DNA of 64,000 bases from Peptococcaceae bacterium BICA1-7 (GTDB taxonomy: Bacteria > Bacillota > Desulfotomaculia > Desulfotomaculales > Desulfocucumaceae). The DNA lies in the NCBI GenBank assembly GCA_000802095.1, contig JUEB01000033.1, positions 124,001 to 188,000 of the forward strand, written 5' to 3'. The position numbers and the translations under genes were made by a program. Below, piece after piece: positions 1 through 64,000 of the stretch (positions within the stretch are counted from its first letter, which is position 1; each line of letters starts with the position of its first letter). Under the pieces are notes generated by a model, which did not search any database, was not told where the DNA came from, and saw nothing but the letters and a program-made list of their open reading frames with translations.

Positions 1-1561
1 CCACACGGAATCCAGAATCGCTTCTGGTGAATATTATATCTCCTCCAATGAGGTTGGCCCGTTCCTTCATTCCCCACAGCCCGTTGCCCATGGTAAACTC
101 TCCTGTACTTCCCCCATTGTCAGTAATTTCTATCTTTAAAGTATCGTGTGAAACAGTAAAATCTATGTCAATCTCGGTGGCGCTGGAATGCTTCGTAACA
201 TTTGTCAGCGCTTCCTGAATGATCCTGTAAACAATTATCTCATCCTTTTTCTTTACACTGAGGGACCTGTCCTGGTATAGAGCGTAAACCTTTATATTGT
301 TTAGTCTTTCAAGAGTGGTTATATATGACTCCAGAGCGGAAATAAGCCCTACCCGATCAATAAGATAGGGATGGATATCGTTCATTATGGCTCTCATTTC
401 TATGGCGGCGTTTTGGCAGTGTACCTGCAGCGCCTTCAAATTTACCGGCAGGTCGTCACGGCGACCGTTTTCATTCAGCTTTAGAACATAGTCCAGAGAA
501 TGGATCAGGGTTGACATGTGCCTGCCGATCCAGTCGTGTATTTCTATAGATATTCTTTTTCTTTCGGTTTCAAGTGTATCCAGTAGAACATGCTTGTCCT
601 TTTGGGCCCCGGCGTGTACCGCTATAACTATAACCCCGTATAATCTATTCATTATAAAGAATGGAATATAATCAGCCACCAGCTCTATTTTTTTCCCGGC
701 GCTATTATATGTGACATGGTGATTCTTCAGTTCTTTTCCATTATCAATTACATCATAAATTGGCTGCAAGATATTACGGGTATGAGGAAAGGCTGAAGCT
801 ACTTCACTTATATTGTGACTTATATGGGTATCAATGTTTATTGCCATAAGGTCAGAAAATTTGTTGTTGTAATCCATCATTTCCCCTCTGTAATCTGCAA
901 TAACTACGGGGTTATTTGTTGACTTTAATATATTTTCCAGGTAATAGTTTTTTATTATTATCGGTTTGGTTACTTTGTATATCTGGAAAAGCAACAGGGA
1001 CAGCACAATTATTGAGGATATTTGCAAGAAAAGGTATTTGTTTTCCTTGTTTCTGGCTCCCTGAAGGAAATTTTCCTCATAACTTCTGTCTGCTCCATAA
1101 ATAGTGCCAGCCTTTAAAATCATATCGAAGGATAACTGATTTAGTGTTGATTCTACCTGTTCTAGATCAGTTCTTCCTGACAATAATGCCGGAATCAGCT
1201 CCTTCTCAACGAAGGAAATATAATACCTGCTGGTCTCTATAAGCTCCATGGTTTCCTGTTTCTTCGACGGGTCTATAGAGCTGAATAACTCCATTTGATG
1301 ATTGATTACATCTGAACCTAAATGTTTGAAATCACTGGCAATGTTTTGATCGCGGCTTGATATCAGCACTTTTACAGTGGAATTGAGATTAACAACATCC
1401 TTATATGCTTCTTCTGACATACTCCTTTGCTTCAAGTTTTTGCTAATTTCCTTGGATATGGTGAGAGTGGTGTAGGAGTCGTGTAGTATGACCAGTGATA
1501 TAAAAATTAAACAGAGAAATATTATGGTAAGTTTAACTATTTCATTTTTATACCTTCTCAT
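1..1561 (-). CDS. Sensor histidine kinase, NarX/DegS-like (HisKA_3), 3' end outside window
   Basis: Reading the minus strand from ATG 1561 (AGGGTGG ribosome site just upstream) gives an open frame to the window edge, so the C-terminus is missing. Two hydrophobic segments, one near the N-terminus and one after about 200 residues, bracket an extracytoplasmic helical sensor region. A PAS-like stretch (VVIADYRGEMMDYNNKF) follows. The dimerisation/phosphoacceptor box reads ERKRISIEIHDWIG, the HisKA_3 type, with the His in EIHDW. An HATPase_c domain then shows the N-box QEALTNVTKHS, DNGG, and GNGLWGMKER. Kinases of this type phosphorylate NarL/LuxR-type regulators, and a partner gene could lie off the left edge. 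The signal sensed cannot be read from the sequence. Confidence 0.85.
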   Translation of the reverse strand, partial: MRRYKNEIVKLTIIFLCLIFISLVILHDSYTTLTISKEISKNLKQRSMSEEAYKDVVNLNSTVKVLISSRDQNIASDFKHLGSDVINHQMELFSSIDPSKKQETMELIETSRYYISFVEKELIPALLSGRTDLEQVESTLNQLSFDMILKAGTIYGADRSYEENFLQGARNKENKYLFLQISSIIVLSLLLFQIYKVTKPIIIKNYYLENILKSTNNPVVIADYRGEMMDYNNKFSDLMAINIDTHISHNISEVASAFPHTRNILQPIYDVIDNGKELKNHHVTYNSAGKKIELVADYIPFFIMNRLYGVIVIAVHAGAQKDKHVLLDTLETERKRISIEIHDWIGRHMSTLIHSLDYVLKLNENGRRDDLPVNLKALQVHCQNAAIEMRAIMNDIHPYLIDRVGLISALESYITTLERLNNIKVYALYQDRSLSVKKKDEIIVYRIIQEALTNVTKHSSATEIDIDFTVSHDTLKIEITDNGGSTGEFTMGNGLWGMKERANLIGGDIIFTRSDSGFRV

Positions 1562-1833
1562 AATACCACCCTAAGTAATATTTTTTAAGATACTATATTT
1601 TCGACGATAAAGTGCTTTTCCCTTTATTTTAGGAAATCATTAAGGTTTAGTGGGAATGATTGACAATGATTCAGCATCGAAAAGAATTCTGAAAAATGAA
1701 CCAAATGTGTCATAAACGTGATTTATAAAAATCATTGTAGTGATAGGTTATAGCCAAACAGTTGATAAAAAGAGCCACACTGACTCAACTATATTGATTG
1801 CTTATGTAATTGATAATATCATCTTATTATTGA

Positions 1834-1971
1834 AAAGCCCGAAAAAATACGCAATGTATTGAAAGGAGCGAAGAGATGGTAAAAAGTGTCTGACCGGTAA
1901 AACGAAAGTACCCGGCTATTGGAAGTTGGGGGGTTTTCGGACATGGCTTTGGGCTTAAGTCTTGAAAAGCC
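1834..1971 (+). promoter_or_regulatory. Structured 5' leader of first YeiH gene, switch-like
   Basis: The 130 bases before the yeiH-like gene have strong pairing potential. CCGAAAA (1839-1845) pairs with TTTTCGG (1934-1940), enclosing an AATAC/GTATT hairpin (1846-1860) and a CCGGTA/TACCCGG hairpin (1894-1915). GGCTTT (1945-1950) can pair either with AAAGCC upstream (1834-1839) or with AAAGCC downstream (1966-1971), which are mutually exclusive states. No T-run follows, so any control would be on translation or RNA stability. It matches no riboswitch class I can recognise. Confidence 0.4.
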
Positions 1972-2001
1972 AATAAGTATATTGACACTGGAGGGGAAAT
2001 T

Positions 2002-3114
2002 ATGGAAAATAGTGCATCGTCTAAATGGGTTAATGCTATACCGGGTATTTTGTTTATGTTTTTTATTGCCCTGCTGGCCATGGGCACTAAGTCATTAGGC
2101 ATCGGAAGTTGGACCGGAATCGAAGGCATAATAAAGGATAATTCTAAATTTCTTGGTAGTGTCCTAAAAATAAATCATGTTATAATCGTTATATTAATCG
2201 GTATGTTAATTAGAAACACCATAGGTATACCATCATGGGCGGAAGTGGGTGTGAAGACCTCCCGTCTCTTCATCAAAATGGGTGTTATTCTTCTGGGCAC
2301 ATTATATAGTCTGGCAGAGCTGGCTAAACTGGGAGCGACATCTATATCCCTTATTGCAGTCTTTATGTTTGGCACCATTCTATTCACCATGTGGATGGGC
2401 AAGAGGCTTGGCATGCATTCCGGTTCTTCAGCCTGTCTTGCTGCAGGTATAGGTGTTTGCGGTGTATCAGCCATTGTGGCTGTGGCCCCCTCGGTTAAAG
2501 CAAAGGGTGAGGATATTGCCTATTCCATTGCTACTATCTTAAGCTTCGGGGTAGTATGCCTGTTTACTTTTCCAATTCTGGGACATTTACTCGGCCTTAC
2601 TCCAGAGCAGTTCGGCGCCTGGGCTGGAACAGGTATCCTTAACTCCGGTCAGGTGCTTGCCGCTGCGCTGGCCTTTGACCCCGGCACTGTAAATAATCCG
2701 TCTGTAAGTTTGAAAGTAGGAGAAATATTCAACCTTACCCGGGTGGTATTTTTGCCACTGGTGGTGGTGGTTATTACTCTTCTTTATACTAGAATGTCCA
2801 CAGCTGAAGAAGGCGCAGTGGTAGCAAATAACAATTTCTTCTCAAAATTCCCCATGTTTGTACTGGGCTTTTTGCTTACTGTGACACTGACTTCCTTTGG
2901 CGCTTTTGGACCTACCAATCCTGTTTCGGAAGAACTGAAAGTCTTCAGAAACCTGTATAGCTGGTTTTTCTCCATCGGTCTGACAGGCCTTGGCCTGCAA
3001 ATATCTTTTGCGGAGATGAGAAAAGCTGGAGGAGCGCCACTTATTGTTGGCTCAACCGCAGGCATGATCAAGGCTGTTGGCTCACTGATCGTAGTAATGT
3101 TATTAATGGATTAA
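2002..3114 (+). CDS. YeiH/UPF0324 family membrane protein (putative sulfate-type anion exporter), copy 1
   Basis: The 370-residue polytopic membrane protein has about ten hydrophobic helices and the conserved family segments GMLIRNTIGIPSWAEVG, CGVSAIVAVAP, FGAWAGTGILNSGQV and SWFFSIGLTGLGLQIS. The family (Cons_hypoth698, YeiH) is annotated as putative sulfate exporters, but substrates are largely unproven. The ATG follows a good GGAGGGG site. A second, clearly paralogous copy lies at 4166, and each copy is followed by a one-helix microprotein. A UspA-like gene closes this first unit. The gene is probably expressed from the structured leader at 1834-1971. Confidence 0.85.
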   Translation: MENSASSKWVNAIPGILFMFFIALLAMGTKSLGIGSWTGIEGIIKDNSKFLGSVLKINHVIIVILIGMLIRNTIGIPSWAEVGVKTSRLFIKMGVILLGTLYSLAELAKLGATSISLIAVFMFGTILFTMWMGKRLGMHSGSSACLAAGIGVCGVSAIVAVAPSVKAKGEDIAYSIATILSFGVVCLFTFPILGHLLGLTPEQFGAWAGTGILNSGQVLAAALAFDPGTVNNPSVSLKVGEIFNLTRVVFLPLVVVVITLLYTRMSTAEEGAVVANNNFFSKFPMFVLGFLLTVTLTSFGAFGPTNPVSEELKVFRNLYSWFFSIGLTGLGLQISFAEMRKAGGAPLIVGSTAGMIKAVGSLIVVMLLMD

Positions 3115-3158
3115 TACTAACCGCCTCAAATACAAATGCTAAGGGAGGTTAACCGTAA

Positions 3159-3293
3159 ATGGCCGATACAGGTTTACAAAAAGAAAAAAAGGAAGAGCGT
3201 CAGCTTTCCTTGTTCACCAACGAACGTCACGAGGATCTAGCCGCCATTATTGGCGCCGGAGTGTTGATGCTTCTAACAGTAATATTCATTTAA
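3159..3293 (+). CDS. 44-residue single-helix membrane protein, companion of YeiH copy 1
   Basis: A short frame starts at ATG 3159 behind AAGGGAGG, 44 bases after the yeiH stop. The product has a charged N-terminus rich in Lys and Glu, the segment LSLFTNERHEDLAAIIG, and one C-terminal hydrophobic helix. Its counterpart at 5316 occupies the same place after YeiH copy 2 and has a matching LF-x-x-ER-x-ED pattern before its helix. Duplication in parallel with the transporter argues that it is a real gene, possibly a small subunit or regulator of the transporter. I do not recognise a named family. Confidence 0.65.
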   Translation: MADTGLQKEKKEERQLSLFTNERHEDLAAIIGAGVLMLLTVIFI

Positions 3294-3326
3294 ATTTTGC
3301 GAGAGTCTTTAGAGTGAGGAGATTTT

Positions 3327-3788
3327 ATGAAAGGTCAGATACTTTTTATAACAGATGGTTCCCCTTCGGCTGAAGAGGCTGGAAAGATAGCCATAGAGAT
3401 GGCTCTGTCAGCGAATATCCCCTTAAAAGCAGTTTTCATTTTTGATGAGGGCTGGAAGCATTTGCTGGGAGATGAGTGGATAAATACATCTTCAACGCGT
3501 ATGACTTTTTTTCAATGGTATGAAGATGGGCTAATGAAGCACTCTGATGACATTCTTGGGGGGTTTCACCAAAAAGCGCTGGACCGGGGAGTTAATATTG
3601 AAGTTGAGGTAAAGATTGGCAAAACAGAAAAAGTGATGGCTGATTTGACCAATGCAGACAATACTATTTTACTGTTTTTGCCAAATCCGCATTCTACCGC
3701 TCCGGCGGCTGCAGCCGGCCTGAGGTATAGTTTAAACTCTCTTTCCAAAAAGATAAAGTGCCCTATTTATGTGGGTCCGAGGCTATAG
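3327..3788 (+). CDS. Universal stress protein (UspA-like) family
   Basis: The 153-residue protein has the Usp-type alternating alpha/beta layout. It opens with ILFITDGSPSAEEAGKIAIEMA, followed by LKAVFIF at strand 2, and ends with KIKCPIYVGP. The nucleotide-binding G-2x-G-9x-G motif of ATP-binding Usp proteins is not clear, so it is more likely of the non-ATP-binding kind. ATG 3327 follows GTGAGGAG. It is the third gene of the unit yeiH-microprotein-usp and is followed by a terminator. UspA-like domains often regulate membrane transporters, so a role tied to YeiH is plausible but inferred. Confidence 0.7.
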   Translation: MKGQILFITDGSPSAEEAGKIAIEMALSANIPLKAVFIFDEGWKHLLGDEWINTSSTRMTFFQWYEDGLMKHSDDILGGFHQKALDRGVNIEVEVKIGKTEKVMADLTNADNTILLFLPNPHSTAPAAAAGLRYSLNSLSKKIKCPIYVGPRL

Positions 3789-3832
3789 CCGGAATTAATA
3801 AAATTCTCCTGCACTCAACATGATAGACATAT

Positions 3833-3855
3833 AACCGCCATTTGGCGGTTTTTTT
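3833..3855 (+). terminator. Intrinsic terminator after usp gene
   Basis: AACCGCC (3833-3839), a four-base ATTT loop, GGCGGTT (3844-3850) and a T-run form a standard rho-independent terminator 45 bases after the usp stop codon. Confidence 0.85.
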
Positions 3856-3995
3856 CTTTATATGTCCAGTTTGTTTGGAACCCTTAATAAGCTTTTAATT
3901 AGAAAATACGGTATAAAACCAATTAGCGGGATAATAACCAGGTGAATGAGCAGTGATAGTCTAAGTGGGAATAAACTGTAATTAGTGGCGAGGCT

Positions 3996-4018
3996 ATAGA
4001 GTTATAATATAATTCTAT
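3996..4018. promoter_or_regulatory. Near-perfect palindrome upstream of second YeiH gene
   Basis: ATAGAGTTATA, one centre base, then TATAATTCTAT gives a palindrome with one mismatch in eleven pairs, about 150 bases before the start of YeiH copy 2. It contains TATAAT and so could be a repressor site on a promoter. The rest of 3856-4165 shows no gene and no leader like the one before copy 1. Confidence 0.35.
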
Positions 4019-4165
4019 CTGTAATGCCCATATCATAGAAACATAGCTTAGACATAGGTATTGCCGATAACAAAAGGGCCTGCATAAAAAGATTAATTAC
4101 GAAGGCACAATATGACAAATAGTGATATAATATTTGCGAATACTTTACGGACAGGCCGGGTGAAT

Positions 4166-5296
4166 ATGGAATACAGGAAGGCCCCATTATATATCAGGGT
4201 TGTTCCCGGAATTGTTTTAATGCTTTCCATTGCCGTTTTGACACGGGGCGGGGCGGATTTAGGGTTTCCTCAGTGGCAGGGGATAGAGTTATATATAAAT
4301 ACCAATGAGTATATAAATAAAAGCATTATAGAAATATTCCATTTAAATTACATTGTTCTTTCCATAATTGCCGGAATGCTAATTGGTAATTCAATAGGCA
4401 TTCCATCCTGGGCAGCGGATGGAGTGAAAACTTCCCGGGTTTTCATAAAGCTGGGAGTAGTGCTCCTGGGCTCTCTTTACAGTGTTTCTGATATAGCTCT
4501 GCTGGGAAGCGGAGCAATCATGCTGGTATTGTCTTTTGTGTCCGTTACCCTGCTGTTTACTATGTGGCTGGGTAAAAAGTCAGGAATGGAATCCACCTCC
4601 GCAGCAGTTCTTTCGGCAGGAGTGGCAGTCTGCGGGGTTTCGGCAATAGTGGCCACCGCTCCGGCTGTAAGGGCAAAAACAACCGATGTTGTTTACTCAA
4701 TTGCCACCATTCTTTCTTTTGGACTTGCATCACTTTTCATTTTCCCGATCATAGGGACTCTGGCGGGGCTCACTCCTCACCAGTTCGGAGCATGGGCCGG
4801 GACAGGGATTCTCAATTCCGGACAGGTTCTGGCAGTCTGCCTGTCCTTTGACCCGGGCACAGCCAGCCACCCTTCACTGAGCCTCAAAACAGGCGAGATC
4901 TACAACCTTGTGCGGGTAATCTTCCTTCCTTTCGTCGTTCTCGCACTGGCGGTTTATACAAGCCGGATGGCAAAGCTGCCCGAAGATGAAATCAATATAA
5001 ATACCGGCCTCTGGTCCAAATTTCCTTTATTTGTCGGAGGCTTTATGGTTATGGCTTTTATTACATCTTTCGGGGTGCTTGGACAAACATCTCCACCCTC
5101 GGAAGAGATTATACTTATACGGAAATTATACAGCTGGTTTTTCGCCATTGGCCTTACCGGCCTCGGCATGCAGATTTCTTTTACCGAGCTGCGCAAAGCG
5201 GGGGGGAGGCCCCTGATGGTTGGTACCACAGCAGCCCTTTTAAAGGCAATAGCTGCCCTGATATTAGTATTATGGGCAATTCCCGAACAACCATAA
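4166..5296 (+). CDS. YeiH/UPF0324 family membrane protein, copy 2
   Basis: The 376-residue paralog of the protein at 2002 shares the same landmarks: GMLIGNSIGIPSWAADGVK, CGVSAIVATAPAVRAK, FGAWAGTGILNSGQV and SWFFAIGLTGLGMQIS. The frame is open from ATG 4112, but ATG 4166 is chosen because the products then align from residue 1 (MEYRKAPLYIRVVPGI against MENSASSKWVNAIPGI). The upstream 18 residues have no counterpart and no better ribosome site. It is followed after 19 bases by a microprotein gene. The two copies differ throughout, so the duplication is old or the copies have different substrates. Confidence 0.85.
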   Translation: MEYRKAPLYIRVVPGIVLMLSIAVLTRGGADLGFPQWQGIELYINTNEYINKSIIEIFHLNYIVLSIIAGMLIGNSIGIPSWAADGVKTSRVFIKLGVVLLGSLYSVSDIALLGSGAIMLVLSFVSVTLLFTMWLGKKSGMESTSAAVLSAGVAVCGVSAIVATAPAVRAKTTDVVYSIATILSFGLASLFIFPIIGTLAGLTPHQFGAWAGTGILNSGQVLAVCLSFDPGTASHPSLSLKTGEIYNLVRVIFLPFVVLALAVYTSRMAKLPEDEININTGLWSKFPLFVGGFMVMAFITSFGVLGQTSPPSEEIILIRKLYSWFFAIGLTGLGMQISFTELRKAGGRPLMVGTTAALLKAIAALILVLWAIPEQP

Positions 5297-5315
5297 TTAA
5301 CGGGAGGACTGTCAG

Positions 5316-5462
5316 ATGTCGGAAGATACTTACGGAAGAGAAAGTGATCAAAATGGCGGAGATCGCAACCATTTCATGCTTTTTGCCACTGAAAGGGCAG
5401 AGGATTATGTGGTACTGTCTCTGGCCCTTATGATACTGATAGTTATATTGGTGTTCTACTAA
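5316..5462 (+). CDS. 48-residue single-helix membrane protein, companion of YeiH copy 2
   Basis: ATG 5316 follows GGGAGGACTGTCAG and the frame closes at TAA 5460-5462. The product has a polar N-terminus, the segment FMLFATERAEDYVVLS, and a strongly hydrophobic C-terminal helix. The layout and the LF-x-x-ER-x-ED signature match the 44-residue protein after YeiH copy 1, although the DNA sequences have diverged. This suggests selection at protein level. Function is unknown; a transporter accessory subunit is the simplest reading. Confidence 0.65.
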   Translation: MSEDTYGRESDQNGGDRNHFMLFATERAEDYVVLSLALMILIVILVFY

Positions 5463-5555
5463 AGACCGGAACCAAAGCTCTTTTTCCCTTTCCATGAGCA
5501 AGGTGATGGCCTCAACGGAGCTTTCGGCCATGTAACGGGAATATACTGCACAGTA

Positions 5556-5597
5556 TATAAAGCCATAAACCGCCCGCAGGCGGTTTATGGCTTTATA
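5556..5597. terminator. Bidirectional terminator between converging operons
   Basis: A perfect 19-bp inverted repeat (5556-5574 with 5579-5597) around the loop CGCA, with A/T-rich flanks, lies between the plus-strand YeiH unit and the minus-strand ABC transporter operon, so it can serve both. Confidence 0.85.
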
Positions 5598-5671
5598 TTG
5601 TTGGAGGAGAGGGCTTCTTCCTGAAAAAATCCCTGTCCCGGTATTCCTGCGCCATATGAGTGTAGCCCGGC

Positions 5672-6583
5672 CTATATGAGACCTTTCTTCTTAAGGAATT
5701 CACCGGCCACATCTTTGGTATCCCTCTTTTTCTCTGCTACCTGGTAGTTAAGCTGCTGCATCTCATCGTTACTGATTTGATCCGCCAGAAGGTTAAGGGT
5801 CTTCTCCAGCTCAGGGTATTTTTTGAGGGTATCCATTCGGACTATTGTTGTGCAAAAGTAAGGAGGGAAAAATTTCTTATCGTCCTCCAGAATTTTCAAG
5901 TTGTAGGTGATTAATTCTCCATCGGTGCTGAAAGCATCGGTAACATCAATTTTCTTTTGGGCCACGGCCTGGTATTTCAGGGCAGTTTCAAAGGCTTTAT
6001 GTTCCTTAAATTTCATATTGTAAATTTTTGTCATGCCGTCATATCCGTCGGGCCGGTTGAAAAACTCCTGTTCTGCGCCGAAAACCATTTGCCCGGTCAG
6101 GGGGGTCAAATCAGAGACTTTTTTCAATGTATGCTCTTCAGCGGTCTCCTGACGCACCGCAACTGCATAGGTGTTGTTGAATCCAAAGGGCAGCATCCAT
6201 TTTATTTTAAACTGGTCATTATACTCTTTCTGCACATAATCGTAAACCTCCTGCGGGTCTGTATTCACAGGCTGTTTTAAGACTGCCACCAGCCCCGTTC
6301 CGGTATAGTCCGGGTACATATCAAGGTCACCGCTTTTTAGTGCATTAAAGCATACCATGGTCCCGCCTAGATTCTGCTTGCGCTCGACTGTTAGCTCGGT
6401 TTTAGCCTCAATTAATTGAGCCAGGATCTCACTCAATATTATATTCTCATTAAAATTTTTTGAACCTATAACTACCTTTCCATTTTCCTGCTGTGCTTTA
6501 TCTCCCCCGGAACAGCCTGTAAAGATTAGCGCCAGTACCAGAATAAGTACCGTCAGCACTAAAAAGCCCCTTGTTTTTGTCAT
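5672..6583 (-). CDS. opuCC: Osmoprotectant ABC transporter substrate-binding lipoprotein
   Basis: The protein is a glycine betaine/choline-type binding protein (OpuAC/ProX-like fold) anchored as a lipoprotein. The start at 6583 (GGAGTGGG site) gives a hydrophobic signal ending in the lipobox LIFTGC. The mature part opens with VVIGSKNFNENIILSEILAQL, typical of OpuCC. Further landmarks are GGTMVCFNALKSGDLDMYPDYTGTG and VTDAFSTDGELI. It captures compatible solutes outside the cell and passes them to the two permeases encoded just upstream. It is the last gene of the operon ATPase-permease-permease-binding protein. The exact solute is not readable. Confidence 0.88.
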   Translation of the reverse strand: MTKTRGFLVLTVLILVLALIFTGCSGGDKAQQENGKVVIGSKNFNENIILSEILAQLIEAKTELTVERKQNLGGTMVCFNALKSGDLDMYPDYTGTGLVAVLKQPVNTDPQEVYDYVQKEYNDQFKIKWMLPFGFNNTYAVAVRQETAEEHTLKKVSDLTPLTGQMVFGAEQEFFNRPDGYDGMTKIYNMKFKEHKAFETALKYQAVAQKKIDVTDAFSTDGELITYNLKILEDDKKFFPPYFCTTIVRMDTLKKYPELEKTLNLLADQISNDEMQQLNYQVAEKKRDTKDVAGEFLKKKGLI

Positions 6584-6602
6584 TTTTCCCACTCCTTTTA
6601 AT

Positions 6603-7220
6603 TTAGTTTGTATTTTTGACCTGCAGTCCTCTGGATACCACCGATTTCTCAAGTAAGCCCAAAGAATAGTCAGCAATTATTGCCAGTAAGGCTGCAGGCA
6701 CTGCCCCGGAAAGAATCATAGGGGTATTGACCAGCTGAATTCCCCTCCAGATCGGCTCACCCAGGCCTCCGGCACCGATTAGGGTTCCTATGGTGGCGAT
6801 ACCAATAGAGGTAACCACGGCTACCCTAAAGCCTGCCAGGATAACCGGCAGGGCAATGGGAAGCTGAACCTGCCACAATAGTTGCCAGCCGGTCATACCC
6901 ATACCCTTTCCGGCCTCAAGAAGCTCTGATTTCACCCCGGTTAGGCCTATAAAGGTGTTTCTGACCACCGGCAGAAGAGCATAAATAAAAAGTGCTGTAA
7001 TAAGGCTCATATTTCCAAGTCCGAAAAAAAACATGACCAGGGCCAGCATCGCCAGACTGGGGATGGTTTGCAGAATATCTATAACACCCATTACCGGCCC
7101 CGCCAGCACTCGTATTTTAAGTATCACAATACCCATGGGCACGCCAATGACACAGGCCAGAAAAACACCTGCTACCGATAGCCAAAGATGTTCCAGAGCA
7201 ATGCTGAAAACCGCACTCAT
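6603..7220 (-). CDS. opuCD: Osmoprotectant ABC transporter permease (second)
   Basis: The 205-residue inner-membrane permease of the BPD_transp_1 family has about five helices. The coupling-helix motif is in ELLEAGKGMGMTGWQLLWQV (the EAA loop), followed by LPIALPVILAGFRVAVVTS. Its start overlaps the stop of the preceding permease by four bases (ATGA), indicating translational coupling. With the paralogous permease it forms the heterodimeric channel of an OpuC-type importer. Confidence 0.87.
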   Translation of the reverse strand: MSAVFSIALEHLWLSVAGVFLACVIGVPMGIVILKIRVLAGPVMGVIDILQTIPSLAMLALVMFFFGLGNMSLITALFIYALLPVVRNTFIGLTGVKSELLEAGKGMGMTGWQLLWQVQLPIALPVILAGFRVAVVTSIGIATIGTLIGAGGLGEPIWRGIQLVNTPMILSGAVPAALLAIIADYSLGLLEKSVVSRGLQVKNTN

Positions 7221-7888
7221 ATATTAAACTCTCCTTCCCCCGAAGTATAACCGGCCTTAAGACCCCTCGGTGTTACGGTCTTCTCAAGCCGGCCCAGGGT
7301 AAAGCCGGCCAATAAAGCCAATAGAGCGGCCGGAATGGTCCCCGCCACAATAAGCCATATATCATAAACGTTCATTCCGCCCCATATTAGGTCACCTAGC
7401 CCTCCTGCCCCGATCAATGCCGCTATAGTAGTCCAGCTGATTATATAAACAGTAGAGATCCTTATTCCCGCCATTATAACCGGTAGTGCCACAGGCAGCT
7501 TAACCATAAAAAGAAGCTGCCTACTGTTCATACCCATTCCACGTCCGGCCTCGATGAGTGCAGGATCGACTTCCCGTATCCCGGTATAGGTATTCCTCAG
7601 TATTGGCAGCAGAGAGTACAAAAACAATACTGACATAGCCGGTAAAATACCTATCCCCAATATGGGCAGCACAAAACCAAAAAAAGCCAGACTGGGGATG
7701 GTTTGTATTGTACCTACTACACCCAGCACCATCCGGGAAATGTGTTCCCTCGTTGAAAGCCATATTCCAAGGGGTACGGCTAACAGGGCGCCGAGAGCTA
7801 CAGAACCGAGGGAGATGTATATATGCTGCCAGGTGGCAGTCAGTAATTCAGGCCAGCGCAATAACAGCAAATCCAGCAGAGGGCTCAA
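7217..7888 (-). CDS. opuCB: Osmoprotectant ABC transporter permease (first)
   Basis: The 223-residue membrane permease has the EAA-type coupling loop ALIEAGRGMGMNSRQLLFMV and the segment GAGGLGDLIWGGMNVYD near the C-terminus, both typical of OpuCB/ProW-like subunits. It overlaps the ATPase gene by four bases at its start and the second permease gene by four bases at its end. It pairs with the product of 6603-7220. Confidence 0.87.
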   Translation of the reverse strand: MSPLLDLLLLRWPELLTATWQHIYISLGSVALGALLAVPLGIWLSTREHISRMVLGVVGTIQTIPSLAFFGFVLPILGIGILPAMSVLFLYSLLPILRNTYTGIREVDPALIEAGRGMGMNSRQLLFMVKLPVALPVIMAGIRISTVYIISWTTIAALIGAGGLGDLIWGGMNVYDIWLIVAGTIPAALLALLAGFTLGRLEKTVTPRGLKAGYTSGEGEFNI

Positions 7889-9009
7889 GACAATTCCTCC
7901 TCTCCCCAGACCACACTGGCCAGGGCGTTAACCATGCTGGTTCTGGTTACCAGCCCCAGTAGCCCCCTGTTTTGGTCTACCACCGGGAGGTACTCCAGTT
8001 TCTGACTAACCAGCAGGTCAAAGGCTTCCCGTGCCGGTGAGCCGGCGGTAATAACCGGCAGTCCGGTGTCTGCCAGATACTCCGCCTTATATGTAAGGTT
8101 TTGTTTATTATCCAGCTTTTCAATGGTGACCACCCCGATAAGCTGCTTGTCGTTTTTTACAACCAGAACTGTATTGACACCCTTTCGCTTCATAAGGGCC
8201 AGCATTTCTGTGCCTTTACGGTCGGGATCTGTTGTAACGGGATTTGTTTTCATTATTGACTCAACTTTTTCCAGCTCACAGCTGTTAACCCGGTGTTTCC
8301 CGATAAATTCCAGGACAAAATCATCACTTGGATTCCTCAGTATACTTTCTGGGGAACCCAGTTGAATTATTTCCCCGTCTTTCATTATGGCAATTCGGTC
8401 GGCAAGCTTCATGGCCTCATCCATGTCATGGGTCACAAAAACAATTGTTTTGTTCAGTTTGCTTTGCAAATTTTTCAACTCATCCTGAAGGTTCTCCCTG
8501 GTTATTGGGTCGAGGGCCCCAAAGGGCTCGTCCATAAGTATAATGGACGGTCCTGCAGCCAGTGCCCGCAGGACTCCAATGCGCTGCTGCTGTCCACCGC
8601 TTAGCTCATTTGGATAGCGGTTTGCGTATACTTCCGGATCCATGCCCACTAATTCCAATAATTCGTACACCCTGTTGATTCTTTTTTCCCGGTCCCATCC
8701 AAGCAGGCGGGGAACCAGGTCAACATTATCCATAATGGTCATGTTCGGGAAGAGACCTATTTGCTGAATGACATACCCTATTTTCCTTCTCAGCGTAACG
8801 GGGTTCATTTCCATGATGTTCTGGCCGTTTACCAAAATCTTTCCGGAAGTGGGTTCAATAAGCCGATTAATCATTTTTAATGTAGTTGTTTTGCCGCACC
8901 CGCTGGGGCCGATAAGAACCAGGAATTCCCCCTCAAGCACATGCAAATCCAGTTTTTTAACCACTTCAAGACTTCCGTATGCTTTTAAAACCCCTTCAAA
9001 TCTGATCAT
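7885..9009 (-). CDS. opuCA: Osmoprotectant ABC transporter ATPase with CBS domains
   Basis: The 374-residue ATPase has Walker A GPSGCGKTTT near residue 34, signature LSGGQQQR, Walker B IILMDEPFGALDP and the H-loop VTHDMDEA. A C-terminal pair of CBS domains follows (about residues 250-370), which in OpuA/OpuC systems senses ionic strength or c-di-AMP and gates transport. The ATG at 9009 is chosen over an upstream in-frame ATG because of the CAGGAGGG site and the fit to the family N-terminus. It is the first gene of the operon, with promoter probably in 9010-9120. Confidence 0.9.
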   Translation of the reverse strand: MIRFEGVLKAYGSLEVVKKLDLHVLEGEFLVLIGPSGCGKTTTLKMINRLIEPTSGKILVNGQNIMEMNPVTLRRKIGYVIQQIGLFPNMTIMDNVDLVPRLLGWDREKRINRVYELLELVGMDPEVYANRYPNELSGGQQQRIGVLRALAAGPSIILMDEPFGALDPITRENLQDELKNLQSKLNKTIVFVTHDMDEAMKLADRIAIMKDGEIIQLGSPESILRNPSDDFVLEFIGKHRVNSCELEKVESIMKTNPVTTDPDRKGTEMLALMKRKGVNTVLVVKNDKQLIGVVTIEKLDNKQNLTYKAEYLADTGLPVITAGSPAREAFDLLVSQKLEYLPVVDQNRGLLGLVTRTSMVNALASVVWGEEELS

Positions 9010-9288
9010 CAGATAACCCTCCTGAAAAGTATGGGAAAAACAAACATACAACCTATATATTATGGATTAAGTGTCGGCAACTTGATTATAGCACAAAGGT
9101 TGTTATTTGGGGCTAAAAAAATAACTCTTTTATTATTCTAAAACATAGAATATTGTATTGGGTGAGCAATTATATAAGACAAAGCAAAAACCGCCATTGA
9201 GATTGAAGTGGTAAGCTTCAAACACTGCAACAGCGGGTATAATGCCGGACACAAGTTTATTCCGGAATAGATTATTGTTCGTTTACCT

Positions 9289-9519
9289 TTAATAGATATT
9301 AATATCCAAACCATTCAATGCATCTCGTAATGCAATCAACTCTTCGTTGGAAAGGGTAATACCCTTACCCATTTTTTCATTCTCCGGCGACCATTCACGG
9401 ATATCATATTTGGGTTCGCGCCCATTCCAGCTTACGAGATTAAGTTTCTTTTTCCATCCCTTTGAGCCTTCGGATAAAACGCCCAGTTCCTTTACTATTT
9501 CATATTTAATCTCTGCTAT
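9289..9519 (-). CDS. ydbC: YdbC-type PC4/p15 domain protein with apparent ATA start codon
   Basis: A 76-codon frame encodes a clear YdbC/PC4-like single-strand nucleic-acid-binding protein. It includes KELGVLSEGSKGWKKKLNLV, SWNGREPKYDIREWSPE and KMGKGITLSNEEL, and covers the whole family length. Homologs begin M-A-E-I-K, but here the matching codon is ATA (9517-9519), followed by GCAGAGATT. An AAGGGGG site sits seven bases before it. A stop codon lies in frame just upstream (TAA 9532-9534), and no ATG, GTG or TTG is available in frame before residue 50. It is either a real AUA/AUU start, a recent start-codon mutation, or a base error. Confidence 0.75.
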   Translation of the reverse strand: MAEIKYEIVKELGVLSEGSKGWKKKLNLVSWNGREPKYDIREWSPENEKMGKGITLSNEELIALRDALNGLDINIY

Positions 9520-9581
9520 TTCAATACCCCCTTAAAAACATTGGCATTTGTGTCGTATGTAAGCCAAACACCATATAGTTC

Positions 9582-10016
9582 TCATTGGTATTCTTCGCCA
9601 CCTGATTTTTCCCGGGCATTTACGCTTTCATAATAACCTTTGCCGGTACTTTTTATACTGCCAGACCTGGTCAGTTTTGATAAGCAGCTTAAGACGGCCT
9701 TTTCAGGCTGTTTGACAGGGATGTCGTTGCCATTCTGCAGTATAAGGTCTGTGAGGTCTTTGTAGTGGACTGACTGCGGATAAAGGTCTGAAAGCATTTC
9801 CGCAACAACACCTGTAAGGGCGCCGTTAGTTAGTGTAGACATTCCCTGTCCGCTTTCCTCCGGAGTGAGAAATCGTCTCAATGAATGAATTTGGGTTTGG
9901 GCATTTTGAATGCGGAATTTGTACGTTTCAATTTTCTCTTCCAGGTCAACTATTTCTGTTTCCAGCTCGAGAATAGCATCTTGAGCTGATGATTTGATTT
10001 GCTCGCACGCGGACAT
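9582..10016 (-). CDS. Coiled-coil plus winged-helix (HARE-HTH-like) protein, likely SOS-regulated
   Basis: The 144-residue protein has an N-terminal coiled coil of about 45 residues (EIVDLEEKIETYKFRIQNAQ) with Ser/Thr/Gln after it. A C-terminal winged-helix-like domain follows, reading MLSDLYPQSVHYKDLTDLI and later EKAVLSCLSKLTRSGSIKS. HARE-HTH domains of this look occur in restriction and chromatin-linked proteins. Two LexA-type boxes sit 17 and 47 bases before the ATG, which suggests induction by DNA damage. The gene stands alone between ydbC and a divergent DUF4870 gene. Function is unknown; a DNA-binding or DNA-bridging factor is my inference. Confidence 0.65.
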   Translation of the reverse strand: MSACEQIKSSAQDAILELETEIVDLEEKIETYKFRIQNAQTQIHSLRRFLTPEESGQGMSTLTNGALTGVVAEMLSDLYPQSVHYKDLTDLILQNGNDIPVKQPEKAVLSCLSKLTRSGSIKSTGKGYYESVNAREKSGGEEYQ

Positions 10017-10032
10017 TTGGTTACCCCTCTCT

Positions 10033-10076
10033 AGAACGTATGTTTGTATTTATTATGTTAGCGGAACATATGTTTT
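10033..10076. promoter_or_regulatory. Two LexA (SOS) box-like sites
   Basis: AGAACGTATGTTTG (10033-10046) and GGAACATATGTTTT (10063-10076) both fit the Gram-positive LexA consensus CGAACRNRYGTTYG apart from one to three end bases. They lie directly upstream of the minus-strand gene starting at 10016. The rest of 10077-10280 shows no further signal I can support. Confidence 0.6.
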
Positions 10077-10280
10077 GTGTCAAGGAGATTATGATGATTT
10101 CCTGATAAAAAGGAGTCCTTTCGAAAAATTTAAAAACTGTCTTACCGGCTGTATGGTCCGCAGTTAAGATCCCTTTAGAAAAAACTCTTATTTCAGAATA
10201 ACTTTTTTTAAGAAAAATACTTTAATAAAAAAGGATATGGATTGCTTTTGAGAAAAATATGTAAAGAGGAGTTGATTATT

Positions 10281-10625
10281 GTGCAGGGAAAAAACCAGGA
10301 AAATACCTGGGCCATGTTCTGCCACCTGGGAGGACTTTGCGGTTATTTTCTACCTTTTGGCAACGTTATAGTACCTCTTGTCCTCTGGTTAATTAAAAAA
10401 GATGAGTATTTATCAGTTAACTATCATGGTAGAGAGGCATTAAATTTCAATATCAGCATAACCATTTATGCCCTGGTATCAGCGCTGCTGTGTCTTATTT
10501 TTATAGGTGTTCTTTTTCTCATCGCCCTGGCTGTTTTGCAAATTGTACTTATTATTATAGCAACGGTTGAAGCCAGTAAAGGAAACCAATACCGCTACCC
10601 GCTAACTATCCGCTTTATTAAATGA
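10281..10625 (+). CDS. DUF4870 family small membrane protein
   Basis: The 114-residue membrane protein of the DUF4870/Tic20-like family has WAMFCHLGGLCGYFLPFGNVI, LIKKDEYLSVNYHGREALNF and three hydrophobic helices, ending YPLTIRFIK. The GTG at 10281 is preferred over ATG 10242 because AAAGAGGAG lies nine bases before it and the family starts close to the first helix. These proteins are widespread in Firmicutes and have no established function. A terminator follows. Confidence 0.8.
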   Translation: MQGKNQENTWAMFCHLGGLCGYFLPFGNVIVPLVLWLIKKDEYLSVNYHGREALNFNISITIYALVSALLCLIFIGVLFLIALAVLQIVLIIIATVEASKGNQYRYPLTIRFIK

Positions 10626-10656
10626 CTTCCCCTTTGTTGTCTATAGGTTAAACAAT

Positions 10657-10690
10657 AACCGCCTTTCATGGTCATTTAAGGCGGTTTGTT
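10657..10690 (+). terminator. Intrinsic terminator after DUF4870 gene
   Basis: AACCGCCTT (10657-10665) pairs with AAGGCGGTT (10678-10686) and is followed by a T-rich tail. Confidence 0.75.
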
Positions 10691-10782
10691 AGTTTTTTAC
10701 TCAGCTTTTTAGTATATACGGGTTAAGATAGTATGGCAGTTTTTACAGCTTGCAGCTAGTCACAGAAAAAAAGGAGGACGTA

Positions 10783-11772
10783 ATGAAACAGTTCTGGGGA
10801 ACTCTTGCGTTAATTTTTTTCTTTTTATTTTTTACAACGGACAAAGCCTTTTCAAATCCTAATGACAGCCAAAACTACAGTCCTGCACATGCCAGAGTAT
10901 TGGTGAATGGAAAGCAATTAGCTACTGTTCAGGAACCAATTTTAGTTAAAGACATAATCTTAGTTCCTTTGCGTGATATTGCCGAGACACTTGGGGCTAC
11001 TGTAACATGGAATTATGGGCCTCCTCTGGTGACGGTGAAAAAAGGAGATAAATCAATTGGTTTGAATATTGATTCGGAAACAGGTTTTACAGATAGAGCT
11101 ACTGGTAAAATTTTTTTTCTTGATCAGCCGCCTATTCTAGTAAATGGGAAAACAATGGTATCCCTCCGATTTATGTCTGAAGCCTTAGAGGCAAAAGTAT
11201 CTTGGGACGAAAAGAGTAGGACCATACATATTTCAGACGGAAAAAATTTTATGAAACTGGATCAACCTGAGGAGCCACCTTATTGGAAAGATCAATCCAG
11301 TAAGCAAGATGATAGCTACTATAAGTTTTATCAAATGGTTGTCGGGCCAGGGGGTGGGCCTACCTCCGAAGAAGCAAAAGTGTATGCTTTAGAACAGGGA
11401 CTTTTAAAGACTGTAAAAGATGTGCAGCGATTCATACCTACTCGATTTTCTGAGTTTGGACCTACTGACACCATGGTCACTGGAAACGATGAATCAGGAC
11501 GGGAAAAAGCCCTATGGTTGGTTCAAAATCATTACAACGGGAAGATATCTTTGGATGGATCTGTCTTCCTGGATGATGGCATCTCCAAAGAAATAGTATA
11601 TTCTAAACTGGAGAATAAAGGCATTAGCCGTGAAAATGTTAAGAAAATTTATATTGCTCCATATAATAACAACCAGATAAATTGGTTTGTGTTGGCTGAA
11701 CAAGGCAATAAAAAATATTACTATTGTTTTGATTACATAACCGGAGATGTGGTGATTGAAAACATCCTCTAG
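10783..11772 (+). CDS. Secreted copper-amine-oxidase-N (stalk) domain protein
   Basis: The 329-residue secreted protein has a signal peptide (MKQFWGTLALIFFFLFF...). Two tandem stalk-domain repeats follow: ARVLVNGKQLATVQEPILV with LVPLRDIAETLGATVTW, and PPILVNGKTMVSLRFMSEAL with VSWDEKSRTIHI. These Cu_amine_oxidN1 domains are common cell-surface modules in spore-forming Firmicutes and carry no oxidase activity by themselves. The C-terminal ~200 residues are unrecognised, resembling a small secreted regulatory or adhesion domain. ATG 10783 follows AAGGAGG. It stands alone, with a terminator-like hairpin at 11791. Confidence 0.75.
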   Translation: MKQFWGTLALIFFFLFFTTDKAFSNPNDSQNYSPAHARVLVNGKQLATVQEPILVKDIILVPLRDIAETLGATVTWNYGPPLVTVKKGDKSIGLNIDSETGFTDRATGKIFFLDQPPILVNGKTMVSLRFMSEALEAKVSWDEKSRTIHISDGKNFMKLDQPEEPPYWKDQSSKQDDSYYKFYQMVVGPGGGPTSEEAKVYALEQGLLKTVKDVQRFIPTRFSEFGPTDTMVTGNDESGREKALWLVQNHYNGKISLDGSVFLDDGISKEIVYSKLENKGISRENVKKIYIAPYNNNQINWFVLAEQGNKKYYYCFDYITGDVVIENIL

Positions 11773-11790
11773 ATGCCTAACTTATTAACA

Positions 11791-11813
11791 CAGCTTTTCA
11801 TGTGCTAAAGCTG
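11791..11813. terminator. Hairpin between stalk-protein gene and tmRNA-like repeat
   Basis: CAGCTTT (11791-11797) pairs with AAAGCTG (11807-11813), followed by a T-rich stretch. It lies 3' of the stalk-protein gene and also just beyond the 3' side of the tmRNA-like repeat on the other strand. Confidence 0.5.
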
Positions 11814-11832
11814 AGTTTTAGTTTTAATGATA

Positions 11833-12006
11833 TGGTGGAGGCGGCAAGCCCTGCGCTGCAATTTGGCTCCTCTGGCGGCTGCATCAATCTTCTTTAAAGA
11901 GCTATTTCGATAATTGTCCGCCAGCCCGGGTTACGGGGCCAACACGGGTGACGCAGGGCAGTATAAGAGCCGGCCCTGTTTTGCTATGGAATTATTGGCA
12001 AATCTA
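11833..12006 (-). repeat. tmRNA-derived repeat, copy D (degenerate, internal deletions)
   Basis: The plus-strand sequence begins TGGTGGAGGCGG, the reverse complement of the tmRNA 3' end. It then matches internal tmRNA parts (CGATAATTGTCCGCCAG, AGCCCGGGTTACGGGGCC) and ends with TTATTGGCAA, the tag region. Large internal segments are missing or altered. Its TTTGGCTCCTCTGGCGGCTGCA segment is shared with the copy at 23391 rather than with the intact gene. The remaining bases to 12115 hold a TATAAT at 12046-12051 that may serve carB. Confidence 0.7.
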
Positions 12007-12115
12007 TAAAAAGTAAGTAGGTATCTCTAACTTCATTTTTTTTGATATAATAAAGTGTTCAAATAAACATAAATCCAGCAAAGAAAAAAGAGCTGTGCAT
12101 AGGTAGGAGGACAAA

Positions 12116-15100
12116 ATGCCAAAACGAACCGACATCAATAAAATTCTCATTATTGGATCCGGCCCCATTGTAATTGGGCAGGCCTGTGAATTTGACTATT
12201 CTGGAACCCAGGCCTGTAAAGCCCTGCGGAAATTAGGTTACCAGATTGTTCTGGTCAATTCAAATCCAGCCACAATTATGACTGATCCGGGGATTGCTGA
12301 TGTAACTTACGTTGAACCTCTGAATTTAAAAAGTCTGACCAACATTATAGCTAAAGAAAGACCTGATGCGGTGCTGCCAAATCTAGGCGGCCAGTCGGCT
12401 CTAAATTTATGCTCTGAGCTGAACAAGGCCGGTGTTTTGGAAAAATACGCAGTTAAAGTAATTGGTGTGCAAATAGATGCCATTGAGCGTGGTGAAGACC
12501 GGATAGCCTTCAAGGAAACCATGAACCGGCTGAACATCGAAATGCCCCGCAGCAAACCGGCCTACAGTGTGGAGGAGGCAGAAGAAATCGCCCAGGAACT
12601 TGGTTACCCGGTGGTTATCCGCCCGGCGTACACCATGGGAGGCACCGGCGGCGGTCTGGCTTATAATGTGGAAGAGCTAAGAACTATAGTCAACAGGGGA
12701 ATTACCGCCAGTATGATTGGACAGGTCCTTGTAGAGGAATCAGTACTGGGTTGGGAAGAGCTGGAACTGGAAGTTGTGCGGGACTCCAAAAATCAAATGC
12801 TGACAGTGTGTTTCATTGAAAACATTGACGCCATGGGTGTGCATACCGGTGATTCCTTCTGTGTAGCCCCCATGCTGACGATCAGCCCGGAGCTTCAGCA
12901 GCGGTTGCAGAAATACTCCTATGCCATTGTAGAAGCAATAGAAGTAATTGGGGGCACCAATGTTCAGTTTGCCCATGACCCAAAATCAGGCCGGGTGGTG
13001 ATTATTGAAATAAACCCCCGTACATCCCGTTCGTCTGCATTGGCCTCAAAAGCCACCGGCTTCCCTATAGCTTTTATATCGGCATTGCTGGCAGCCGGCC
13101 TGACCCTTGACGAAATCCCTTACTGGCGGGATGGCAGCCTGGATAAATACACCCCGTCAGGTGATTATGTAGTGGTAAAGTTTGCCCGCTGGGCCTTTGA
13201 GAAGTTTCCCAATTCCCTGGACAAACTGGGCACACAGATGAGAGCCGTCGGTGAAGTCATGAGCATCGGTAAAAACTATAAAGAAGCCTTTCAAAAAGCA
13301 ATCCGCTCTCTGGAAATTAGCCGTTACGGGTTGGGCTTTGCCAAAGATTTTAACAGTCGCACGCTGGAAGAACTGCTGTCGTTAATGGCGGAGCCATCAA
13401 GTGAACGCCATTTTATAATGTATGAGGCATTACGCAAAGGTGCGGATATAGATGGTATTTACGAGCTGACCCATATCAAGAGATGGTTTATTCAGCAGAT
13501 GAAAGAGCTTGTTTTGCTGGAAGAACAGATTCTAGGGTATAAAAACAGCCGCCTGCCGGACCAGTTGCTGGCCCAGGCCAAAAAAGACGGTTTTGCCGAC
13601 CGTTACCTGGCAATGCTTTTAAATGTGCCGGAAACAGAAATCCGCCAGCGTAGGATAGCATTGGGGGTAGCTGAAGGATGGGAAGCTGTCCCGGTAAGCG
13701 GTGTGGAAAACGCGGCTTATTATTTCTCTACCTACAACGCCCCTGATCAGACTGTGTCAAGTGACCGGCAGAAAGTGATGATCCTGGGCGGAGGCCCCAA
13801 CCGGATCGGACAGGGAATCGAGTTTGACTACTGTTGCGTGCATGCGGCTTTTGCCCTGCGCGATATGGGCTTTGAGACCGTTATTGTCAACTGTAATCCC
13901 GAAACTGTTTCCACCGACTATGACACTTCTGATAAACTGTACTTTGAGCCATTGACAGTGGAAGATGTATTAAGCATATACGAGAAGGAGCAGCCCCTGG
14001 GGGTAATCGTTCAGTTCGGAGGTCAGACCCCCTTAAATATTGCCGCTGAACTGGCTAATGCCGGGGTGAAAATTTTCGGCACTTCTCCTGATACTATAGA
14101 TCTGGCCGAAGACCGTGACCGGTTCCGTCAGATCATGGAGAAGTTGGACATTCCCATGCCGGAGTCCGGTATGGCGGTGAATCTAGAAGAGGCCCTGGCC
14201 ATTGCCAACCGTATTGGTTATCCTTTGATGGTGCGGCCCTCATATGTTTTAGGCGGCCGTGGGATGGAAGTTGTATACGATGAGGAGATGCTTCGCCAGT
14301 ACCTGGATGCAGCCGTTGGGGTCACTCCGGAAAGACCTATTCTGATCGATAAATTCTTAAATAACGCAATAGAAGCAGAAGCTGACGCAATCGCCGATGG
14401 AACTGAGGCCTTCGTGCCGACGGTAATGGAGCATATTGAATTGGCAGGCATTCACTCTGGAGACTCAGCCTGTGTGATTCCGCCAATAAGTATTCCGGCC
14501 GGACACATAGATACTATTGTAGAGTATACCAGGAAGATAGCACAGGAGCTGAAGGTGGTGGGACTGATGAATATTCAGTACGCTATCGCCGATGACAGGG
14601 TTTATGTGCTGGAAGCCAATCCAAGAGCTTCACGGACCGTGCCCCTCGTGTCGAAAGTGTGTAATATCTCGATGGCCCGGATTGCCACGGAAATAATGCT
14701 GGCGGACAAAACTGCCAAAGAATCCCCGGTGAAAAAGCTGGTCTCCAAAAGAATTCCTCATTTTGGGGTAAAAGAGGCTGTCTTCCCCTTTAATATGTTC
14801 CAGGAAGTAGATCCCATACTGGGGCCGGAGATGCGCTCCACCGGGGAAGTGCTGGGAATTGCCGATTCCTTTGAATTAGCATATTACAAGGCTCAGGAAG
14901 CAATCCAGTCCCCCCTTCCCATATCCGGAACCGTTCTGATCAGTGTCACCGATCAGGATAAAAAAGCAGCGCTGGAAGCGGCCAAGGTATTTAGTAAGCT
15001 GGGCTTTAATATTAAAGCCACCGAAGGAACCAACAATTTCCTCAGGGAAAATGGAATTTTATCCGAAGAGATTAAAAAATTATATCAAGGCCGCCCCAAT

Positions 15101-15343
15101 ATAATAGATGGCATTAAAAATAAGGAGATTAACCTGGTTATCAATACCCCGTCCGGAAAACGCAGTCAGCATGATGACTCCTATATACGAAAGACTGCAA
15201 TCAAATACAAAGTGCCGTATATCACCACCATGGCCGCTGCTCTGGCCAGTGCAAGAGGAATCGCGGTATTTAAAGAAAACAATACTCAGGAAGCAACAAA
15301 ATCTTTGCAGGAATATCATTCGGATATCAGGGACACCATCTAG
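12116..15343 (+). CDS. carB: Carbamoyl-phosphate synthase large subunit, orphan copy
   Basis: The full-length 1075-residue CarB has two ATP-grasp synthetase halves ([17 protein letters not shown] at the N-terminus, [17 protein letters not shown] in the second half), an oligomerisation region between them, and an MGS-like allosteric domain at the C-terminus. It makes carbamoyl phosphate from bicarbonate, ammonia and ATP for pyrimidine and arginine synthesis. It needs CarA for glutamine use, yet no carA is adjacent. The second-half motif is of the proteobacterial style, while the other carB in this window (61274) reads [17 protein letters not shown], the usual Firmicute style. That suggests acquisition by transfer. 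Ribosome site GTAGGAGG. Confidence 0.92.
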   Translation: MPKRTDINKILIIGSGPIVIGQACEFDYSGTQACKALRKLGYQIVLVNSNPATIMTDPGIADVTYVEPLNLKSLTNIIAKERPDAVLPNLGGQSALNLCSELNKAGVLEKYAVKVIGVQIDAIERGEDRIAFKETMNRLNIEMPRSKPAYSVEEAEEIAQELGYPVVIRPAYTMGGTGGGLAYNVEELRTIVNRGITASMIGQVLVEESVLGWEELELEVVRDSKNQMLTVCFIENIDAMGVHTGDSFCVAPMLTISPELQQRLQKYSYAIVEAIEVIGGTNVQFAHDPKSGRVVIIEINPRTSRSSALASKATGFPIAFISALLAAGLTLDEIPYWRDGSLDKYTPSGDYVVVKFARWAFEKFPNSLDKLGTQMRAVGEVMSIGKNYKEAFQKAIRSLEISRYGLGFAKDFNSRTLEELLSLMAEPSSERHFIMYEALRKGADIDGIYELTHIKRWFIQQMKELVLLEEQILGYKNSRLPDQLLAQAKKDGFADRYLAMLLNVPETEIRQRRIALGVAEGWEAVPVSGVENAAYYFSTYNAPDQTVSSDRQKVMILGGGPNRIGQGIEFDYCCVHAAFALRDMGFETVIVNCNPETVSTDYDTSDKLYFEPLTVEDVLSIYEKEQPLGVIVQFGGQTPLNIAAELANAGVKIFGTSPDTIDLAEDRDRFRQIMEKLDIPMPESGMAVNLEEALAIANRIGYPLMVRPSYVLGGRGMEVVYDEEMLRQYLDAAVGVTPERPILIDKFLNNAIEAEADAIADGTEAFVPTVMEHIELAGIHSGDSACVIPPISIPAGHIDTIVEYTRKIAQELKVVGLMNIQYAIADDRVYVLEANPRASRTVPLVSKVCNISMARIATEIMLADKTAKESPVKKLVSKRIPHFGVKEAVFPFNMFQEVDPILGPEMRSTGEVLGIADSFELAYYKAQEAIQSPLPISGTVLISVTDQDKKAALEAAKVFSKLGFNIKATEGTNNFLRENGILSEEIKKLYQGRPNIIDGIKNKEINLVINTPSGKRSQHDDSYIRKTAIKYKVPYITTMAAALASARGIAVFKENNTQEATKSLQEYHSDIRDTI

Positions 15344-15369
15344 AAATTGGTCACACAGTAAGACGGGAA

Positions 15370-15408
15370 GGAGCACGTGATGTGAAAAATCAACGTGCTC
15401 CTTTTTTT
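15370..15408 (+). terminator. Intrinsic terminator after orphan carB
   Basis: GGAGCACGT (15370-15378) pairs with ACGTGCTCC (15393-15401) and is followed by seven T residues. A second small hairpin (GCCGCC/GGCGG) follows at about 15422-15436. Confidence 0.85.
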
Positions 15409-15681
15409 AAAAAAAGCAAAAGCCGCCGCCTGGCGGTTTTCTGTATTCCAATTATTACCTATATTCCATACGAGTTAAAGGAGGAAGACGAGGGACATCA
15501 ACACATTACCTGCCGTGCGTGCAGAAAGGTATATATTTATTATTATTTCGCAATTCTCATAGCAATTGTTCTGGTTACTATTCTAAAGGATATTCAATGG
15601 ATTCCTGTTCTTATATTGGCATTATTGGGGCTGGGACAGTATTTTGCCTTTTGGACCGAGAATCGTAAATTGCGGGATTAG
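15382..15681 (+). CDS. Small membrane protein with N-terminal CxxC, unknown function, start uncertain
   Basis: The frame encodes up to 99 residues. The convincing part is EDEGHQHITCRACRKVYIY, with a CxxC pair, then two hydrophobic helices and a charged tail (WTENRKLRD). GTG 15382 has a GGAAGGAG site, but it lies inside the carB terminator hairpin and the first 30 codons overlap a second hairpin. The real start may therefore lie nearer 15463 at a non-standard codon. No family is recognised. Confidence 0.5.
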   Translation: MKNQRAPFFKKSKSRRLAVFCIPIITYIPYELKEEDEGHQHITCRACRKVYIYYYFAILIAIVLVTILKDIQWIPVLILALLGLGQYFAFWTENRKLRD

Positions 15682-15727
15682 GTTGGATGAAATTAAAAAT
15701 TGCAATGTGCAATGTAGAGGTGACAAA

Positions 15728-16237
15728 ATGTCAGTATCATATTTATTGGTATTTTTATTAGCTGCCATTCCGTTAGTTGAACTAATTGCTGTGGTGCCAT
15801 TGGCAATAATTGGAGGGTTGTCACCAGTACCGGTGGCTATATTGGGATTCTTGGGAAATTTGCTGACAGTGATGCTGTTAATTGTTTTTGTTGATAGGGT
15901 AAAGAGATTGATGAAAACAAGAAGGCAGAAGCGTTTTGGTGTGGATGAACAAGCCGGGGAAGCCGAACAAGATACAAAAAAGGAAAAACGGGCAAGGGTT
16001 CTTTTTAATAAATATGGTTTGCCCGGATTAACTATTTTAGGTCCACTGCTTGTTGGTTCCCATATTTCAGCCTTTATGGCAATGAGCTTTGGCTCCAAAA
16101 GGCGCCTGGTGCTAAGCTGGATGCTTGTTAGCTTAGGATTATGGACAATTGTATCTGCTTTCGGGGCCAGTTATGGGGCAACTTTTTTTATTCCCAATGT
16201 TGAAGAAAACGGATTTCTTATTCAATTTTTTAAATAG
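15728..16237 (+). CDS. Small multi-drug export protein family (PF06695) membrane protein
   Basis: The 169-residue protein opens with YLLVFLLAAIPLVELIAVVPLAI and has a helix pair, a charged cytoplasmic loop (KTRRQKRFGVDEQAGEAEQ) and then YGLPGLTILGPLLVGSHISAF. That is the pattern of the Sm_multidrug_ex family. ATG 15728 follows GTAGAGGTGACAAA. Transport function is only a family-level label. It follows the CxxC membrane protein by 46 bases and may share its transcript. Confidence 0.7.
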   Translation: MSVSYLLVFLLAAIPLVELIAVVPLAIIGGLSPVPVAILGFLGNLLTVMLLIVFVDRVKRLMKTRRQKRFGVDEQAGEAEQDTKKEKRARVLFNKYGLPGLTILGPLLVGSHISAFMAMSFGSKRRLVLSWMLVSLGLWTIVSAFGASYGATFFIPNVEENGFLIQFFK

Positions 16238-16418
16238 CCGGTCCTCTCTGCAAAAGTGGACCTGGAGTCTTATAGTGCCGGGCTCTTGGAGATATTTGGC
16301 AGGGCAATACTAAAGGATGTGGAAAACAGCTCTACCCCTACATAACTTGAAAGTATCCTTTTTTTATAGCTGAAAGAGGAAATAATAATTCATATAATTC
16401 ATCTTGCTTAACTCATTG

Positions 16419-16440
16419 AAACCACCTTTGCGGTGGTTTT
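16419..16440. terminator. ACCACC-type hairpin terminator
   Basis: AAACCACC-TTTGC-GGTGGTTT followed by ATGCTTA. The same hairpin plus ATGCTTA spacer recurs at 23357, 34484, 38977 and 40364, in two of those cases right next to tmRNA-like or intron sequence. The rest of 16238-16527 shows no gene. Confidence 0.75.
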
Positions 16441-16527
16441 ATGCTTAACCCTACAGAATTGTGCGCCAAATGTCGGATAGATACTTTTAATTTCTGCTAT
16501 TCTATTGGTGAGGAGGAGGTCATATAA

Positions 16528-17400
16528 TTGGATTTTCTTAAAAAGATGAATGGAGCATTAAACTATATTGAAGGAAATCTTACTGAGGATATTGACTTTA
16601 AAGAAGTAGCGAGGCTTGCTTTTTGTTCCGAATATCATTTTAATAGAATGTTTTCTTTCCTGGCAGGTGTTACTCTGTCGGAGTACATCCGCCGCAGACG
16701 CTTAACTCTTGCAGCGTTTGAGCTTAATAATAGCAGCATAAGGATAATTGATGTTGCTATTAAATATGGATACAGCTCACCAGACTCTTTTACAAGAGCT
16801 TTTCAAAGTTTGCATGGTGTAACACCTTCGGAAGCCAGAAATAATGGTCAATTACTAAAGGCTTTTCCAAAAATGACTTTTCAATTATCAATTAAGGGGG
16901 GAATAGAAATGAACTATCGAATTGTAGAAAAAGAGGCATTTCGCATAGTGGGTATAAAGAAAAGAGTTCCTATAATTTTTCACGGAGTTAATCCGGAGAT
17001 TGCATCTATGTGGAAAACTTTAAATGATGAGGCTATAGATAAACTTAAAAAACTTTCTAATGTCGAGCCTTTGGGGCTGCTTAGCGCCTCCGCCAACTTT
17101 TCCGAGGGGCGGATGGAGGAAAAAGGAGAGCTTGATCATTATATAGGCGTGGCAACAACAAAAGAGTGTCCGGAAACCCTGACTCAACTTGGAGTGCCTG
17201 CCTCAACATGGGCTGTATTTGAATCATCCGGACCCTTTCCTGAAACCCTGCAGGATGTCTGGGGGCGCATCTATTCCGAATGGTTTCCATCCTCAAACTA
17301 TGAACAGTCAGTAGGGCCGGAAATATTGTGGAATGAAAATAAAGATATAGCTTCCCCAACATTTAAAAGCCAAATATGGATACCGGTTTTGAAAAGGTAA
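16528..17400 (+). CDS. AraC-family regulator with GyrI-like effector domain
   Basis: The 290-residue protein has an N-terminal AraC DNA-binding domain with two helix-turn-helices ([20 protein letters not shown] and [20 protein letters not shown], then HGVTPSEAR). A C-terminal GyrI-like/effector-binding domain (about residues 130-290) starts [20 protein letters not shown]. Such regulators (Rob/YdeE/BltR-like fold) bind hydrophobic compounds. TTG 16528 is used because GAGGAGGAGGT lies nine bases upstream and no ATG fits. Its target is not evident from the neighbours. Confidence 0.85.
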
Positions 17401-17430
17401 TAGCTTGGCGGCCACAGTAATGCAAGGGGA

Positions 17431-18564
17431 TTATTGCTCAGAGAAGTCCTCCTTATTTATATTATGTTGTTCCCTGTAACGGGTAGGTGTGACACCCACG
17501 TTTCTTTTAAAGGCGTTATAGAAGGCTGAAGATGAATTAAAACCGACATCAAATGCCACCGCCAGTATTTTGCGCTCCGGCTGTTCAATTAATATTTGCC
17601 TGGCTTCATTTATCCTGTATTCGTTAATCAGCTTATAAAAATTTGAATTTAATTTGCAGTTTATAATTTCGGAGAGCTGATGGGTTGTGATGGATAAATC
17701 ATGGGCAAGGCTATTAAGACTCATTTTTTCGTTTCTGTATAGTTTATCCTCCTCCAAGAGCTTTTTAAGCCTATTTACTATTAAACCAGCATCCAGATTC
17801 TCTATCTGGGATCGCTCATATCGCGCCTTTTCAGCTTCCTGCTTTATAATAAGAAGGTATTCCGGGTACATATTACTTAACAGATAAATAGATATTAATA
17901 CCATGGTTACCGAAAGATAAATTATCTGGGGAAATCCCAGCGAAAGTATGCGGTCAGTAAACCAAGCAATAATTAGCATAATAAGAAAACCAATGCCATA
18001 TAAAGCCATTTTAATTAGTCTTTTTCTATGTGTCTGAACTTCCTTTAATAAATCAAGAATATTCACAGTTAATAGAATAAGATATGCCATAAACAAAAGC
18101 ATTGATGAATACATTACAGAAGATATGATTATTTCATGGGACTCAAAACCATTATTATTTGTTAAATTCATGACACTGTAGAGCTCAACTTTTTTATAGG
18201 CGTATGGGGCTAACAGTGCTATTGATGTCAACGGAAGGACCAAATGCAATAAGTGTATGGGTTTAAACTGGAATTCATTGTAAATAAAGCATTTAAAATA
18301 AAAATATAGAAGTGGTACGGAAAGATAAAAGGAAGGTATACTAATCAAAAATAAGTTGAAATCAAAGAACTGGTTTATCCCCATGAATGTAAGCCCGCCC
18401 AGGGTTTGCCAGACTCCCAGCAGAAAAAAAGCTGCTGCCAGAATGTAATTATGTAAATTCCTGCTTCTAAGGAAAAGTTGTCCCAACGACAAAACCCACG
18501 CAAAACCTCCCCCGAAGAGTATAAAAAAATAAAATGCAGATATTAACAGCTGACTTCTAGTCAT
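17431..18564 (-). CDS. Membrane-bound AraC-family transcription regulator
   Basis: The 377-residue protein has seven predicted hydrophobic helices in its first ~240 residues. A linker and a C-terminal AraC HTH follow (MSLNSLAHDLSITTHQLSEI, ILAVAFDVGFNSSSAFYNAF and VGVTPTRYREQ). This is the layout of 7TM sensor-AraC regulators, which detect an outer signal and bind DNA while at the membrane. The gene converges on the AraC-GyrI gene, and the 30-base gap contains a 15-base match to tmRNA (CTTGGCGGCCACAGT, about 17404). Confidence 0.8.
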   Translation of the reverse strand: MTRSQLLISAFYFFILFGGGFAWVLSLGQLFLRSRNLHNYILAAAFFLLGVWQTLGGLTFMGINQFFDFNLFLISIPSFYLSVPLLYFYFKCFIYNEFQFKPIHLLHLVLPLTSIALLAPYAYKKVELYSVMNLTNNNGFESHEIIISSVMYSSMLLFMAYLILLTVNILDLLKEVQTHRKRLIKMALYGIGFLIMLIIAWFTDRILSLGFPQIIYLSVTMVLISIYLLSNMYPEYLLIIKQEAEKARYERSQIENLDAGLIVNRLKKLLEEDKLYRNEKMSLNSLAHDLSITTHQLSEIINCKLNSNFYKLINEYRINEARQILIEQPERKILAVAFDVGFNSSSAFYNAFKRNVGVTPTRYREQHNINKEDFSEQ

Positions 18565-18809
18565 GGGTCGAAGCCTCTTATCTATGCTTAAATTGATTGG
18601 CCTGAAATTTTCCTGCAGCAGCCAATATGATTAAGTATAAACCTAACTGTCCTCCTGAAACAACAGTAAGGTAGCGGTTTATTTATTGCTGCTAGTTTAT
18701 AAAAAATATAGCACGCTCATAAAATGCATGCTACAAATAGGGGACTACATGTACTTTTTAGGCGGCTTGATTTTAAAAAGGCAGTGATGCTAACTGATTA
18801 TAAGTTTTT

Positions 18810-19826
18810 TTATTTCCAGACCTCCCGAAAGACACGGATAATGTTCAGACCCAGTATTTTTTCAACATCTTTTTTCGAATATCCACGTTTTAAAAGGCCT
18901 GTGGTCAGATTGCACAATTTCTCGGGCATTTCTATTCCTTCGGGATAATGCCAGGGGGGCGACGGATATTCTTCGGGTTTCCAGGCCCCTGAGCTTATCA
19001 GGAAGTCGTAGGTCATCTTGGCGGTATCGTCATCCATGACACCTGCCTGGTATTCGTAATAGTCCATTCCGATACATATATGCTCTACACCAACTAGTTT
19101 AGCCATGTAATCTATATGGTTCAGATAATCATCCAAAGTAGGCCGGGCCTTATTTGCAACAAAGGCGGGGTATCCGTTGATCCCTACCACTCCGCCGTTT
19201 TTGGCGATGGCCTTGATAATATCCTCCGGAAGATTTCTCCTCGTGTCACACAGAGCTCTGGCATTGCCGTGTGAGATTATAACCGGGGCTCTAGAAGCCT
19301 CTATTGCCTCCATGGTTGTGCGATAGCCCGTATGAGCGCAGTCCACAACTGCTCCCAGCCGGTTTAGTTCGGCAATAACCTTCTCCCCGAAGGGGGTTAG
19401 ACCGGTATCAGTGTCTTCAGCACACCCGCAGCCCACCAAATCCTTTGTGTTATAGCATAACTGACATACACGGACGCCAAGACGATAGTAAATCTCAATA
19501 TTATTTATATTATCCTCAAAGGGCAGGCTGGCTTGAAAATGAAATATAACACCCAGTTTATTCTCTCTTTTGGCCCTGTATATATCCTCGACTGATGTAA
19601 CGAGCAGCAGTTTGTCCGGGTTGTTCCTGAACCTGTCAAACCACTGCCCCAGATTATGCATGGTAAATTGCAGGGTTCCGATTTGGGGGATACCGAACCC
19701 AACGGTTGCGGCAATAACTGTTGCCCCTCCTTCCCGGTAGTTTTGAAGATATTTTTCAATGGTGGCCAAGGGGCAGGTTGCATCGATGAGGATTGCTTTC
19801 TCATGTAGTTCCTTTCCATTAATCAT
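18810..19826 (-). CDS. Membrane dipeptidase (peptidase M19) family protein with altered metal motif
   Basis: The 338-residue TIM-barrel protein is of the renal dipeptidase family. The core is recognisable (YYRLGVRVCQLCYNTKDLVG, VVDCAHTGYRTTMEAI, APVIISHGNARALCDTRRN, VGVEHICIGMDYYE). The usual N-terminal HxD metal ligands (as in DGHND) are replaced by DATCPL, and the Glu ligand region reads FHFQASLPF. The binuclear site is therefore incomplete by sequence. The gene sits 86 bases downstream of a proline racemase family gene on the same strand, so the pair probably works on the same imino-acid or peptide substrate. Activity is uncertain. Confidence 0.7.
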   Translation of the reverse strand: MINGKELHEKAILIDATCPLATIEKYLQNYREGGATVIAATVGFGIPQIGTLQFTMHNLGQWFDRFRNNPDKLLLVTSVEDIYRAKRENKLGVIFHFQASLPFEDNINNIEIYYRLGVRVCQLCYNTKDLVGCGCAEDTDTGLTPFGEKVIAELNRLGAVVDCAHTGYRTTMEAIEASRAPVIISHGNARALCDTRRNLPEDIIKAIAKNGGVVGINGYPAFVANKARPTLDDYLNHIDYMAKLVGVEHICIGMDYYEYQAGVMDDDTAKMTYDFLISSGAWKPEEYPSPPWHYPEGIEMPEKLCNLTTGLLKRGYSKKDVEKILGLNIIRVFREVWK

Positions 19827-19912
19827 TATTGTTCCCCCCTTTGTTTTTTGTTAGGAGCTTGTTAATACCTCCGCAATAATATATCCCGGATAGAGCTTCC
19901 AGTCTTCCTTTT

Positions 19913-20920
19913 TTATAAACTGGGATAGAAACCATATTTAAGTGGGTCGTCCGGGTTAATGACAAACTGATGTATTCCCGTTATAAAAGCCCTCGATATA
20001 ATTTCCGGCACCACCGCGGTCAGATTCCCCAGCTTTGTTTCTTTTATCAGCCTGCCCCTGAAGGTTGTGCCAATTATGCTTTCATTTACATAATCACACG
20101 CCAGTTGCAGCTTTCCTGTGGCGTGCAGTAAAGCCATTTTAGCGCATGTGCCTGTGCCGCATGGGGACCGGTCAAACTGTCCATTACCGAAAATCACCAC
20201 ATTTTTGGCATGGGCGTCCTCCGCTTCCGGCTCCCCGTATAGCTCAACAAGATCCACGCTGAATTTTTTGCCGGAACCTGGTATAGCTACTTCAATTTCC
20301 TTTCTTGCCTGATGCAGTATGTCCATTCCTGTATTAACCAGGCGGTTGATGTTATCCAGGGATATTTCAATGCCGATCTCCTTGGCCTCCACCAGCGCAA
20401 AAAAATTTCCGCCATAAGCTATGTCAGCTCTTATTCTGCCTAATCCCGGAATATCAAGTGGCACTGTTTCACGGAAGAGGAATGAAGGAACATTCTCTAT
20501 TGTGACAAACCCCACTTTCCCGTTACGGACCTCTGCCCTTGCATAAATAAGCCCTGCCGGAGTTTCCAGACTTATACAGGCTACCTCCTTCACATCTATA
20601 ATCCCCAGTTCAATAGCGACTGTTACTGCGCCTATTGACCCATGAACACACATATCGAGGTAGCCGCTTCCGTCCATAAATACCAGTCCAAGGTTAGCTT
20701 TTTCATCTGCGGGCTTACAGAGTATCGCGCCGAACATGTTCTGGTGGCCCCGGGGCTCATGCATCAGAGCTGTTCGAATATAATCCATGTTCCGGGCAAT
20801 ATAGTCACGCTTCTCTTTCATTGAATTTCCCGGTAGAGACCCCAGTCCGTCAATAACTACACGAGTTGGTTCCCCCATGGTATGAGAGTCAACCGCGTAT
20901 ATACGCTTACAGCTTTTCAA
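19913..20920 (-). CDS. Proline racemase / hydroxyproline epimerase family
   Basis: The 335-residue pyridoxal-independent racemase shows the family start VDSHTMGEPTRVVIDG and HEPRGHQNMFGAI. The first catalytic Cys is in MDGSGYLDMCVHGSIGA and the second in DRSPCGTGTCAKMA. Both Cys are present, which fits a racemase or epimerase rather than the dehydratase branch, where one is Thr. The first motif reads MCVHG instead of the usual MCGHG. Proline, 4-hydroxyproline or a related imino acid is the likely substrate. It heads a two-gene unit with the M19 protein, with the promoter upstream of 20920. Confidence 0.82.
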   Translation of the reverse strand: MKSCKRIYAVDSHTMGEPTRVVIDGLGSLPGNSMKEKRDYIARNMDYIRTALMHEPRGHQNMFGAILCKPADEKANLGLVFMDGSGYLDMCVHGSIGAVTVAIELGIIDVKEVACISLETPAGLIYARAEVRNGKVGFVTIENVPSFLFRETVPLDIPGLGRIRADIAYGGNFFALVEAKEIGIEISLDNINRLVNTGMDILHQARKEIEVAIPGSGKKFSVDLVELYGEPEAEDAHAKNVVIFGNGQFDRSPCGTGTCAKMALLHATGKLQLACDYVNESIIGTTFRGRLIKETKLGNLTAVVPEIISRAFITGIHQFVINPDDPLKYGFYPSL

Positions 20921-21069
20921 AATTAGCCTCCCGAAAAAATACCTTTATGCCTAAAAATAATACGTGTATTCCCGCTAAACATCTTCCTCTTTGATAAACC
21001 CGGTATAATTTTTGCGAAGAGATTTAGCGGTACCGGTAACCTGACAGGCTAACTTATTGGAAATTGGCG

Positions 21070-21101
21070 ACCTTCTGTATACGGCAGAAGGTTTCTTTTT
21101 T
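21070..21101 (+). terminator. Intrinsic terminator after a short untranslated leader or small RNA
   Basis: ACCTTCTG (21070-21077) pairs with CAGAAGGT (21085-21092), then a T-rich tail. Upstream is TATAAT (about 21003) and some 60 bases with small self-pairing segments (GGTACCGGTAACC, CCTGACAGG) but no frame. It looks like an independent short RNA or an attenuator before the gene at 21303. The remainder of 20921-21302 shows nothing else I can support. Confidence 0.55.
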
Positions 21102-21302
21102 GCTAACCAGCAATACGGCATGAATTTTTTGATCCGTTAAAAGAAAAAGGAGATGGGCCTTGAAGCAAAGCATATACTGTCGAACACGGGTACTATTCTT
21201 TGTAAAAATGGGATTGATTTATTGGACGCAATTCTTTTAAAATAATAATGTAATGGAAAATTATGGTAAACCACTTGGCCTGCATTAACAGCAGCATTTT
21301 CT

Positions 21303-22928
21303 ATGAAAAGAGGGGTCATGGTGGATTCTTTTGACCAGATGAGACAAAACTTATACAGCTTCAGGGACGGTTACTATTTGGCAAAAAACGACCCTTCTTT
21401 CTGGGAAAAACTTTTAAAAAGAGAACCGAATAATGAAAAGGCAATGTATCATGTGGGCTTAAAACTTAAGCAAGAAGCCATAAAGTATTTGAAACGCTAT
21501 CGCTCCACTGAAGCTACTGTATATTTTGCTATATACAATCGAAAGCTAAAAGAAGCTCTGGCAATGTTCAACCAGTCCTTAGACTGCGGTTATATACTGG
21601 CCCGGAAGGAAGTACTGCTCATAGAAGCGGCCATTAAACAGCAAGAAAAGGACTGGAATAAATCAATACAAGAAAAACCATTAAATAATTCCATGCTTAA
21701 AGGGTTTTTAATCTGCGCCATTATTGTCCTCATGCTCCTTGCAGGAATGACAATTGTCAACCTTAGCTATAAAAATAACATAATCACTGAGAATACATAT
21801 TTTAAAAATACTGCCTATCTGATACCCTATGACGTGGTGTATGGGAAGCCCCCGGCTCAGGATAGTGATATTTCTCAGAATAATTATGAGGTTAGCATGA
21901 TCACCTTGCCTGTAAACTCAGATAATGAAGATATTGTCAACAGCCTTTTAAATGAAATAAAATCCTCCTACACTGATAACCCCAAAGGCCCCAAAAAGGT
22001 AGTAGCCCTTGATGGTAATCAGGAAGCGGCAGGTATGGCAATTTGGCCTGGAGAACCCAGTCATATTAAGGTTTATGTCTATCCGCCCCTGCTAAATAAA
22101 CCTCAGTCCTCTAACCTTATTCAAGAAAATTATCCCCTTTGGGAAACTGCAACCGTGATCCGCAGCGCATTGTATCAATTCACAAAAGCAAACGGCTTTA
22201 TGCCAAAGGAATTATCCAGTTTAACTGCTTCTTATCCTAATAACTACCTAAGCTCACTGCCTAAAGAACCAATAACAGTCAGTAATAAAGTTTCGTCTGG
22301 TTTTGACGGTAGTGGTGGATGGTTATATGAGCCTATAGATATAGGTTATCCTGGCATGACCGATAAGGATTTGCAAGAGACTGTCAAACGTGCGCTTCAG
22401 CCCAATATTTCCCCCAAACAGGATATTCCTTTTTCCCCTGTGGAAATATTTATAGATAAATCAGCGCATCTGTTAACTCTGCTTTCACAAAGCCAAATCA
22501 TTAGCAGATATCCAGTGGCCCTGGGGAAAAACAATAAAACCCCGGAAGGTTCTTTTTTTGTTGAAAAGAAAATTATGAATCCAAACAAAAATATACCCGG
22601 CAGTGCTTATGGAACCCGGGCCATGGAGCTTTCTGATGAAAGAGATGCAATACATGGAACAAACGACCCTGGCAGCATGGGGCAAGATGCTACAATGGGC
22701 TGCATAAGAATGCAGAATAAGGATATAGAAGAGTTGTATTCACTGGTGCCATTATACTCCCCGGTCACTATTTCCACTGATAAAAAGAAAGAAAACGGAG
22801 ATAACGACAACCCGGAGGAATTAAGAAATATACCTTCTCATGCTTTGCTATCTCTATCGGACTTATACAAAAAAAGTGATAACCCACTGGAAGAGGACAA
22901 TGGCAGTGTTTTTAACTGGAACCAATAG
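21303..22928 (+). CDS. Membrane-anchored L,D-transpeptidase (YkuD domain)
   Basis: The 541-residue protein has a cytoplasmic helical N-terminus (about 130 residues, TPR-like), one membrane segment (LICAIIVLMLLAGMTIVNL), a ~250-residue extracytoplasmic region and a YkuD catalytic domain near residues 375-490. The YkuD domain has YPVALGKNNKTPEGSFFV, IHGTNDPGSMGQDAT and then GCIRM with the nucleophile Cys. L,D-transpeptidases make 3-3 peptidoglycan cross-links, in spore formers often in the spore cortex or wall repair. The start could be ATG 21303 or, with the AGAGGGG site, ATG 21318 or GTG 21321. It stands alone. Confidence 0.83.
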   Translation: MKRGVMVDSFDQMRQNLYSFRDGYYLAKNDPSFWEKLLKREPNNEKAMYHVGLKLKQEAIKYLKRYRSTEATVYFAIYNRKLKEALAMFNQSLDCGYILARKEVLLIEAAIKQQEKDWNKSIQEKPLNNSMLKGFLICAIIVLMLLAGMTIVNLSYKNNIITENTYFKNTAYLIPYDVVYGKPPAQDSDISQNNYEVSMITLPVNSDNEDIVNSLLNEIKSSYTDNPKGPKKVVALDGNQEAAGMAIWPGEPSHIKVYVYPPLLNKPQSSNLIQENYPLWETATVIRSALYQFTKANGFMPKELSSLTASYPNNYLSSLPKEPITVSNKVSSGFDGSGGWLYEPIDIGYPGMTDKDLQETVKRALQPNISPKQDIPFSPVEIFIDKSAHLLTLLSQSQIISRYPVALGKNNKTPEGSFFVEKKIMNPNKNIPGSAYGTRAMELSDERDAIHGTNDPGSMGQDATMGCIRMQNKDIEELYSLVPLYSPVTISTDKKKENGDNDNPEELRNIPSHALLSLSDLYKKSDNPLEEDNGSVFNWNQ

Positions 22929-23028
22929 TCTTTTATATCTCATTTTGTCCCGCCAGCCCGTTTCCCTTTTAATCTCCACGGTTAAACAAAAATGGTAAAT
23001 CAATGAACCTCTCACATTCAAAGAATAA

Positions 23029-23286
23029 GACGCATTTCCCCGCCCTCACTCCCACTCTCACTGGAGAGACGTCACAGTTACCAGAGGAAGTATTGTCCGG
23101 GCCAACTGCTTGGCCACCCTGGACGTTAAAGAGGAATCAGAGTCCACTATTTATGTTTATATTGATGTGTATTCAAAGGACCACCAGCATGTTTATTACT
23201 TTAATGGATCATTACCTGGCACCATTAGGGCTTATGATGAATACTGCTCAAAACACTTTATCCATAGTGAGAATAAAGCTAAATAG
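23029..23286 (+). pseudogene. Gene remnant, unknown secreted-type protein
   Basis: An 85-codon stretch without a start codon reads well as protein (VTVTRGSIVRANCLATLDVK, ESTIYVYIDVYSKDHQHVYY) and ends at TAG 23284-23286. There is a stop just upstream in frame, no ribosome site, and no recognised family. It lies between the L,D-transpeptidase gene and a tmRNA-like repeat, in a stretch of broken sequence. A short GTCCCGCCAG match to tmRNA occurs at 22948-22957. Confidence 0.4.
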
Positions 23287-23356
23287 CCCTGAATCTCAAT
23301 ATGCCTGTGTGCTCTCAGATTATAAAGAATAACCGTTAAGTAATGTCCGGAAAAAC

Positions 23357-23380
23357 AAAACCACCTTTGCGGTGGTTTTT
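23357..23380. terminator. ACCACC-type hairpin next to tmRNA-like copy C
   Basis: AAAACCACC-TTTGC-GGTGGTTTT followed by TATGCTTATAC and then the tmRNA-like sequence. On the minus strand this is where a terminator for the tmRNA-like RNA would stand. Confidence 0.75.
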
Positions 23381-23390
23381 ATGCTTATAC

Positions 23391-23537
23391 TGGTGAAGGC
23401 AGGGCATCTTGATCTAACGTTCGAAAGAACGACCACAGGTGTGTCTCGATCGCAGGCTGCTGTTTAAATTTGGCTCCTTTGGCGGCTGCAGCCGGCCTCC
23501 TCTGGGGCTATCTCATAATATTCCCGCCTGCCTCCGG
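23391..23537 (-). repeat. tmRNA-derived repeat, copy C (3' half)
   Basis: It begins TGGTGAAGGCAGGGCATCTT, then TTCGAAAGAACGACCACAGG, GTGTCTCGATCGCAGGCTGC and TTGGCGGCTGCAGCCGGCCT, aligning along the 3' half of the intact tmRNA at 40930. The T-arm is replaced by GGGCATCTTGATCT. The same replacement appears in copies at 29050 and 33288. The stretch from here to 23723 shows no gene I can support. Confidence 0.75.
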
Positions 23538-23723
23538 ACCCGATGTTTTTAGCAGTTGTAGTAGTGCTGATGCTGGTGGCTATGCCCGCATGGTGCAGTC
23601 GGCGGATGTTGCCGCAGGCAAAGGCTTTCCTTCCTTAAAAAGGAAAAAGTATAAGCTGATGTCTGCCGGGTTATTTTACTTTATATCAAAAGAAGAAAAA
23701 AGAATAGAAAAGGAGTGAAATTA

Positions 23724-24452
23724 ATGCCATTCTGGGAAGCACAGCCAACCTTAACGGCCGTTCAATGGCTCGCAAGAGTATCCGTACTATATTTATATTT
23801 ATTAATCCTCACCAAAATTATGGGGCAAAGAGAAATAGGAAGGTTAACCCTCTTTGATTTTATTATAAGTATTATTATAGGAAGTACCGTTGCTGGAGCA
23901 CTTAACAGCAGCACCAACGGCCTTAAAGGTGTTTTCATTACTGTTGCTGCTCTTGCTGGTTTCCAAATAATACTTAGCATTGCTTCCCTTAAATTTTCCA
24001 GGTTCAGAAGAGTGATCGAAGAGGAACCAATAATATTGGTGCAGAATGGCAAGCTACTGGGTGAAGCAATGAAAAAAACCAGAATTAATCTTGATGACCT
24101 TATGTCTTTGCTGCGTCAAAAAAACTATTTTAATCTATCCCAGGTAGAATTTGCTATACTTGAACCCAATGGCAAATTAAGTGTCATACCTAAATCACAA
24201 AATAGACCTGTAACCCCGTCAGATTTAAATATTGCTACCAACTATGAGGGATATCCGGTAATGGTAATAGAGGATGGGAACATAATACAAGATAATCTGA
24301 AGAGGAACCATCTTACAGAACAGTGGCTGAGGGATCAGCTGAGAAAAAATAATATTCGGTCTCACACAGAGGTCTTTGCTGCAATGCTGGACACCCAGGG
24401 CAGATTATATTTCAGTTTAAAAAATGATGCTTCTGAAAGAACTGCCTCATAA
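23724..24452 (+). CDS. DUF421 (YetF/YcaP-type) membrane protein, copy 1
   Basis: The 242-residue protein has three N-terminal membrane helices (YLYLLILTKIMGQREIGRLTL, FDFIISIIIGSTVAGAL) followed by a cytoplasmic DUF421 domain. That domain holds EEPIILVQNGKLLGEAMKKT, RINLDDLMSLLRQKNYF and VEFAILEPNGKLSVI. ATG 23724 lies eight bases after AAAAGGAG. The family is abundant in spore-forming Firmicutes, and some members (the SpoVA/YetF cluster) act around spores, but the biochemical role is unclear. A second copy follows after 29 bases, so the two are probably co-transcribed and may form a heteromer. Confidence 0.82.
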   Translation: MPFWEAQPTLTAVQWLARVSVLYLYLLILTKIMGQREIGRLTLFDFIISIIIGSTVAGALNSSTNGLKGVFITVAALAGFQIILSIASLKFSRFRRVIEEEPIILVQNGKLLGEAMKKTRINLDDLMSLLRQKNYFNLSQVEFAILEPNGKLSVIPKSQNRPVTPSDLNIATNYEGYPVMVIEDGNIIQDNLKRNHLTEQWLRDQLRKNNIRSHTEVFAAMLDTQGRLYFSLKNDASERTAS

Positions 24453-24481
24453 ATTATTGTTTCTGAGGAGGGAGGAGATAT

Positions 24482-25165
24482 ATGGAACCTATTAACATCA
24501 TTGCCCGTACAGCGGTAGCATTTATCATTTTGCTGATATTAACCAGAATACTTGGAAAAAAACAAATGAGTCAGCTTACCTTTTTCAATTATGTAACAGG
24601 AATAACCTTTGGTTCAATAGCAGCAGCATTTGCAGTAGACCGAAGCATACCTGCCATCGACGGGGTTGTCAGTCTGGTTGCATGGACTGCCCTCACTGCT
24701 TTAGCAGGATACATTGGCCTTAAATCAGGCAGGGCCAGGTTATTAATAGACGGAGAACCTACAATTGTAATTAAAAAAGGCAAGGTGCTTGAAGAGGCTA
24801 TGGCTGCTATGAGGCTTAACATGGACGACCTTTCTATGCTTCTTAGAAAGAACAATATATTCACTTTTGCAGATGTTGAATATGGGATAATTGAGCCCAA
24901 CGGCCAGTTAAGTGTATTGAAGAAGCAAGAATTAGAGTATACAACTAAGAAGGATATAAACCTCCAGCCCCAGCCCCATAAGTTTTTACCAACAGAAATA
25001 ATATCCGGTGGCAAGTTATTGGAGAGAAATCTGGCGGAATTAAATCTTAGCAGGGAGTGGCTGGATTATGAACTAAATAGAGCTAATGTAACTTTAGATC
25101 AAGTTAACTATGCAGAGATAAAAAGTGATGGGACCCTTTACTTAGATAAAAAAGTTGATGAGTAA
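24482..25165 (+). CDS. DUF421 membrane protein, copy 2
   Basis: The 227-residue paralog of the preceding gene has helices at residues ~5-80 (RTAVAFIILLILTRILGKKQ) and the DUF421 domain (DGEPTIVIKKGKVLEEAMAA, RLNMDDLSMLLRKNNIFTFA, EYGIIEPNGQLSVL). The GGAGGGAGG site precedes ATG 24482. It ends 35 bases before a terminator hairpin. A third copy is at 29258. Confidence 0.82.
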   Translation: MEPINIIARTAVAFIILLILTRILGKKQMSQLTFFNYVTGITFGSIAAAFAVDRSIPAIDGVVSLVAWTALTALAGYIGLKSGRARLLIDGEPTIVIKKGKVLEEAMAAMRLNMDDLSMLLRKNNIFTFADVEYGIIEPNGQLSVLKKQELEYTTKKDINLQPQPHKFLPTEIISGGKLLERNLAELNLSREWLDYELNRANVTLDQVNYAEIKSDGTLYLDKKVDE

Positions 25166-25200
25166 TTCGGCTTTTTTCCTTGCATAGGGGCTATAAGTAA

Positions 25201-25244
25201 AAAGCACCTCGTCGTTACATAATCAAAGCGGAGCGAGGTGCTTT
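25201..25244 (+). terminator. Intrinsic terminator after DUF421 pair
   Basis: AAAGCACCTCG (25201-25211) pairs with CGAGGTGCTTT (25234-25244), an 11-bp stem, downstream of the second DUF421 gene. Confidence 0.8.
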
Positions 25245-25273
25245 AATCTGTACTGGTTTTTGTATGCACTAAC

Positions 25274-25455
25274 TTATTTTAGGACTTCTAAAACGGTTTG
25301 CATTTTTTGCTCTGGTGACCATTGTTTTTTTTGCATGGGATGTGCTCCTTTCGCTTCTCAAAGTATTTCGAGGTTGGTGTCGCTTATCCCCTACCAAATC
25401 GTGTCGAATTTCCTGGGTCCATTATAAGGAGTCTCTCGAAAGCGGAGAGCCGACA
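25274..25455 (-). mobile_element. IS3-family insertion-sequence remnant (left end with orfA start)
   Basis: On the minus strand, GAAAGGAG precedes ATG 25336 and a 20-residue peptide MQKKQWSPEQKMQTVLEVLK ending in TAA 25274-25276. This is the N-terminus of an IS3-family OrfA transposase, which would normally continue for about 80 more residues. Upstream (25337-25455) is non-coding sequence opening with TGTCGGCTCTCC, as at an IS left end. The rest of the element is gone, so it cannot move by itself. The stretch 25456-25694 shows nothing else. Confidence 0.6.
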
Positions 25456-25694
25456 CCTGTCGCATGTTTCCTGTTTACCTTAATAGTATTCAAGGTGTAG
25501 AATTATAAGGTAGCTGATATAGGCAATATTTGCTGTAATCTTTGCTTAAATTTTTAATCAATTTTTAATTCTAGTCAAAGATTCCTTGAAGTTTTTGGAG
25601 TTAGAATTTATATACAATCAATTGATTCACTTTAAAATTATCGTTTTGTTTTGCGCAAAGCTAAATTCTAACAAAAAACAAGGGGGAGTTATTT

Positions 25695-26243
25695 ATGACA
25701 ACATTAGAGCAAGTGGAAAAACTATCTGTTATGGCAAATATAAGTTACGAAGAGGCAAAGGATGCCATAGACAAGTCAAACGGAGATTTACTCGAAGCAA
25801 TTATCTATCTGGAGAAACAGGGAAAGATACACGCGCCTGCCGGAGGCGGTCATTACAGTAGCGAAAAAACCATAGATACAGGCGCCCCGTCCTATAAAGA
25901 TAATTACTCGGAAAAGAATCAGCATAACTGCAACAAGGGAAAGTCCTTTATTAATACATTAAAAAATATTGGGAAATTTTGCTTAAAAATGTTCCACAAG
26001 GGCAATACAAATTCCTTTGAAGTGCTTAAGAGTGGGGAAGTCAAAGCATCTTTTCCTGTCACTGTCCTTGCTGTGCTGCTTATCTTCGCCTTTTGGGTGA
26101 CCATTCCACTGATAATTATTGGACTGTTCTTTGGTTTGCGCTATCGTTTCAGCGGACCTGATTTTAGCGGCACCACCATCAATGACGCGATGAATAGCGC
26201 TTCTGAGGCCGCTGAAAATCTCAAAAAGTCCATAAATATCTAA
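25695..26243 (+). CDS. UBA-like/DUF4342 membrane protein
   Basis: The 182-residue protein has an N-terminal TS-N/UBA-like three-helix domain (LEQVEKLSVMANISYEEAKD, AIDKSNGDLLEAIIYLEKQG), a polar linker and a DUF4342-type C-terminal domain (SFEVLKSGEVKASFPVTVLA). The C-terminal domain has one long hydrophobic helix, and the protein ends in an amphipathic tail. ATG 25695 follows AAGGGGGAG. It lies 27 bases before a two-component pair and is probably co-transcribed with it, which is a common arrangement of DUF4342 proteins in Firmicutes. Function unknown. Confidence 0.78.
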   Translation: MTTLEQVEKLSVMANISYEEAKDAIDKSNGDLLEAIIYLEKQGKIHAPAGGGHYSSEKTIDTGAPSYKDNYSEKNQHNCNKGKSFINTLKNIGKFCLKMFHKGNTNSFEVLKSGEVKASFPVTVLAVLLIFAFWVTIPLIIIGLFFGLRYRFSGPDFSGTTINDAMNSASEAAENLKKSINI

Positions 26244-26270
26244 CAAATTTTTTGAAATGGTGGGACTTCC

Positions 26271-26948
26271 ATGAGCCCGAAAGTACTGATCATTGAGGAT
26301 GAAGAAAAGATTGCCCGGTTTATAGAACTGGAGCTTGGCTATGAAGGATATACCACGACAAAGGCCTTTGATGGCAGAACAGGTCTCGAACTGGCAGAGA
26401 CAGGCCAGTTCGACCTTGTTTTGCTGGATGTTATGCTGCCTCAGCTGAGCGGCATGGAAGTTCTGCGTAGAATTCGCCGAACCACCTCCGTTCCCATCAT
26501 CATGCTTACGGCACGAGACAGCGTGATGGATAAGGTTTCCGGACTTGACAGCGGAGCGAGCGATTATATTACCAAGCCTTTTGCCATAGAGGAACTTCTC
26601 GCACGTATCCGCAATGCCCTCCGGAAAACAATGCCTGAAGACGCGGGGGTACTGTCCGCCTCTGGTCTTCTGCTGGATGCGGGCCGCCGTACTGTTACCA
26701 TGCTGGGTAAGCCCATTGATCTGACAAAACGTGAATTTGACCTGCTTCATTTTCTGTTAAAGAATAAGGGAATGGTAATTTCCCGGGAAACACTGCTGGA
26801 GAATGTATGGGGCTTTGATTTTTCGGGGGAAACCAACGCTGTGGATGTTTACGTGCGTTTTCTCCGTGGAAAAATTGACGAGGTGTTCAATATTAAATTC
26901 ATCCACACAGTCAGGGGAGTAGGATATGTGATTAAAGATGAAAAGTGA
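26271..26948 (+). CDS. OmpR-family response regulator
   Basis: The 225-residue protein has a receiver domain with the acidic pair IEDEE, phosphoacceptor Asp53 in LVLLDVMLP and Lys in DYITKPF. A winged-helix OmpR output domain follows (LTKREFDLLHFLLKNKGMVI, VYVRFLRGKIDEVF, VRGVGYVI). The last four codons overlap the kinase start. With the UBA-DUF4342 gene and the kinase it forms a three-gene operon; the target genes are not visible here. Confidence 0.92.
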   Translation: MSPKVLIIEDEEKIARFIELELGYEGYTTTKAFDGRTGLELAETGQFDLVLLDVMLPQLSGMEVLRRIRRTTSVPIIMLTARDSVMDKVSGLDSGASDYITKPFAIEELLARIRNALRKTMPEDAGVLSASGLLLDAGRRTVTMLGKPIDLTKREFDLLHFLLKNKGMVISRETLLENVWGFDFSGETNAVDVYVRFLRGKIDEVFNIKFIHTVRGVGYVIKDEK

Positions 26949-28431
26949 GACAGCAAACAGTCCTCCCAGCCGTGTTAGCAATGGAAAACAGTTTTCTATC
27001 GCATGGAAGCTCAATGTAAAAGTATTTTTTGGTTTACTGAGGCTTTTTTTGATCCTTAACATAGTTCTATGCCTGGTGTCTGCTGCAGGGCTAATTGTAC
27101 GCGCGGAGCAGACCGTGTCGGCGGCGGCCGAAATGCTAAATCAAACGGGGCTGCCTACCCCGGATTCGGAAGATTGGCTTGTGCTCACCGGATACAGTAT
27201 TGCTCTGCAAACGGGAGAAGCGAAAGGATTCCAAATTCCCAAAATCCTTCAGCCCCATCTTTCAAAACAGATTGCGTCAGGTGTCAGGAGTATTGAACTG
27301 ACAGATTCGGAAAACTTGACCGCCTGGGGACTATTACAGGATGTTACCTACAATGTGACAGTTGAAGCCGGTAATCAATCTTATCGTATTTCCTACCGCC
27401 CTCAAAAGACCCTTCAGATATTTGCAGGTATGTTTGCCATAGTTTTTCTTCTAGAGCTTATCATGCTGTTCCGCAGCATTTTCACAAGCGCAAGAATGAT
27501 CCGGAAAACCCTCCGGCCCATTCAAGAATTGGCAGAAGCAGCGCAAAACCTCAGTACCGAAAGCATCTTTGAACCGGAACAACTAAGAGTTCTGGCAGGC
27601 AAGCTAGATAACATCAATGCCACAAGACTGGATACAAGAATTTCAGTGGGCGAAACCCAAAGCGAACTGAAGAGCCTCGCATCAGCCATTAATGGGATGT
27701 TGGATCGAATCAACCAATCCTACCGTTCCCAGGTGCGCTTTGTATCTGATGCGTCCCATGAACTAAGGACACCAATTTCCGTTATTCAAGGGTATGCAAA
27801 TCTGCTGGATCGCTGGGGGAAAAAGGATGAAAAGACGTTGCAGGAATCCATTGATGCCATAAAAGATGAAACAGCGAATATGAAGGGTTTGGTGGAACAG
27901 CTTTTGTTTCTGGCACGGGGCGACAATAACACCATGACTCTATTGGTAGAGCATTTTGAACTGTCCGCTCTTGCCGAGGAAGTGCTGCGGGAAACGCAGA
28001 TGATCGACGACGGGCACCAATACGTTTCGTTTGTTACCCCCGTTTTCATTAAAGCTGATAAAAGCCTTGTCAAACAGGCAGCGCGGATTCTGATAGACAA
28101 TGCTATGAAATACACACCACCGGGCAAAAAGATTACCATTTCTGTTTCCGGTGCAGATGGCTATGCCCGCCTGACCGTACAGGATGAAGGCATTGGCATT
28201 GCGCCCGAGGCGGTTCCCAATATTTTTGAGCGTTTCTTCCGCACCGACGAGTCCCGCGCAAAAGCCACTGGCGGCGCGGGGTTGGGTTTATCCATTGCAA
28301 AGTGGATTACCGAGCGGCATGGCGGGTACATTGAAGTATTAAGCAGACTTGAGATAGGCACCAGAATTTCTATTTATTTCCCAACAGCGCCTGAGAATCA
28401 TACACAAATCGCTGGAAAGTTTTCAGATTAA
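26938..28431 (+). CDS. Sensor histidine kinase, partner of the OmpR-type regulator
   Basis: The 497-residue membrane kinase has TM1 near residues 30-55, an extracytoplasmic domain of about 105 residues, TM2 at ~160-178 and a HAMP-like linker. The HisKA box FVSDASHELRTPISVIQGY has phosphoacceptor His274. The HATPase_c domain has ILIDNAMKYTPPG, VQDEGIGIAPEAV, FERFFRTDESR and GGAGLGLSIAKWI. It overlaps the regulator gene by 11 bases. The signal is unknown. Confidence 0.92.
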   Translation: MKSETANSPPSRVSNGKQFSIAWKLNVKVFFGLLRLFLILNIVLCLVSAAGLIVRAEQTVSAAAEMLNQTGLPTPDSEDWLVLTGYSIALQTGEAKGFQIPKILQPHLSKQIASGVRSIELTDSENLTAWGLLQDVTYNVTVEAGNQSYRISYRPQKTLQIFAGMFAIVFLLELIMLFRSIFTSARMIRKTLRPIQELAEAAQNLSTESIFEPEQLRVLAGKLDNINATRLDTRISVGETQSELKSLASAINGMLDRINQSYRSQVRFVSDASHELRTPISVIQGYANLLDRWGKKDEKTLQESIDAIKDETANMKGLVEQLLFLARGDNNTMTLLVEHFELSALAEEVLRETQMIDDGHQYVSFVTPVFIKADKSLVKQAARILIDNAMKYTPPGKKITISVSGADGYARLTVQDEGIGIAPEAVPNIFERFFRTDESRAKATGGAGLGLSIAKWITERHGGYIEVLSRLEIGTRISIYFPTAPENHTQIAGKFSD

Positions 28432-28445
28432 GGTCTCGCTACTAA

Positions 28446-28512
28446 TGTTTGTCCCGCCAGCCCTCCGGGTATTAATCTGAAAGCAAGGCCGTTTAGGTGA
28501 CGCCTTAGCCTA
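28446..28512 (-). repeat. tmRNA-derived repeat, copy F (central fragment)
   Basis: TGTTTGTCCCGCCAGCCCTC, AATCTGAAAGCAAGGCCGTT and TTAGGTGACGCCTTAGCC align to the middle of tmRNA (TTGTCCCGCCAGACCTCC, TGGCCTGAAAGCTAGCCCGT) in the same direction as the intact gene. Both ends are missing. Confidence 0.6.
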
Positions 28513-28520
28513 CCGTAATA

Positions 28521-28682
28521 TTAAGGTTGCTTTCTTCCAAGATATTTAGAGAGATACACCGCACCTGCCACTGAGGTATTGACAGGCTCGCTGAATGTAA
28601 CCACTATGTTGCCGCTTATGGAAATGCCTGTGCCGCCGGGAGTTACGCCGGTTACGGTTGTCCCGTCGATATCATAATCCGG
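28521..28682 (-). pseudogene. Bacterial Ig-like (Big_5/SbsA-type) domain fragment
   Basis: About 53 codons on the minus strand read as an Ig-like surface-protein domain: TVTGVTPGGTGISISGNIVV, then TFSEPVNTSVAGAVYLS, closing at TAA (28521-28523). There is no start codon or ribosome site. It is the leftover of a larger adhesin or surface protein in a stretch of broken sequence. Confidence 0.5.
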
Positions 28683-28693
28683 CCGGTGCTAAG

Positions 28694-28730
28694 ATACGTC
28701 CCTGAATTGGATAAGGGGGCGTATTTTTAA
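28694..28730 (+). terminator. Possible intrinsic terminator
   Basis: ATACGTCCC (28694-28702) pairs, with one wobble, with GGGGCGTAT ending at 28724, followed by a T-rich run. It lies upstream of a small gene and may end read-through transcription from the two-component operon. Confidence 0.5.
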
Positions 28731-28788
28731 TTTTATGGGGATAATATTCCTGTAGTTAGTAAAAATGAAAAATTGGAGGTGATACCTT

Positions 28789-28956
28789 TTGTCAGACCGT
28801 GGCACAAGCAATAGCCCTAATACAAGAAACCCTGAACGTCCGCCTGGAAAACCTTCCAGATTGGACCAATTTGCGGATGATATTTTTGAGGGGAGCGAAA
28901 GGGCCCAGGAAAAGCTAGGTGTAACATCCAGGCAGGAGAAAAAAACCTTTAAATAA
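28789..28956 (+). CDS. 55-residue hydrophilic protein, unknown
   Basis: A TTG at 28789 lies eight bases after GGAGGT. The frame encodes a polar, Pro/Arg/Lys-rich N-terminal half (SPNTRNPERPPGKPSR) and an acidic middle (LDQFADDIFEGSERAQEKLG), ending at TAA 28954-28956, and is followed by a terminator. The good ribosome site and composition suggest a real small gene. No family is recognised and no membrane segment is seen. Confidence 0.5.
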   Translation: MSDRGTSNSPNTRNPERPPGKPSRLDQFADDIFEGSERAQEKLGVTSRQEKKTFK

Positions 28957-29004
28957 TGATTAAGTTATAGAAGACGTACCTTACCCACTTATAACCAGAC
29001 AGGC

Positions 29005-29035
29005 AAAAAAGCGAGTTGTCAAACACTCGCTTTTT
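29005..29035. terminator. Hairpin terminator before tmRNA-like copy B
   Basis: AAAAAGCGAGT, loop TGTCAAAC, ACTCGCTTTTT forms a symmetric terminator usable in both directions. The tmRNA-like copy B starts 15 bases to the right. Confidence 0.85.
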
Positions 29036-29049
29036 CCCATTTTATGTAT

Positions 29050-29171
29050 TGGTGTAGGCGGGGGCATCTTAATCTGCATCCGAAAGAACACCACAGGAGT
29101 GCTACGTGCGCGCCCTTGGCGGCCACAGTTAGCCTACTTGGAAATATCTCTATAATTGTCCCGCCAGACCT
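29050..29171 (-). repeat. tmRNA-derived repeat, copy B (3' third)
   Basis: TGGTGTAGGCGGGGGCATCT, TCCGAAAGAACACCACAGGA, CGCGCCCTTGGCGGCCACAG and ATAATTGTCCCGCCAGACCT follow the intact tmRNA closely, with a deletion after GGAGTG. The T-arm is again replaced by GGGCATCTTAATCT, as in the copies at 23391 and 33288. Confidence 0.78.
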
Positions 29172-29257
29172 TTATACTAGTTAACTATTCTTGATTAAAA
29201 AATTATGTGAGTAGCATATATAGGCTATTAATTTGGGGTAATATAGAAAAAATATTT

Positions 29258-29881
29258 ATGGAGCAACCTATACTTATGGATTATCTATACCTCGCTGCGG
29301 AACTTTTTGTTGGGTTTTTTTCATTATTTATTGTAGTGAAATTAGTGGGCAAGACACAGCTTAGCCAGATAACTCCGTTTGATTTTATATCAGCTTTAGT
29401 GTTGGGTGAATTGCTGGGAAATGCAGTATATGATGAAGAAACCGGTTTAGTTTTTATCCTTTACGCGTTGGCCCTTTGGGCCATGCTACATGTTGCCTTT
29501 GAATATGTTGGCCAAAAATTTATAAAGGCAAGGAGTTTTACACTTGGTAATCCCTCTATAGTTATTCGAAATGGAAAGATAGACCGACAGCAGTTAAAAC
29601 AGAATAAAATAAACATAAACCAGCTTCAAACACTACTCCGGCAAAAAGATGTCTTTTCAGTACGAGAAGTGGAATTTGCAATTCTAGAGCCAAACGGGAC
29701 AATATCAGTTCTTAAAAAATCCCTCTATCAAACAACGGAGCTTAAAGATCTAAATATAAAAGCCAAGGATGTATATCTACCCTTTACAATTATAAGTGAT
29801 GGCACAGTATTATGGGATAATATCAAAGAATGCGGGTTTGACAAAAACTGGCTGGATTTACAGTTTCCAACAATGGTATAA
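29258..29881 (+). CDS. DUF421 membrane protein, copy 3
   Basis: The ~207-residue DUF421 protein has N-terminal helices (YLYLAAELFVGFFSLFIVVK, FDFISALVLGELLGNAV) and the conserved cytoplasmic part (GNPSIVIRNGKIDRQQLKQN, ININQLQTLLRQKDVFSVRE, EFAILEPNGTISVLKK). The start is uncertain: ATG 29258 is chosen, with 29207 and 29276 also possible, and none has a strong ribosome site. It stands apart from the DUF421 pair at 23.7-25.2 kb, separated by the two-component operon and repeat remnants. Confidence 0.78.
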   Translation: MEQPILMDYLYLAAELFVGFFSLFIVVKLVGKTQLSQITPFDFISALVLGELLGNAVYDEETGLVFILYALALWAMLHVAFEYVGQKFIKARSFTLGNPSIVIRNGKIDRQQLKQNKININQLQTLLRQKDVFSVREVEFAILEPNGTISVLKKSLYQTTELKDLNIKAKDVYLPFTIISDGTVLWDNIKECGFDKNWLDLQFPTMV

Positions 29882-29885
29882 AAAG

Positions 29886-30003
29886 CCCCAGGGAAGTATA
29901 TTACGCCGAGTGGCTGGAAGGAGACGGCATGTATATTGTGACATTCAATGAGTTTAACTACCCTTCTTCTCCACTGGCAAAGATAGGAGATGTATTCAAG
30001 TAA
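29886..30003 (+). pseudogene. C-terminal fragment of an unknown protein
   Basis: A 39-codon open stretch reads SPREVYYAEWLEGDGMYIV and FNEFNYPSSPLAKIGDVFK and ends at TAA 30001-30003. It has no start and directly abuts the DUF421 stop. It looks like the tail of a lost gene. The remaining bases to 30125 show nothing. Confidence 0.35.
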
Positions 30004-30125
30004 GGGTTGCCCTATGAAATACTATTTTGGAAAGGGGAATTAATACTTTTTTATTGGGTACCACGTTTTTAACAGAGCAGTATATTAAGGGATAAACCGA
30101 AAATCCCTGGAGCCTTCGGCTATAG

Positions 30126-31046
30126 TCACGCTTTTAGCTTGGTGACAAGCCCTTCACTATCACGAAGCACCAGTTTTTTTTCTATTAATTCCTTCATTAC
30201 GTCTTCGTAAACAGACCTGTACTGTTTTTTGAAATAAAAATCAACAGTTTCCAAATACCAGAACGTGCTCATTATATATTCGAATAAACCCTCATAGGTG
30301 TATCCGGGTTTCATTAACAAGGTGTAAAGAAGTATTTTTTTCAACAGGTCGCGACCTATACGTTCCGGTTGTTCCAAAAAGTATTCCAAACGCTTTTGGC
30401 ATTGATAAATGGCTTTTCTGGCGGTATAAATTATACTCCCGTGGCCGGGGTAAATGGTGGAGATATCCAATTTGGCTAACTTTTCTAAAGATTTCTGTTG
30501 TAAAAAGGGGGATATACTGCCTTCGACCCTAATGTTTAAAACTCCAAAATCCCCATTCCATACTGTGTCAGAGGAGATTAAGAAACGGTGTTCTGGGGAG
30601 TATAGAGAAATCATTCCAGAAGCATGGCCGGGAGTGTGAATCAAAATCAGCTCCAGTTTGTCCAGCAATATTACTTCTCCGTCCTCAAGGCTGCGGCTGA
30701 CAGGGAAGAAATCTGCTTCCTGGACAAAATAGCGCCACCAGGTGTTCCAGTCGTTTTTTTTCTCTATATTATAGCGGTCAATGGAGTGCATTGCTATTGC
30801 ACAGCCTGACAGGTCGTAGATGGCTTTATTGCCGCCAATGTGGTCACAGTGAGCGTGGGTGGAGATTATTAATTCCACTTTTTCAGGCTCAAGCCCGGTC
30901 TGCCTGATCAGGTAAAAAGTATCGTCAAGATGCTTTTTGTACCCAGTATCGATTAGCACTTTGTTATTGCCGTTGAAAACAAAGTGGTTAGCATTCAGCC
31001 AGCCGCGCTCAACAAAATAAAAGTGATCTACTATATTTTGAATCAC
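30126..31046 (-). CDS. Metallo-beta-lactamase-fold hydrolase
   Basis: The 306-residue protein has the metal motif STHAHCDHIGG (HxHxDH), a later ILIHTPGHASGMISLYSPE and STIYPGHGSIIY with further His ligands, and SSDTVW with the bridging Asp. A ~90-residue C-terminal extension with a winged-helix look follows, typical of glyoxalase-II/LACTB2-like hydrolases. The substrate is unknown. It stands alone with TraB downstream on the same strand. Confidence 0.85.
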   Translation of the reverse strand: MIQNIVDHFYFVERGWLNANHFVFNGNNKVLIDTGYKKHLDDTFYLIRQTGLEPEKVELIISTHAHCDHIGGNKAIYDLSGCAIAMHSIDRYNIEKKNDWNTWWRYFVQEADFFPVSRSLEDGEVILLDKLELILIHTPGHASGMISLYSPEHRFLISSDTVWNGDFGVLNIRVEGSISPFLQQKSLEKLAKLDISTIYPGHGSIIYTARKAIYQCQKRLEYFLEQPERIGRDLLKKILLYTLLMKPGYTYEGLFEYIMSTFWYLETVDFYFKKQYRSVYEDVMKELIEKKLVLRDSEGLVTKLKA

Positions 31047-31159
31047 CTGCTATCCCCCCTCTTAGCCACCGCTAAACGCTGAGGGTTTTTCCTCTAAACT
31101 TCAAATCAATGTTAGCATAATTATTCATCTGTTTCTATATTAAAACTGGCTCTAAGAAA

Positions 31160-32332
31160 CTACAAATTTTCTATAAATAAACGGATCACATCGGCTCCAC
31201 CAATCAATGTTCCTACTGAGCCTCCCACATTGGCTAAAGTAACGATTAGGAGAATTCTTGTTACCTTGTTATTCCAAAAACCCTTAAGGCTGAAAATATC
31301 CTCAGCAAGATTTTCAAAGTCTCTTACACTGGGCCGGCGAATATAGGCCTGAGTAAGACCGGCAAACCACCCAGCCGCAATTAAGGGATGTAAAGTGGTT
31401 ATTGGAGCGACAACAAAGGCGGTCAAAATGGAAAACGGATGCCCAAAAGCAAGCGCAGTTCCTAAAGCTGCTAAACATCCAGTCCACAGCACCCAACTCA
31501 AGGTTTGCTGAGCTCCCGCAGAAGGATTGGCAATAAAGGTATAAACAATAAGGACAATAATAAGGGCTGGTACTGACCAACCAATTATTTTTGTGGTTTT
31601 GGACTTAGCCGGAACCCTGGTTAAGACTCCTAAATCATGTTCTTTTTTTATTTCTTCTTTAATGCCGGGAACGTGTGCAGCTCCAAGGACAGCAACTACC
31701 TTTTGCCCTGGAGCCTCTTTAATTTTCTGGGCCAAATATTGATCCCGCTCATCAATTAAGGGAATCTTTAACTTAGGAAAGCTTTTAGTAAAATCATTGA
31801 GTATAGAGTTTAGCATATCTTGAGACTTTAATTCTTCAAGTTCCTCTTCGGTAATGCTCTCATCAGCAAAAATACTAAGGATAATCTCCATCATAAGCTT
31901 GATTTTTCCCCAAAAACCTACACTATGCCAGATACGAGAAAAGGTTATTTGAATATTTCTGTCAGCCAGTACTAAGTTTGCACCTATCTCTTTTGCTGAA
32001 TCAATTCCCTGAATCATTTCCTGTCCGGCATTAATTCCAAATTGTTTGGCTATACGTTTTTGGAAAGATGAAAATACCAGATTTGCTAAAAGCAAAGTGG
32101 CTTTCTTTTCTTTAATTATTTTAAAGATATCAGTATCCTGCCATTTGTTTCCTTCCACTATCGTTTGATATCTTTGTTCATCCAATTCTATACAAACAGA
32201 GTCGGGTCTTTCTAATTCAATAACTTCCTTCACTTGCTCCGCGCTATGCTTTGATACATGGGCAGTCGCAATCAATATGAACTCTTTACCAGCTTGATTT
32301 AATCTCGTAATATTTTGGGTATCTCCGGGCAT
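31160..32332 (-). CDS. TraB/PrgY family membrane protein
   Basis: The 390-residue protein opens EFILIATAHVSKHSAEQVKE with ELERPDSVCIELDEQRYQTI, the TraB/GumN-type putative metalloprotease fold. ANLVFSSFQKRIAKQFGINAGQ and KVVAVLGAAHVPGI follow, and three to four membrane helices fill the C-terminal third. In Enterococcus TraB limits pheromone activity, and more generally these are thought to be membrane proteases or chaperones. The ATG is at 32332. The function here is not given by the neighbours. Confidence 0.85.
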   Translation of the reverse strand: MPGDTQNITRLNQAGKEFILIATAHVSKHSAEQVKEVIELERPDSVCIELDEQRYQTIVEGNKWQDTDIFKIIKEKKATLLLANLVFSSFQKRIAKQFGINAGQEMIQGIDSAKEIGANLVLADRNIQITFSRIWHSVGFWGKIKLMMEIILSIFADESITEEELEELKSQDMLNSILNDFTKSFPKLKIPLIDERDQYLAQKIKEAPGQKVVAVLGAAHVPGIKEEIKKEHDLGVLTRVPAKSKTTKIIGWSVPALIIVLIVYTFIANPSAGAQQTLSWVLWTGCLAALGTALAFGHPFSILTAFVVAPITTLHPLIAAGWFAGLTQAYIRRPSVRDFENLAEDIFSLKGFWNNKVTRILLIVTLANVGGSVGTLIGGADVIRLFIENL

Positions 32333-32461
32333 AAATTACCTTCCTTTATATTTTAATCTCCTTATTATAATTGATCTTTCGTTACCGGTCACCTAAGTTG
32401 TTAAGTTATTTCATATATAAAGAAAAAAACTGCCCTTAGGCGTTTTCGTCTATACTGTTAT

Positions 32462-32541
32462 TGGTGGAGGCGGAATTAAGGGAGCGACAGCGCAGCGCTG
32501 TCGCTCCAATTATAGGTATTCCACCGTATTGCGGGCTGGTT
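32462..32541 (-). repeat. tmRNA-derived repeat, copy E (both ends kept, centre replaced by palindrome)
   Basis: TGGTGGAGGCGG matches the tmRNA 3' end. TCCACCGTATTGCGGGCTGG matches the 5' domain and is closest to the variant at 33288 (CCACCGTATTGCGGGCTG). Between them the whole centre is replaced by a perfect 13-bp inverted repeat with one centre base (32481-32507, GGAGCGACAGCGC and its complement). Confidence 0.65.
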
Positions 32542-32584
32542 AACAGTATTATACATCTTACCTCACCTATGAGTACAGAGGATC

Positions 32585-32761
32585 TCAAGTGCGCCCACCA
32601 GTAAATCTATCAGGACACCTTATATTCGTACTTAAGGTTTTTGCGGGCGGAATCGTAATAGCTAATGTAAGCGTTGTATTGACTGTAACATTGATCGGGC
32701 CGGCTCCGGCAGGGGTCGCAGCAGCTGATGGCGGAGTTGTGTCTATCTGGTATTTATCCAT
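32585..32761 (-). pseudogene. Short surface-protein (Ig-like) remnant
   Basis: A 58-residue frame from ATG 32761 reads YQIDTTPPSAAATPAGAGPI and NVTVNTTLTLAIT, resembling the junction before a bacterial Ig-like domain, and then loses similarity. No good ribosome site is seen. It is probably a fragment like the one at 28521, and possibly once part of the same kind of gene. Confidence 0.4.
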
Positions 32762-32790
32762 ACTAGCAGCTCACCTTTAGTCTAAACTTG

Positions 32791-33140
32791 TTATAAGCAT
32801 TTTCTCACATATTCAATTGGGTGCATGGTGCGGTTAGCTGTTTCTTCAACAGATAACCCCTGTTTCAAAAAGCGCTTAATAACGATTTCCATGCTTTCTC
32901 CAACCTCAATTATATGCATATCCGGGTCGTAAAATCGGATGACACGTTGACCCCATTCATATTCTTTTACATCATATTTAATTTCAGAGCTGTTTTTAAG
33001 ATGTTTTACAAAGCTATTCTAAATCCTCTTCTTCAAAATACAGTTCAAAATTATGTGACCCTTGAACCATATTATTTTTGTTGAAGACAACTAATTCTGC
33101 AAAATTTGCCTGCAGCGCTGAATTCACAAAATATCTATAG
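32791..33140 (-). pseudogene. VOC (glyoxalase-like) family pseudogene, truncated and frameshifted
   Basis: Minus-strand reading gives SALQANFAELVVFNKNNMVQ, SHNFELYFEEEDLE, a one-base frameshift near 33017, then FVKHLKNSSEIKYDVKEYEW, QRVIRFYDPDMHIIEVGESM and GLSVEETANRTMHPIEYVRK, ending TAA 32791-32793. This is the C-terminal three quarters of a vicinal-oxygen-chelate/glyoxalase-like protein. The N-terminus and start are missing. It is dead by two independent lesions. Confidence 0.65.
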
Positions 33141-33239
33141 ACAGATCAATTACTGTTTCCGCAATAGCAGGGATAATAGTACGCAGGCAGGATGGTGCCT
33201 GGCCCTTAACTTATTAACTTATTTGGGAGAATATAGCAA

Positions 33240-33262
33240 AAGCCGCCTATTTCAGGCGGCTT
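33240..33262. terminator. Hairpin next to full-length tmRNA pseudogene
   Basis: AAGCCGCCT (33240-33248), loop ATTTC, AGGCGGCTT (33254-33262). It lies 26 bases beyond the 3' side of the tmRNA-like copy A, the position a tmRNA terminator would have. Confidence 0.65.
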
Positions 33263-33287
33263 GGCTATTCTTAATAGTATTGATATT

Positions 33288-33641
33288 TGGTGGAGGCGGG
33301 GGCATCTTAATTCAGCGTCTGAAAGAACGACCACAGGAGTGTCTCCGAGCGCAGACTATGATTTAAATTTCACGCCCTTGGCGGCCACAGTCAGCCTCCT
33401 TGGGAACTATCTCGATAATTGTCCCGCCAGACCTCCGAGAATTGGCCTGAAAGCTGGCCCGTTTAAGTTATCCCCTAGCCCGGGCCACGGGCCCAACACA
33501 GGTAGGGGGTGAGTTGCTAATTAAGCAGTGTAAGCGTATTCGTTGTTGGCAATTATAAGTTTCCACCGTATTGCGGGCTGATGGAACCCCGGCTCGCTAC
33601 TCCTGCCATCTTTTCCACTGTCTGGTCATTCACGACCCGCA
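33288..33641 (-). pseudogene. Full-length tmRNA (ssrA) pseudogene, copy A
   Basis: Over about 300 bases this is nearly identical to the intact ssrA at 40930-41282, including pseudoknot regions and TACTCCTGCCATCTTTTCC of the 5' domain. Both tRNA-like ends are damaged. The T-arm GTTCAA is lost (GGGCATCTTAATTCAG on the plus strand), and the GGGGGCGTAATGG 5' end has become a degenerate GCGGGTCGTGAATG. The tag frame reads GGA AAC TTA TAA, so a stop precedes the tag, although ANNEYAYTA is still visible after it. It cannot be charged as tmRNA or encode a full tag. Confidence 0.85.
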
Positions 33642-33670
33642 CAACTTCGCGTTTCCGAATTACTTTACAG

Positions 33671-34384
33671 TTAGAAAAATAGTTTTACAAATGTTTTATA
33701 AGGAATTACAGATTTAGAAGGGGGATTTTGAAACCTAATGCGTTGCCAGGTTGGAAATGGCTTATTCTTTTTTGTTATTAAACGTAGGCCAAAATAATGC
33801 AATTTTCTTTGAGCCTCGTCTATATTTAAACCGATGCATGAAGGAACAACCACAGTAATTCTTTGCCAGTTCCACCAGATATCATCTATGAAGCTATGAA
33901 ACGGCCAGAAAATAGGGGCTTCAGGAGCACGAAACATATCATTCATTATTCCTCCAATCCTTCTATGAACAAGGTTATGCAAAGGGATTATTGCTGCTCC
34001 CAATTCTTCTACAGTTTCATAATTTGCAAGATTCTCAGGGTCAAACTGTGGTGAGAAACTGACATTGGGATTAAGATTCTCCAATTGCCCCGGACCGGTG
34101 TTGGGAATGTTAAACTCCTCTGGAATTGGCTCTTCAGGATTCCACGACGGTAGAGGAACCCAATGAGGATAACCCTGCTCTTGTAGAAAACCTTCCAGCC
34201 CCCCAATATATCTTCTGTGAAAAGATAGAAATAAAACCGGATCACTGTGTGCGCCTGATAAAGCAGCATTGCGATGTTCTTCAACAATCTCCGGAGTAAC
34301 ATACTGTAGGATTAAGCTAACAAGTGTTAATCTTTCATTTTCCGGCAAACTATTTAGATTTGGCCTGGACATTTTAACCACCAT
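33671..34384 (-). CDS. Tyrosinase-like type-3 copper protein fused to a PASTA domain
   Basis: The 237-residue protein carries all six His expected of a coupled binuclear copper site: H37 (VEEHRN), H46 (GAHSDP) and H56 (FLSFHRRYI) for CuA, and H136 and H140 (LHNLVHRRIG) and H163 (FWPFHSFIDDIWWNWQ) for CuB. It is shorter than typical tyrosinases. Residues ~178-237 form a PASTA domain (VVPSCIGLNIDEAQRKLHYF, then RIRFQNPPSKSVIPYKTFVK). There is no signal peptide. Tyrosinases use O2 to oxidise phenols; PASTA domains usually bind peptidoglycan or beta-lactams, so the pairing is odd. ATG 34384 or 34372 may be the start. No operon partners. Confidence 0.72.
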   Translation of the reverse strand: MVVKMSRPNLNSLPENERLTLVSLILQYVTPEIVEEHRNAALSGAHSDPVLFLSFHRRYIGGLEGFLQEQGYPHWVPLPSWNPEEPIPEEFNIPNTGPGQLENLNPNVSFSPQFDPENLANYETVEELGAAIIPLHNLVHRRIGGIMNDMFRAPEAPIFWPFHSFIDDIWWNWQRITVVVPSCIGLNIDEAQRKLHYFGLRLITKKNKPFPTWQRIRFQNPPSKSVIPYKTFVKLFF

Positions 34385-34483
34385 TTATCCTTTTCTTATT
34401 AATATGCTTATTTAAGAATTAACGGTGCCTGTCCCTTAATTATTCACTCATTCCTCTAAACGTACAGAAGTGCCCGAAAAACA

Positions 34484-34506
34484 AAAACCACCTTTGCGGT
34501 GGTTTT
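34484..34506. terminator. ACCACC-type terminator downstream of SLH protein gene
   Basis: AAAACCACC-TTTGC-GGTGGTTTT lies about 210 bases after the SLH gene stop on the minus strand. It is the same hairpin as at 16419, 23357 and 40364, here without an adjacent tmRNA copy. The rest of 34385-34715 shows no gene. Confidence 0.75.
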
Positions 34507-34715
34507 ATACTGATATTTTTTTCTTAATAAGGGAATATTTTAAGCCTGACCTCATTATTCCCCTTCGCTTTAGGTTTTGTAGGTTTTGTGGAGGAGGGGT
34601 TAAAATTTACAGCTTTGCTTATCTGTTTTAAATATAATCCTCGGGGAGAAGCACCCCCAACAACCAAAGATGTTTGAAGAGTGCTTTACTCCTTTCATTA
34701 AAGTTTACCTTTAGA

Positions 34716-37700
34716 CTATTTATTTTTTTTCACAGCTTTCATTATCATCGTAACAGCCTCTGCTCGGGTGGCTTTCCCCTGAGGCCTAAATGTGCCGTCA
34801 GGATAGCCGGTTATGATTCTATTATTAAACGCAGAGGCCACTGATTCCTTAGCCCAACCCGAAATATCAGCAATGTCACGCAAAGAAGGGTCTTCAAACG
34901 TTGAAGATGTAAATTTACCTGCTTTAACTATCATCACAGCCGCCTGCTCCTTGGTAACTTGATCATCCGGGCCGAAGGAGTCAGAACTATATCCACTGAT
35001 TATACCATTAGAACGGGCGGTTGACACAGCCTCTCTTGCCCAGTGTGATACTGTGTCACTATAAACCTCACCCTGTATTGGTGACAGCTGAAAAGCTTTG
35101 ACTAGAACCTGAATAAATTCAGCTCTCGTTATATCACTATCAGGTCTGAAAGATCCATCTCCATAACCCTTTATAATGCCTGATTCAACCATTTTTTCAA
35201 TGCTTTCTGCCGCCCAATGGCCAGAGGTGTCTTCAAAGGTGATTATTGTATCTATTTTATCTGTAGTCATTACTGAAAACTTGGCAAAGTGGTCTATATC
35301 GCCACTCACTTTGCCCTCAGTAAAATCAACCTTAACATTGAGGGTTTTAATCCATTTTTTAGCGCTCTCATCGAACCAGTGCAGACTTATGGTTTGCCTT
35401 TCCCCATCCACTTTGGATTTATCAAATATCATAGTAATGGTAACTAGCTTTTCAAATTTGCCAGGCTGGTTTTTAGTAATTTCAACTATATCGCTGACTA
35501 ATTTACTTCTCTCCGGAATGGGTAAGGTTAAATTACTCACTTTATTAACATTTATTAAGGTATTCATGTTAAGAGCTCCGGGAGGTATATCTATAGTTAC
35601 ATCCTTTAAGGTAACTTTACCACCACCAGCACCCACTCTGGTTCCTTCCAATACCGCAGAACTTCCGCCTCCACCTCCACCGGACACAGGTGTATAAGCA
35701 ACGAATTGGGTGAAGTGTTTTGTCCATACAGCCATATCTGATCCAATCGGAACCTTGCCATCGCCTTCAGCAGGTATCTCAGTGTCTGCAATTACCTGTT
35801 TATCAGCACTAATCGTCCTTGTAATCTCAGTAACAGGGTTATTACCTCTCTTGTAGCCTACAGACTTACCTGCCTGACCGGGAATAAGAAGTCTGACTGC
35901 CTTGTCAAAAGTTAATATCTGGCCAGGCAAACCGACTTCGATTACGGCATTGACAGTCCCATTAACCGAAACTGAGCTGGTTGCCTCAACCTTAGGGAGG
36001 TTTATTGTACCATCCCAGTTTGAAGGCCCTGTAATTTTAGTCCCTGCAGGGATGGCTATGTCTATATTACCAAGTGAAGTAGGTACCCTTGTTTCAATTA
36101 GTGGCACCGTAGACACTTTGTTAGCACCTTCATTGACCGGTGTAACCTGAACCTTCGCATTGGTTACACCGTCAGACACATTGATGCTTACTGGATCATT
36201 GCCCACCACAACAATCGGGTTATTTACATCTATAGTAGTTGCCACTGCGCGCTTAACATTTATAATATACGTCCTGGAGGTAATTCCATCCTGGGCAGTA
36301 ACCACTATCGTGATAGTATTGTCTCCAACATCTAAGTTTATTGGCCCTGAGGACTGGCCGACTGCTACTACATTCCCATTTATCTTTACGATTGCATTTT
36401 GATCTATTGCAATCGGAGTAACAATTATACTACTATTATCATTTCCTACACTGGCAGTATACGAGGTGATGTCTTCGGAGAATGCCGGACTCAAAAGTCC
36501 ACTACTAATAGATAGTTCACTTAAATTAGCATTGCTCGAGGGTGCATGATTTTGAGAATAGGCTACAAACCTTGTAAAATGTTTTGTCCATATTATCAAG
36601 TCCTGACCAACATCTATTCTTCCTTCACCGCCCGATGGTAGCGAATCACCTGATATCTGACTATCTTCGCTTAGAATGGTCGTTATTTTTTTGAATGTAT
36701 TTCCATCAAAAAAGCCTGCTTCTTTACCCGCTTGGCCCGGTAATAGCAATCTTGCTGCTTTATTTAAAGTAAACTCACATGAACCTCCGATTTGCACAAC
36801 AGCGGTAGACGAAGAGATAGCTCCATTTTCACTTGAGATATTTACGCTATTATTACTCTGCACTGTAGGCAAATCCAAGTTACCATCCCAACTACTATAA
36901 ACAGTAGATATTACAGTTTCTTCAGGTATTTCGGCTTTTACTTCTCCTCCTAAAGAGTTACTGTCTCTAAATATCTCTAGGTATGGTAATATTGCCTGCG
37001 AAGTGTTGTTTGCAATTTGATTTGTATAAACATTTATCGTTGGATTAATAACACTATCGGGTATTATTATTGTGGTATCCTTATTATCAATTGGTATTAC
37101 CGGATTTTCTGCAAATGGTTCCAGTTCTATTTTTTGGTTGGCCGTTTTTACTGTTGTAGAAGCGGTGGTTATGCCTCTAATTGTAACGCTAAAATCAAAA
37201 ATTCTTTGTGAATCTTCAGAACCAGTAAAGTCTACTTTATACAAGCCATTACCAAGTTCACGAAAATCTGAAAAGGGATAATATAGAGCCTGGAATGGTC
37301 CTTCATCGAATCGGCGGGAATTACTGGCTGATCCGTTCTGAACGTACCACGAGTAATTACCCCTGAAATCAGCGGCGACTAAACCTGTTACTGGAGTATT
37401 TGCCACATCATTTACAGAAAGCTCAATTGTGGCCTTCTTACTTCCAGCAGGTCCTCTGATTACCTTTGATATTATTGAGTTAGCGCTAGGTTCCCCAGTT
37501 GACGTAATGGCATCCGCAGTTATCACTGTTCTTGAAGGTGTTGTCACGCCTTTTATAGTTACACTAAAATCATAATAGTACTGTGCATCCTCTATGCCTG
37601 TGAAATTAACTCTATATACCCCATTCCCAATTTCCATAAAGTCTGAGAATGGGTAGTATTGAGGTTGAAACGGTCCTTCGTCGAAACGGCGATAATTTCT

Positions 37701-38648
37701 AACTGTCCCATTCTGAGTGTACCACGAGAAATTACCCCTAAAATCAGCGGCGGTTAAACCCTGAACAGGAGTATTTGAAGAATCCTTTACTGTTATTTCC
37801 AGTGTAGCTCTCTTACTCCCAGCGGGTCCTTTTAAAACATCACTAATAATTGAATTTGCTGCGCTTGGTTGACCTGAGGTCGCGATTGCATCGGGTGTTA
37901 TAACTGTAGTAGTTTCAGTAGTGATACCACTTATAGTCACGCTAAAATCAAAAAACAATTGCGCGTCCTCTGAACCTGTGAAATTAACCGTATATACTCC
38001 ATTTCCAATTTCCATAAAATCAGAGAATGGGTAGTATAGGGGTTGAAATGGTCCTTCATCGAAACAGCGATAATTTCTAGCTGATCCGTTCTGAATATAC
38101 CAGGAATAATTACCCGTGAAATCATGAGGGCCTAAGCCAACAATCCCATTATTTGCGGCATCCCTCACCGTTACTTCAATTGTTACTCTTATACTGCCTT
38201 TTGGACCTTTTGTAACTTTTGTTATAGCTGAATTTACAGCATTTGGCGTCCGAACAACTGGATCCCTAAATATATTTAAATTATAATTTTTAGTAGTGCC
38301 ATCTTGAGCATATACAACTGTACTTATGGAATTATCTCCATTATTTAAGCTTAGTGGCCCAAAAGGCATACCACTAGTAGCTAGTAAACCATTTACATAC
38401 ACATTAGCGTAAACAGAATCTTCAACCGTTGGTGTTATTTTGAAATCATAAACGCTGTTAGCCACCGTGCTTGTATAACTCGTAATTGAAGGGGAAAAAG
38501 ATGGGCTTAATATCCCCTGACTTATAATAAAATTTGAAAGATTGACGTTGCTATTGCCATATACCGAAGAAAAACTGCCACAAAGGAAAAAAACCATTAT
38601 TAAAAGTAAACTTGTTAACTTGACGCTTAATATTTTTCTAAATCTCAT
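34716..38648 (-). CDS. Large S-layer-homology (SLH) surface protein with cadherin-like and triplicated domains
   Basis: The ~1310-residue exported protein has a signal peptide (KLTSLLLIMVFFLCGSF), a cadherin-like beta-sandwich (LSNFIISQGILSPSFSPSIT), and three near-identical ~120-residue modules. Each module carries DF-x-GNYSWY/FSWY-x-QNG and RR/RCFDEGPFQ-x-x-YYPFSDF. A second cadherin-like module (LSELSISSGLLSPAFSEDIT), a Gly-rich hinge, a ZU5-like segment (GGKVTLKDVTIDIPPGALNM) and three C-terminal SLH repeats follow (DTSGHWAAESIEKMVESGII, then HWAREAVSTARSNGIISGYS). SLH repeats attach it to pyruvylated wall polymer. ATG 38648 is chosen for its GGGGGG site. Probably an adhesin or S-layer component. 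Confidence 0.85.
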   Translation of the reverse strand: MRFRKILSVKLTSLLLIMVFFLCGSFSSVYGNSNVNLSNFIISQGILSPSFSPSITSYTSTVANSVYDFKITPTVEDSVYANVYVNGLLATSGMPFGPLSLNNGDNSISTVVYAQDGTTKNYNLNIFRDPVVRTPNAVNSAITKVTKGPKGSIRVTIEVTVRDAANNGIVGLGPHDFTGNYSWYIQNGSARNYRCFDEGPFQPLYYPFSDFMEIGNGVYTVNFTGSEDAQLFFDFSVTISGITTETTTVITPDAIATSGQPSAANSIISDVLKGPAGSKRATLEITVKDSSNTPVQGLTAADFRGNFSWYTQNGTVRNYRRFDEGPFQPQYYPFSDFMEIGNGVYRVNFTGIEDAQYYYDFSVTIKGVTTPSRTVITADAITSTGEPSANSIISKVIRGPAGSKKATIELSVNDVANTPVTGLVAADFRGNYSWYVQNGSASNSRRFDEGPFQALYYPFSDFRELGNGLYKVDFTGSEDSQRIFDFSVTIRGITTASTTVKTANQKIELEPFAENPVIPIDNKDTTIIIPDSVINPTINVYTNQIANNTSQAILPYLEIFRDSNSLGGEVKAEIPEETVISTVYSSWDGNLDLPTVQSNNSVNISSENGAISSSTAVVQIGGSCEFTLNKAARLLLPGQAGKEAGFFDGNTFKKITTILSEDSQISGDSLPSGGEGRIDVGQDLIIWTKHFTRFVAYSQNHAPSSNANLSELSISSGLLSPAFSEDITSYTASVGNDNSSIIVTPIAIDQNAIVKINGNVVAVGQSSGPINLDVGDNTITIVVTAQDGITSRTYIINVKRAVATTIDVNNPIVVVGNDPVSINVSDGVTNAKVQVTPVNEGANKVSTVPLIETRVPTSLGNIDIAIPAGTKITGPSNWDGTINLPKVEATSSVSVNGTVNAVIEVGLPGQILTFDKAVRLLIPGQAGKSVGYKRGNNPVTEITRTISADKQVIADTEIPAEGDGKVPIGSDMAVWTKHFTQFVAYTPVSGGGGGGSSAVLEGTRVGAGGGKVTLKDVTIDIPPGALNMNTLINVNKVSNLTLPIPERSKLVSDIVEITKNQPGKFEKLVTITMIFDKSKVDGERQTISLHWFDESAKKWIKTLNVKVDFTEGKVSGDIDHFAKFSVMTTDKIDTIITFEDTSGHWAAESIEKMVESGIIKGYGDGSFRPDSDITRAEFIQVLVKAFQLSPIQGEVYSDTVSHWAREAVSTARSNGIISGYSSDSFGPDDQVTKEQAAVMIVKAGKFTSSTFEDPSLRDIADISGWAKESVASAFNNRIITGYPDGTFRPQGKATRAEAVTMIMKAVKKNK

Positions 38649-38883
38649 ATACAACCCCCCAGACTTTGTTGTTAAAAAGATTATTCTGTCAATAAAAATA
38701 ATCTCCTTCTTAAGAACGACAAAAATCTAAACAATATTTTCGACACAAAAGCCACCTTTACGACAGTATCGGATAATGTTTTACGTATGTAATCATTATT
38801 AGATGTATTAGATGTATAAATAAAAAACATAACCAACCCAAAGAACCAATTGCATTCCATGAGAAAACATTCTGCATATACTA

Positions 38884-38911
38884 TGCCGGTTGTTGAAATG
38901 TTGAAATTCTC
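38884..38911 (+). repeat. 28-base direct repeat, left copy
   Basis: TGCCGGTTGTTGAAATGTTG plus AAATTCTC is identical to 40169-40196. The two copies bracket the truncated group II intron. The remaining 38649-38976 stretch holds the SLH gene promoter region and no supported gene. Confidence 0.75.
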
Positions 38912-38976
38912 GCTCTTTACTCTGTGTCCCGGGTTGAATGGCATAATGGCTTGTTTTACAATTCCCTGATAAAACA

Positions 38977-38999
38977 AAAACCACCTTCACGGTAGTTTT
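38977..38999. terminator. Terminator hairpin directly before group II intron
   Basis: AAAACCACC-TTCAC-GGTAGTTTT, a variant of the ACCACC hairpin, followed by ATGCTTATA and then the intron 5' end. Confidence 0.7.
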
Positions 39000-39008
39000 A
39001 TGCTTATA

Positions 39009-40158
39009 GTGCGCCCGGCATGGGCGCAGTCTAACGGGTGAAAATCCCGAACACGCCCGGTAGTGGGAAGTGTATAGCCAAGGCCAAACGCGTCCATTGT
39101 GAGGTGGAGTGTGAAGGAAGGCGGCGGCAAATCTCTGGCCTGACGAACAGAAACTGCATCAGGCACAAATTGAGGATAAGGCTGCTATACAAGTCGAAGT
39201 CCAATAACTACACGGAATCAGTTTGTGTAAATGCGGCAGGTAGATGGAGAGAAAGACTGCGCTCTTACCCGGGGAGGCCTCACGGACGGCAGAGGCGTAT
39301 TTGCCGAAACCGGTTGAAACAAAATTTATCGTGAGGAGTCAGATGAAGCCGTATTAGCAGTACAGTCGACGGTACTGTGAAGGGCGGAACCCTTGGAGGT
39401 GATAGTAAATGAATGTTACCAGGAATCTGGACAATAACAGAAAACACTGTGACAACAGCGGCTGGCCGCAAAGGGATAGTGCGGAACACAAAGAGTATGC
39501 GGGAGCGCTTACTGATTCAGGGATAACTGAAAACAACATCACCAATGCCGACAGACCCGGGGGTGGACTGCTGGAGGAAATCCTTGCCCCAAGTAATCTT
39601 AACCAAGCATACAAACGGGTTAAGAAGAACAAAGGAGCAGGCGGAGTCGATGGGATGCAAGTGGAAGATCTTCTGCAATATCTCAAAGACAACGGGGAGG
39701 AAATCCGGCAGACCATCAAGGACGGAAAATACCGTCCTCAACCCGTACTGCGGGTAGAGATACCCAAAGAAGACGGGAAGAAAAAGAGAAAGCTGGGAAT
39801 ACCAACAGCCGTAGACCGAGTCATACAGCAGGCAATAGCGCAGGTTTTGACGCCAATCTATGAGCCACAGTTCTCGAACAACAGCTACGGATTCCGGCCA
39901 GGAAGAAGCACGCATGATGCTCTCAAAGCGTGTCAGAAGAATATCCGCGACGGGTACAAGTACGTAGTGGATATGGACTTGGAAAAGTTCTTTGACACAG
40001 TGAACCAAAGCAAGCTGATAGAGGTACTGTCACGGAGTATTAAGGACGGGAGAGTCATATCCCTCATCCATAAATATCTCCGGGCAGGAGTTATCACACG
40101 CGTCCGCGTCGGCAGATTCGAGGAAACGGAAATAGGAGTGCCACAAGGGGGACCCCTG
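39009..40158 (+). mobile_element. Group II intron, 3' truncated
   Basis: The intron 5' end is GTGCGCCCGGCATGGGCGCA at 39009, followed by domain I-like sequence (AACGGGTGAAAATCCCGAAC) and an intron-encoded reverse transcriptase from 39409. Homology ends at ~40158 inside RT motif 4. The rest of the RT, the maturase and ribozyme domains V and VI are missing, so it cannot splice or move alone. It sits ten bases after a terminator hairpin, the insertion habit of bacterial class C introns, though I cannot assign the class with certainty. Confidence 0.85.
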
Positions 40159-40251
40159 AAATTTGTGGTGCCGGTTGTTGAAATGTTGAAATTCTCTTCA
40201 TTGATTTGGGAATCTTCTGATACCTGCTATCTAAGCTGTTTAACTGTTTAA
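39409..40251 (+). pseudogene. ltrA: Truncated group II intron reverse transcriptase/maturase
   Basis: The N-terminal part carries the RT signature blocks: NLNQAYKRVKKNKGAGGVDG (RT0), KYRPQPVLRVEIPKEDGKKK (RT1), SNNSYGFRPGRSTHDALKAC (RT2), YVVDMDLEKFFDTVNQSKL (RT3, with the first catalytic Asp) and GVPQGGPL (RT4). After that the frame runs into unrelated sequence (KFVVPVVEMLKF, from the 28-base repeat) for about 30 codons. The YADD box, maturase domain and endonuclease domain are absent, so it is inactive. Confidence 0.88.
40169..40196 (+). repeat. 28-base direct repeat, right copy
   Basis: Identical to 38884-38911 and placed 11 bases after the breakpoint of the group II intron. Downstream, TTCGGTACCGGGTACCGAA (about 40313-40331) is a palindrome of unknown role. 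No gene is seen in 40252-40414. Confidence 0.75.
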
Positions 40252-40363
40252 GAATGAGACAGGAGAACAGTTCTCTGACTGATTAATGTTCTGTTTATCT
40301 TTCGGTACTATCTTTCGGTACCGGGTACCGAAGATACTAAGTTATTTCTTTAGGCAAAAACAA

Positions 40364-40383
40364 AAACCACCTTCGCGGTGGTT
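40364..40383. terminator. ACCACC-type hairpin downstream of hicBA
   Basis: AACCACC-TTCGC-GGTGGTT, then ATGCTGATATTGGTGGTTGGGGGAG, which resembles a short scrap of tmRNA 3' end. On the minus strand it follows the hicA stop. Confidence 0.65.
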
Positions 40384-40414
40384 ATGCTGATATTGGTGGT
40401 TGGGGGAGTTTAGT

Positions 40415-40650
40415 TTACAGTACTTTTTGCCTCAGTTTTTCATAATCTTCCAGGCTGAGTTCAATATCCCGCAAAATTTTGCGGATTAAACCTCTCCCCA
40501 AATCTTCACCCTGATGAAAGGGAACGGTTGTACACCTGCCATCGGGGTGTTCAAAGAACACGTGGCTTCCCAGTTGTCTTTTTCTTCAAATCCTAGGTAC
40601 TTTAAAAGGCGTTCCATATCACCGGGTGATATGATAGCCAGCCTGGTCAT
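40415..40650 (-). pseudogene. hicA: HicA-type mRNA interferase toxin, frameshifted
   Basis: Frame 1 gives LAIISPGDMERLLKYLGFEE. A one-base loss in the A-run around 40581 then shifts the frame to RQLGSHVFFEHPDGRCTTVP, HQGEDLGRGLIRKILRDIEL and a natural end at TAA 40415-40417. Read through the shift this is a complete HicA double-stranded-RNA-binding-fold RNase with the catalytic His in GSHVFF. Its ATG overlaps the hicB stop by four bases. It is a pseudogene, a base error, or a slippage-dependent gene. Confidence 0.75.
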
Positions 40651-40868
40651 ATGGCTACCTCTATCTGATGAACACCTACAAAGGTTTCGGTTTTGAGATA
40701 ATCGGTATCCTTATCGGCGAGGCAAAGCTTAATTACTTCTTTTATTCTTGCCTCCAGGTCGTCAAGGTTGTTGGCCTGGGTATGACAGCCGGGCAGTGCG
40801 GGAACTGAGGCTACATAAATACCGTCTTCATCTTTTTCGATGAGCACTGTAAATCTGTGTTTTTGCAT
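40647..40868 (-). CDS. hicB: HicB-family antitoxin
   Basis: The 73-residue HicB-like protein reads RFTVLIEKDEDGIYVASVPA and LPGCHTQANNLDDLEARIKE, the RNase-H-like antitoxin fold. It has no C-terminal DNA-binding helix-turn-helix. It precedes hicA with an ATGA overlap, the reverse of the textbook hicAB order but common in Firmicutes. It would neutralise HicA; with hicA broken it may be a solitary antitoxin. Confidence 0.85.
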   Translation of the reverse strand: MQKHRFTVLIEKDEDGIYVASVPALPGCHTQANNLDDLEARIKEVIKLCLADKDTDYLKTETFVGVHQIEVAI

Positions 40869-40896
40869 ACCATCTTCCCCCTTTACCGGGAGTTTT

Positions 40897-40923
40897 CAAA
40901 AAAAGCCAGCTTAACAGCTGACT
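40897..40923 (-). terminator. Intrinsic terminator of ssrA
   Basis: On the minus strand AGTCAGCT, loop GTTA, AGCTGGCT and a run of T lie seven bases beyond the tmRNA CCA end. Confidence 0.85.
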
Positions 40924-40929
40924 TATAAG

Positions 40930-41282
40930 TGGTGGAGGCGGGGGGAGTTGAACCCACCGTCCGAAAGAACGACCACAGGAGTGTCTCCGAGCGCAGACTA
41001 TGATTTAAATTTCGCGCCCTTGGCGGCCACAGTCAGCCTCCTTGGGAACTATCTCGATAATTGTCCCGCCAGACCTCCGAGAATTGGCCTGAAAGCTAGC
41101 CCGTTTAAGTTACCCCCTAGCCCGGGCCACGGGCCCAGCACAGGTAGGAGGTGAGCTGCTAATTAAGCAGCGTAAGCGTATTCGTTATTGGCAATTAATG
41201 TTTTTCCACCGTTTTGCGGGCTGATGGAACCCCGGCTCGCTACTCCTGCCATCTTTTCCCCCGTCGAAACCATTACGCCCCC
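40930..41282 (-). ncRNA. ssrA: Transfer-messenger RNA (tmRNA)
   Basis: The minus strand begins GGGGGCGTAATGGTTTCGAC, the classic tmRNA 5' end. It ends GGGTTCAACTCCCCCCGCCT then CCACCA, so the seven-base acceptor stem pairs and CCA is encoded. The tag frame at 41207-41163 reads GKTLIANNEYAYAA followed by TAA, with the resume codon at or next to that Gly. tmRNA with SmpB rescues stalled ribosomes and tags nascent proteins for proteolysis. smpB is the next gene upstream. Six degraded copies of this gene lie in the 30 kb to its left. Confidence 0.95.
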
Positions 41283-41361
41283 ATAAATTGAGAAGTGAGA
41301 GGTGAGAAGTTAGAGGTTGGATGACTTTTGAAATTAGCTTTCGCCAATTTCTATTCAATTA

Positions 41362-41823
41362 TTAGCTTTCGCGGTAACTTTCTTTCCTGGCTCTCTCCAT
41401 ATCCCGCTTGGCGTCCCGCTCGGCCATGTCATCGCGCTTGTCGTACAGCTTTTTGCCTTTGCCCAGACCCAGCTCTACCTTGGCCCAGCCTCGCTTAAAG
41501 TACATCTTGAGCGGTATGAGGGAGTATCCCTTTTCCCTGACCTTACCCAGTAGCCGCATGATCTCGTGCCTGTGCATGAGCAGGCGGCGGGGTCTCTTGG
41601 GGTCGTGGTTGAACTGGTTGCCCTGCTCGTAAGGGGATATATGCATATTATACAACAATAGTTCAGAATTCTCAACCCGGGCATAGCTGTCCTGGATGTT
41701 GGCCTTGCCCGCCCGGAGAGATTTAACCTCGGTGCCGGTCAGCTCAATGCCCGTCTCGAAGGACTCTATTATATGATACTCGTGCCTGGCCTTGCGGTTG
41801 ACGGTGATTACCTTTTCGGGCAT
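41362..41823 (-). CDS. smpB: SsrA-binding protein SmpB
   Basis: The 153-residue protein is of normal length and has [51 protein letters not shown] and the basic tail [17 protein letters not shown]. SmpB binds the tRNA-like domain of tmRNA and takes the place of a codon-anticodon pair in the stalled ribosome. Its adjacency to ssrA on the same strand confirms both calls. The start at 41823 follows a GGGAGG site. Confidence 0.96.
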
Positions 41824-41892
41824 TGGAGAACCTCCCAGATAAAAATGGGGTAAGGTCTATTATAACTTACCCCGGTGTGCTGTCAAGCGAAA

Positions 41893-42444
41893 TTATAGTC
41901 CCATTTCGGCGGAAATTTTTTGCATCCCCTTAAGTCCTATGGTGAGGAATTCCTCCAGGGAGAGGCCCAGCTCGGAGCAGGCCATGATGGTCTCCCGGTT
42001 GGCGCCCCTGGCAAAGGCCTTTTCCCCGAATCTCTTCACCAGGAAGGGGACGTCTATGGCCGAAAGGCTTTTTTCCTTTTTAATGAGGGCTCCGGCCACA
42101 ATAAGACCGGTGACCGGGTCGGTGCAGTAAAGAGCCTTGTCCAGGGTGCTCTTGCGGGGGAGGCCGTGTATGTGGTTATGCACCTTCACGGCGTAGACTA
42201 TATCCTCCGGAAGTCCCTTTTCCTCCAGGAGTTTGGCCCCTTCCAGGCTGTGCCTTTCCGGGTCGTCCTTGGTGCGGTCATAGTCTATGTCGTGCAGCAG
42301 ACCGGCCAGTCCCCACTTTTCCTGGTCTTCCCCGAAGTGTTCGGCCATTTCCCGCATTACTGCCTCAACGGCCAGGCAGTGCTTGAACAGGTTTTTGTTT
42401 TCAAGGTTTTCCTTTAACAGGCTGAGGGCTTCTTCCCTGGTCAT
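41893..42444 (-). CDS. HD-domain phosphohydrolase-like protein
   Basis: The ~183-residue HD-superfamily protein has FKHCLAVEAVMREMAEHFGE, the HD pair in GLAGLLHDIDYDRT, RHSLEGAKLL and VHNHIHGL, which supply the metal ligands. ATG 42444 lies seven bases after AAAGGAGA, while an upstream in-frame start at 42465 lacks a site. The substrate is unknown; such stand-alone HD proteins often act on nucleotides. It lies in a minus-strand run with the thioesterase and smpB. Confidence 0.82.
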   Translation of the reverse strand: MTREEALSLLKENLENKNLFKHCLAVEAVMREMAEHFGEDQEKWGLAGLLHDIDYDRTKDDPERHSLEGAKLLEEKGLPEDIVYAVKVHNHIHGLPRKSTLDKALYCTDPVTGLIVAGALIKKEKSLSAIDVPFLVKRFGEKAFARGANRETIMACSELGLSLEEFLTIGLKGMQKISAEMGL

Positions 42445-42484
42445 AATCAGATCTCCTTTTCCCAATTCCCAATCCCTAATCCCA

Positions 42485-42904
42485 TTACTTTATTATGCCG
42501 TCCTTTTCGGACAGGCCTAAAAACTTGGCGGTGGCCCGGCAGGGAACACTCCCATCGGGGAGCACTATCTGCCCCTCCATTATATAAAGCTTTCCCTTTC
42601 CCCCGGTGCGCCGGGACTCCAGGGAAAGAGGCACATCTATGGGCACGGCCTTGCTGAAGCGGACGGTCATTTCGGCGGTCATGGCCGGGACGTTTTGCAG
42701 CCATACCCACTGGGCCATGACCTCGTCCAGAAGGCTTGAGATGATGCCCCCGTGAACATAGCCGGTCCAGCCCTGGTGATGGGCCCCGGCGGTGAAGGTG
42801 CTGCGGCAGACGTCTCCATCCATGGTAAATGTAAGCTTTAGCCCGATGGGGTTTTTCTGGCTGCAGCCAAAGCACATACTGGTTTCTCTGATATCAATCT
42901 CCAT
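42485..42904 (-). CDS. PaaI-like hotdog-fold thioesterase
   Basis: The 139-residue hotdog protein has CFGCSQKNPIGLKLTFTMDG at the N-terminus, then GWTGYVHGGIISSLLDEVMA, the PaaI/YigI-type catalytic loop with HGG-x-x-x-x-x-x-D/E, and AEMTVRFSKAVPIDVPLSLE. It likely hydrolyses acyl-CoA. ATG 42904 is preferred over 42955 because the family starts here and AAAGGAATGG precedes it. A divergent acyl-CoA ligase starts 215 bases to its right, so related substrates are plausible. Confidence 0.83.
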   Translation of the reverse strand: MEIDIRETSMCFGCSQKNPIGLKLTFTMDGDVCRSTFTAGAHHQGWTGYVHGGIISSLLDEVMAQWVWLQNVPAMTAEMTVRFSKAVPIDVPLSLESRRTGGKGKLYIMEGQIVLPDGSVPCRATAKFLGLSEKDGIIK

Positions 42905-43118
42905 CAGGCCATTCCTTTCGCAGTGGTCCTTTAAACAGCTTCTATATTTTATCAAATGATGGCTAATTTGGCAATAATTCAGGCTTTTGGCCGCTGTATG
43001 GGAGGGGAGGGCGGTCTAAAAAATTAATAATTCCCAAAATTCAAAAATTAAAAAGGAAATTCTAAATGAATAGCTAATCAATTATCAATTAATCAGCCAT
43101 AAAAAGGAGGTATGTTTA

Positions 43119-44642
43119 ATGGATATCGGCGGGGTATTGGCTCTTAATGCCAGGAGACATCCGGAAAAGCAGGCTATTTTGTATGAGGGAAAGAGCTATA
43201 ACTACAGGGAATACAATGCCCAGGCCAATAGAATGGCCCATGCCCTGTTGGGGATGGGGATAAAAAAGGGTGATAAGGTAGCCCTGATGATGCAGAACTC
43301 CGACCGGTACTGTTTCTCCTTCTTTGGCATTCTGAAGGCCGGTGGGGTGGCGGTGCCCATGAACTTTAGGCTGGCCGCCCCCGAGGCCCTGTACGTGGCC
43401 GATCACTCGGAGAGCTCGGTGATTATTTTTGACCCGGAGTACCTGCCTCTAATTAAGGAGATAAGGGGCAGCCTGCCCGGGGTGAAGCACTTTATTCAGG
43501 CCTTTGACAGTGTGGAGGGTGAGGATGTTCTGGAGTGGGACCGGGTGGTGGAGGGGATGCCTGAAACCGACCCGGAGGTAAAGGTGGATGAGTCGGACGA
43601 CTGTGAGATTCTTTATACCTCGGGCACCACCGGGAAGCCCAAGGGGGCTCTGTTCGACCACCACAGAATAGTTCATGTGGCCTTCAACTCCTGTGTTTTT
43701 ATGGGCATCAACATGAGGTCCCGCCTGCTGCACGTGGCGCCCCTGTTTCACTCGGCCCAGCTGAACCTTTTCCTGGTGCCCGGGACTTACGTGGGGGCCT
43801 ATCACGTAATCCACAGGGTGTTTCATCCGGTCAGTGTGCTGAAGGCGCTGCAGGATGAGAAGATATCCTTCTTCTTCGGTGTCCCCACCATGTATAATTT
43901 TATGCTGCAGGTGCCCAATGTGGGGGAATATGACCTGTCATCGGTGCAGAAGTTTGGCTACGGGGCGGCCCCCATGGCCCCCGAGATGGTTAAGCAGGGC
44001 ATGCTTAAGCTTAAGACCGACCAGTTTTTCAACCTTTGCGGCCTGACCGAGGCGGGCCCGGGAGGGGTGCTGCTGGATGCCGAGGACCATTTGAGGAAGC
44101 TGGGAGCCAGCGGAAAGGCCATTATAAACACCGAGGCCCGGGTGGTGGATGACCGGGGCGGCGACATCAAGCCCGGTGAGGTGGGGGAATTCATCCTCCG
44201 GGGAGAGACTATCATGAAGTGCTACTACCGCAACCCCGAGGCCACCGCCGAGACCATAAAGGATGGCTGGCTGTACACCGGGGACCTGGCCACCATAGAT
44301 GATGAGGGCTTTATCACCCTGGTGGACAGAAGAAAGGATATGATCATCACCGGCGGGGAGAATGTATACTCCACCGAGGTGGAGCAGGTGCTGTACCAGT
44401 GCCCCGGGGTGCTGGAGGCCGCCGTCATCGGAGTCCAAAACCAGGTATGGGGGGAGACGGTGGCGGCTGTTATATGTCCCAAGCCTGACACCAGCCTGAC
44501 TGCCGAAGAGATAAGGGCCTTTTGCCTGGATAAGCTGGCCGACTACAAGGTGCCCAGGATAATCCACTTCGGCCAGGCACTGCCCAGAAATGCCTCGGGC
44601 AAGGTGCTAAAGACCAGGCTGAGGGAGCAGTACGGCAAGTAG
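43119..44642 (+). CDS. AMP-forming acyl-CoA synthetase / ligase
   Basis: The 507-residue ANL-superfamily enzyme has motif A3 YTSGTTGKPKGA, A5 NLCGLTEAGPGGV, A8 GWLYTGDLATIDDEGF and the catalytic Lys motif PRNASGKVLK near the C-terminus. It activates a carboxylic acid with ATP and forms the acyl-CoA. Chain length or aromatic preference is not readable. ATG 43119 follows AGGAGG. It stands divergently from the thioesterase. The TetR (YsiA/FadR-like) regulator at 48551 could control it, which is inference. Confidence 0.88.
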   Translation: MDIGGVLALNARRHPEKQAILYEGKSYNYREYNAQANRMAHALLGMGIKKGDKVALMMQNSDRYCFSFFGILKAGGVAVPMNFRLAAPEALYVADHSESSVIIFDPEYLPLIKEIRGSLPGVKHFIQAFDSVEGEDVLEWDRVVEGMPETDPEVKVDESDDCEILYTSGTTGKPKGALFDHHRIVHVAFNSCVFMGINMRSRLLHVAPLFHSAQLNLFLVPGTYVGAYHVIHRVFHPVSVLKALQDEKISFFFGVPTMYNFMLQVPNVGEYDLSSVQKFGYGAAPMAPEMVKQGMLKLKTDQFFNLCGLTEAGPGGVLLDAEDHLRKLGASGKAIINTEARVVDDRGGDIKPGEVGEFILRGETIMKCYYRNPEATAETIKDGWLYTGDLATIDDEGFITLVDRRKDMIITGGENVYSTEVEQVLYQCPGVLEAAVIGVQNQVWGETVAAVICPKPDTSLTAEEIRAFCLDKLADYKVPRIIHFGQALPRNASGKVLKTRLREQYGK

Positions 44643-44646
44643 CTCT

Positions 44647-44884
44647 CACTGGTACTGCTTTCCGGTCGGAAGACAGAATACAGAAGTCAGAATACAGAAG
44701 TCCGTGAAGATCTCCCGGGTCTCAATTAGCCACAGAGGGCACAGAGATCACAGAGGATTTACTATCAGGCATTACTCTGAGGTCTTAAGCAGAGTTGAGT
44801 ATTAGATTTAATAAAACCTTATATAGCATTCAGGAAGGTCTTAAAAATCTCTGTGTACTCTGTGTGCTCTGTGGCTTAAAAAGG
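44647..44884. repeat. CAGAATACAGAAGTCAG plus CACAGAG inverted-repeat element, copy 1
   Basis: It opens CTTTCCGGTCGGAAGACAGA followed by tandem-like CAGAATACAGAAGTCAG. CACAGAGGGCACAGAGATCA (44731-44750) is then matched by an inverted TCTCTGTGTACTCTGTGTGC (44848-44867), enclosing about 90 A/T-rich bases. The same layout recurs at 52392 and 59725 and partly at 55494. It could fold into a large hairpin between converging genes. No gene is present. Confidence 0.8.
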
Positions 44885-44928
44885 ACCCAGTTTTCATCTC
44901 CCTAGGTTGCTAAAGGAATTGACCAGGT

Positions 44929-46206
44929 TTATATTATTCCAAAGTACTCCGCGGCAATCCGGGCGGCGCAGCCGTCACCGCATACAGCGCACTTGCCGTC
45001 ACCGCCGGGAGGGTGATTTTCCCATACCCGGGGGTCCACCGAGGAGGCTGCCTGGGCGGCTGCATTACCGGAAACCCTGGCCCGGGCCATTTTCATGTCT
45101 TTTTCCCAGGCCACACGGCTTCCCCTGGCCAGGTCGGCGGCATGGGCGGCAATGCGGGCGGCCATGACCCCGTCTCTTACATCATCACTGGTGGGAAGCC
45201 CCAGGTGCTCGGCCGGGGTGACGTAGCACAGGAAGTCCGCCCCTGCTGCCCCGGCGATGGCCCCCCCGATGGCCGAGGTGATGTGGTCGTACCCGGGGGC
45301 CACGTCGGTGGCCAGTGTGCCCAGTATAAAGTAGGGGGCCCCGTCACAGAGCCTTTTCTGTAAAAGCATGGTGGACTCTACGTGGTGCATGGGGACGTGG
45401 CCCGGCCCCTCCACCATCACCTGGACCCCGGCGGCGTGGGCTCTGGCCACAAGCTCACCGGCCACGATAAGGCCCTGGAGCTGGGCGCCGTCCAGAGAGT
45501 CGGCGGTGGACCCGGGCCGGATGGCGTCCCCCAGGCTTAAGGTGACATCATATTTTTTAAGTATCTCCAGAAGCCGGTCAAACTGCTGGTACAGGGGGTT
45601 TTCCCTGTTGTTGTGCAGCATCCAGCCGGTAAGAAAGGCCCCGCCCCGGCTGACCACGTCGGTAACCCTGCCCCTGGCCTGAAGGCGCTTGATTACATCA
45701 AAGTTCAGGGCACAGTGGATGGCCATGAAGTCCACACCCCCGGCGGCCTGTTTTTCTATGGCGTCAAACATATCCTGGCCGGTCATGCTGACCATGGCCC
45801 CGCGCTTTTCCAGGGCGGTTACGGCGGCCTGGTAGATGGGTACGCTGCCCACCGGCACACCTGCCCTGGCCAGGGTCTGCCTCCTCATGCCGTCTATGTC
45901 CCCTCCGGTGCTCAGGTCCATCACCGAATCGCACCCTGCGGCCACGGCCACGGCCAGCTTTTTTTCCTCGTCCAGGATAAGGTCCCGGTCGCTGGAGGTG
46001 CCTATCAGCGCGTTTACCTTTATGCGCAGCCCCTCGCCTATGCCGCAAAGGCTTTTAATCTCCCGCCCCCTGTTTTTGGGTATTACTATTTTCCCCGAGG
46101 CCACCCCGGCCCTTATAAATTCCGGCGTCAGCCCCTCTGTCTGGGCCACGGCCTCCATTTCCGCGGTAATCCTGCCCGCCCGGGCCTCCAGTACCTGCGT
46201 CATCAT
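44929..46206 (-). CDS. bzaB: ThiC paralog, probable 5-hydroxybenzimidazole synthase subunit BzaB
   Basis: The ~425-residue radical SAM enzyme of the ThiC family shows MDLSTGGDIDGMRRQTLARA, FMAIHCALNFDVIKRLQARG, SLGDAIRPGSTADSLDGAQL and VMVEGPGHVPMHHVESTMLL. The C-terminal cluster motif CAVCGDGC has CX2CX3C spacing, against CX2CX4C as I know it in ThiC. ThiC converts aminoimidazole ribotide; the Bza paralogs turn the same substrate into 5-hydroxybenzimidazole, the lower-ligand precursor of cobamides. It follows another ThiC paralog by 16 bases under a cobalamin riboswitch, the diagnostic bza arrangement. The start at 46206 follows AAAGGGGG. Confidence 0.72.
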   Translation of the reverse strand: MMTQVLEARAGRITAEMEAVAQTEGLTPEFIRAGVASGKIVIPKNRGREIKSLCGIGEGLRIKVNALIGTSSDRDLILDEEKKLAVAVAAGCDSVMDLSTGGDIDGMRRQTLARAGVPVGSVPIYQAAVTALEKRGAMVSMTGQDMFDAIEKQAAGGVDFMAIHCALNFDVIKRLQARGRVTDVVSRGGAFLTGWMLHNNRENPLYQQFDRLLEILKKYDVTLSLGDAIRPGSTADSLDGAQLQGLIVAGELVARAHAAGVQVMVEGPGHVPMHHVESTMLLQKRLCDGAPYFILGTLATDVAPGYDHITSAIGGAIAGAAGADFLCYVTPAEHLGLPTSDDVRDGVMAARIAAHAADLARGSRVAWEKDMKMARARVSGNAAAQAASSVDPRVWENHPPGGDGKCAVCGDGCAARIAAEYFGII

Positions 46207-46222
46207 AAATTCCCCCTTTCTA

Positions 46223-47521
46223 TCAGCATGTCTGCCGGGCAGTGCCCAGGTATTCCGCAACAACCTTCATGGCGCAGTATTTGCCGCACATGGCGCAGCC
46301 CTCGGAGTTATCCCCGCTGCGGTCCCTCTTTATGCAGGCCGCCCTCTCCGGGTCGATGGACAGGGCTATCTGTCTGTCCCAGTCCAGCACCTTTCTGGCC
46401 TGGGAGAGCTCCAGGTCCCACCGGGCAGCCCCGGGCAGCCCCCTGGCCAGGTCTCCGGCGTGGGCGGCTATGCGGGAGGCGATAACCCCCTCCCGGACCT
46501 GCTCTGCGCTGGGAAGACCCAGGTGCTCCGGGGCGGTAACATAGCATAGGAATTGGGCTCCGGCCCAGGAGCATACCGCTCCGCCTATGGCTGCGCTGAT
46601 GTGGTCGTAGCCCGCCGCTATGTCGGTGACCACCGGGCCAAATACGAAGTAAGGGGCCCCGCCGCAGAGGCTTTTCTGCAGTGTCACCGTGGCCCTGAGG
46701 TGATTTAAGGGGACGTGGCCCGGCCCCTTGACCATTACCTGGACCCCGGCCTCCCTGGCCCTTCTCACCAGCTCTCCCAGCACCACCAGCTCCTGCACCT
46801 GGGGGCCGTCCAGTGAGTCGGCCAGGCACCCGGGCCTCATGCCGTCGGCCAGGCTGACGGTGACATCATATTTTCGGGCTATCTCCAACACCCGGTCATA
46901 GTTGGTGTAAAGAGGGTTTTCAGACTGGTTGTAGATCATCCAGCCGATCAGGTGGGACCCTCCGTAGCTCACCAGGGGGTCCACCCGATTATCCTTTTTG
47001 GCCCTCTCCACTATATCCATGGTGGTGCCGCAGTGCAGGGCCAGGAAGTCCACCCCGTCGGCGGCCTGCCTTTCCATAACGCTGAAAAGCTCTTCAACCT
47101 TCATCCGGGCGGAGGACCGGTATTTTTCTCCGGCCTCGGCCAGGGCCTGGTACAGCGGCAGGGTGCCCACCGGCCCTGTAAACATGGCCAGGGCCTCCCG
47201 CCGCATGGTGTCTATGTCTCCGCTTACGCTTAAGTCCATAATGGCGTCGGTGCCTGCCCCTGAGGCCGCCTTGATTTTTGACTTTTCCACCGGGATGGAG
47301 GCATCCCTGCCATACAGCCCAACGCTGGCGCTTACCTTGGTTCTGAGGCCGGAGCCTATTCCCGTGGGCTTTACCCCGGACCGCGCAGTGCTTCGGGGAA
47401 TAACCACCGTTCCCCCGGCCACTCCATCCAGTATGAAGTCCAAAGACACACCCTCAGCCAGGGCCACCTCCTCCATCTCACTGGTGACTTCTCCCCGCCG
47501 GGCTTTTTCCATAAGTGTCAT
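46223..47521 (-). CDS. bzaA: ThiC paralog, probable 5-hydroxybenzimidazole synthase subunit BzaA
   Basis: The 432-residue ThiC-family protein has MDLSVSGDIDTMRREALAMF, FLALHCGTTMDIVERAKKDN, SLADGMRPGCLADSLDGPQV, VMVKGPGHVPLNHLRATVTL and the iron-sulfur motif CAMCGKYC (CX2CX3C). It is the first gene behind a cobalamin riboswitch and terminator, so its repression by cobamides rather than by thiamine supports BzaA over ThiC. No TPP riboswitch is present. BzaA and BzaB together suffice to make 5-hydroxybenzimidazole in anaerobes. The methylation genes (bzaC, D, E) and cobT are not in this window. Confidence 0.72.
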   Translation of the reverse strand: MTLMEKARRGEVTSEMEEVALAEGVSLDFILDGVAGGTVVIPRSTARSGVKPTGIGSGLRTKVSASVGLYGRDASIPVEKSKIKAASGAGTDAIMDLSVSGDIDTMRREALAMFTGPVGTLPLYQALAEAGEKYRSSARMKVEELFSVMERQAADGVDFLALHCGTTMDIVERAKKDNRVDPLVSYGGSHLIGWMIYNQSENPLYTNYDRVLEIARKYDVTVSLADGMRPGCLADSLDGPQVQELVVLGELVRRAREAGVQVMVKGPGHVPLNHLRATVTLQKSLCGGAPYFVFGPVVTDIAAGYDHISAAIGGAVCSWAGAQFLCYVTAPEHLGLPSAEQVREGVIASRIAAHAGDLARGLPGAARWDLELSQARKVLDWDRQIALSIDPERAACIKRDRSGDNSEGCAMCGKYCAMKVVAEYLGTARQTC

Positions 47522-47550
47522 TTTACCGCCCCTTTTCGTAAATTAGAATA

Positions 47551-47585
47551 AAAAAAAGTCCTCAACCCAAAGGTTGAGGACTTTT
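47551..47585 (-). terminator. Riboswitch-controlled terminator before bzaA
   Basis: On the minus strand AAAAGTCCTCAACC, a short loop, GGTTGAGGACTTTT and further T lie between the riboswitch and bzaA. A 14-bp stem with a T-run here implies transcription attenuation when cobamide is bound. Confidence 0.9.
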
Positions 47586-47610
47586 CCATCATCCCCAAGC
47601 ACAGATAAAA

Positions 47611-47785
47611 GGCAGGTCTCCTGGCTAACGGGTCATCGCCTGCCCACTGCCTTCCCGGGACTGCTCCCAGTGGCCTGGCGGGGTGGCTCTCCGTACTACA
47701 GTGGTGGGTCCGCGCCGTTTGGAAACCGGTATAACCGGGCTCCACCGGACTTCCCTATTCTCCCTTAAAGGGCACCTTTTTCTGT
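47611..47785 (-). promoter_or_regulatory. Cobalamin (AdoCbl-type) riboswitch
   Basis: Read on the minus strand it shows the conserved blocks in order: AGGGAAGTCCGGTG, GCGCGGACCCACCACTGTA, AGGCCACTGGG, CCCGGGAAGGC, CGATGACCCG, and the B12 box AGCCAGGAGACCTGCC at the 3' end. It controls the following terminator and the two ThiC paralogs. Confidence 0.95.
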
Positions 47786-47836
47786 AACCGGTATAATATT
47801 CTTTTAATAAAATACGCTGCCTTTTTTATTTATCCT

Positions 47837-48523
47837 TTATTTTTTTAAGCCATGTAGATTATTTATTATCTGCACTCCGGAGCTGGTGCCTATTCTGGTG
47901 GCCCCGGCCTCTATCATGGAGAGGGCCTGGCCCAGTGTCTTTATGCCCCCCGAGGCCTTTATGCCGGTGACGGGGGATACTGTCTTTTTAATCAGTCTGA
48001 TATCTTCCACGGCGGCCCCTGCGGAACTCATTCCGGTGCTGGTTTTTATGAAGCCGGCTCCGGCTCTTTCGCATATCAGGCAGGCCGTCTCTTTCTCCCG
48101 GTCATTTAGCAGGCAGGTTTCTATGATCACCTTTACCACCGCTTCTTTTTTTACGGCCAGCGCTGCTTCCACCACTCCCCGGACATCCCTGAAAACAGAT
48201 TCCTCATTGCCGTCCTTTAAGACCCCCAGGTTTATGACCATGTCCACCTCCATGGCCCCGTTAAGCAGTGCCTCCCTGGCTTCGGCAGCCTTTACCGCCG
48301 CAGTGGCGGCCCCCAAAGGAAAACCTATTACAGTGCATACCTCCACCCCGGACCCGGCCAGTGCTCCGGCGGCCAGGGAAACCCTGGAGGGATTTACGCA
48401 CACCGTTTTGAAACGGTGGAGGGAGGCCTCGGAGCACAGCCGGAGTATATCGTCCCGGCTGGCCTCAGCCTTTAAGTTGGTGTGGTCTATCATTGATGCC
48501 ATGGTTTGGGCTGAAACTGGCAA
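47837..48523 (-). CDS. deoC: Deoxyribose-phosphate aldolase
   Basis: The 228-residue class I aldolase has the start MIDHTNLK, VCVNPSRVSLA, VIGFPLGAATAAVKAAEARE, EVDMVINLGVL, VKVIIETCLL, and the Schiff-base Lys in GAGFIKTSTGMSSAGA with a second active-site Lys in GIKASGGIKT. It splits 2-deoxyribose-5-phosphate to glyceraldehyde-3-phosphate and acetaldehyde. It lies between the riboswitch and the TetR gene and probably shares a transcript with the latter (28-base gap). Confidence 0.93.
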   Translation of the reverse strand: MPVSAQTMASMIDHTNLKAEASRDDILRLCSEASLHRFKTVCVNPSRVSLAAGALAGSGVEVCTVIGFPLGAATAAVKAAEAREALLNGAMEVDMVINLGVLKDGNEESVFRDVRGVVEAALAVKKEAVVKVIIETCLLNDREKETACLICERAGAGFIKTSTGMSSAGAAVEDIRLIKKTVSPVTGIKASGGIKTLGQALSMIEAGATRIGTSSGVQIINNLHGLKK

Positions 48524-48550
48524 TTCTTTATCCTCCGTATTTTAAAGGAT

Positions 48551-49180
48551 TTAGTGCACCGGGAGTATTTCTGCCGGGAAGGGGGGCGCCTTTCCGTCTA
48601 TTGACAGCCCCCGGGCAATTATTTCGTATACCTGAAGGGTCAGGTCAATAAGGTTATAGTGCCGGGACGAGAGCACCCAGCAGGTGGCCACCTCGTCAAG
48701 GCTCCCGAATACAATTTTACGGGCCACGTTGGGGCTTACCTGGGGGCTGAAGCTTCCCTTTTCAATGCCGTATTTAATAATCTGCTCGATCAGATTGTAA
48801 TATTCCTTTATTATCTGTGAGATATTTTTCCTGATGGAGGGGTCGGACTGGCGCAGCTCAATCTGAAGGACCGCCGCCAGATTGCGGTCTCCCTGCAGCC
48901 TGGAAAAGTGCAGGTGAATAAGGCGGGCCAGCATCTCGAAAGGGTCTTCCAGATTGCTTATCTCTTTTTCGGCCGAGGCGGTGAACTGTCCCATCTTGGT
49001 TCTGAAAAGTGAGATAAGCACATCTTCCTTATTCTCAAAGTAGAGGTATATGGTGCCGTCAGCCACTCCAGCCTCTTTTGCTATTCTGGTTACCTGGGCG
49101 TTATGATAGCCGCTCCCGGCGATCACCTTGACGGCTGCCTCAATAATGGCCTGGTATTTCTCTCCGGTTCTTTTTGCCAA
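48551..49180 (-). CDS. TetR-family regulator (FadR/YsiA-like)
   Basis: The 209-residue regulator has an N-terminal TetR HTH (YQAIIEAAVKVIAGSGYHNA, VTRIAKEAGVADGTIYLYFE, NKEDVLISLF). The C-terminal domain is like that of YsiA/FadR, the fatty-acid degradation repressor that responds to acyl-CoA (GDRNLAAVLQIELRQSDPSI). It could regulate the acyl-CoA ligase at 43119 or distant fatty-acid genes. The start ATG 49180 follows AAAGGGAGG. Confidence 0.85.
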   Translation of the reverse strand: MAKRTGEKYQAIIEAAVKVIAGSGYHNAQVTRIAKEAGVADGTIYLYFENKEDVLISLFRTKMGQFTASAEKEISNLEDPFEMLARLIHLHFSRLQGDRNLAAVLQIELRQSDPSIRKNISQIIKEYYNLIEQIIKYGIEKGSFSPQVSPNVARKIVFGSLDEVATCWVLSSRHYNLIDLTLQVYEIIARGLSIDGKAPPFPAEILPVH

Positions 49181-49238
49181 GTCAGTATTACCTCCCTTTG
49201 TGGTATTAATATTGCTTATTTGCTAGAACAATATTATA

Positions 49239-49547
49239 TCAAGGCTGCTGTACACTATTAGACGCTATTTTTTTGTCCAGGCGGGCCACGTGCACCATAA
49301 TGTGCGCCACCGCGCTGTACAGGTCAGGGGGTATTTCCACTCCGGCCCCCAGTTTTACCAGGGCCTGGGCCAAAACGCTGTCACGGTATAGCGGCACCTT
49401 CTCTTTTTCGGCTATTTCAATAATTTTAGCCGCCAGGTCGCCTTTTCCGGTGGCCACCACCACCGGAGCCTGGTCTTCCCCATGGTTGTACTTCAGGGCT
49501 GCCGCAACCTCTATTTTCTTTTTTGTCGCAGTATCCTTTTTGTCCAT
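49239..49547 (-). CDS. FlhB C-terminal-domain-like protein (YlqH)
   Basis: The ~102-residue soluble protein matches the cytoplasmic domain of FlhB/EscU: VAAALKYNHGEDQAPVVVAT, GDLAAKIIEIAEKEKVPLYR and LAQALVKLGAGVEIPPDLYS. It lacks the membrane part and the self-cleaving NPTH motif (here KYNHGED). Such stand-alone proteins (B. subtilis YlqH) occur next to YlqG, as here. The function is unknown, possibly in flagellar export substrate switching. The ATG at 49547 has GGAAG seven bases upstream. Confidence 0.78.
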   Translation of the reverse strand: MDKKDTATKKKIEVAAALKYNHGEDQAPVVVATGKGDLAAKIIEIAEKEKVPLYRDSVLAQALVKLGAGVEIPPDLYSAVAHIMVHVARLDKKIASNSVQQP

Positions 49548-49549
49548 AA

Positions 49550-50146
49550 TCACACTTCCAAATCCAGAATATAATTGCCCAGGTCTTTTGATCCCGGAAC
49601 TATATCAGAGCAGCTTTTTATACCGGGCCGGGTTATTCCAACCGCCTTCACCTGCGGGCAGCCTATTTCTTTCAGCTCTTCCAGAAGTGAGGGTAAACTC
49701 TGGTTAATATGCCGGGTGTATGACTCATCTTCTGTAAAAAAGGACACGGTCAGTGACTCTTTTCCTGAGGCCAGGTAAATCCAGAGAGACCCCATGCTTT
49801 CAGTAATCAGGTTGACAAAAACGCTGCAGAGGGCGCTATTTTCTCCGGAGGATTCTTCCCGCTGATTTTTTATGAAAAACCGTGACTCGGTGAAAAGAGG
49901 GGATTTCAGGGGCAGCGGCAAGAAATCAGGCAGGTTGCTGCCCGGGGAAGGCTGATCTGCCGGTCTTGGATTGACACCCTTGACTGCCCTGGAAGCCTCT
50001 GTGGCCGCGGTTGACTGGGGGTTCTCCACCATTTCCCTGAAAACCTCGCCCATTCCCTGTTTTGAATTGGATTTGTCCACCTTGTTCTGGCCGGCCTGCC
50101 CGGTAAGAATGTTCAGCAGGGCCGGAAGCATGCTGTTGATTTGCAT
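49550..50146 (-). CDS. YlqG-like protein (FliK-related, flagellar hook-length type)
   Basis: The 198-residue protein has a low-complexity N-terminal half (GQNKVDKSNSKQGMGEVFRE, PADQPSPGSNLPDF) and a structured C-terminal half (SMGSLWIYLASGKESLTVSF, QSLPSLLEELKEIGCPQVKA). This is the layout of FliK-C-domain-like YlqG proteins. It is directly followed by the YlqH-type gene (stop at 49550, next start at 49547). Recognition rests on layout and neighbour, so confidence is moderate. Confidence 0.55.
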   Translation of the reverse strand: MQINSMLPALLNILTGQAGQNKVDKSNSKQGMGEVFREMVENPQSTAATEASRAVKGVNPRPADQPSPGSNLPDFLPLPLKSPLFTESRFFIKNQREESSGENSALCSVFVNLITESMGSLWIYLASGKESLTVSFFTEDESYTRHINQSLPSLLEELKEIGCPQVKAVGITRPGIKSCSDIVPGSKDLGNYILDLEV

Positions 50147-50284
50147 AATTATACACTTCCGGTTATTTTATTCTATTATAATATATTATTGTCTGTCATG
50201 CGCCAGATAAAGCTTTTTTTACCATACATTATTGAAGGAATTTTTGCCGGGTGGGAAGAAAAGGGCTCCAGGGAGGTATGCTAA

Positions 50285-50935
50285 TTGGATATAGCAGCTA
50301 TTTTTACAACAGCCTTCGTAGTGGGTTTTTCCGGGGCCATGATGCCGGGGCCGCTGCTGGCGGCCACTGTTGGCGAGAGCGCCAGGCGGGGCTTTGTGGC
50401 GGGGCCCCTTATAGTTCTGGGGCACGCCCTGCTGGAACTTACCCTGGTTATTCTGCTGGCTCTGGGCCTGGCGTCTATACTGGCCGGTGAGTGGGTAAAA
50501 ATTTTCATAGGTATAGTGGGAGGATTGTTTTTATTGTATTTTGGCTGGACCATGTCCAGAGACGCACTGAAAGGAAGGGTTACCTTAAACCTTGAGGGTG
50601 AAGGGGCAGATACCGCCTCCGGCAGGGGTATGCACCCGGTGGCCACCGGCGCTCTGCTGAGCCTGTTCAACCCGTACTGGAGCATGTGGTGGGCCACTGT
50701 AGGGCTTTTGTATATAACCCAGGCCCTGCAGGGAGGCATAATGGGCATAACCTCCTTTTATTCGGGACATATTCTTTCCGATATTGTCTGGTTCAGCCTG
50801 GTGTCCGGGGCAGTGGCAGGTGGAAGGCGGTTCATCAGCCAGAAGCTGTACAGCGGTGTGCTGGTGGTGTGCGGGCTTTTTGTCACCGGGCTGGGTGTGT
50901 ATTTCATCTGGGATGCCATAAAAAGTATATTATAG
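50285..50935 (+). CDS. LysE-family exporter
   Basis: The 216-residue membrane protein has six hydrophobic helices, with FVVGFSGAMMPGPLLAATVG at the N-terminus carrying the LysE-family PGP motif, and LLSLFNPYWSMWWATVGLLY in the middle. TTG 50285 lies eight bases after GGGAGG. The LysE/RhtB family exports amino acids, but the substrate cannot be told. It is probably co-transcribed with the Memo-AMMECR1 gene 42 bases downstream. Confidence 0.85.
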   Translation: MDIAAIFTTAFVVGFSGAMMPGPLLAATVGESARRGFVAGPLIVLGHALLELTLVILLALGLASILAGEWVKIFIGIVGGLFLLYFGWTMSRDALKGRVTLNLEGEGADTASGRGMHPVATGALLSLFNPYWSMWWATVGLLYITQALQGGIMGITSFYSGHILSDIVWFSLVSGAVAGGRRFISQKLYSGVLVVCGLFVTGLGVYFIWDAIKSIL

Positions 50936-50977
50936 TGGTAAAATAAGCTATCAGCTATAAAAAGAAAGGTGATACCA

Positions 50978-52381
50978 ATGCCTGTAGTATTTTGCGGTGT
51001 ATGCCCCCATCCCCCCGTAATGGTGCCGGAGGTGGGTAAGGAACAGTCAGACATCGTCATTAAATCAAGACAGGCCATGCTGGAGCTGGGCCGGAGACTT
51101 AAGGAGAGTGGCGCCCGGTCTCTGGTGTTCATTTCCCCTCACGGACCGGTATTTAGTGACGGCATCGCCATAAATGCCGGGAAGACCCTTAAGGGAAGCC
51201 TTAAGGGGTTCGGCGCGCCGGGGGTCCGCTTTAAACTGCAAAACGACCTGCGGCTGGCCTCGGCCATTGACCAAAAGGCCCACAAGGCCGGGATAATTAC
51301 CCTGATGATGGAGGAGAGCTCCGCCCGGCAGTATGGGGTCAGCCTGGATCTTGACCACGGGATTACTGTCCCCCTTTATTTTATAAGGGAGGCAGGTGTT
51401 GATCTGCCGGTGGCCGTTGTTTATATGGGGCTGCTGCCTCCGGACCGGCTGTACAGGTTTGGCATGGCCATAGGGGAGGCGGTGGAGGAGACCGGTGAAA
51501 AGGCGGCTGTAATAGCCAGCGGGGACCTTTCCCACTGTCTTACTGAAGAAGCCCCGGGGGGATACAACCCAGCGGGGAAGGAGTTTGACCGGGAGATAGC
51601 CAGTCTTCTGGGCGGGGCTGATGTGATGGGGATAATAAACCTGGAGGCCGGGCTGGTGGAAAAGGCCGGTGAGTGTGGCCTGAGGCCCATCACCATAATG
51701 CTGGGCGCTCTTGACGGCCGGAGGGTTGATGCTGAGGTGCTTTCTTATGAGGGTCCCTTTGGAGTGGGCTACATGGTGGCCGCGCTGACCCCGGGGGAGC
51801 CGGAGTCCGGCAGGGAGTTTGGCCGGGTCATAGGGGAAAGCCGCCGGTCTGTGGCTGAAAGCAGAAAGAAGGGGGAGGGCTTTCTTCCCAGGCTGGCCAG
51901 GGAGGCTCTGGAAAATTACTCCCGGGGGGGTCAGTACAGCATATCCCAGGAAGATATTCCGGGGGAATTCAGAAAGCCGGCCGGGGTATTTGTTTCCCTT
52001 AAAAAAGATGGTCAGCTAAGGGGCTGTATAGGCACTACCCTCCCCCAGTACGGCAGTATAGCCGAGGAGACGGTAAATAACGCCATCAGCGCCGGGCACC
52101 GGGACCCTCGCTTTCTACCCCTGGACCCCGGGGAGATTGATGACCTGGATATTTCGGTGGATGTGCTTTACCCTCCCGAGCCGGTCCATGGGCTGGAGGA
52201 GCTGGACCCGCTGCGCTACGGGGTCATTGTTAAGTCAGGAAGAAAGCAGGGGCTTTTACTGCCCAATCTTGAAGGTATAGACACCGCCCAGGAACAGGTG
52301 GATATAGCCAGGCAGAAGGCTGGCATAGAGGCCGGTGCGCCGGTGGAGTTGGAAAGGTTTGAGGTAATAAGGCATAAGTAG
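50978..52381 (+). CDS. Memo-like (LigB) and AMMECR1 fusion, AmmeMemoRadiSam system proteins B and A
   Basis: The 467-residue fusion has residues ~1-265 as a Memo/class III extradiol-dioxygenase fold (FCGVCPHPPVMVPEVG, LVFISPHGPVFSDGIAI, LDLDHGITVPLYFI, VIASGDLSHCLTEEAPGGYN). Residues ~290-465 form an AMMECR1 domain (RLAREALENYSRGG, LKKDGQLRGCIGTTLPQYGS, SAGHRDPRFLPLDPGEIDDL). The metal ligands His and Asp of the LigB site appear present. ATG 50978 follows AGAAAGGTG. With the radical SAM gene at 52781 it makes the AmmeMemoRadiSam set, whose reaction is unknown to me. Confidence 0.85.
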   Translation: MPVVFCGVCPHPPVMVPEVGKEQSDIVIKSRQAMLELGRRLKESGARSLVFISPHGPVFSDGIAINAGKTLKGSLKGFGAPGVRFKLQNDLRLASAIDQKAHKAGIITLMMEESSARQYGVSLDLDHGITVPLYFIREAGVDLPVAVVYMGLLPPDRLYRFGMAIGEAVEETGEKAAVIASGDLSHCLTEEAPGGYNPAGKEFDREIASLLGGADVMGIINLEAGLVEKAGECGLRPITIMLGALDGRRVDAEVLSYEGPFGVGYMVAALTPGEPESGREFGRVIGESRRSVAESRKKGEGFLPRLAREALENYSRGGQYSISQEDIPGEFRKPAGVFVSLKKDGQLRGCIGTTLPQYGSIAEETVNNAISAGHRDPRFLPLDPGEIDDLDISVDVLYPPEPVHGLEELDPLRYGVIVKSGRKQGLLLPNLEGIDTAQEQVDIARQKAGIEAGAPVELERFEVIRHK

Positions 52382-52391
52382 GCTTAAGAGT

Positions 52392-52640
52392 AGTTCTTTC
52401 CGGTCGGGAGACAGGAGACAGAATACAGGAGACAGGAGCTTTTTGCCGGGCTTTGAGGGCTGTTATAGCGCCACAGAGGTCACAGAGAATCACAAAAGGC
52501 ACTACTCTCAGGTCTTTAGCAGAGTATTAATACTTAAAACTTTTGAAAGTACTTTTTTATCTAATGTATAAATCTATAATGTGCATTCAGGAAGGCTAAA
52601 ATAATCTCTGTGTCCTCTGTGTGCTCTGTGGTTCGATAAA
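52392..52640. repeat. CAGAATACAGAAGTCAG plus CACAGAG inverted-repeat element, copy 2
   Basis: TTCTTTCCGGTCGGGAGACA with ACAGAATACAGGAGACAGG, then CCACAGAGGTCACAGAGAAT (from 52471), AACTTTTGAAAG in the loop, GCATTCAGGAAGG, and the inverted ATCTCTGTGTCCTCTGTGTG (52609-52628). The loop shares TCTCAGGTCTTTAGCAGAGT with copy 1, so it is one homologous element. It splits the two AmmeMemoRadiSam genes. No gene is seen in 52382-52780. Confidence 0.8.
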
Positions 52641-52780
52641 TAAGACAATCATATTTTCACAATAGAATTCAGGATTTTTAAGCATTCCAGGGTCCTATAG
52701 GATCTCTGTTAAAACTTAGTGTAAATTTTTCTTATCCTCTGGGGTATTCAAGGACCCGGGAGGGAATAGCGGGGGTAATT

Positions 52781-53803
52781 ATGGGTGCGGATGTAAAGGT
52801 AAACGGCAAGGAAGTTTTTTATTATGATAAGGCAGAGGATGGCAGGGCCGACTGTAAGGTTTGCCCCAGGCTTTGCAATATAAGGCCGGGCCACAGGGGC
52901 TTTTGCCGGGTAAGGGAGAACCGGGACGGTGTTCTATATGCCACCAATTACGGGCAGTGCACCTCTTACGGGGTTGATCCCATCGAGAAGAAGCCCCTCT
53001 ATCACTTTTATCCCGGGAGCTTTATACTTTCGCTGGGCACCGTGGGCTGTAACCTCCGCTGCGGCTTCTGCCAGAACTGGGAAATTGCCCACGGGGACCC
53101 CAAAACGGTATACCTAAGCCCGGATCAGGCTGTTGAGGCAGCTCTGGCCGCCCGTTCAAAGGACACCCCCAACGTGGGCCTGGCCTATACCTATTCTGAG
53201 CCTTTCATGTGGTACGAGTATGTCTATGACACCTCAAGGCTGGCCAGGGCGAAGGGGCTTAAAAATGTGCTGGTTACCAACGGGTACGTGAGCGAGGAGC
53301 CTCTTAAGGCATTGCTGCCTTATATTGATGCCATGAATATAGATGTGAAGGGATTTACCGAAGTCTATTACAAGGACACCTGCGCCGGGAGGCTGGAGCC
53401 CGTTATAAGGACGGTGGAGATATCCGCCGGCCAGTGCCATGTTGAGATTACCACCCTGCTGGTGCCGGGGCTGAACGACTCTCAGGGTGAAATAAGGGAG
53501 CTGGCCCGCTGGCTGGGAGGTATAGACAGAGATATACCCCTGCATTTTTCCAGGTATTTTCCCAACTACAAGTTTGACCTGGACCCCACTCCCGCGGCCA
53601 CCATGCTGATGGCCGCAGGAATCGCCGGACAGTACCTTAATTATGTATACATAGGAAATGCCCCTGATCTGGACGGGGGCAAAACACTCTGCCCACAGTG
53701 CTCTTCGGTGGTAATAGACAGGAGAGGGTACCGGACCAGCGCGGCCGGCCTTGACGGGGTTAGCTGTAAAGACTGCGGGAACAGCATAAATGTGGTGGTT
53801 TAA
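52781..53803 (+). CDS. amrS: AmmeMemoRadiSam system radical SAM enzyme
   Basis: The 340-residue radical SAM protein has a CxxxCxxC motif in GCNLRCGFCQNWEIAHGDP. It is preceded by an N-terminal Cys pair region (CKVCPRLCNIRPGHRGFCRV) and the segment GVDPIEKKPLYHFYPGSFIL typical of AmrS. C-terminal Cys pairs (CPQCSSVV, CKDCGNS) look like a zinc-ribbon-like tail. It is the partner of the Memo-AMMECR1 fusion upstream, here separated from it by a repeat element. Product unknown. Confidence 0.87.
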   Translation: MGADVKVNGKEVFYYDKAEDGRADCKVCPRLCNIRPGHRGFCRVRENRDGVLYATNYGQCTSYGVDPIEKKPLYHFYPGSFILSLGTVGCNLRCGFCQNWEIAHGDPKTVYLSPDQAVEAALAARSKDTPNVGLAYTYSEPFMWYEYVYDTSRLARAKGLKNVLVTNGYVSEEPLKALLPYIDAMNIDVKGFTEVYYKDTCAGRLEPVIRTVEISAGQCHVEITTLLVPGLNDSQGEIRELARWLGGIDRDIPLHFSRYFPNYKFDLDPTPAATMLMAAGIAGQYLNYVYIGNAPDLDGGKTLCPQCSSVVIDRRGYRTSAAGLDGVSCKDCGNSINVVV

Positions 53804-53906
53804 AAAAGGTTCCAGTCCTTTACTTGTTAGCTTATAATAAGCATTAATGTATTGGACAAATAAGTTAATAAGTTAGGGGCCTGGCACTAAAAAAGGGGGC
53901 GTGCTT

Positions 53907-54686
53907 ATGGATTCTGTCGAAAAGATAAGCAAACTGGCTGACTTGTTGGCGGAGAGCAAAAAGACAATGGTGCTCACCGGCGCCGGAATCTCCACCGAAA
54001 GCGGAATACCGGACTTTCGGGGTCCCGGCGGGCTGTGGACCAAGGTTGACCCCATGCTGGTTTTTTCAGCGGACACCTTTATTTACAGGCCGGAAATATT
54101 TTATAAACAAGGAATGCACCTGCTGGGGGCGCTTCGTGGAGCAAGCCCCAACGCTGCTCACCATGTCCTGGCCGAACTGGAGAGAGCTGGGCTGGTGGAC
54201 GCGGTAATAACCCAGAATATTGACGGCCTTCACCAGAAGGCCGGGTCTCACAGGGTCTATGAGCTGCACGGCCACCTGAGGTCGGCCTCCTGCATTAAGT
54301 GCGGCCATATGATATCCTGGGAAGGGCTGGAGGAGCTGGTGCTGGCCGGCCAGATACCGCCCAGGCACGGCGGGCAGTGCAGGGGCGTATACAAGCCGGA
54401 CTGCGTGTTTTTCGGGGACTCGCTGCCCCCGGAGTTTTATGACTGCTGCCGGGAGGTATCCCAGAGCGGGCTGCTGGTAGTGGTGGGCTCCAGCCTGGAA
54501 GTGTCTCCGGTGAACTACCTGCCCGAGCTATGCAAAAATCTGGTTATAATTAATATGGGAGAAACTATGGCAGACCACCAGGCTGTGCTTAAAATTGAGG
54601 CTCTTGCCGGGGAGGTATTCACTGCTCTATCCGGGGTGCTCAAAGAGAGAGGTCATTTTTATCCCAAAACAGGACAGTTGGCCTGA
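53907..54686 (+). CDS. Sir2-family NAD-dependent deacylase
   Basis: The ~259-residue sirtuin has GAGISTESGIPDFRG for NAD binding, TQNIDGLHQKAG, the catalytic His in LHGHLRSASC and GSSLEVSPVNYLP. The zinc site has CIKCG and then PRHGGQCRG, so the usual third Cys appears as His (C-C-H-C). It removes acyl groups from Lys with NAD+. ATG 53907 lies seven bases after GGGGG. Confidence 0.9.
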   Translation: MDSVEKISKLADLLAESKKTMVLTGAGISTESGIPDFRGPGGLWTKVDPMLVFSADTFIYRPEIFYKQGMHLLGALRGASPNAAHHVLAELERAGLVDAVITQNIDGLHQKAGSHRVYELHGHLRSASCIKCGHMISWEGLEELVLAGQIPPRHGGQCRGVYKPDCVFFGDSLPPEFYDCCREVSQSGLLVVVGSSLEVSPVNYLPELCKNLVIINMGETMADHQAVLKIEALAGEVFTALSGVLKERGHFYPKTGQLA

Positions 54687-54701
54687 GGTGGCGGTGATCT
54701 G

Positions 54702-55490
54702 ATGATTTATGTAGGAACAGCCGGCTATAGCTATGATGACTGGAAGGGGACCGTTTACCCCCTAAAGGCGGATAAAAAGGAAATGCTCTCGCTGTACGTG
54801 GAGCAGTTTATGTTTACTGAGGTGAACAGCACCTACTACCGCCTTCCCAACAAGTACATGATATACAACATGCAGGCCAAGACCCCGCAGGATTTCCGCT
54901 TTGTGATAAAGGCCTACCAGTCACTGACCCACCAGAGGTCAGACAACCGGCAGGACTTTGCTCTGTTTGCAGAGGCGCTGCAGCCCCTGGTGGAGGCCGG
55001 TAAGCTTGGCTGTGTGCTGGCCCAGTTCCCCCAGAGCTTCAGGCTCTCCGGGGCCAACGTTGCTTACGTGAAGGATCTGGCCAAAGGGCTGGAGGGACTT
55101 CCTATTGTGGTGGAGTTCAGGCACGGGGAGTGGGTGAGGGAGGATATATTCCTTTTTCTCACCGAGCAGGGGCTGGGCTATGTATGTGTTGACGAGCCCC
55201 GCCTGAAGGGGCTGATGCCCCCTGAGTCCAGGGCCACTTCAAAAATTGCCTACGTGCGGTTTCACGGGAGAAACAGTGAAAAGTGGTGGAACCACAAAGA
55301 AAGCTATGAGAGGTATGACTACCTCTATTCGAAGGAGGAGCTGGCCGAATGGGTGCCCGGTATATCAGGGCTGGCCCGCCGGGCCGAAACGGTCTACGTC
55401 AGCATGAACAATCACTACCGGGGCCAGGCTGTTGTAAACGGCAGGATGCTGAGAGACATGCTGAAGGTGGCCGGGGAGAAGGTTTTGTAG
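54702..55490 (+). CDS. DUF72 (YecE-like) family protein
   Basis: The 262-residue TIM-barrel protein has VGTAGYSYDDWKGTVYP at the start, FTEVNSTYYRLP, PQDFRFVIKAYQSLTHQR, GCVLAQFPQSFR, VVEFRHGEWV, YVCVDEP and AYVRFHGRN. That is a full DUF72/YecE domain. The function is unestablished. It follows the Sir2 gene by 15 bases and is likely co-transcribed with it. Confidence 0.9.
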   Translation: MIYVGTAGYSYDDWKGTVYPLKADKKEMLSLYVEQFMFTEVNSTYYRLPNKYMIYNMQAKTPQDFRFVIKAYQSLTHQRSDNRQDFALFAEALQPLVEAGKLGCVLAQFPQSFRLSGANVAYVKDLAKGLEGLPIVVEFRHGEWVREDIFLFLTEQGLGYVCVDEPRLKGLMPPESRATSKIAYVRFHGRNSEKWWNHKESYERYDYLYSKEELAEWVPGISGLARRAETVYVSMNNHYRGQAVVNGRMLRDMLKVAGEKVL

Positions 55491-55493
55491 TAG

Positions 55494-55556
55494 CTCATAC
55501 TGCATTTCTTTGCGGTCGGAATTCATAAAGTCAGGAGTCAGAAGTCAGAATAGGTA
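55494..55556. repeat. Partial copy of the CAGAATACAGAAGTCAG element
   Basis: CATTTCTTTGCGGTCGGAAT and GTCAGGAGTCAGAAGTCAGA match the 5' part of the elements at 44647, 52392 and 59725. The CACAGAG inverted repeats are absent. Confidence 0.65.
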
Positions 55557-55613
55557 AGAATAAGCCCCAGGTCTTACTTGGTGGCAGTTTTATATGAGTA
55601 TTGGAGGATTGAC

Positions 55614-56324
55614 TTGAAGGCTGACATTGAAGCAAAGATTGTTCTGCCCCGCCTCAGTGAGGCGGTTTTCCTTTGCAGGCGCAACAGGTTTGTGGGAGAG
55701 GTGGAGTTTGGCGGCGGCAGGGAGCTGGCCCACGTGCCCAGCTCCGGCAGGATGACCGAGCTTTTATACCCCGGGGCCCCGGTGTATATTGCTCCTGCAT
55801 CCTCCCCCGGGGCAAAGCTGCGGTACAGGATACTCATGGCCGAGAACAGCGGCCATAAGGTGTCGGTAGACTCACTCCTGCCCAACAGGCTTGTATACCG
55901 CGCCCTGGCGGAGGGAGTGCTGCCGGAGCTAGAGGGCTATACCAGAATCAGGAGGGAGGCTGCATACGGGCAGGGGAGGTTTGACTTTTTCCTGGAGGGC
56001 GCAGGGGCAGGGTGCTACCTGGAGGTAAAATCTGTAACCCTGGTGCGGGACGGAGTGGCTCTTTTCCCGGACGCCCCTTCGGAAAGGGGCGCCAGGCACA
56101 TGGAGGAGCTGGCCCTCGCCAAAAGAGAAGGCTTCAGGGCGGTGGTGCTGTTTGTTATACAGAGGCAGGACGCCTGCAGCTTTAGCCCCAACAGCGCAGG
56201 GGACCCTCATTTTGGCCGCCAGCTGTCCAGGGCGGCCTTGGCAGGGGTGGAGGTGCTGGCCAGGCTGTGCCTGGTGGATTTGGAAAAAGTGGCGTTGGGA
56301 GGGCCGGTGCCTGTTATGCTCTGA
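55614..56324 (+). CDS. sfsA: SfsA family DNA-binding/nuclease-like protein
   Basis: The ~236-residue protein has FLCRRNRFVGEVEFGGGREL, AHVPSSGRMTELLYPGAPVY, VDSLLPNRLVYRALAEG, YGQGRFDFFLEGAGAGCYLE, VKSVTLVRDGVALFPDAPSE and RGARHMEELALAKREGFRAV. This is a complete SfsA with its putative PD-(D/E)XK-like core (FDF...EVKSVT). SfsA is named for sugar fermentation stimulation in E. coli, and its true role is unclear. TTG 55614 is chosen because TTGGAGG lies six bases upstream. Confidence 0.9.
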   Translation: MKADIEAKIVLPRLSEAVFLCRRNRFVGEVEFGGGRELAHVPSSGRMTELLYPGAPVYIAPASSPGAKLRYRILMAENSGHKVSVDSLLPNRLVYRALAEGVLPELEGYTRIRREAAYGQGRFDFFLEGAGAGCYLEVKSVTLVRDGVALFPDAPSERGARHMEELALAKREGFRAVVLFVIQRQDACSFSPNSAGDPHFGRQLSRAALAGVEVLARLCLVDLEKVALGGPVPVML

Positions 56325-56412
56325 CAGTCCCCGGTGGGATAATAAACCGGAAGGAGCATGGCTCACTCCGCAGTATTATTTAGAGGGGATCTCTCTTTGG
56401 GTCATATTTTTT

Positions 56413-56458
56413 TATGAATATATATTGTATAATTATGCACGTGAATGTATAATTATTA
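56413..56458 (+). promoter_or_regulatory. Probable ArgR operator and promoter of the arginine operon
   Basis: TATGAATATATATTGTATAA, then TTATGCACGTGAATGTATAA and TTATT contain several overlapping ARG-box-like half sites (TGAAT, ATTGTAT, TGAATGTATAATTATT) around a TATAAT at 56428-56433. Placed 130 bases before argJ, they fit arginine-dependent repression by ArgR. The leader from 56460 to 56586 is GC-richer and unrecognised. Confidence 0.5.
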
Positions 56459-56586
56459 TTATTTGATAGAGGCCGGTAAAGCCACCTGAGAAGGTTGGTT
56501 TTATAGGTTCGGAGTGTTCTTTGGGCCTTTGGTTTGGATGCATAATCTGACCCTGGGGCAGATTATTTGGGGATGGAGGTTTGAAA

Positions 56587-57807
56587 ATGTCCGGTAGTAA
56601 GTTTACAGCTGTTCCAGGCGGGGGAGTCACCACCGCCGTGGGGTTTAAGGCCTCGGGGGTGTCTGCCGGGGTCAAATATAAAGGCAAAAAGGACGTTGCC
56701 GTTGTATATTCGGAGCGTGACGCCTCTGTGGCCGGGGTTTTTACCACCAACACGGTGAAGGCGCCTTCGGTGCTTCTAAACATGGAGAGGGTTAAAAGCG
56801 GTAAGGCCAGGGCTGTGGTGGTGAACAGCGGGAATGCCAACACCTGCAACGGACCCCGGGGAATGCACGACGCCAGGGCGATGACCGCCGAGACGGCCGG
56901 TCTGCTGGGGATAGCGGAGGAAAGCGTGTTAGTGTGCTCCACCGGAGTGATTGGCCAGCCCATGCCCATGGACCGGGTAGTCCCGGGTATCAGGGAGGCT
57001 GTCGGCGCCCTCAGTGAAAGCGGGGGCCGGGACGCCGCCGAGGCCATAATGACCACCGACACTGAGCTAAAGGAATATGCCGTAAGCTTTGAGCTGGACG
57101 GCAGGACGCTGACCGTGGGGGGGATGGCCAAGGGGTCGGGAATGATTCATCCCAACATGGCCACCCTGCTAAGCTTTGTAACTACAGACGCAGCGGTGGA
57201 CCCGGGGTTTTTGAAGGAGTGCCTGGTGTACGCCGCCGACCGTAGCTTCAACATGGTCTCCATTGATGGTGACAGCAGCACCAATGACACACTGCTGGCC
57301 CTGGCCAACGGAATGGCCGGCGGCGGTGAAATAAAGGCAGGCGGAAAGGGCTGTGATATTTTTCGGGATGCTCTTACCGAGGTCTGTGTATTCCTGGCCA
57401 GGGCCATGGCCAGGGATGGAGAGGGCGCCACCAAGCTTATAGAGGTCAGGGTGGTTAATGCTCCCAGCGAGAAGGACGCCAGGCTGGCGGCCAGGAGTGT
57501 GGCCTCCTCCACGCTTTTTAAGGCCGCGGTCTTCGGCCGGGACGCCAACTGGGGCCGGATAATATGCGCGGCGGGATACTCAGGGGCGCAGTTCAACCCT
57601 GAGGCTGTCGATATATTCCTGGGTTCTGTGGAAGTGGCCCGGGGCGGGCAGGGGCTTCCCTTTGACGAGGAGGCCGCCGCAGCGGTGCTTGCCGGGGACA
57701 CGGTGCAGGTTTTAATCGACCTGAAGGAAGGAAAGGATGAGGCCGTTGCCTGGGGCTGCGACCTTACCTACGAATACGTGAGGATAAACGGGGACTACAG
57801 GACCTAG
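56587..57807 (+). CDS. argJ: Bifunctional ornithine acetyltransferase / N-acetylglutamate synthase
   Basis: The 406-residue ArgJ has GGGVTTAVGFKASGVSAGVK, VVNSGNANTCNGPRG, STGVIGQPMPMDRV and the self-cleavage site KGSGMIHPNMATLLSFVTTD with the nucleophile Thr in MATLL. SIDGDSSTNDT and GRDANWGRIICAAGYSGA follow. It recycles acetyl from N-acetylornithine to glutamate and, in most Firmicutes, also makes N-acetylglutamate from acetyl-CoA. ATG 56587 lies seven bases after GGAGG. It is the first gene of the operon. Confidence 0.96.
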   Translation: MSGSKFTAVPGGGVTTAVGFKASGVSAGVKYKGKKDVAVVYSERDASVAGVFTTNTVKAPSVLLNMERVKSGKARAVVVNSGNANTCNGPRGMHDARAMTAETAGLLGIAEESVLVCSTGVIGQPMPMDRVVPGIREAVGALSESGGRDAAEAIMTTDTELKEYAVSFELDGRTLTVGGMAKGSGMIHPNMATLLSFVTTDAAVDPGFLKECLVYAADRSFNMVSIDGDSSTNDTLLALANGMAGGGEIKAGGKGCDIFRDALTEVCVFLARAMARDGEGATKLIEVRVVNAPSEKDARLAARSVASSTLFKAAVFGRDANWGRIICAAGYSGAQFNPEAVDIFLGSVEVARGGQGLPFDEEAAAAVLAGDTVQVLIDLKEGKDEAVAWGCDLTYEYVRINGDYRT

Positions 57808-57833
57808 AAAGGTTCAGGGGGAGGAGCGGTAAG

Positions 57834-58784
57834 GTGAAATACAGGGTATTTGTTGACGGCCAGGAAGGTACTACCGGACTGGAGATAAATGAGCGCCTGT
57901 CTAAAAGAACGGACATAGAGTTGCTTAAGATAGACCCGGAGAGGAGAAAGGACCCGCAAGAGCGCAGCAGGCTTTTGAACGGGGCGGATATTGCTTTTCT
58001 TTGCCTTCCGGATGCGGCGGCAAGGGAGTCGGCCTCCCTTGTCACCAATAACAAAACCCGCATCATTGATGCCAGCACTGCCCACCGGACTGATCCGGAG
58101 TGGACCTATGGGCTTCCGGAATTAAGCAGCAGTCAGAGGGCATTGATTAAGGACTCGTATAAAGTGTCGGTACCGGGCTGCCATGCCACAGGTTTTAATC
58201 TTGCGCTATATCCTCTTGTCCGTGAGGGAATAGTGCCCGCCGACTATCCGATAACCTGCCAGTCCGTGACAGGCTACAGCGGGGGTGGCAAGAGACTCAT
58301 TGAGCAGTACGAGGCAGCAGGCTCAAACAATAAGAAGCTTAAGAGCCCACGGTTTTATGCCCTGGGTCTTAATCATAAACACCTGCCGGAAATGCAAAAA
58401 GTCAGCGGGCTGCTGTACCCACCTGTATTTACTCCTATAGTGGGCGAATTTTACCGGGGGATGGCGGTGGCCATTCCTTTATTAAAGAGGCTGCTGAATA
58501 AAAAAATAACGGCTAAAGAGGTTGCCGGGCTGATGGAGGCCTATTATTCCGGCGAGCGCTTTGTAAGTGTAATGCCGTACCAATCAGACAGTTATCTTGA
58601 CAATGGTTTTTTTGACGCCACCGGCTGCAATAATACAAACAGGGTTGAAATATTTGTTTTCGGACACAGCGAGCAGATACTGGTGATAGCGCGGCTGGAT
58701 AATCTGGGTAAAGGGGCTTCGGGCGCCGCCGTGCAGAATATGAACATAATGCTTGGAGCAGAAGAGGGCACAGGTCTGGATTGA
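57834..58784 (+). CDS. argC: N-acetyl-gamma-glutamyl-phosphate reductase, type 2
   Basis: The 316-residue reductase is of the short type 2 class: start VFVDGQEGTTGLEINERLSK, IIDASTAHRTDPEWTYGLPE, the catalytic Cys in SVPGCHATGFNLALYPL, and FFDATGCNNTNRVEIFVFGH. It reduces N-acetylglutamyl phosphate with NADPH. GTG 57834 has GGGGAGGAG upstream. Its base composition is less GC-rich than argJ and argB on either side, and type 2 ArgC differs from the long type 1 of Bacillus, so replacement in place by transfer is possible. Confidence 0.93.
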   Translation: MKYRVFVDGQEGTTGLEINERLSKRTDIELLKIDPERRKDPQERSRLLNGADIAFLCLPDAAARESASLVTNNKTRIIDASTAHRTDPEWTYGLPELSSSQRALIKDSYKVSVPGCHATGFNLALYPLVREGIVPADYPITCQSVTGYSGGGKRLIEQYEAAGSNNKKLKSPRFYALGLNHKHLPEMQKVSGLLYPPVFTPIVGEFYRGMAVAIPLLKRLLNKKITAKEVAGLMEAYYSGERFVSVMPYQSDSYLDNGFFDATGCNNTNRVEIFVFGHSEQILVIARLDNLGKGASGAAVQNMNIMLGAEEGTGLD

Positions 58785-58823
58785 CCGGCTCCAATTATTG
58801 AAAAAAATGGAAAAGGCGGTGAG

Positions 58824-59717
58824 GTGGCATTGCCCAGCGCAATGGAAAAGGCCTCCATACTGGTGGAGGCACTGCCCTATATTAAAAAATTCTACGGCAA
58901 AACGGTGGTTATAAAGTACGGCGGGCACGCCATGATCAATGAAGAACTGAAAAAGGCGGTGCTCACCGATATAGTGCTGATGAAATACGTGGGCATGCGC
59001 CCTGTGATAGTGCACGGGGGCGGCCCTGAAATAACCGGTATGCTCAAAAGGCTGAATATAGAGTCCAGTTTTGTAGGGGGGCTCAGGGTCACCGACCGGG
59101 ACACCATGGAAATAGTGGAAATGGTGCTGGTGGGTAAGATCAATAAGGACATTGTGTCCCGGCTAAACGGCTACGGTGGCCGCGCGGTGGGGCTTTCAGG
59201 CAAAGATGACGGGCTTTTGAAGGCAGTCAGAAAGAGCGGCCGGGCTAAAAGGCCCGATGGCTCCACTGAGATGGTGGATATAGGCTTTGTGGGCGAAATC
59301 AATAAGGTGAGCCCCGATATAGTGGCCACCCTCCTCCAGGAGGGCTATATACCGGTGGTGTCTCCGGTGGCCGTGGGAGAGCAGGGGGAGAGCTACAATG
59401 TCAACGCCGATACCGCCGCCAGCGCTCTGGCAGTGGCCTTAAAGGCCGATAAGCTGATTATTCTCACCGATGTGGAGGGTATTCTGGAGGACCGGAATAA
59501 CCCCTCAAGTCTCATTTCCACTGTAACCAGGGACAATGTGCCCATGCTGGTGGACCGGGGTGTTATTGACGGGGGGATGATACCCAAGGTGGAGTGCTGC
59601 GTAAGGGCGCTGGACGGGGGAGTAAAGACCACCCACATACTGGACGGCAGGGTGAAGCACTCCATACTGCTGGAAGTATTCACCGACAGGGGCGTGGGGA
59701 CGATGGTTGTTGAATAG
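58824..59717 (+). CDS. argB: Acetylglutamate kinase
   Basis: The ~297-residue amino-acid-kinase-fold enzyme has [90 protein letters not shown] and [18 protein letters not shown]. The C-terminal part carries the arginine-inhibited type signature region. The start may be GTG 58824, TTG 58830 or ATG 58842; the first has AAAAGG upstream. It lies 39 bases after argC. Confidence 0.96.
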
Positions 59718-59724
59718 CTAATAG

Positions 59725-60030
59725 GTATTCATTTGCGGTCAGAATACAGTAGTCAGAATCCAGAATTCAGAATTTAGACTGCATGTCTAAATAAAAGGAA
59801 CTACAGAGGTATGAGAAAATACTGTGCAAGCCATCCTTGCACGTCATTTCTAAACCACAGAGAGCACAGAGGACACAGAGGCTTTTTAAGCCCTGCTTGA
59901 ATGTATTAAAAAGTTTTTATATAAATTGGCTGGGCAAAAAGATATCTATTATTTACTACATAGGTTTCAGACCTGATCGTAGTGCCTGTGAGCAAATTCT
60001 CTGTGATCTCTGTGTCCTCTGGGGCTAAAA
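59725..60030. repeat. CAGAATACAGAAGTCAG plus CACAGAG inverted-repeat element, copy 3, inside the arginine operon
   Basis: TTCATTTGCGGTCAGAATAC with AGTAGTCAGAATCCAGAATT, then AACCACAGAGAGCACAGAGG and ACACAGAGG (59854-59882), a ~120-base centre, and the inverted CTCTGTGATCTCTGTGTCCT (from 59999). The centre differs from copies 1 and 2. It separates argB from argD, so the operon transcript must run through a potential large hairpin. No gene is present in 59718-60057. Confidence 0.8.
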
Positions 60031-60057
60031 AATTTTTTAAGAAAGCGGGTGAAATGT

Positions 60058-61254
60058 ATGAATAACAATGAGGTTATTCAAATGGGCGATAAATATCTTA
60101 TGAAAACTTACGGCAGGCTGCAGATGGCACTGGTAAAGGGAAGCGGGGCCAGGGTCTGGGACGCCGACGGCAATGAGTACCTGGATTTTGTAGGCGGCCT
60201 GGCTGTGAACGCACTGGGTCACGCCCATCCGGCGGTGACCAGGGCCATTGCGGATCAGGCTGAAACATTGATGCATGTATCAAATCTCTACTATATAGAG
60301 CCCCAGGTGAAGCTGGCCCGGATACTGGCGGAAAACTCCTGCGGAGACAGGGTTTTCTTCTGCAACAGCGGGGCCGAGGCCAACGAGGCGGCCATAAAGC
60401 TGGCCAGAAAGCACGCCAAGGTGTGCGGTCATCCTGATAAGTACGAGATCATCACGGCACTCAAGTCCTTCCATGGCCGTACCCTGGCTACCATTACTGC
60501 CACGGGGCAGGCCAAGTACCAGCAGGGTTTCGAGCCGCTGCCTTCGGGATTTAGGTACGTTCCCTTCAACGACCTGGAGGCCCTTAAAGCGGCGGTGGGT
60601 CCCAACACCTGCGCGGTGATGCTGGAGCCTGTCCAGGGAGAGGGCGGGGTAAACCCGGCTGATCCCGGCTATTTGCAGGGGGTCAGACAGCTTTGTAATG
60701 AAGAGGGGCTGCTGCTTATATTTGACGAGGTTCAGTCCGGGCTGGGCAGAACAGGAAAACTTCTGGCCCACCAGCACTACGGGGTTGACCCGGACATTTT
60801 CACACTGGCCAAGGCACTGGGGGGAGGGTTCCCCATAGGGGCGGCGGTGGCCGTGGAGAAAGTGGCCGCGTCCTTTGTGCCCGGGGATCACGCCTCCACC
60901 TTTGGAGGCAACCCACTGGCCTGCGCGGCCGGGCTTGCCGTCATGGACCAGCTGATCAACCGGGGAGTGGTGGAAAACGCTGCCCGGGTGGGGGATTATT
61001 TCAAGAATAAGCTTAAAGAGATGGCCTCCCGCCATTCCTTTGTAAAAGAGGTGCGGGGCCTGGGTCTGATACTGGGGATGGAGCTGGACGTTAACGGCGG
61101 GGAAATAGTGACTCGCTGCCAGGACAGGGGCCTTTTGATAAATTGTGTGAACGGCAATGTGCTGCGGTTCCTGCCCCCCCTTGTGATCACCCCGGGCGAT
61201 GTGGATCAGGCCGCTGGAATCCTGGAGAAGGTTTTGGAAGAAGTAAGCACATAA
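60058..61254 (+). CDS. argD: Acetylornithine aminotransferase
   Basis: The ~398-residue class III PLP aminotransferase has [77 protein letters not shown] and the PLP Lys in [14 protein letters not shown]. It makes N-acetylornithine from the semialdehyde and glutamate. ATG 60058 is preferred to GTG 60049 by fit to the family. It lies downstream of the repeat element and 19 bases before carB. Confidence 0.95.
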
Positions 61255-61273
61255 TTTCCCGGGAGGAATTAAT

Positions 61274-64000
61274 TTGCCTAAAAGAAATGACCTGAAAAAA
61301 GTGATGGTTATAGGGTCCGGCCCTATAGTAATAGGGCAGGCCGCAGAATTTGACTACGCCGGCACCCAGGCCTGCAAGGCCCTTGCCGAGGAAGGGATCG
61401 AGGTGGTGCTGGTAAACTCCAACCCGGCCACCATCATGACCGACGCAGGGATTGCCGATCAGGTATATATAGAGCCGCTAAACCCGGAAAGCATCTCGGC
61501 CATAATCAAAAGGGAGCGGCCCCAGGGGCTTTTGCCCACCCTGGGCGGGCAGACAGGGCTGAACCTGGCGGTGGAGCTGGCTGAAAGGGGTATACTGAAG
61601 GAATACGGGGTGGAGCTTTTGGGCACCTCCCTGGATACCATAAAAAGGGCCGAGGACCGGGAGCTTTTCAAGGCTACCATGCTGGATATAGGCGAGCCGG
61701 TGCCCGAGAGCGCTATTGCCACAACTCTGGAGGGAGCCCGGGAATTTGCCGAACTGGTGGGCTTTCCGGTTATTGTCCGCCCGGCCTACACCCTTGGGGG
61801 CACCGGCGGGGGAATAGTGGAAAATGATCAGGAGCTCACCGACACCGTCAGCAGGGGTCTCAAGATGAGCATGATCGGCCAGGTGCTGATGGAAAGAAGT
61901 GTGGCCGGCTGGAAGGAAATAGAGTACGAGGTGATGAGGGACGGTGCTGATAACTGCATCACCATATGCAATATGGAAAACATCGACCCCATAGGCATAC
62001 ATACCGGGGACAGCATAGTGGTGGCCCCCTCCCAGACCCTGGCTGACCGGGAGTACCAGCTGCTGCGGACAGCATCACTGAAAATCATCAGGGCACTAAA
62101 GGTTGAGGGGGGCTGCAATGTTCAGTTCGCCCTGGACCCATACAGCTTTAATTATTACGTTATTGAGGTCAATCCCCGGGTCAGCCGGTCCAGCGCCCTG
62201 GCCTCCAAGGCCACCGGCTATCCCATCGCCAAGATGGCCGCCAAGGTTGCCATAGGCCTTAACCTGGATGAGATAGTAAACCCCGTTACCGGCAAGACCA
62301 CGGCCTGCTTCGAGCCAACCCTGGACTACGTGGTGGCTAAAATTCCCCGCTGGCCCTTTGACAAGTTCAGCAGCGCCGACAGGTCCCTGGGCACCCAGAT
62401 GAAGGCCACCGGGGAGGTTATGGCCATTGACCGGTCCTTCGAGGGGGCACTCTTAAAGGCTGTGCGGTCCCTGGAAATAGGTGTGGACAGCTTAAGGCTA
62501 AAAGGATCGGCCAGTTGGAGCGAGATGGAGCTGGAAAACAGGCTCTCCAGGCCCAATGACGAAAGGCTTTTCGCCATTGCCGAGGCCTTCCGGAGGTTTT
62601 GGGCCATGCGTGAGGTTTTTCAGTTAACCAGCATTGATTATTTCTTTCTGGAGAAGATAAAAAATATAGTGGTCACCGAGGGAGAGCTGAAGGCCTGCGG
62701 AGGCGGTCCTGAACCCGCCCTGCTGAAAAGGGCCAAGGAAATGGGCATGTCCGACACCCAGGTGGCCCGGCTTACCAAAATCACCCCCGAAGGCATAAGG
62801 GATTTAAGAAAAAAGATGAATATCATGCCTGCCTTCAAGGTGGTGGACACCTGTTCGGCCGAATTCGAGTCGTCCACCCCTTATTACTATTCAACCTATG
62901 ACTCCCAGGATGAGGTGGTGGTCTCAGACCGCGAAAAGGTCCTGGTGCTGGGATCAGGCCCCATAAGGATAGGCCAGGGAATAGAGTTTGACTACTGCTC
63001 GGTGCACTCGGTATGGGGGCTGAAGGCCGAGGGAGTGGAGTCCATCATTATAAACAACAACCCTGAAACGGTAAGCACCGACTTTGACACCTCCGACAAG
63101 CTTTATTTCGAGCCCCTTACCCTGGAGGATGTGCTGAATGTCATAGACAAGGAAAAGCCCGCAGGCGTGGTTGTGCAGTTTGGCGGCCAGACCGCCATAA
63201 ACCTGGCCGGTGAGCTGTACTCCTGCGGGGTTAACATACTGGGCACCCCGGTGGAGAGCATAGACGCCGCCGAGGATAGGGAAAAATTCGGTGACCTTCT
63301 GCGATTGCTAAATGTTCCCCAGACCGAGGGCAGCACCGCCTTCGATGTTATGGGGGCTCTGAATATAGCCGGCCGGCTTGGCTATCCGGTGTTGGTGCGT
63401 CCCTCTTACGTGCTGGGAGGCCGGGCCATGGAGATAGTGCACAGTGACCAGGAGCTCTTAAAGTACATGGAAACCGCCGTTCAGGTGTCTCCCAAACACC
63501 CGGTGCTGGTCGACAAGTATGTCCGGGGCAAAGAGGTGGAGGTCGATGCCATAGGTGACGGAAAGGAAATATTCATTCCCGGCATAATGGAGCACGTGGA
63601 GCGGGCCGGGGTCCACTCCGGCGACAGCATAGCTGTCTACCCTCCCCAGACCCTTACCGGAGAGGAAATGGAGACCATCGTGGACTATACGGTGCGCATT
63701 GGCAAGGCTCTTAAGGTATGCGGGCTGATCAACATACAGTACGTGGTGGGAGAGGGCGGGATATTCGTCCTGGAAGTCAATCCCAGGGCCTCGCGCACCG
63801 TGCCGGTATTGAGCAAGGTAACCGGAGTCCCCATGGTCCAGGTGGCCACCAGGGCCATGCTGGGCCGCAGCCTGGAGTCTATGGGGTACCGGGGCGGACT
63901 GGGCACTGTGTCCCATCTGGTGACGGTAAAGGCCCCTGTGTTTTCCTTTGAAAAGCTGGGGCTGGTGGAGACCTCCCTGGGGCCTGAGATGAAGTCCACC
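61274..64000 (+). CDS. carB: Carbamoyl-phosphate synthase large subunit, arginine-operon copy (3' end outside window)
   Basis: The ~909 residues present include [45 protein letters not shown]-type metal motifs ([20 protein letters not shown]), the second-half start [17 protein letters not shown] and [16 protein letters not shown]. The C-terminal allosteric domain is cut by the window edge. TTG 61274 follows GGGAGGAATTAAT. It comes directly after argD; the carA gene usually found here is absent from the gap. Composition matches its neighbours, and the motifs are of the Firmicute style, unlike the carB at 12116. Confidence 0.93.

Follow-up and report, generated by a model that had tools for sequence, protein, structure and literature searches.

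Our analysis leads us to conclude that short-form transporters of the PSE (YeiH) family have a real and hitherto undescribed one-helix partner, a conserved microprotein linked to the transporter gene, and that this partner is most likely a scaffold subunit. Members of the PSE family have either 9 helices or 11, the longer form carrying two additional ones at its N-terminus (PMC8396727), and our sequence comparisons make it probable that the microprotein serves the short form as a separate subunit of one helix and is the counterpart of the first extra helix of the long one (PSE_2, PF03601). The preliminary description of this DNA had proposed a small subunit or regulator of YeiH and knew of no partner of that kind. 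A full-text search of a collection of papers likewise returned no description of any YeiH partner. The proposal names the right kind of explanation, and of its two options a subunit is favored by the microprotein's resemblance to the helix that is fused in long PSE proteins.

The window, by which we mean the whole 64,000-nucleotide stretch that was analyzed, carries two transporter-microprotein units on its plus strand. YeiH1 (2002-3114) is a 370-residue protein of the short form, lacking the N-terminal pair of extra helices; YeiH2 (4112-5296) has 394 residues as listed, with a true start that is probably near 4166, judging from alignment with relatives. The two proteins are 57% identical and match PF03601 at 1e-55 (189.4 bits) and 4e-54 (184.2 bits), respectively, against a cut-off of 24.5. 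Their scores against TIGR00698 ("YeiH family putative sulfate export transporter"), 118.3 and 117.3 bits, lie below its cut-off of 232.6 and on this comparison they belong to the same family but a different subfamily. Both begin at the core, lacking the two extra helices that the long PSE_2 form has in the same chain, and the first of these helices appears to be encoded apart from them. As the preliminary description reported, each transporter gene is followed by a small open reading frame, of 44 or 48 codons. Each of these frames has its own Shine-Dalgarno sequence. Microprotein 1 (3159-3293; 44 residues, MADTGLQKEKKEERQLSLFTNERHEDLAAIIGAGVLMLLTVIFI) and microprotein 2 (5316-5462; 48 residues, MSEDTYGRESDQNGGDRNHFMLFATERAEDYVVLSLALMILIVILVFY) have a single C-terminal hydrophobic helix preceded by the motifs LSLFTNERHEDL and LFATERAEDYVVLSLAL, respectively, that is, by LFTNERHED and LFATERAED in the pattern LFxxERxED. 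A GGGAGG sequence lies 8-10 bases before each ATG, at about 3143-3148 and 5302-5307. Microprotein 1 is followed by a gene for a 153-residue Usp-like protein (3327-3788), absent from the preliminary description, and the unit ends at a terminator-like hairpin with a T-run (3833-3850) recognized by consensus match only. The Usp-like protein itself scores below the PF00582 cut-off (E=0.0015); its relative at locus L161 scores above it (1.9e-7), and the gene order is kept in L005-L009 and L161. Usp-like genes also occur near some long PSE genes and near one of the more distant YeiH types described below (QD-type).

Neither microprotein has a significant match in Pfam-A, LrgA and other small membrane subunits included, and neither comes near any cut-off among the small transporter accessory proteins of NCBIfam. 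Pairwise BLASTP gave no alignment between the two, which are too diverged for it, and profiles were therefore used instead. The protein-level resemblance claimed for them in the preliminary description holds by family profile and by motif, but not by pairwise alignment. The family profile, of which both are rows, matches the host genome at exactly two places, and these are the two microproteins (E 6e-18 and 1e-15).

The flanks of related YeiH loci carry the same small ORF, with the ED pair invariant in 27 aligned sequences. A homologue search of genome contigs had yielded just 5 loci and whole-genome searches were therefore used. A microprotein profile built from the 27 loci found 40 strong matches in 37 of the 113 genomes of the window's order; the rows of the profile are expected among these matches and about 15 are new. 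In the same 113 genomes, a YeiH profile found 41 close YeiH genes, one of them truncated at the edge of its contig. For 39 of the 40 that could be assessed, the microprotein comes directly downstream, mostly no more than 45 bases away and at the furthest about 240. At the single exception (G001; L019, L169), what comes after YeiH, close to a contig end, is a transposase-like ORF (IS110-like by eye), and the microprotein is found near the end of another contig; a mobile element and a contig break appear to separate the two. That copy aside, there was no strong microprotein match away from YeiH in the 113 genomes. Across 399 genomes of the phylum, strong matches to the profile were confined to the window's order. 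The same small ORF is present at four loci in Desulfosporosinus.

For most unsaturated pairs the dN/dS of the microprotein is 0.02-0.2, with one pair at 0.65, a pattern that on these sequences marks the ORF as being under purifying selection. Together with the retention of position, motif and helix in dozens of genomes, these values argue that the small ORFs are not chance features. The ORFs are short and mostly unannotated, as would be expected if they were untranslated and the DNA or RNA were the conserved entity. We regard this as extremely improbable: most dN/dS values are well below 1, Shine-Dalgarno sites are present, ED is invariant at the protein level although upstream lengths vary, and three of the haloarchaeal copies carry a protein annotation. 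Programmed read-through from YeiH into the microprotein was also considered and is not suggested by the data, since the two are in frame in 18 of about 44 pairs, near the one third expected by chance.

The preliminary description expected the small frame to recur next to yeiH in other genomes, and beyond the order and Desulfosporosinus it does so in more remote subfamilies of YeiH, in further families of the phylum and, diverged, in haloarchaea. In a YeiH subfamily 40-44% identical to those of the window, all 15 genomes have a downstream ORF of 30-58 residues with the consensus (K/R)xR(K/R)QD(Y/W)xVIxLG (QD-type). In another subfamily the ORF lies upstream, is about 58-71 residues long and includes SAERxEDI (3 of 3; ED-type). 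Thirteen YeiH genes from other families of the phylum, scoring about 145-190 bits against the window profile, have an upstream ORF of 30-41 residues, such as MKISTDWFAVILASVVALVVKFGIISNVPW, with the form DWWAV...VPW (DWW-type), which sometimes overlaps the YeiH start. Eight PSE genes on haloarchaeal plasmids were examined; seven are preceded by an ORF containing sequences such as LDTDWQSIIIGLLLLGAVVFFEIQIPW, and three of these ORFs are already listed as hypothetical proteins. LFxxERxED, presented earlier as the pattern of the microproteins, is indeed found in both copies of the window, but it belongs to one branch only and the wider core is an acidic/aromatic helix start, (E/Q)D(Y/W/L) or DWW. 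About 100 canonical short YeiH of the E. coli type had no microprotein detectable by these profiles, which also missed the archaeal type, and two LysR-linked YeiH loci that were checked (Enterococcus faecalis and Mycetohabitans) had none. Among 208 PSE ORFs the scores were bimodal, at least 47 bits beside YeiH and otherwise no more than about 20, and the intermediate scores of 10-20 bits came from the fused helices of long forms themselves.

It is this fused helix that points to a structural role. Long PSE proteins (about 440-630 residues) start with a helix of the form xED(Y/W)WA(I/V)WLG, and the window's own genome encodes one such protein, of 493 residues (L003). Five microprotein profiles (C1, C2, B, D and archaeal) were each compared by hhalign with 259 windows, 44 columns wide, taken from alignments of long, core and canonical PSE, and the N-terminal helix of the long form ranked first every time. 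With the C1 profile it scored 30.8, against 18.8 for the best window elsewhere; the corresponding values were 23.3 and 18.9 for C2, 21.4 and 16.3 for B, 26.1 and 14.3 for D, and 20.5 and 16.1 for the archaeal profile. A plain HMM search of flanks and N-termini also matched microprotein profiles to fused helices, with E-values down to 7e-5, and in three groups the gene order, microprotein then YeiH, mirrors the fused order. The match spans only about 20 columns of one helix, and matches this short can be convergent: unrelated one-helix proteins beside YeiH might share with the long-PSE helix an acidic/aromatic start suited to the membrane interface. Some pairs of microprotein profiles also match weakly (archaeal against C2, hhalign Prob 5.7; against B, none). 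The archaeal and DWW profiles match each other with Prob 94.7 (P 6e-8). We consider convergence improbable, given that five separately collected sets each pick the same helix out of 259 windows and that intermediate forms exist, RRQDWAVIFIG (L173) and SAERVEDIWALII (L036). Homology between the microproteins and the fused helix of long PSE proteins is well supported, though the alignments behind it are short.

Structure prediction was carried out on both arrangements. AlphaFold2 placed the N-terminal helix of a long form (residues 21-39) with confidence (pLDDT about 87-91, pTM 0.81). When YeiH and the microprotein of a relative of the same family were modelled as one read-through chain, the helix reached only moderate confidence (pLDDT about 64-77) and the linker was disordered. 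A sequence search found no PSE or YeiH relative with a solved structure, and fold searches of the PDB gave only weak matches, resembling the citrate symporter or NhaP (E >0.01, TM-scores about 0.1-0.4).

The history of the two units was assessed in a midpoint-rooted tree of 85 PSE proteins, sampled from types other than the DWW-type and archaeal YeiH. In it, the YeiH of the order that have a linked microprotein group together (96/87) as the sister of canonical YeiH, with the long forms placed elsewhere; three rows labelled DEDY sit among those long forms and represent long proteins cut short where their loci end. YeiH1 branches with Desulfosporosinus and BRH_c8a and YeiH2 lies on another branch with other relatives, and each microprotein of the window is of the type of its YeiH's branch. 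The preliminary description had read the locus as a duplicated module. Two YeiH-microprotein pairs are indeed present, but the tree rules out a recent tandem duplication, and on this phylogeny the two modules are ancient subfamilies. The upstream ED-type sits outside the downstream types at a weak node (82/26), a placement that, with a midpoint root, would fit fission of the N-terminal helix followed by a move downstream.

We envision the microprotein as a detached, or never fused, N-terminal scaffold helix that serves as a small accessory subunit. It would insert in the membrane with its charged end in the cytoplasm, and its (E/Q)D(Y/W) or DWW helix start would pack on the scaffold side of YeiH and stabilize, dimerize or tune the transporter. 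The closest parallel is PSE_2 itself, of the same transporter family, whose first extra N-terminal helix has the matching EDY/EDW start. In PSE_2, however, this helix lies in one chain with the transporter and is followed by a second, whereas here it is encoded by a separate gene and the second has no counterpart, a point against the scaffold reading, as is the lack of a detectable partner beside many canonical YeiH. LrgB and LysB, related transporters of the RHR fold, have separate small membrane partners that are also found fused (PMC8396727). The LrgA/LrgB and LysA/LysB systems (CPA/AT) resemble the present one in fold type and in a small scaffold partner that is separate or fused depending on lineage (PMC8396727), but LrgA has four helices and LysA three, against one in the YeiH partner, and no sequence relation was seen.

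It is also conceivable that the microprotein is a regulator outside the transporter fold. KdpF, MetS, AcrZ and MgtS are very small membrane proteins that act on a transporter or are encoded alongside one; these proteins belong with other transporter families, and no such family was found in the NCBIfam and Pfam scans of the microproteins. A regulator in the manner of AcrZ or MgtS would modulate the activity or turnover of YeiH or tether the Usp-like protein, and its likeness to the fused helix would stem from docking at a common site. Its small size, its place after YeiH, its variable N-terminal tail and the Usp-like gene that comes next in YeiH1-type and QD-type units are all in keeping with such a role. 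We nonetheless judge it unlikely, though less so than convergence: YeiH2-type units have no Usp gene directly next to them and the constitutive fusion of the equivalent helix in long PSE proteins is better explained by a structural element. The match to that fused N-terminal helix is the reason that we favor a subunit.

By analogy with Salmonella YeiH, the main driver of sulfite resistance in that organism (PMC12880088), this putative two-component transporter may have sulfite or a related anion as its substrate. Salmonella YeiH is a YeiH/PSE transporter (PF03601 by established annotation), although it is of the TIGR00698 type, unlike the YeiH of the window. dsrA is present in 36 of the 37 genomes with a close-type microprotein and in 42 of the 76 others (Fisher 1e-6, not corrected for phylogeny), and the single genome without it is incomplete. 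Sulfate reducers could plausibly use these transporters to export or otherwise handle sulfite or a related anion.

PSE/YeiH transporters are widespread and relevant to sulfite tolerance. It is to our minds evenly balanced whether many bacterial and archaeal members work as two-subunit machines with a required single-helix scaffold of 30-70 residues, supplied from a gene on either side of the transporter gene or as an N-terminal fusion, and missed until now on account of that gene's shortness. If many lineages do encode one scaffold helix apart, attempts to express those members or solve their structures in the absence of the partner may fail or give misleading results, and a protein family found in both bacteria and archaea would be escaping annotation pipelines. 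It would also offer a clean case of a transporter helix in three arrangements, fused, upstream and downstream.

Other small membrane ORFs were noted near PSE genes. One kind, of 62 residues and containing NEEWYDLLPIEKKLIGWSLGIGVSLLVVFIV, follows the 493-residue long PSE of the window's genome (L003, G000:C24) and its relatives (L123, L125), and a similar 43-residue ORF lies upstream of a canonical YeiH in L186; this kind has no Pfam or NCBIfam match near cut-off. A one-helix ORF of about 85-107 residues, containing AGAFWYADVEKVGEAE, is conserved downstream of long PSE forms of about 590 residues (L151, L153, L154, L156, L167 and L168), which also have a long insert past the first helix. Elsewhere in the window, an ORF at 39409-40251 resembles a truncated group II intron reverse transcriptase, and the minus strand at 44929-47521 carries two adjacent ThiC-like paralogues, a tandem arrangement that can represent bzaA/bzaB of anaerobic benzimidazole synthesis.

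Follow-up and report, generated by a model that had tools for sequence, protein, structure and literature searches.

The tmRNA gene, ssrA, is reportedly a hot spot for genomic islands in enterobacteria, where, in the account that Williams is said to have given in 2003 under the title 'Traffic at the tmRNA gene', the elements bring their own terminators, attachment sites suffer damage and the displaced pieces are short. To our knowledge, no near full-length ssrA body with both ends altered belongs to these enterobacterial islands. The ssrA-GIs of Dehalococcoides, as presented in the relevant passages of their description, form tandem inserts behind ssrA, which are marked by 20-bp repeats of the ssrA 3' end; their integrase is the serine recombinase DsiB, and an integration module is said to be present in 16 of 31 (PMC3146451). 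The outline of Islander indicates that an integrase is required in each island and that internal fragments are discarded (PMC4383910). The tmRNA Website update notes tmRNA pseudogenes and fragments, and its corresponding sections give no account of copies altered at both tRNA-like ends or common to genera (PMC4131195). On the whole, near full-length ssrA copies with both ends altered are undescribed in the literature consulted, mainly abstracts and passages (including PMC3146451, PMC11915505, PMC4131195 and PMC4383910).

The 64-kb stretch of DNA analysed here (the window, on contig C33) most likely represents the same known habit of genomic islands, namely displaced ssrA ends behind an intact ssrA, with copies that are unusually long, damaged and common to two related bacteria. 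The intact target gene at one end of the region is the live ssrA (40930-41282, minus strand), identified by ARAGORN and by Rfam RF00023 (201.7 bits), with the tag ANNEYAYAA. A blastn search of the window with this gene, its own position being masked, recovered ssrA-derived sequence at six places (E 5e-118 to 1.6e-4), all six on the minus strand and downstream of the live gene, with the ssrA 3' end kept, or nearly so, at five; beyond these, nothing was found on either strand at E 0.01. The weakest of the six places scores 36.8 bits, whereas 300 dinucleotide-shuffled queries gave at most 32.6 bits, none reaching 36 bits. The original prediction of six tmRNA-derived places oriented like the live gene, five of them with the tmRNA 3' end, is thereby upheld, and likeness at chance level, which it had named as a possible refutation, was not observed. 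Its proposed check with the tmRNA model of Rfam gave a divided outcome: the copy at 33288 passes the cut-off (92.9 bits), whereas the fragments fall below it, though blastn finds them, and are absent from the output of a permissive Rfam scan of 11700-33250. In the whole genome there are 11 further Rfam tmRNA matches, all below the cut-off and each coinciding with a tRNA gene.

Nearest to the live gene among the six places is a near full-length copy at 33288-33640 (minus strand), of which 33288-33622 correspond to tmRNA 18-353 (blastn E 5e-118). The fragment at 32462-32541 (minus; E 1.6e-4) joins tmRNA 60-122 to the 3' end CCGCCTCCACCA through an inserted palindrome, the blastn part spanning 32474-32538 and the 3' end at 32462 being recognized by eye. 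Two 3' fragments have similarly altered T-arms: that at 29050-29171 (minus; tmRNA 207-353 with an internal deletion, blastn E 1e-18) contains GATTAAGATGCCCCCGCC and precedes a hairpin belonging to a second sequence family, and that at 23391-23536 (minus; tmRNA 204-353, blastn E 4e-25) has a CCACCGC-family terminator behind it. A decayed 3' fragment at 11833-11949 (minus) retains tmRNA about 138-169 and 208-275 (E 0.06 and 3e-6), the latter at 11860-11927, followed by GCCGCCTCCACCA, with the 3' end CCGCCTCCACCA at 11833 again recognized by eye. The predicted copy at 28446 is indeed ssrA-derived, but the match (28449-28510, minus; tmRNA 161-222, blastn E about 2e-10) is purely internal and has no 3' end. 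An uncertain, possibly outermost scar at 5569-5613 (minus) weakly resembles sequence of genome G002 that comprises an ssrA 3' end and its terminator (80% over 46 bp, E 5.6e-4). Decay is uneven with respect to distance; the nearest copy is best kept, identities then run 73, 73, 81, 77 and 74%, and an even gradient can be set aside. With the 33288 copy as query, all but one of the matches at E <1e-4 in the whole genome lie at or behind ssrA on one strand, the sole unlinked one being an internal piece (C17:81655-81761). Internal fragments, namely 28449-28510, this piece and another in G003 (C21:145023), are not expected from integration alone and, like the uneven decay, speak against scars.

Directly behind the live gene are its terminator (40903-40924, minus; a 9-pair stem with a T run) and a hicB-like antitoxin gene (40647-40868, minus; Pfam HicB_lk_antitox, E 1e-7), a stretch that shows 84% identity over 251 bp to G003 (locus L061); the next reading frame, which is hicA-like, seems frameshifted by eye. 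Next comes a possible, very short remnant of an ssrA 3' end (AAACTCCCCCAACCACCA; 40394-40411, minus), which was recognized by eye and is weak alone (nhmmer E 98). It is followed at 40365-40383 by a terminator of the CCACCGC family (family member at 40356-40394, minus). Beside a terminator of this family is also a group II intron (39093-40251, plus; Rfam RF02001 and RF01998), which is broken and contains 280 aa of a reverse transcriptase as a fragment (Pfam RVT_1). Other members of this terminator family stand without recognizable ssrA sequence, at 38971-39008 (minus; 87% to 34457-34518, E 1.7e-6 in the whole genome), at 34457-34518 (minus; 82.5% to the stretch behind the G002 ssrA copy) and at 16419-16445 (minus; E 5.9e-6 in the whole genome). 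Across the genome the family occurs five times behind ssrA, always on the minus strand, the next match elsewhere having an E-value of 0.011. The short 3' end at 40394-40411 and four CCACCGC-family terminators are further possible scars that had been missed earlier.

Strong hairpins are seen behind the live gene and the 33288, 29050 and 23391 copies (-15.6 to -21.4 kcal/mol over 60 bases); those behind 32462 and 11833 are weak (-11.2 and -9.9 kcal/mol). The hairpin sequences behind the kept ends differ from one another, and hence tmRNA and terminator were not copied as a single unit, contrary to what had been suggested.

Given the above observations, the region behind ssrA is very probably a stack of old, decayed integration scars from successive integrations at ssrA. 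In each round, a mobile element would have recombined with the 3' part of ssrA, whereby the live gene would keep its own 5' part and receive its last bases and terminator from the newcomer, and the previous 3' end, together with its own terminator, would be displaced to the far side of the insert. Repeated rounds would produce a row of ssrA ends, all downstream and co-oriented, which would then decay. The copies, their restriction to one strand and to the downstream side, their kept 3' ends, the differing terminators, the variable gene content, one perfect repeat of 177 bp and the tyrosine integrases in two relatives (see below) can be read directly from the genomes, and favor successive integration over the other model offered in the original prediction. 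The arrangement resembles the Dehalococcoides ssrA-GIs, in the passages that describe them, in its tandem inserts, 3'-end repeats and members without an integration module, and the short motif that there takes the place of ssrA immediately upstream of the repeat is comparable to the altered T-arm found here; unlike their 20-bp repeats, the pieces here measure about 100 to 336 nt, and in place of their serine recombinase the linked integrases of the relatives are tyrosine enzymes, with none in the window (PMC3146451). The tDNA/tmRNA islands outlined in Islander likewise share the intact target, the co-oriented displaced 3' fragment, tandem arrays and 'damaged' fragments, although the window's scars would fail its integrase filter, and at least one piece its internal-fragment filter (PMC4383910).

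The genome's 19 matches to PF00589 (phage integrases) and 11 to PF00239 (resolvases) all lie on contigs other than C33. Thus, the window holds scars of ssrA-targeted islands rather than complete islands, and the agent in this genome can only be inferred; tyrosine integrases of the kind found in G030 and G006 would have acted here. In G030, tmRNA 173-349 is repeated (177/177) about 4.7 kb downstream of ssrA, the likeness stopping at CCACCA; 54 bp behind this repeat starts a gene for a tyrosine recombinase (PF00589, E 4e-29). In G006, an integrase 67% identical to that of G030 begins about 110 bp behind a 96-bp ssrA 3' piece, another ssrA piece, of 30 bases (28/30), follows after about 21.6 kb, and an 18.4-kb contig has ssrA 3' pieces at both ends. 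The search for integrase genes suggested earlier was hence negative on the window's contig and positive in these two relatives. The G030 integrase as query detected nothing at E <= 1 in the window, L061 or L148, and its homologues in G013, G033 and G054 (45-53% identity) are far from ssrA, indicating that association with this gene is not a property of the whole family. A phage or plasmid source was rejected, as the live ssrA has no match among plasmids and the 33288 copy a single weak one among phage records (64 query bases, in an unannotated record). In IMG/VR, the 16-base altered 3' sequence of that copy had three exact hits, which by eye lie in unrelated coding-like sequence and were discarded; neither a 25-base tmRNA piece nor a relative of the G030 integrase was found there.

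A blastn survey of 113 genomes of the order with ssrA, in which up to six candidates per genome were scored and counts are therefore lower bounds, yielded two or more matches in at least 20 genomes. Three of these (G023, G033 and G040) have one gene split in two, and at least 17 of the 113 have extra ssrA matches, among them G007, whose extra is a second intact gene, and G072, which rests on a 31-base match. Full-length ssrA and extras share one contig in seven genomes (G000, G003, G030, G054, G068, G084 and G085), in all of which the pieces near ssrA are downstream and on the same strand, bar one inverted half in G003; an exception in G030 is one 31-base match far away. The locus of G003 reads live ssrA, a hicB module, a displaced ssrA 3' end, a hicBA module and a degenerate 3' end (by eye), the first module being the one behind the window's ssrA and the second the one directly behind ssrA in G002 (358/372). 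On the smpB side, G002 and G007 preserve the gene order. Behind ssrA, the loci of 17 relatives were compared, only nine of which hold more than 5 kb there; none has the order of genes seen in the window past the hicB module or joins ssrA to the window's far flank as an empty site would, and isolated weak matches involve S-layer, reverse transcriptase, histidine kinase and copper amine oxidase N domain sequences. A scan for short displaced 3' ends in 14 stretches of the relatives and the window was clear only at the known copies and at L061:11077-11102; elsewhere forward scores exceeded the best reverse score by at most 5.

An unlikely alternative to integrase action is that circles carrying a piece of ssrA entered by homologous recombination of the Campbell type, the piece setting the 5' limit of each copy. 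The variation of these limits (about 24 in G000, G003 and G002, 104 in L071 and 173 in G030), the long and perfect repeat of G030 and the absence of a surviving integrase from the window are consistent with such entry, but the integrase genes that immediately follow ssrA 3' ends in G030 and G006, the shortness of the distant ssrA piece in G006, and an altered T-arm beside an exact 3' end in two genera, which points to a fixed crossover place, argue against it.

The long copies bear further on how successive integrations at ssrA might have proceeded. The body of the 33288 copy (tmRNA 25-328) is identical to the live ssrA at 288 of 304 positions (94.7%), whereas its ends agree at only 14/25 (positions 1-24) and 19/25 (329-353). 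Its tag frame is open (ANNEYAYTA, by eye) and most consensus pairs are kept in the Rfam alignment, but it does not form the tRNA-like domain of a functional tmRNA, the T-arm being rewritten and ARAGORN giving no call. A second genus has the altered 3' end too, the last 25 bases being identical (25/25) in the G003 copy at 17974 despite differing bodies, and the 5' end is partly common to the two; the exact 16-base altered 3' sequence is present in only 2 of the 113 genomes. The G003 counterpart consists of two oppositely oriented pieces, and its body matches the window's live ssrA (285/304) better than G003's own (260/304). Derivation of this copy from G003's own gene is not firmly rejected by the tree (AU p 0.121; 0.036 for both copies), and identity, with weak tree support, tentatively favors another lineage as the source of the G003 copies.

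As an altered tRNA-like 3' end is common to two genera, the long copies may not have arisen simply by local displacement of parts of the gene of each host; moreover, because such a T-arm would disable a displaced gene, they require the assumption of an ssrA body borne by the element. The altered 5' end and T-arm would then be the element's own attachment arm, and one element lineage would have carried the captured ssrA body between genera. A fuller version, to which we assign a low probability, is that a mobile element of this bacterial family carries a captured tmRNA body with its tRNA-like ends replaced by fixed sequence (ending ATTAAGATGCCCCCGCCTCCACCA), moves between genera and exchanges sequence with the live gene, the body serving as a long, tmRNA-sparing attachment arm or as an RNA interfering with trans-translation. 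It is quite improbable that the long copies are a maintained RNA gene, a tmRNA body with no functioning tRNA-like domain that travels with an element and might, for instance, be a decoy for SmpB or ribosomes: the well-kept body between altered ends, the retained consensus pairs and the ends held in common with G003 would suit such a role, but the G003 copy is split and partly inverted, the remaining copies are truncated, a promoter for the 33288 copy is not established and the altered 3' sequence is confined to two genomes.

Amplification of a tmRNA-derived element by reverse transcription, for instance by the reverse transcriptase of the nearby group II intron, had been offered as the other model and is very improbable. 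The 5'-truncated copies with a common 3' end and the intron fragment at 39.1-40.25 kb would agree with it, yet retroposition should reach unlinked sites on both strands, and the genome-wide matches to the 33288 copy at E <1e-4 are instead clustered at or behind ssrA in one orientation, bar one; the 3' ends are followed by hairpins that differ, and 20 scanned reading frames contained no reverse transcriptase other than the intron fragment. Chance likeness or misassembly has a negligible probability, for although the matches at two of the six places are short (E 3e-6 and 1.6e-4), the shuffled queries and the bias in strand and side oppose the former, and a contig of at least 480 kb with similar copies in separately assembled relatives makes the latter, also named earlier as a possible refutation, unlikely.

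Viewed as a stack of integration scars, the region marks ssrA as a site of recurrent integration in this order of anaerobic Firmicutes, extra matches being present in at least 17 of 113 genomes, and it draws attention to a lineage of tyrosine integrases located next to this gene. It also serves as a warning that tmRNA searches will return nearly complete copies in which the tRNA-like domain does not work. Should the altered copies travel with elements, mobile DNA may have made a mosaic of the live tmRNA gene itself, and this, if true, would bear on the use of ssrA as a marker and on how elements spare an important gene.

Behind smpB, the minus strand carries the intact ssrA (tmRNA) gene at 40930-41282. 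A search of the window with this gene as the query, the gene itself being masked, recovers six further places with E-values from 5e-118 to 1.6e-4, namely 33288, 32462, 29050, 28449-28510, 23391 and 11833. All six share the live gene's strand and lie downstream of it; no other match reaching E 0.01 was found on either strand of the rest of the window, and none of 300 dinucleotide-shuffled queries gave a match of 36 bits or more. The masked search and shuffled control bear out the place, the number and the direction originally claimed for the tmRNA-like copies. Five of them retain the ssrA 3' end or a sequence close to it, again as proposed; the match at 28449-28510 is an internal piece. Hairpins lie behind the kept ends, as originally noted for several of them; those at the live gene, 33288, 29050 and 23391 are strong, those at 32462 and 11833 are weak, and the hairpin sequences differ. 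By eye, a palindrome (GGAGCGACAGCGCTGCGCTGTCGCTCC) at 32480-32510 replaces the missing part of the 32462 fragment.

Behind ssrA there are five members of a terminator family of the form CCACCGC...GGTGG, all of them on the minus strand; the rest of the genome has hardly any (next match E 0.011). One occurrence follows the 23391 copy and one a doubtful ssrA remnant at 40394-40411, while three are without recognisable ssrA sequence. A terminator of this family has beside it a broken group II intron (39093-40251) that contains a fragment of a reverse transcriptase. An exact 28-base repeat lies before the intron (38884-38911) and again within the end of the intron's reading frame (40169-40196). A short dispersed repeat (AAGTTAATAAGTTAAGGGCCAGGCACC), perhaps a REP-type element, is seen near several scars (window 33193-33225; locus L061 of a relative at ~11680 and ~18230; locus L153 1138-1220). 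The genes between the copies (20 reading frames scanned, plus hicB) are ordinary and include, beside hicB, an S-layer protein, a tyrosinase-like protein, TraB and metallo-beta-lactamase family members, DUF421 proteins, a two-component system, proline racemase and others.

The copy at 33288 is almost complete: its body (tmRNA 25-328) is identical to the live gene at 288 of 304 positions and retains most of the base pairs in the Rfam consensus. Its ends are less similar (14/25 for the first 24 positions, 19/25 for the last 25) because the acceptor/D-arm portion and the T-arm have been rewritten. A similarly altered T-arm is found in fragments 29050 and 23391, and the exact altered 16-base sequence occurs in two of 113 genomes. 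The closest named relative by SmpB (81%), Peptococcaceae bacterium BRH_c4b (locus L061; G003 by its contig coordinates), bears the same altered T-arm on two copies; the last 25 bases of its copy at 17974 are identical to those of the 33288 copy, although the bodies differ in about a quarter of positions. The long G003 copy, now two oppositely oriented pieces, has a 5' end partly like that of the window copy, and its body matches the window's live gene at 285/304 positions versus 260/304 for G003's own; a tree test does not settle its origin (AU p 0.121; 0.036 for both copies). Long copies with an ordinary T-arm in G002 and in a Thermincola MAG (L071) indicate that long displaced pieces also arise without T-arm change. 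We infer that one element lineage, bearing a captured ssrA body beside its attachment site, visited the genera of both the window and G003. In Dehalococcoides islands a similar motif, though a shorter one, lies upstream of the ssrA repeat (PMC3146451).

Across the order, 102 of 113 genomes have an ssrA match at E <= 0.001. At least 20 give more than one match; in three of these a single gene is split in two, and therefore at least 17 carry extra matches. Both counts are lower bounds, since no more than six candidates were scored in each genome, and the 17 include G072, which rests on 31 bases, and G007 (3% contamination), possibly a mixed bin, whose two intact genes (L149 7413-7767 and L150 1231-1580) lie on separate contigs, each beside smpB. 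Seven genomes hold a full-length gene and extras on one contig, with pieces near ssrA downstream and co-oriented; the exceptions are a distant 31-base match in G030 and, in G003, one half that is inverted. Three genomes of one family have a partial copy ~0.3-0.65 kb behind live ssrA (L160 1953-2066 in G085, L161 1846-1971 in G084, L035 1080-1166 in G054), starting near tmRNA 224-242, that of G054 being without the 3' end. Elsewhere in the genome of the window, an internal fragment (L152 6656-6761, contig C17) lies ~310 bp behind a gene (L152 7073-9841) for a pyruvate phosphate dikinase/PEP-utilising enzyme. This gene shares 89% DNA identity over 2.7 kb with one in the Thermincola ssrA neighbourhood (L071 15028-17696), where a 33-base ssrA piece at 14609 lies ~430 bp ahead of the gene.

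Integrases adjoin ssrA pieces in two relatives. G030, which belongs to another family, has a 177/177 repeat of tmRNA 173-349 ~4.7 kb downstream; the likeness stops at CCACCA, and 54 bp behind the repeat a gene for a tyrosine recombinase begins. A recombinase 67% identical to it, with one in-frame stop, starts ~110 bp behind a 96-bp ssrA 3' piece in G006, which also has a 30-base piece (28/30) ~21.6 kb further on and an 18.4-kb contig with ssrA 3' pieces at both ends. G013, G033 and G054 encode homologues with 45-53% identity, at a great distance from ssrA. In G003 the live ssrA is followed by a hicB module, a displaced ssrA 3' end, a hicBA module and, by eye, a degenerate 3' end. The first module is the one following the window's ssrA (84% over 251 bp), and the second is the one directly after ssrA in G002 (358/372 identical). 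The smpB-side gene order is conserved in G002 and G007. Beyond the hicB module, the window's gene order behind ssrA is found in none of 17 relatives' loci, of which only nine hold more than 5 kb there; isolated weak protein matches do occur. This stepwise stack and the differing gene order are what repeated integration at the ssrA 3' end would leave.

Against successive integration stand the lack of an integrase in the window, and of any integrase or resolvase on its contig (0/19 and 0/11 of the genome's matches), the uneven decay with distance from ssrA, and the internal pieces at 28449-28510, at C17:81655-81761 of the window's genome and at C21:145023 of G003. The main rival, in which circles that bore ssrA pieces integrated by homologous recombination, would account for a similar pattern. 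Of the two models in the original prediction, successive integration at ssrA fits better, whereas reverse-transcribed amplification, judged by position, strand and hairpins, fits poorly.

Williams 2003 is reportedly among the sources for ssrA integration, tandem islands and displaced fragments. These phenomena are well known (PMC3146451, PMC4383910, PMC4131195). By the features that define ssrA islands, the window's copies have the orientation and position but lack the integrase, and are therefore scars, not complete islands. The literature searched yielded no description of long ssrA copies with altered tRNA-like ends, and it is these copies that make the window a variant of the known ssrA islands.
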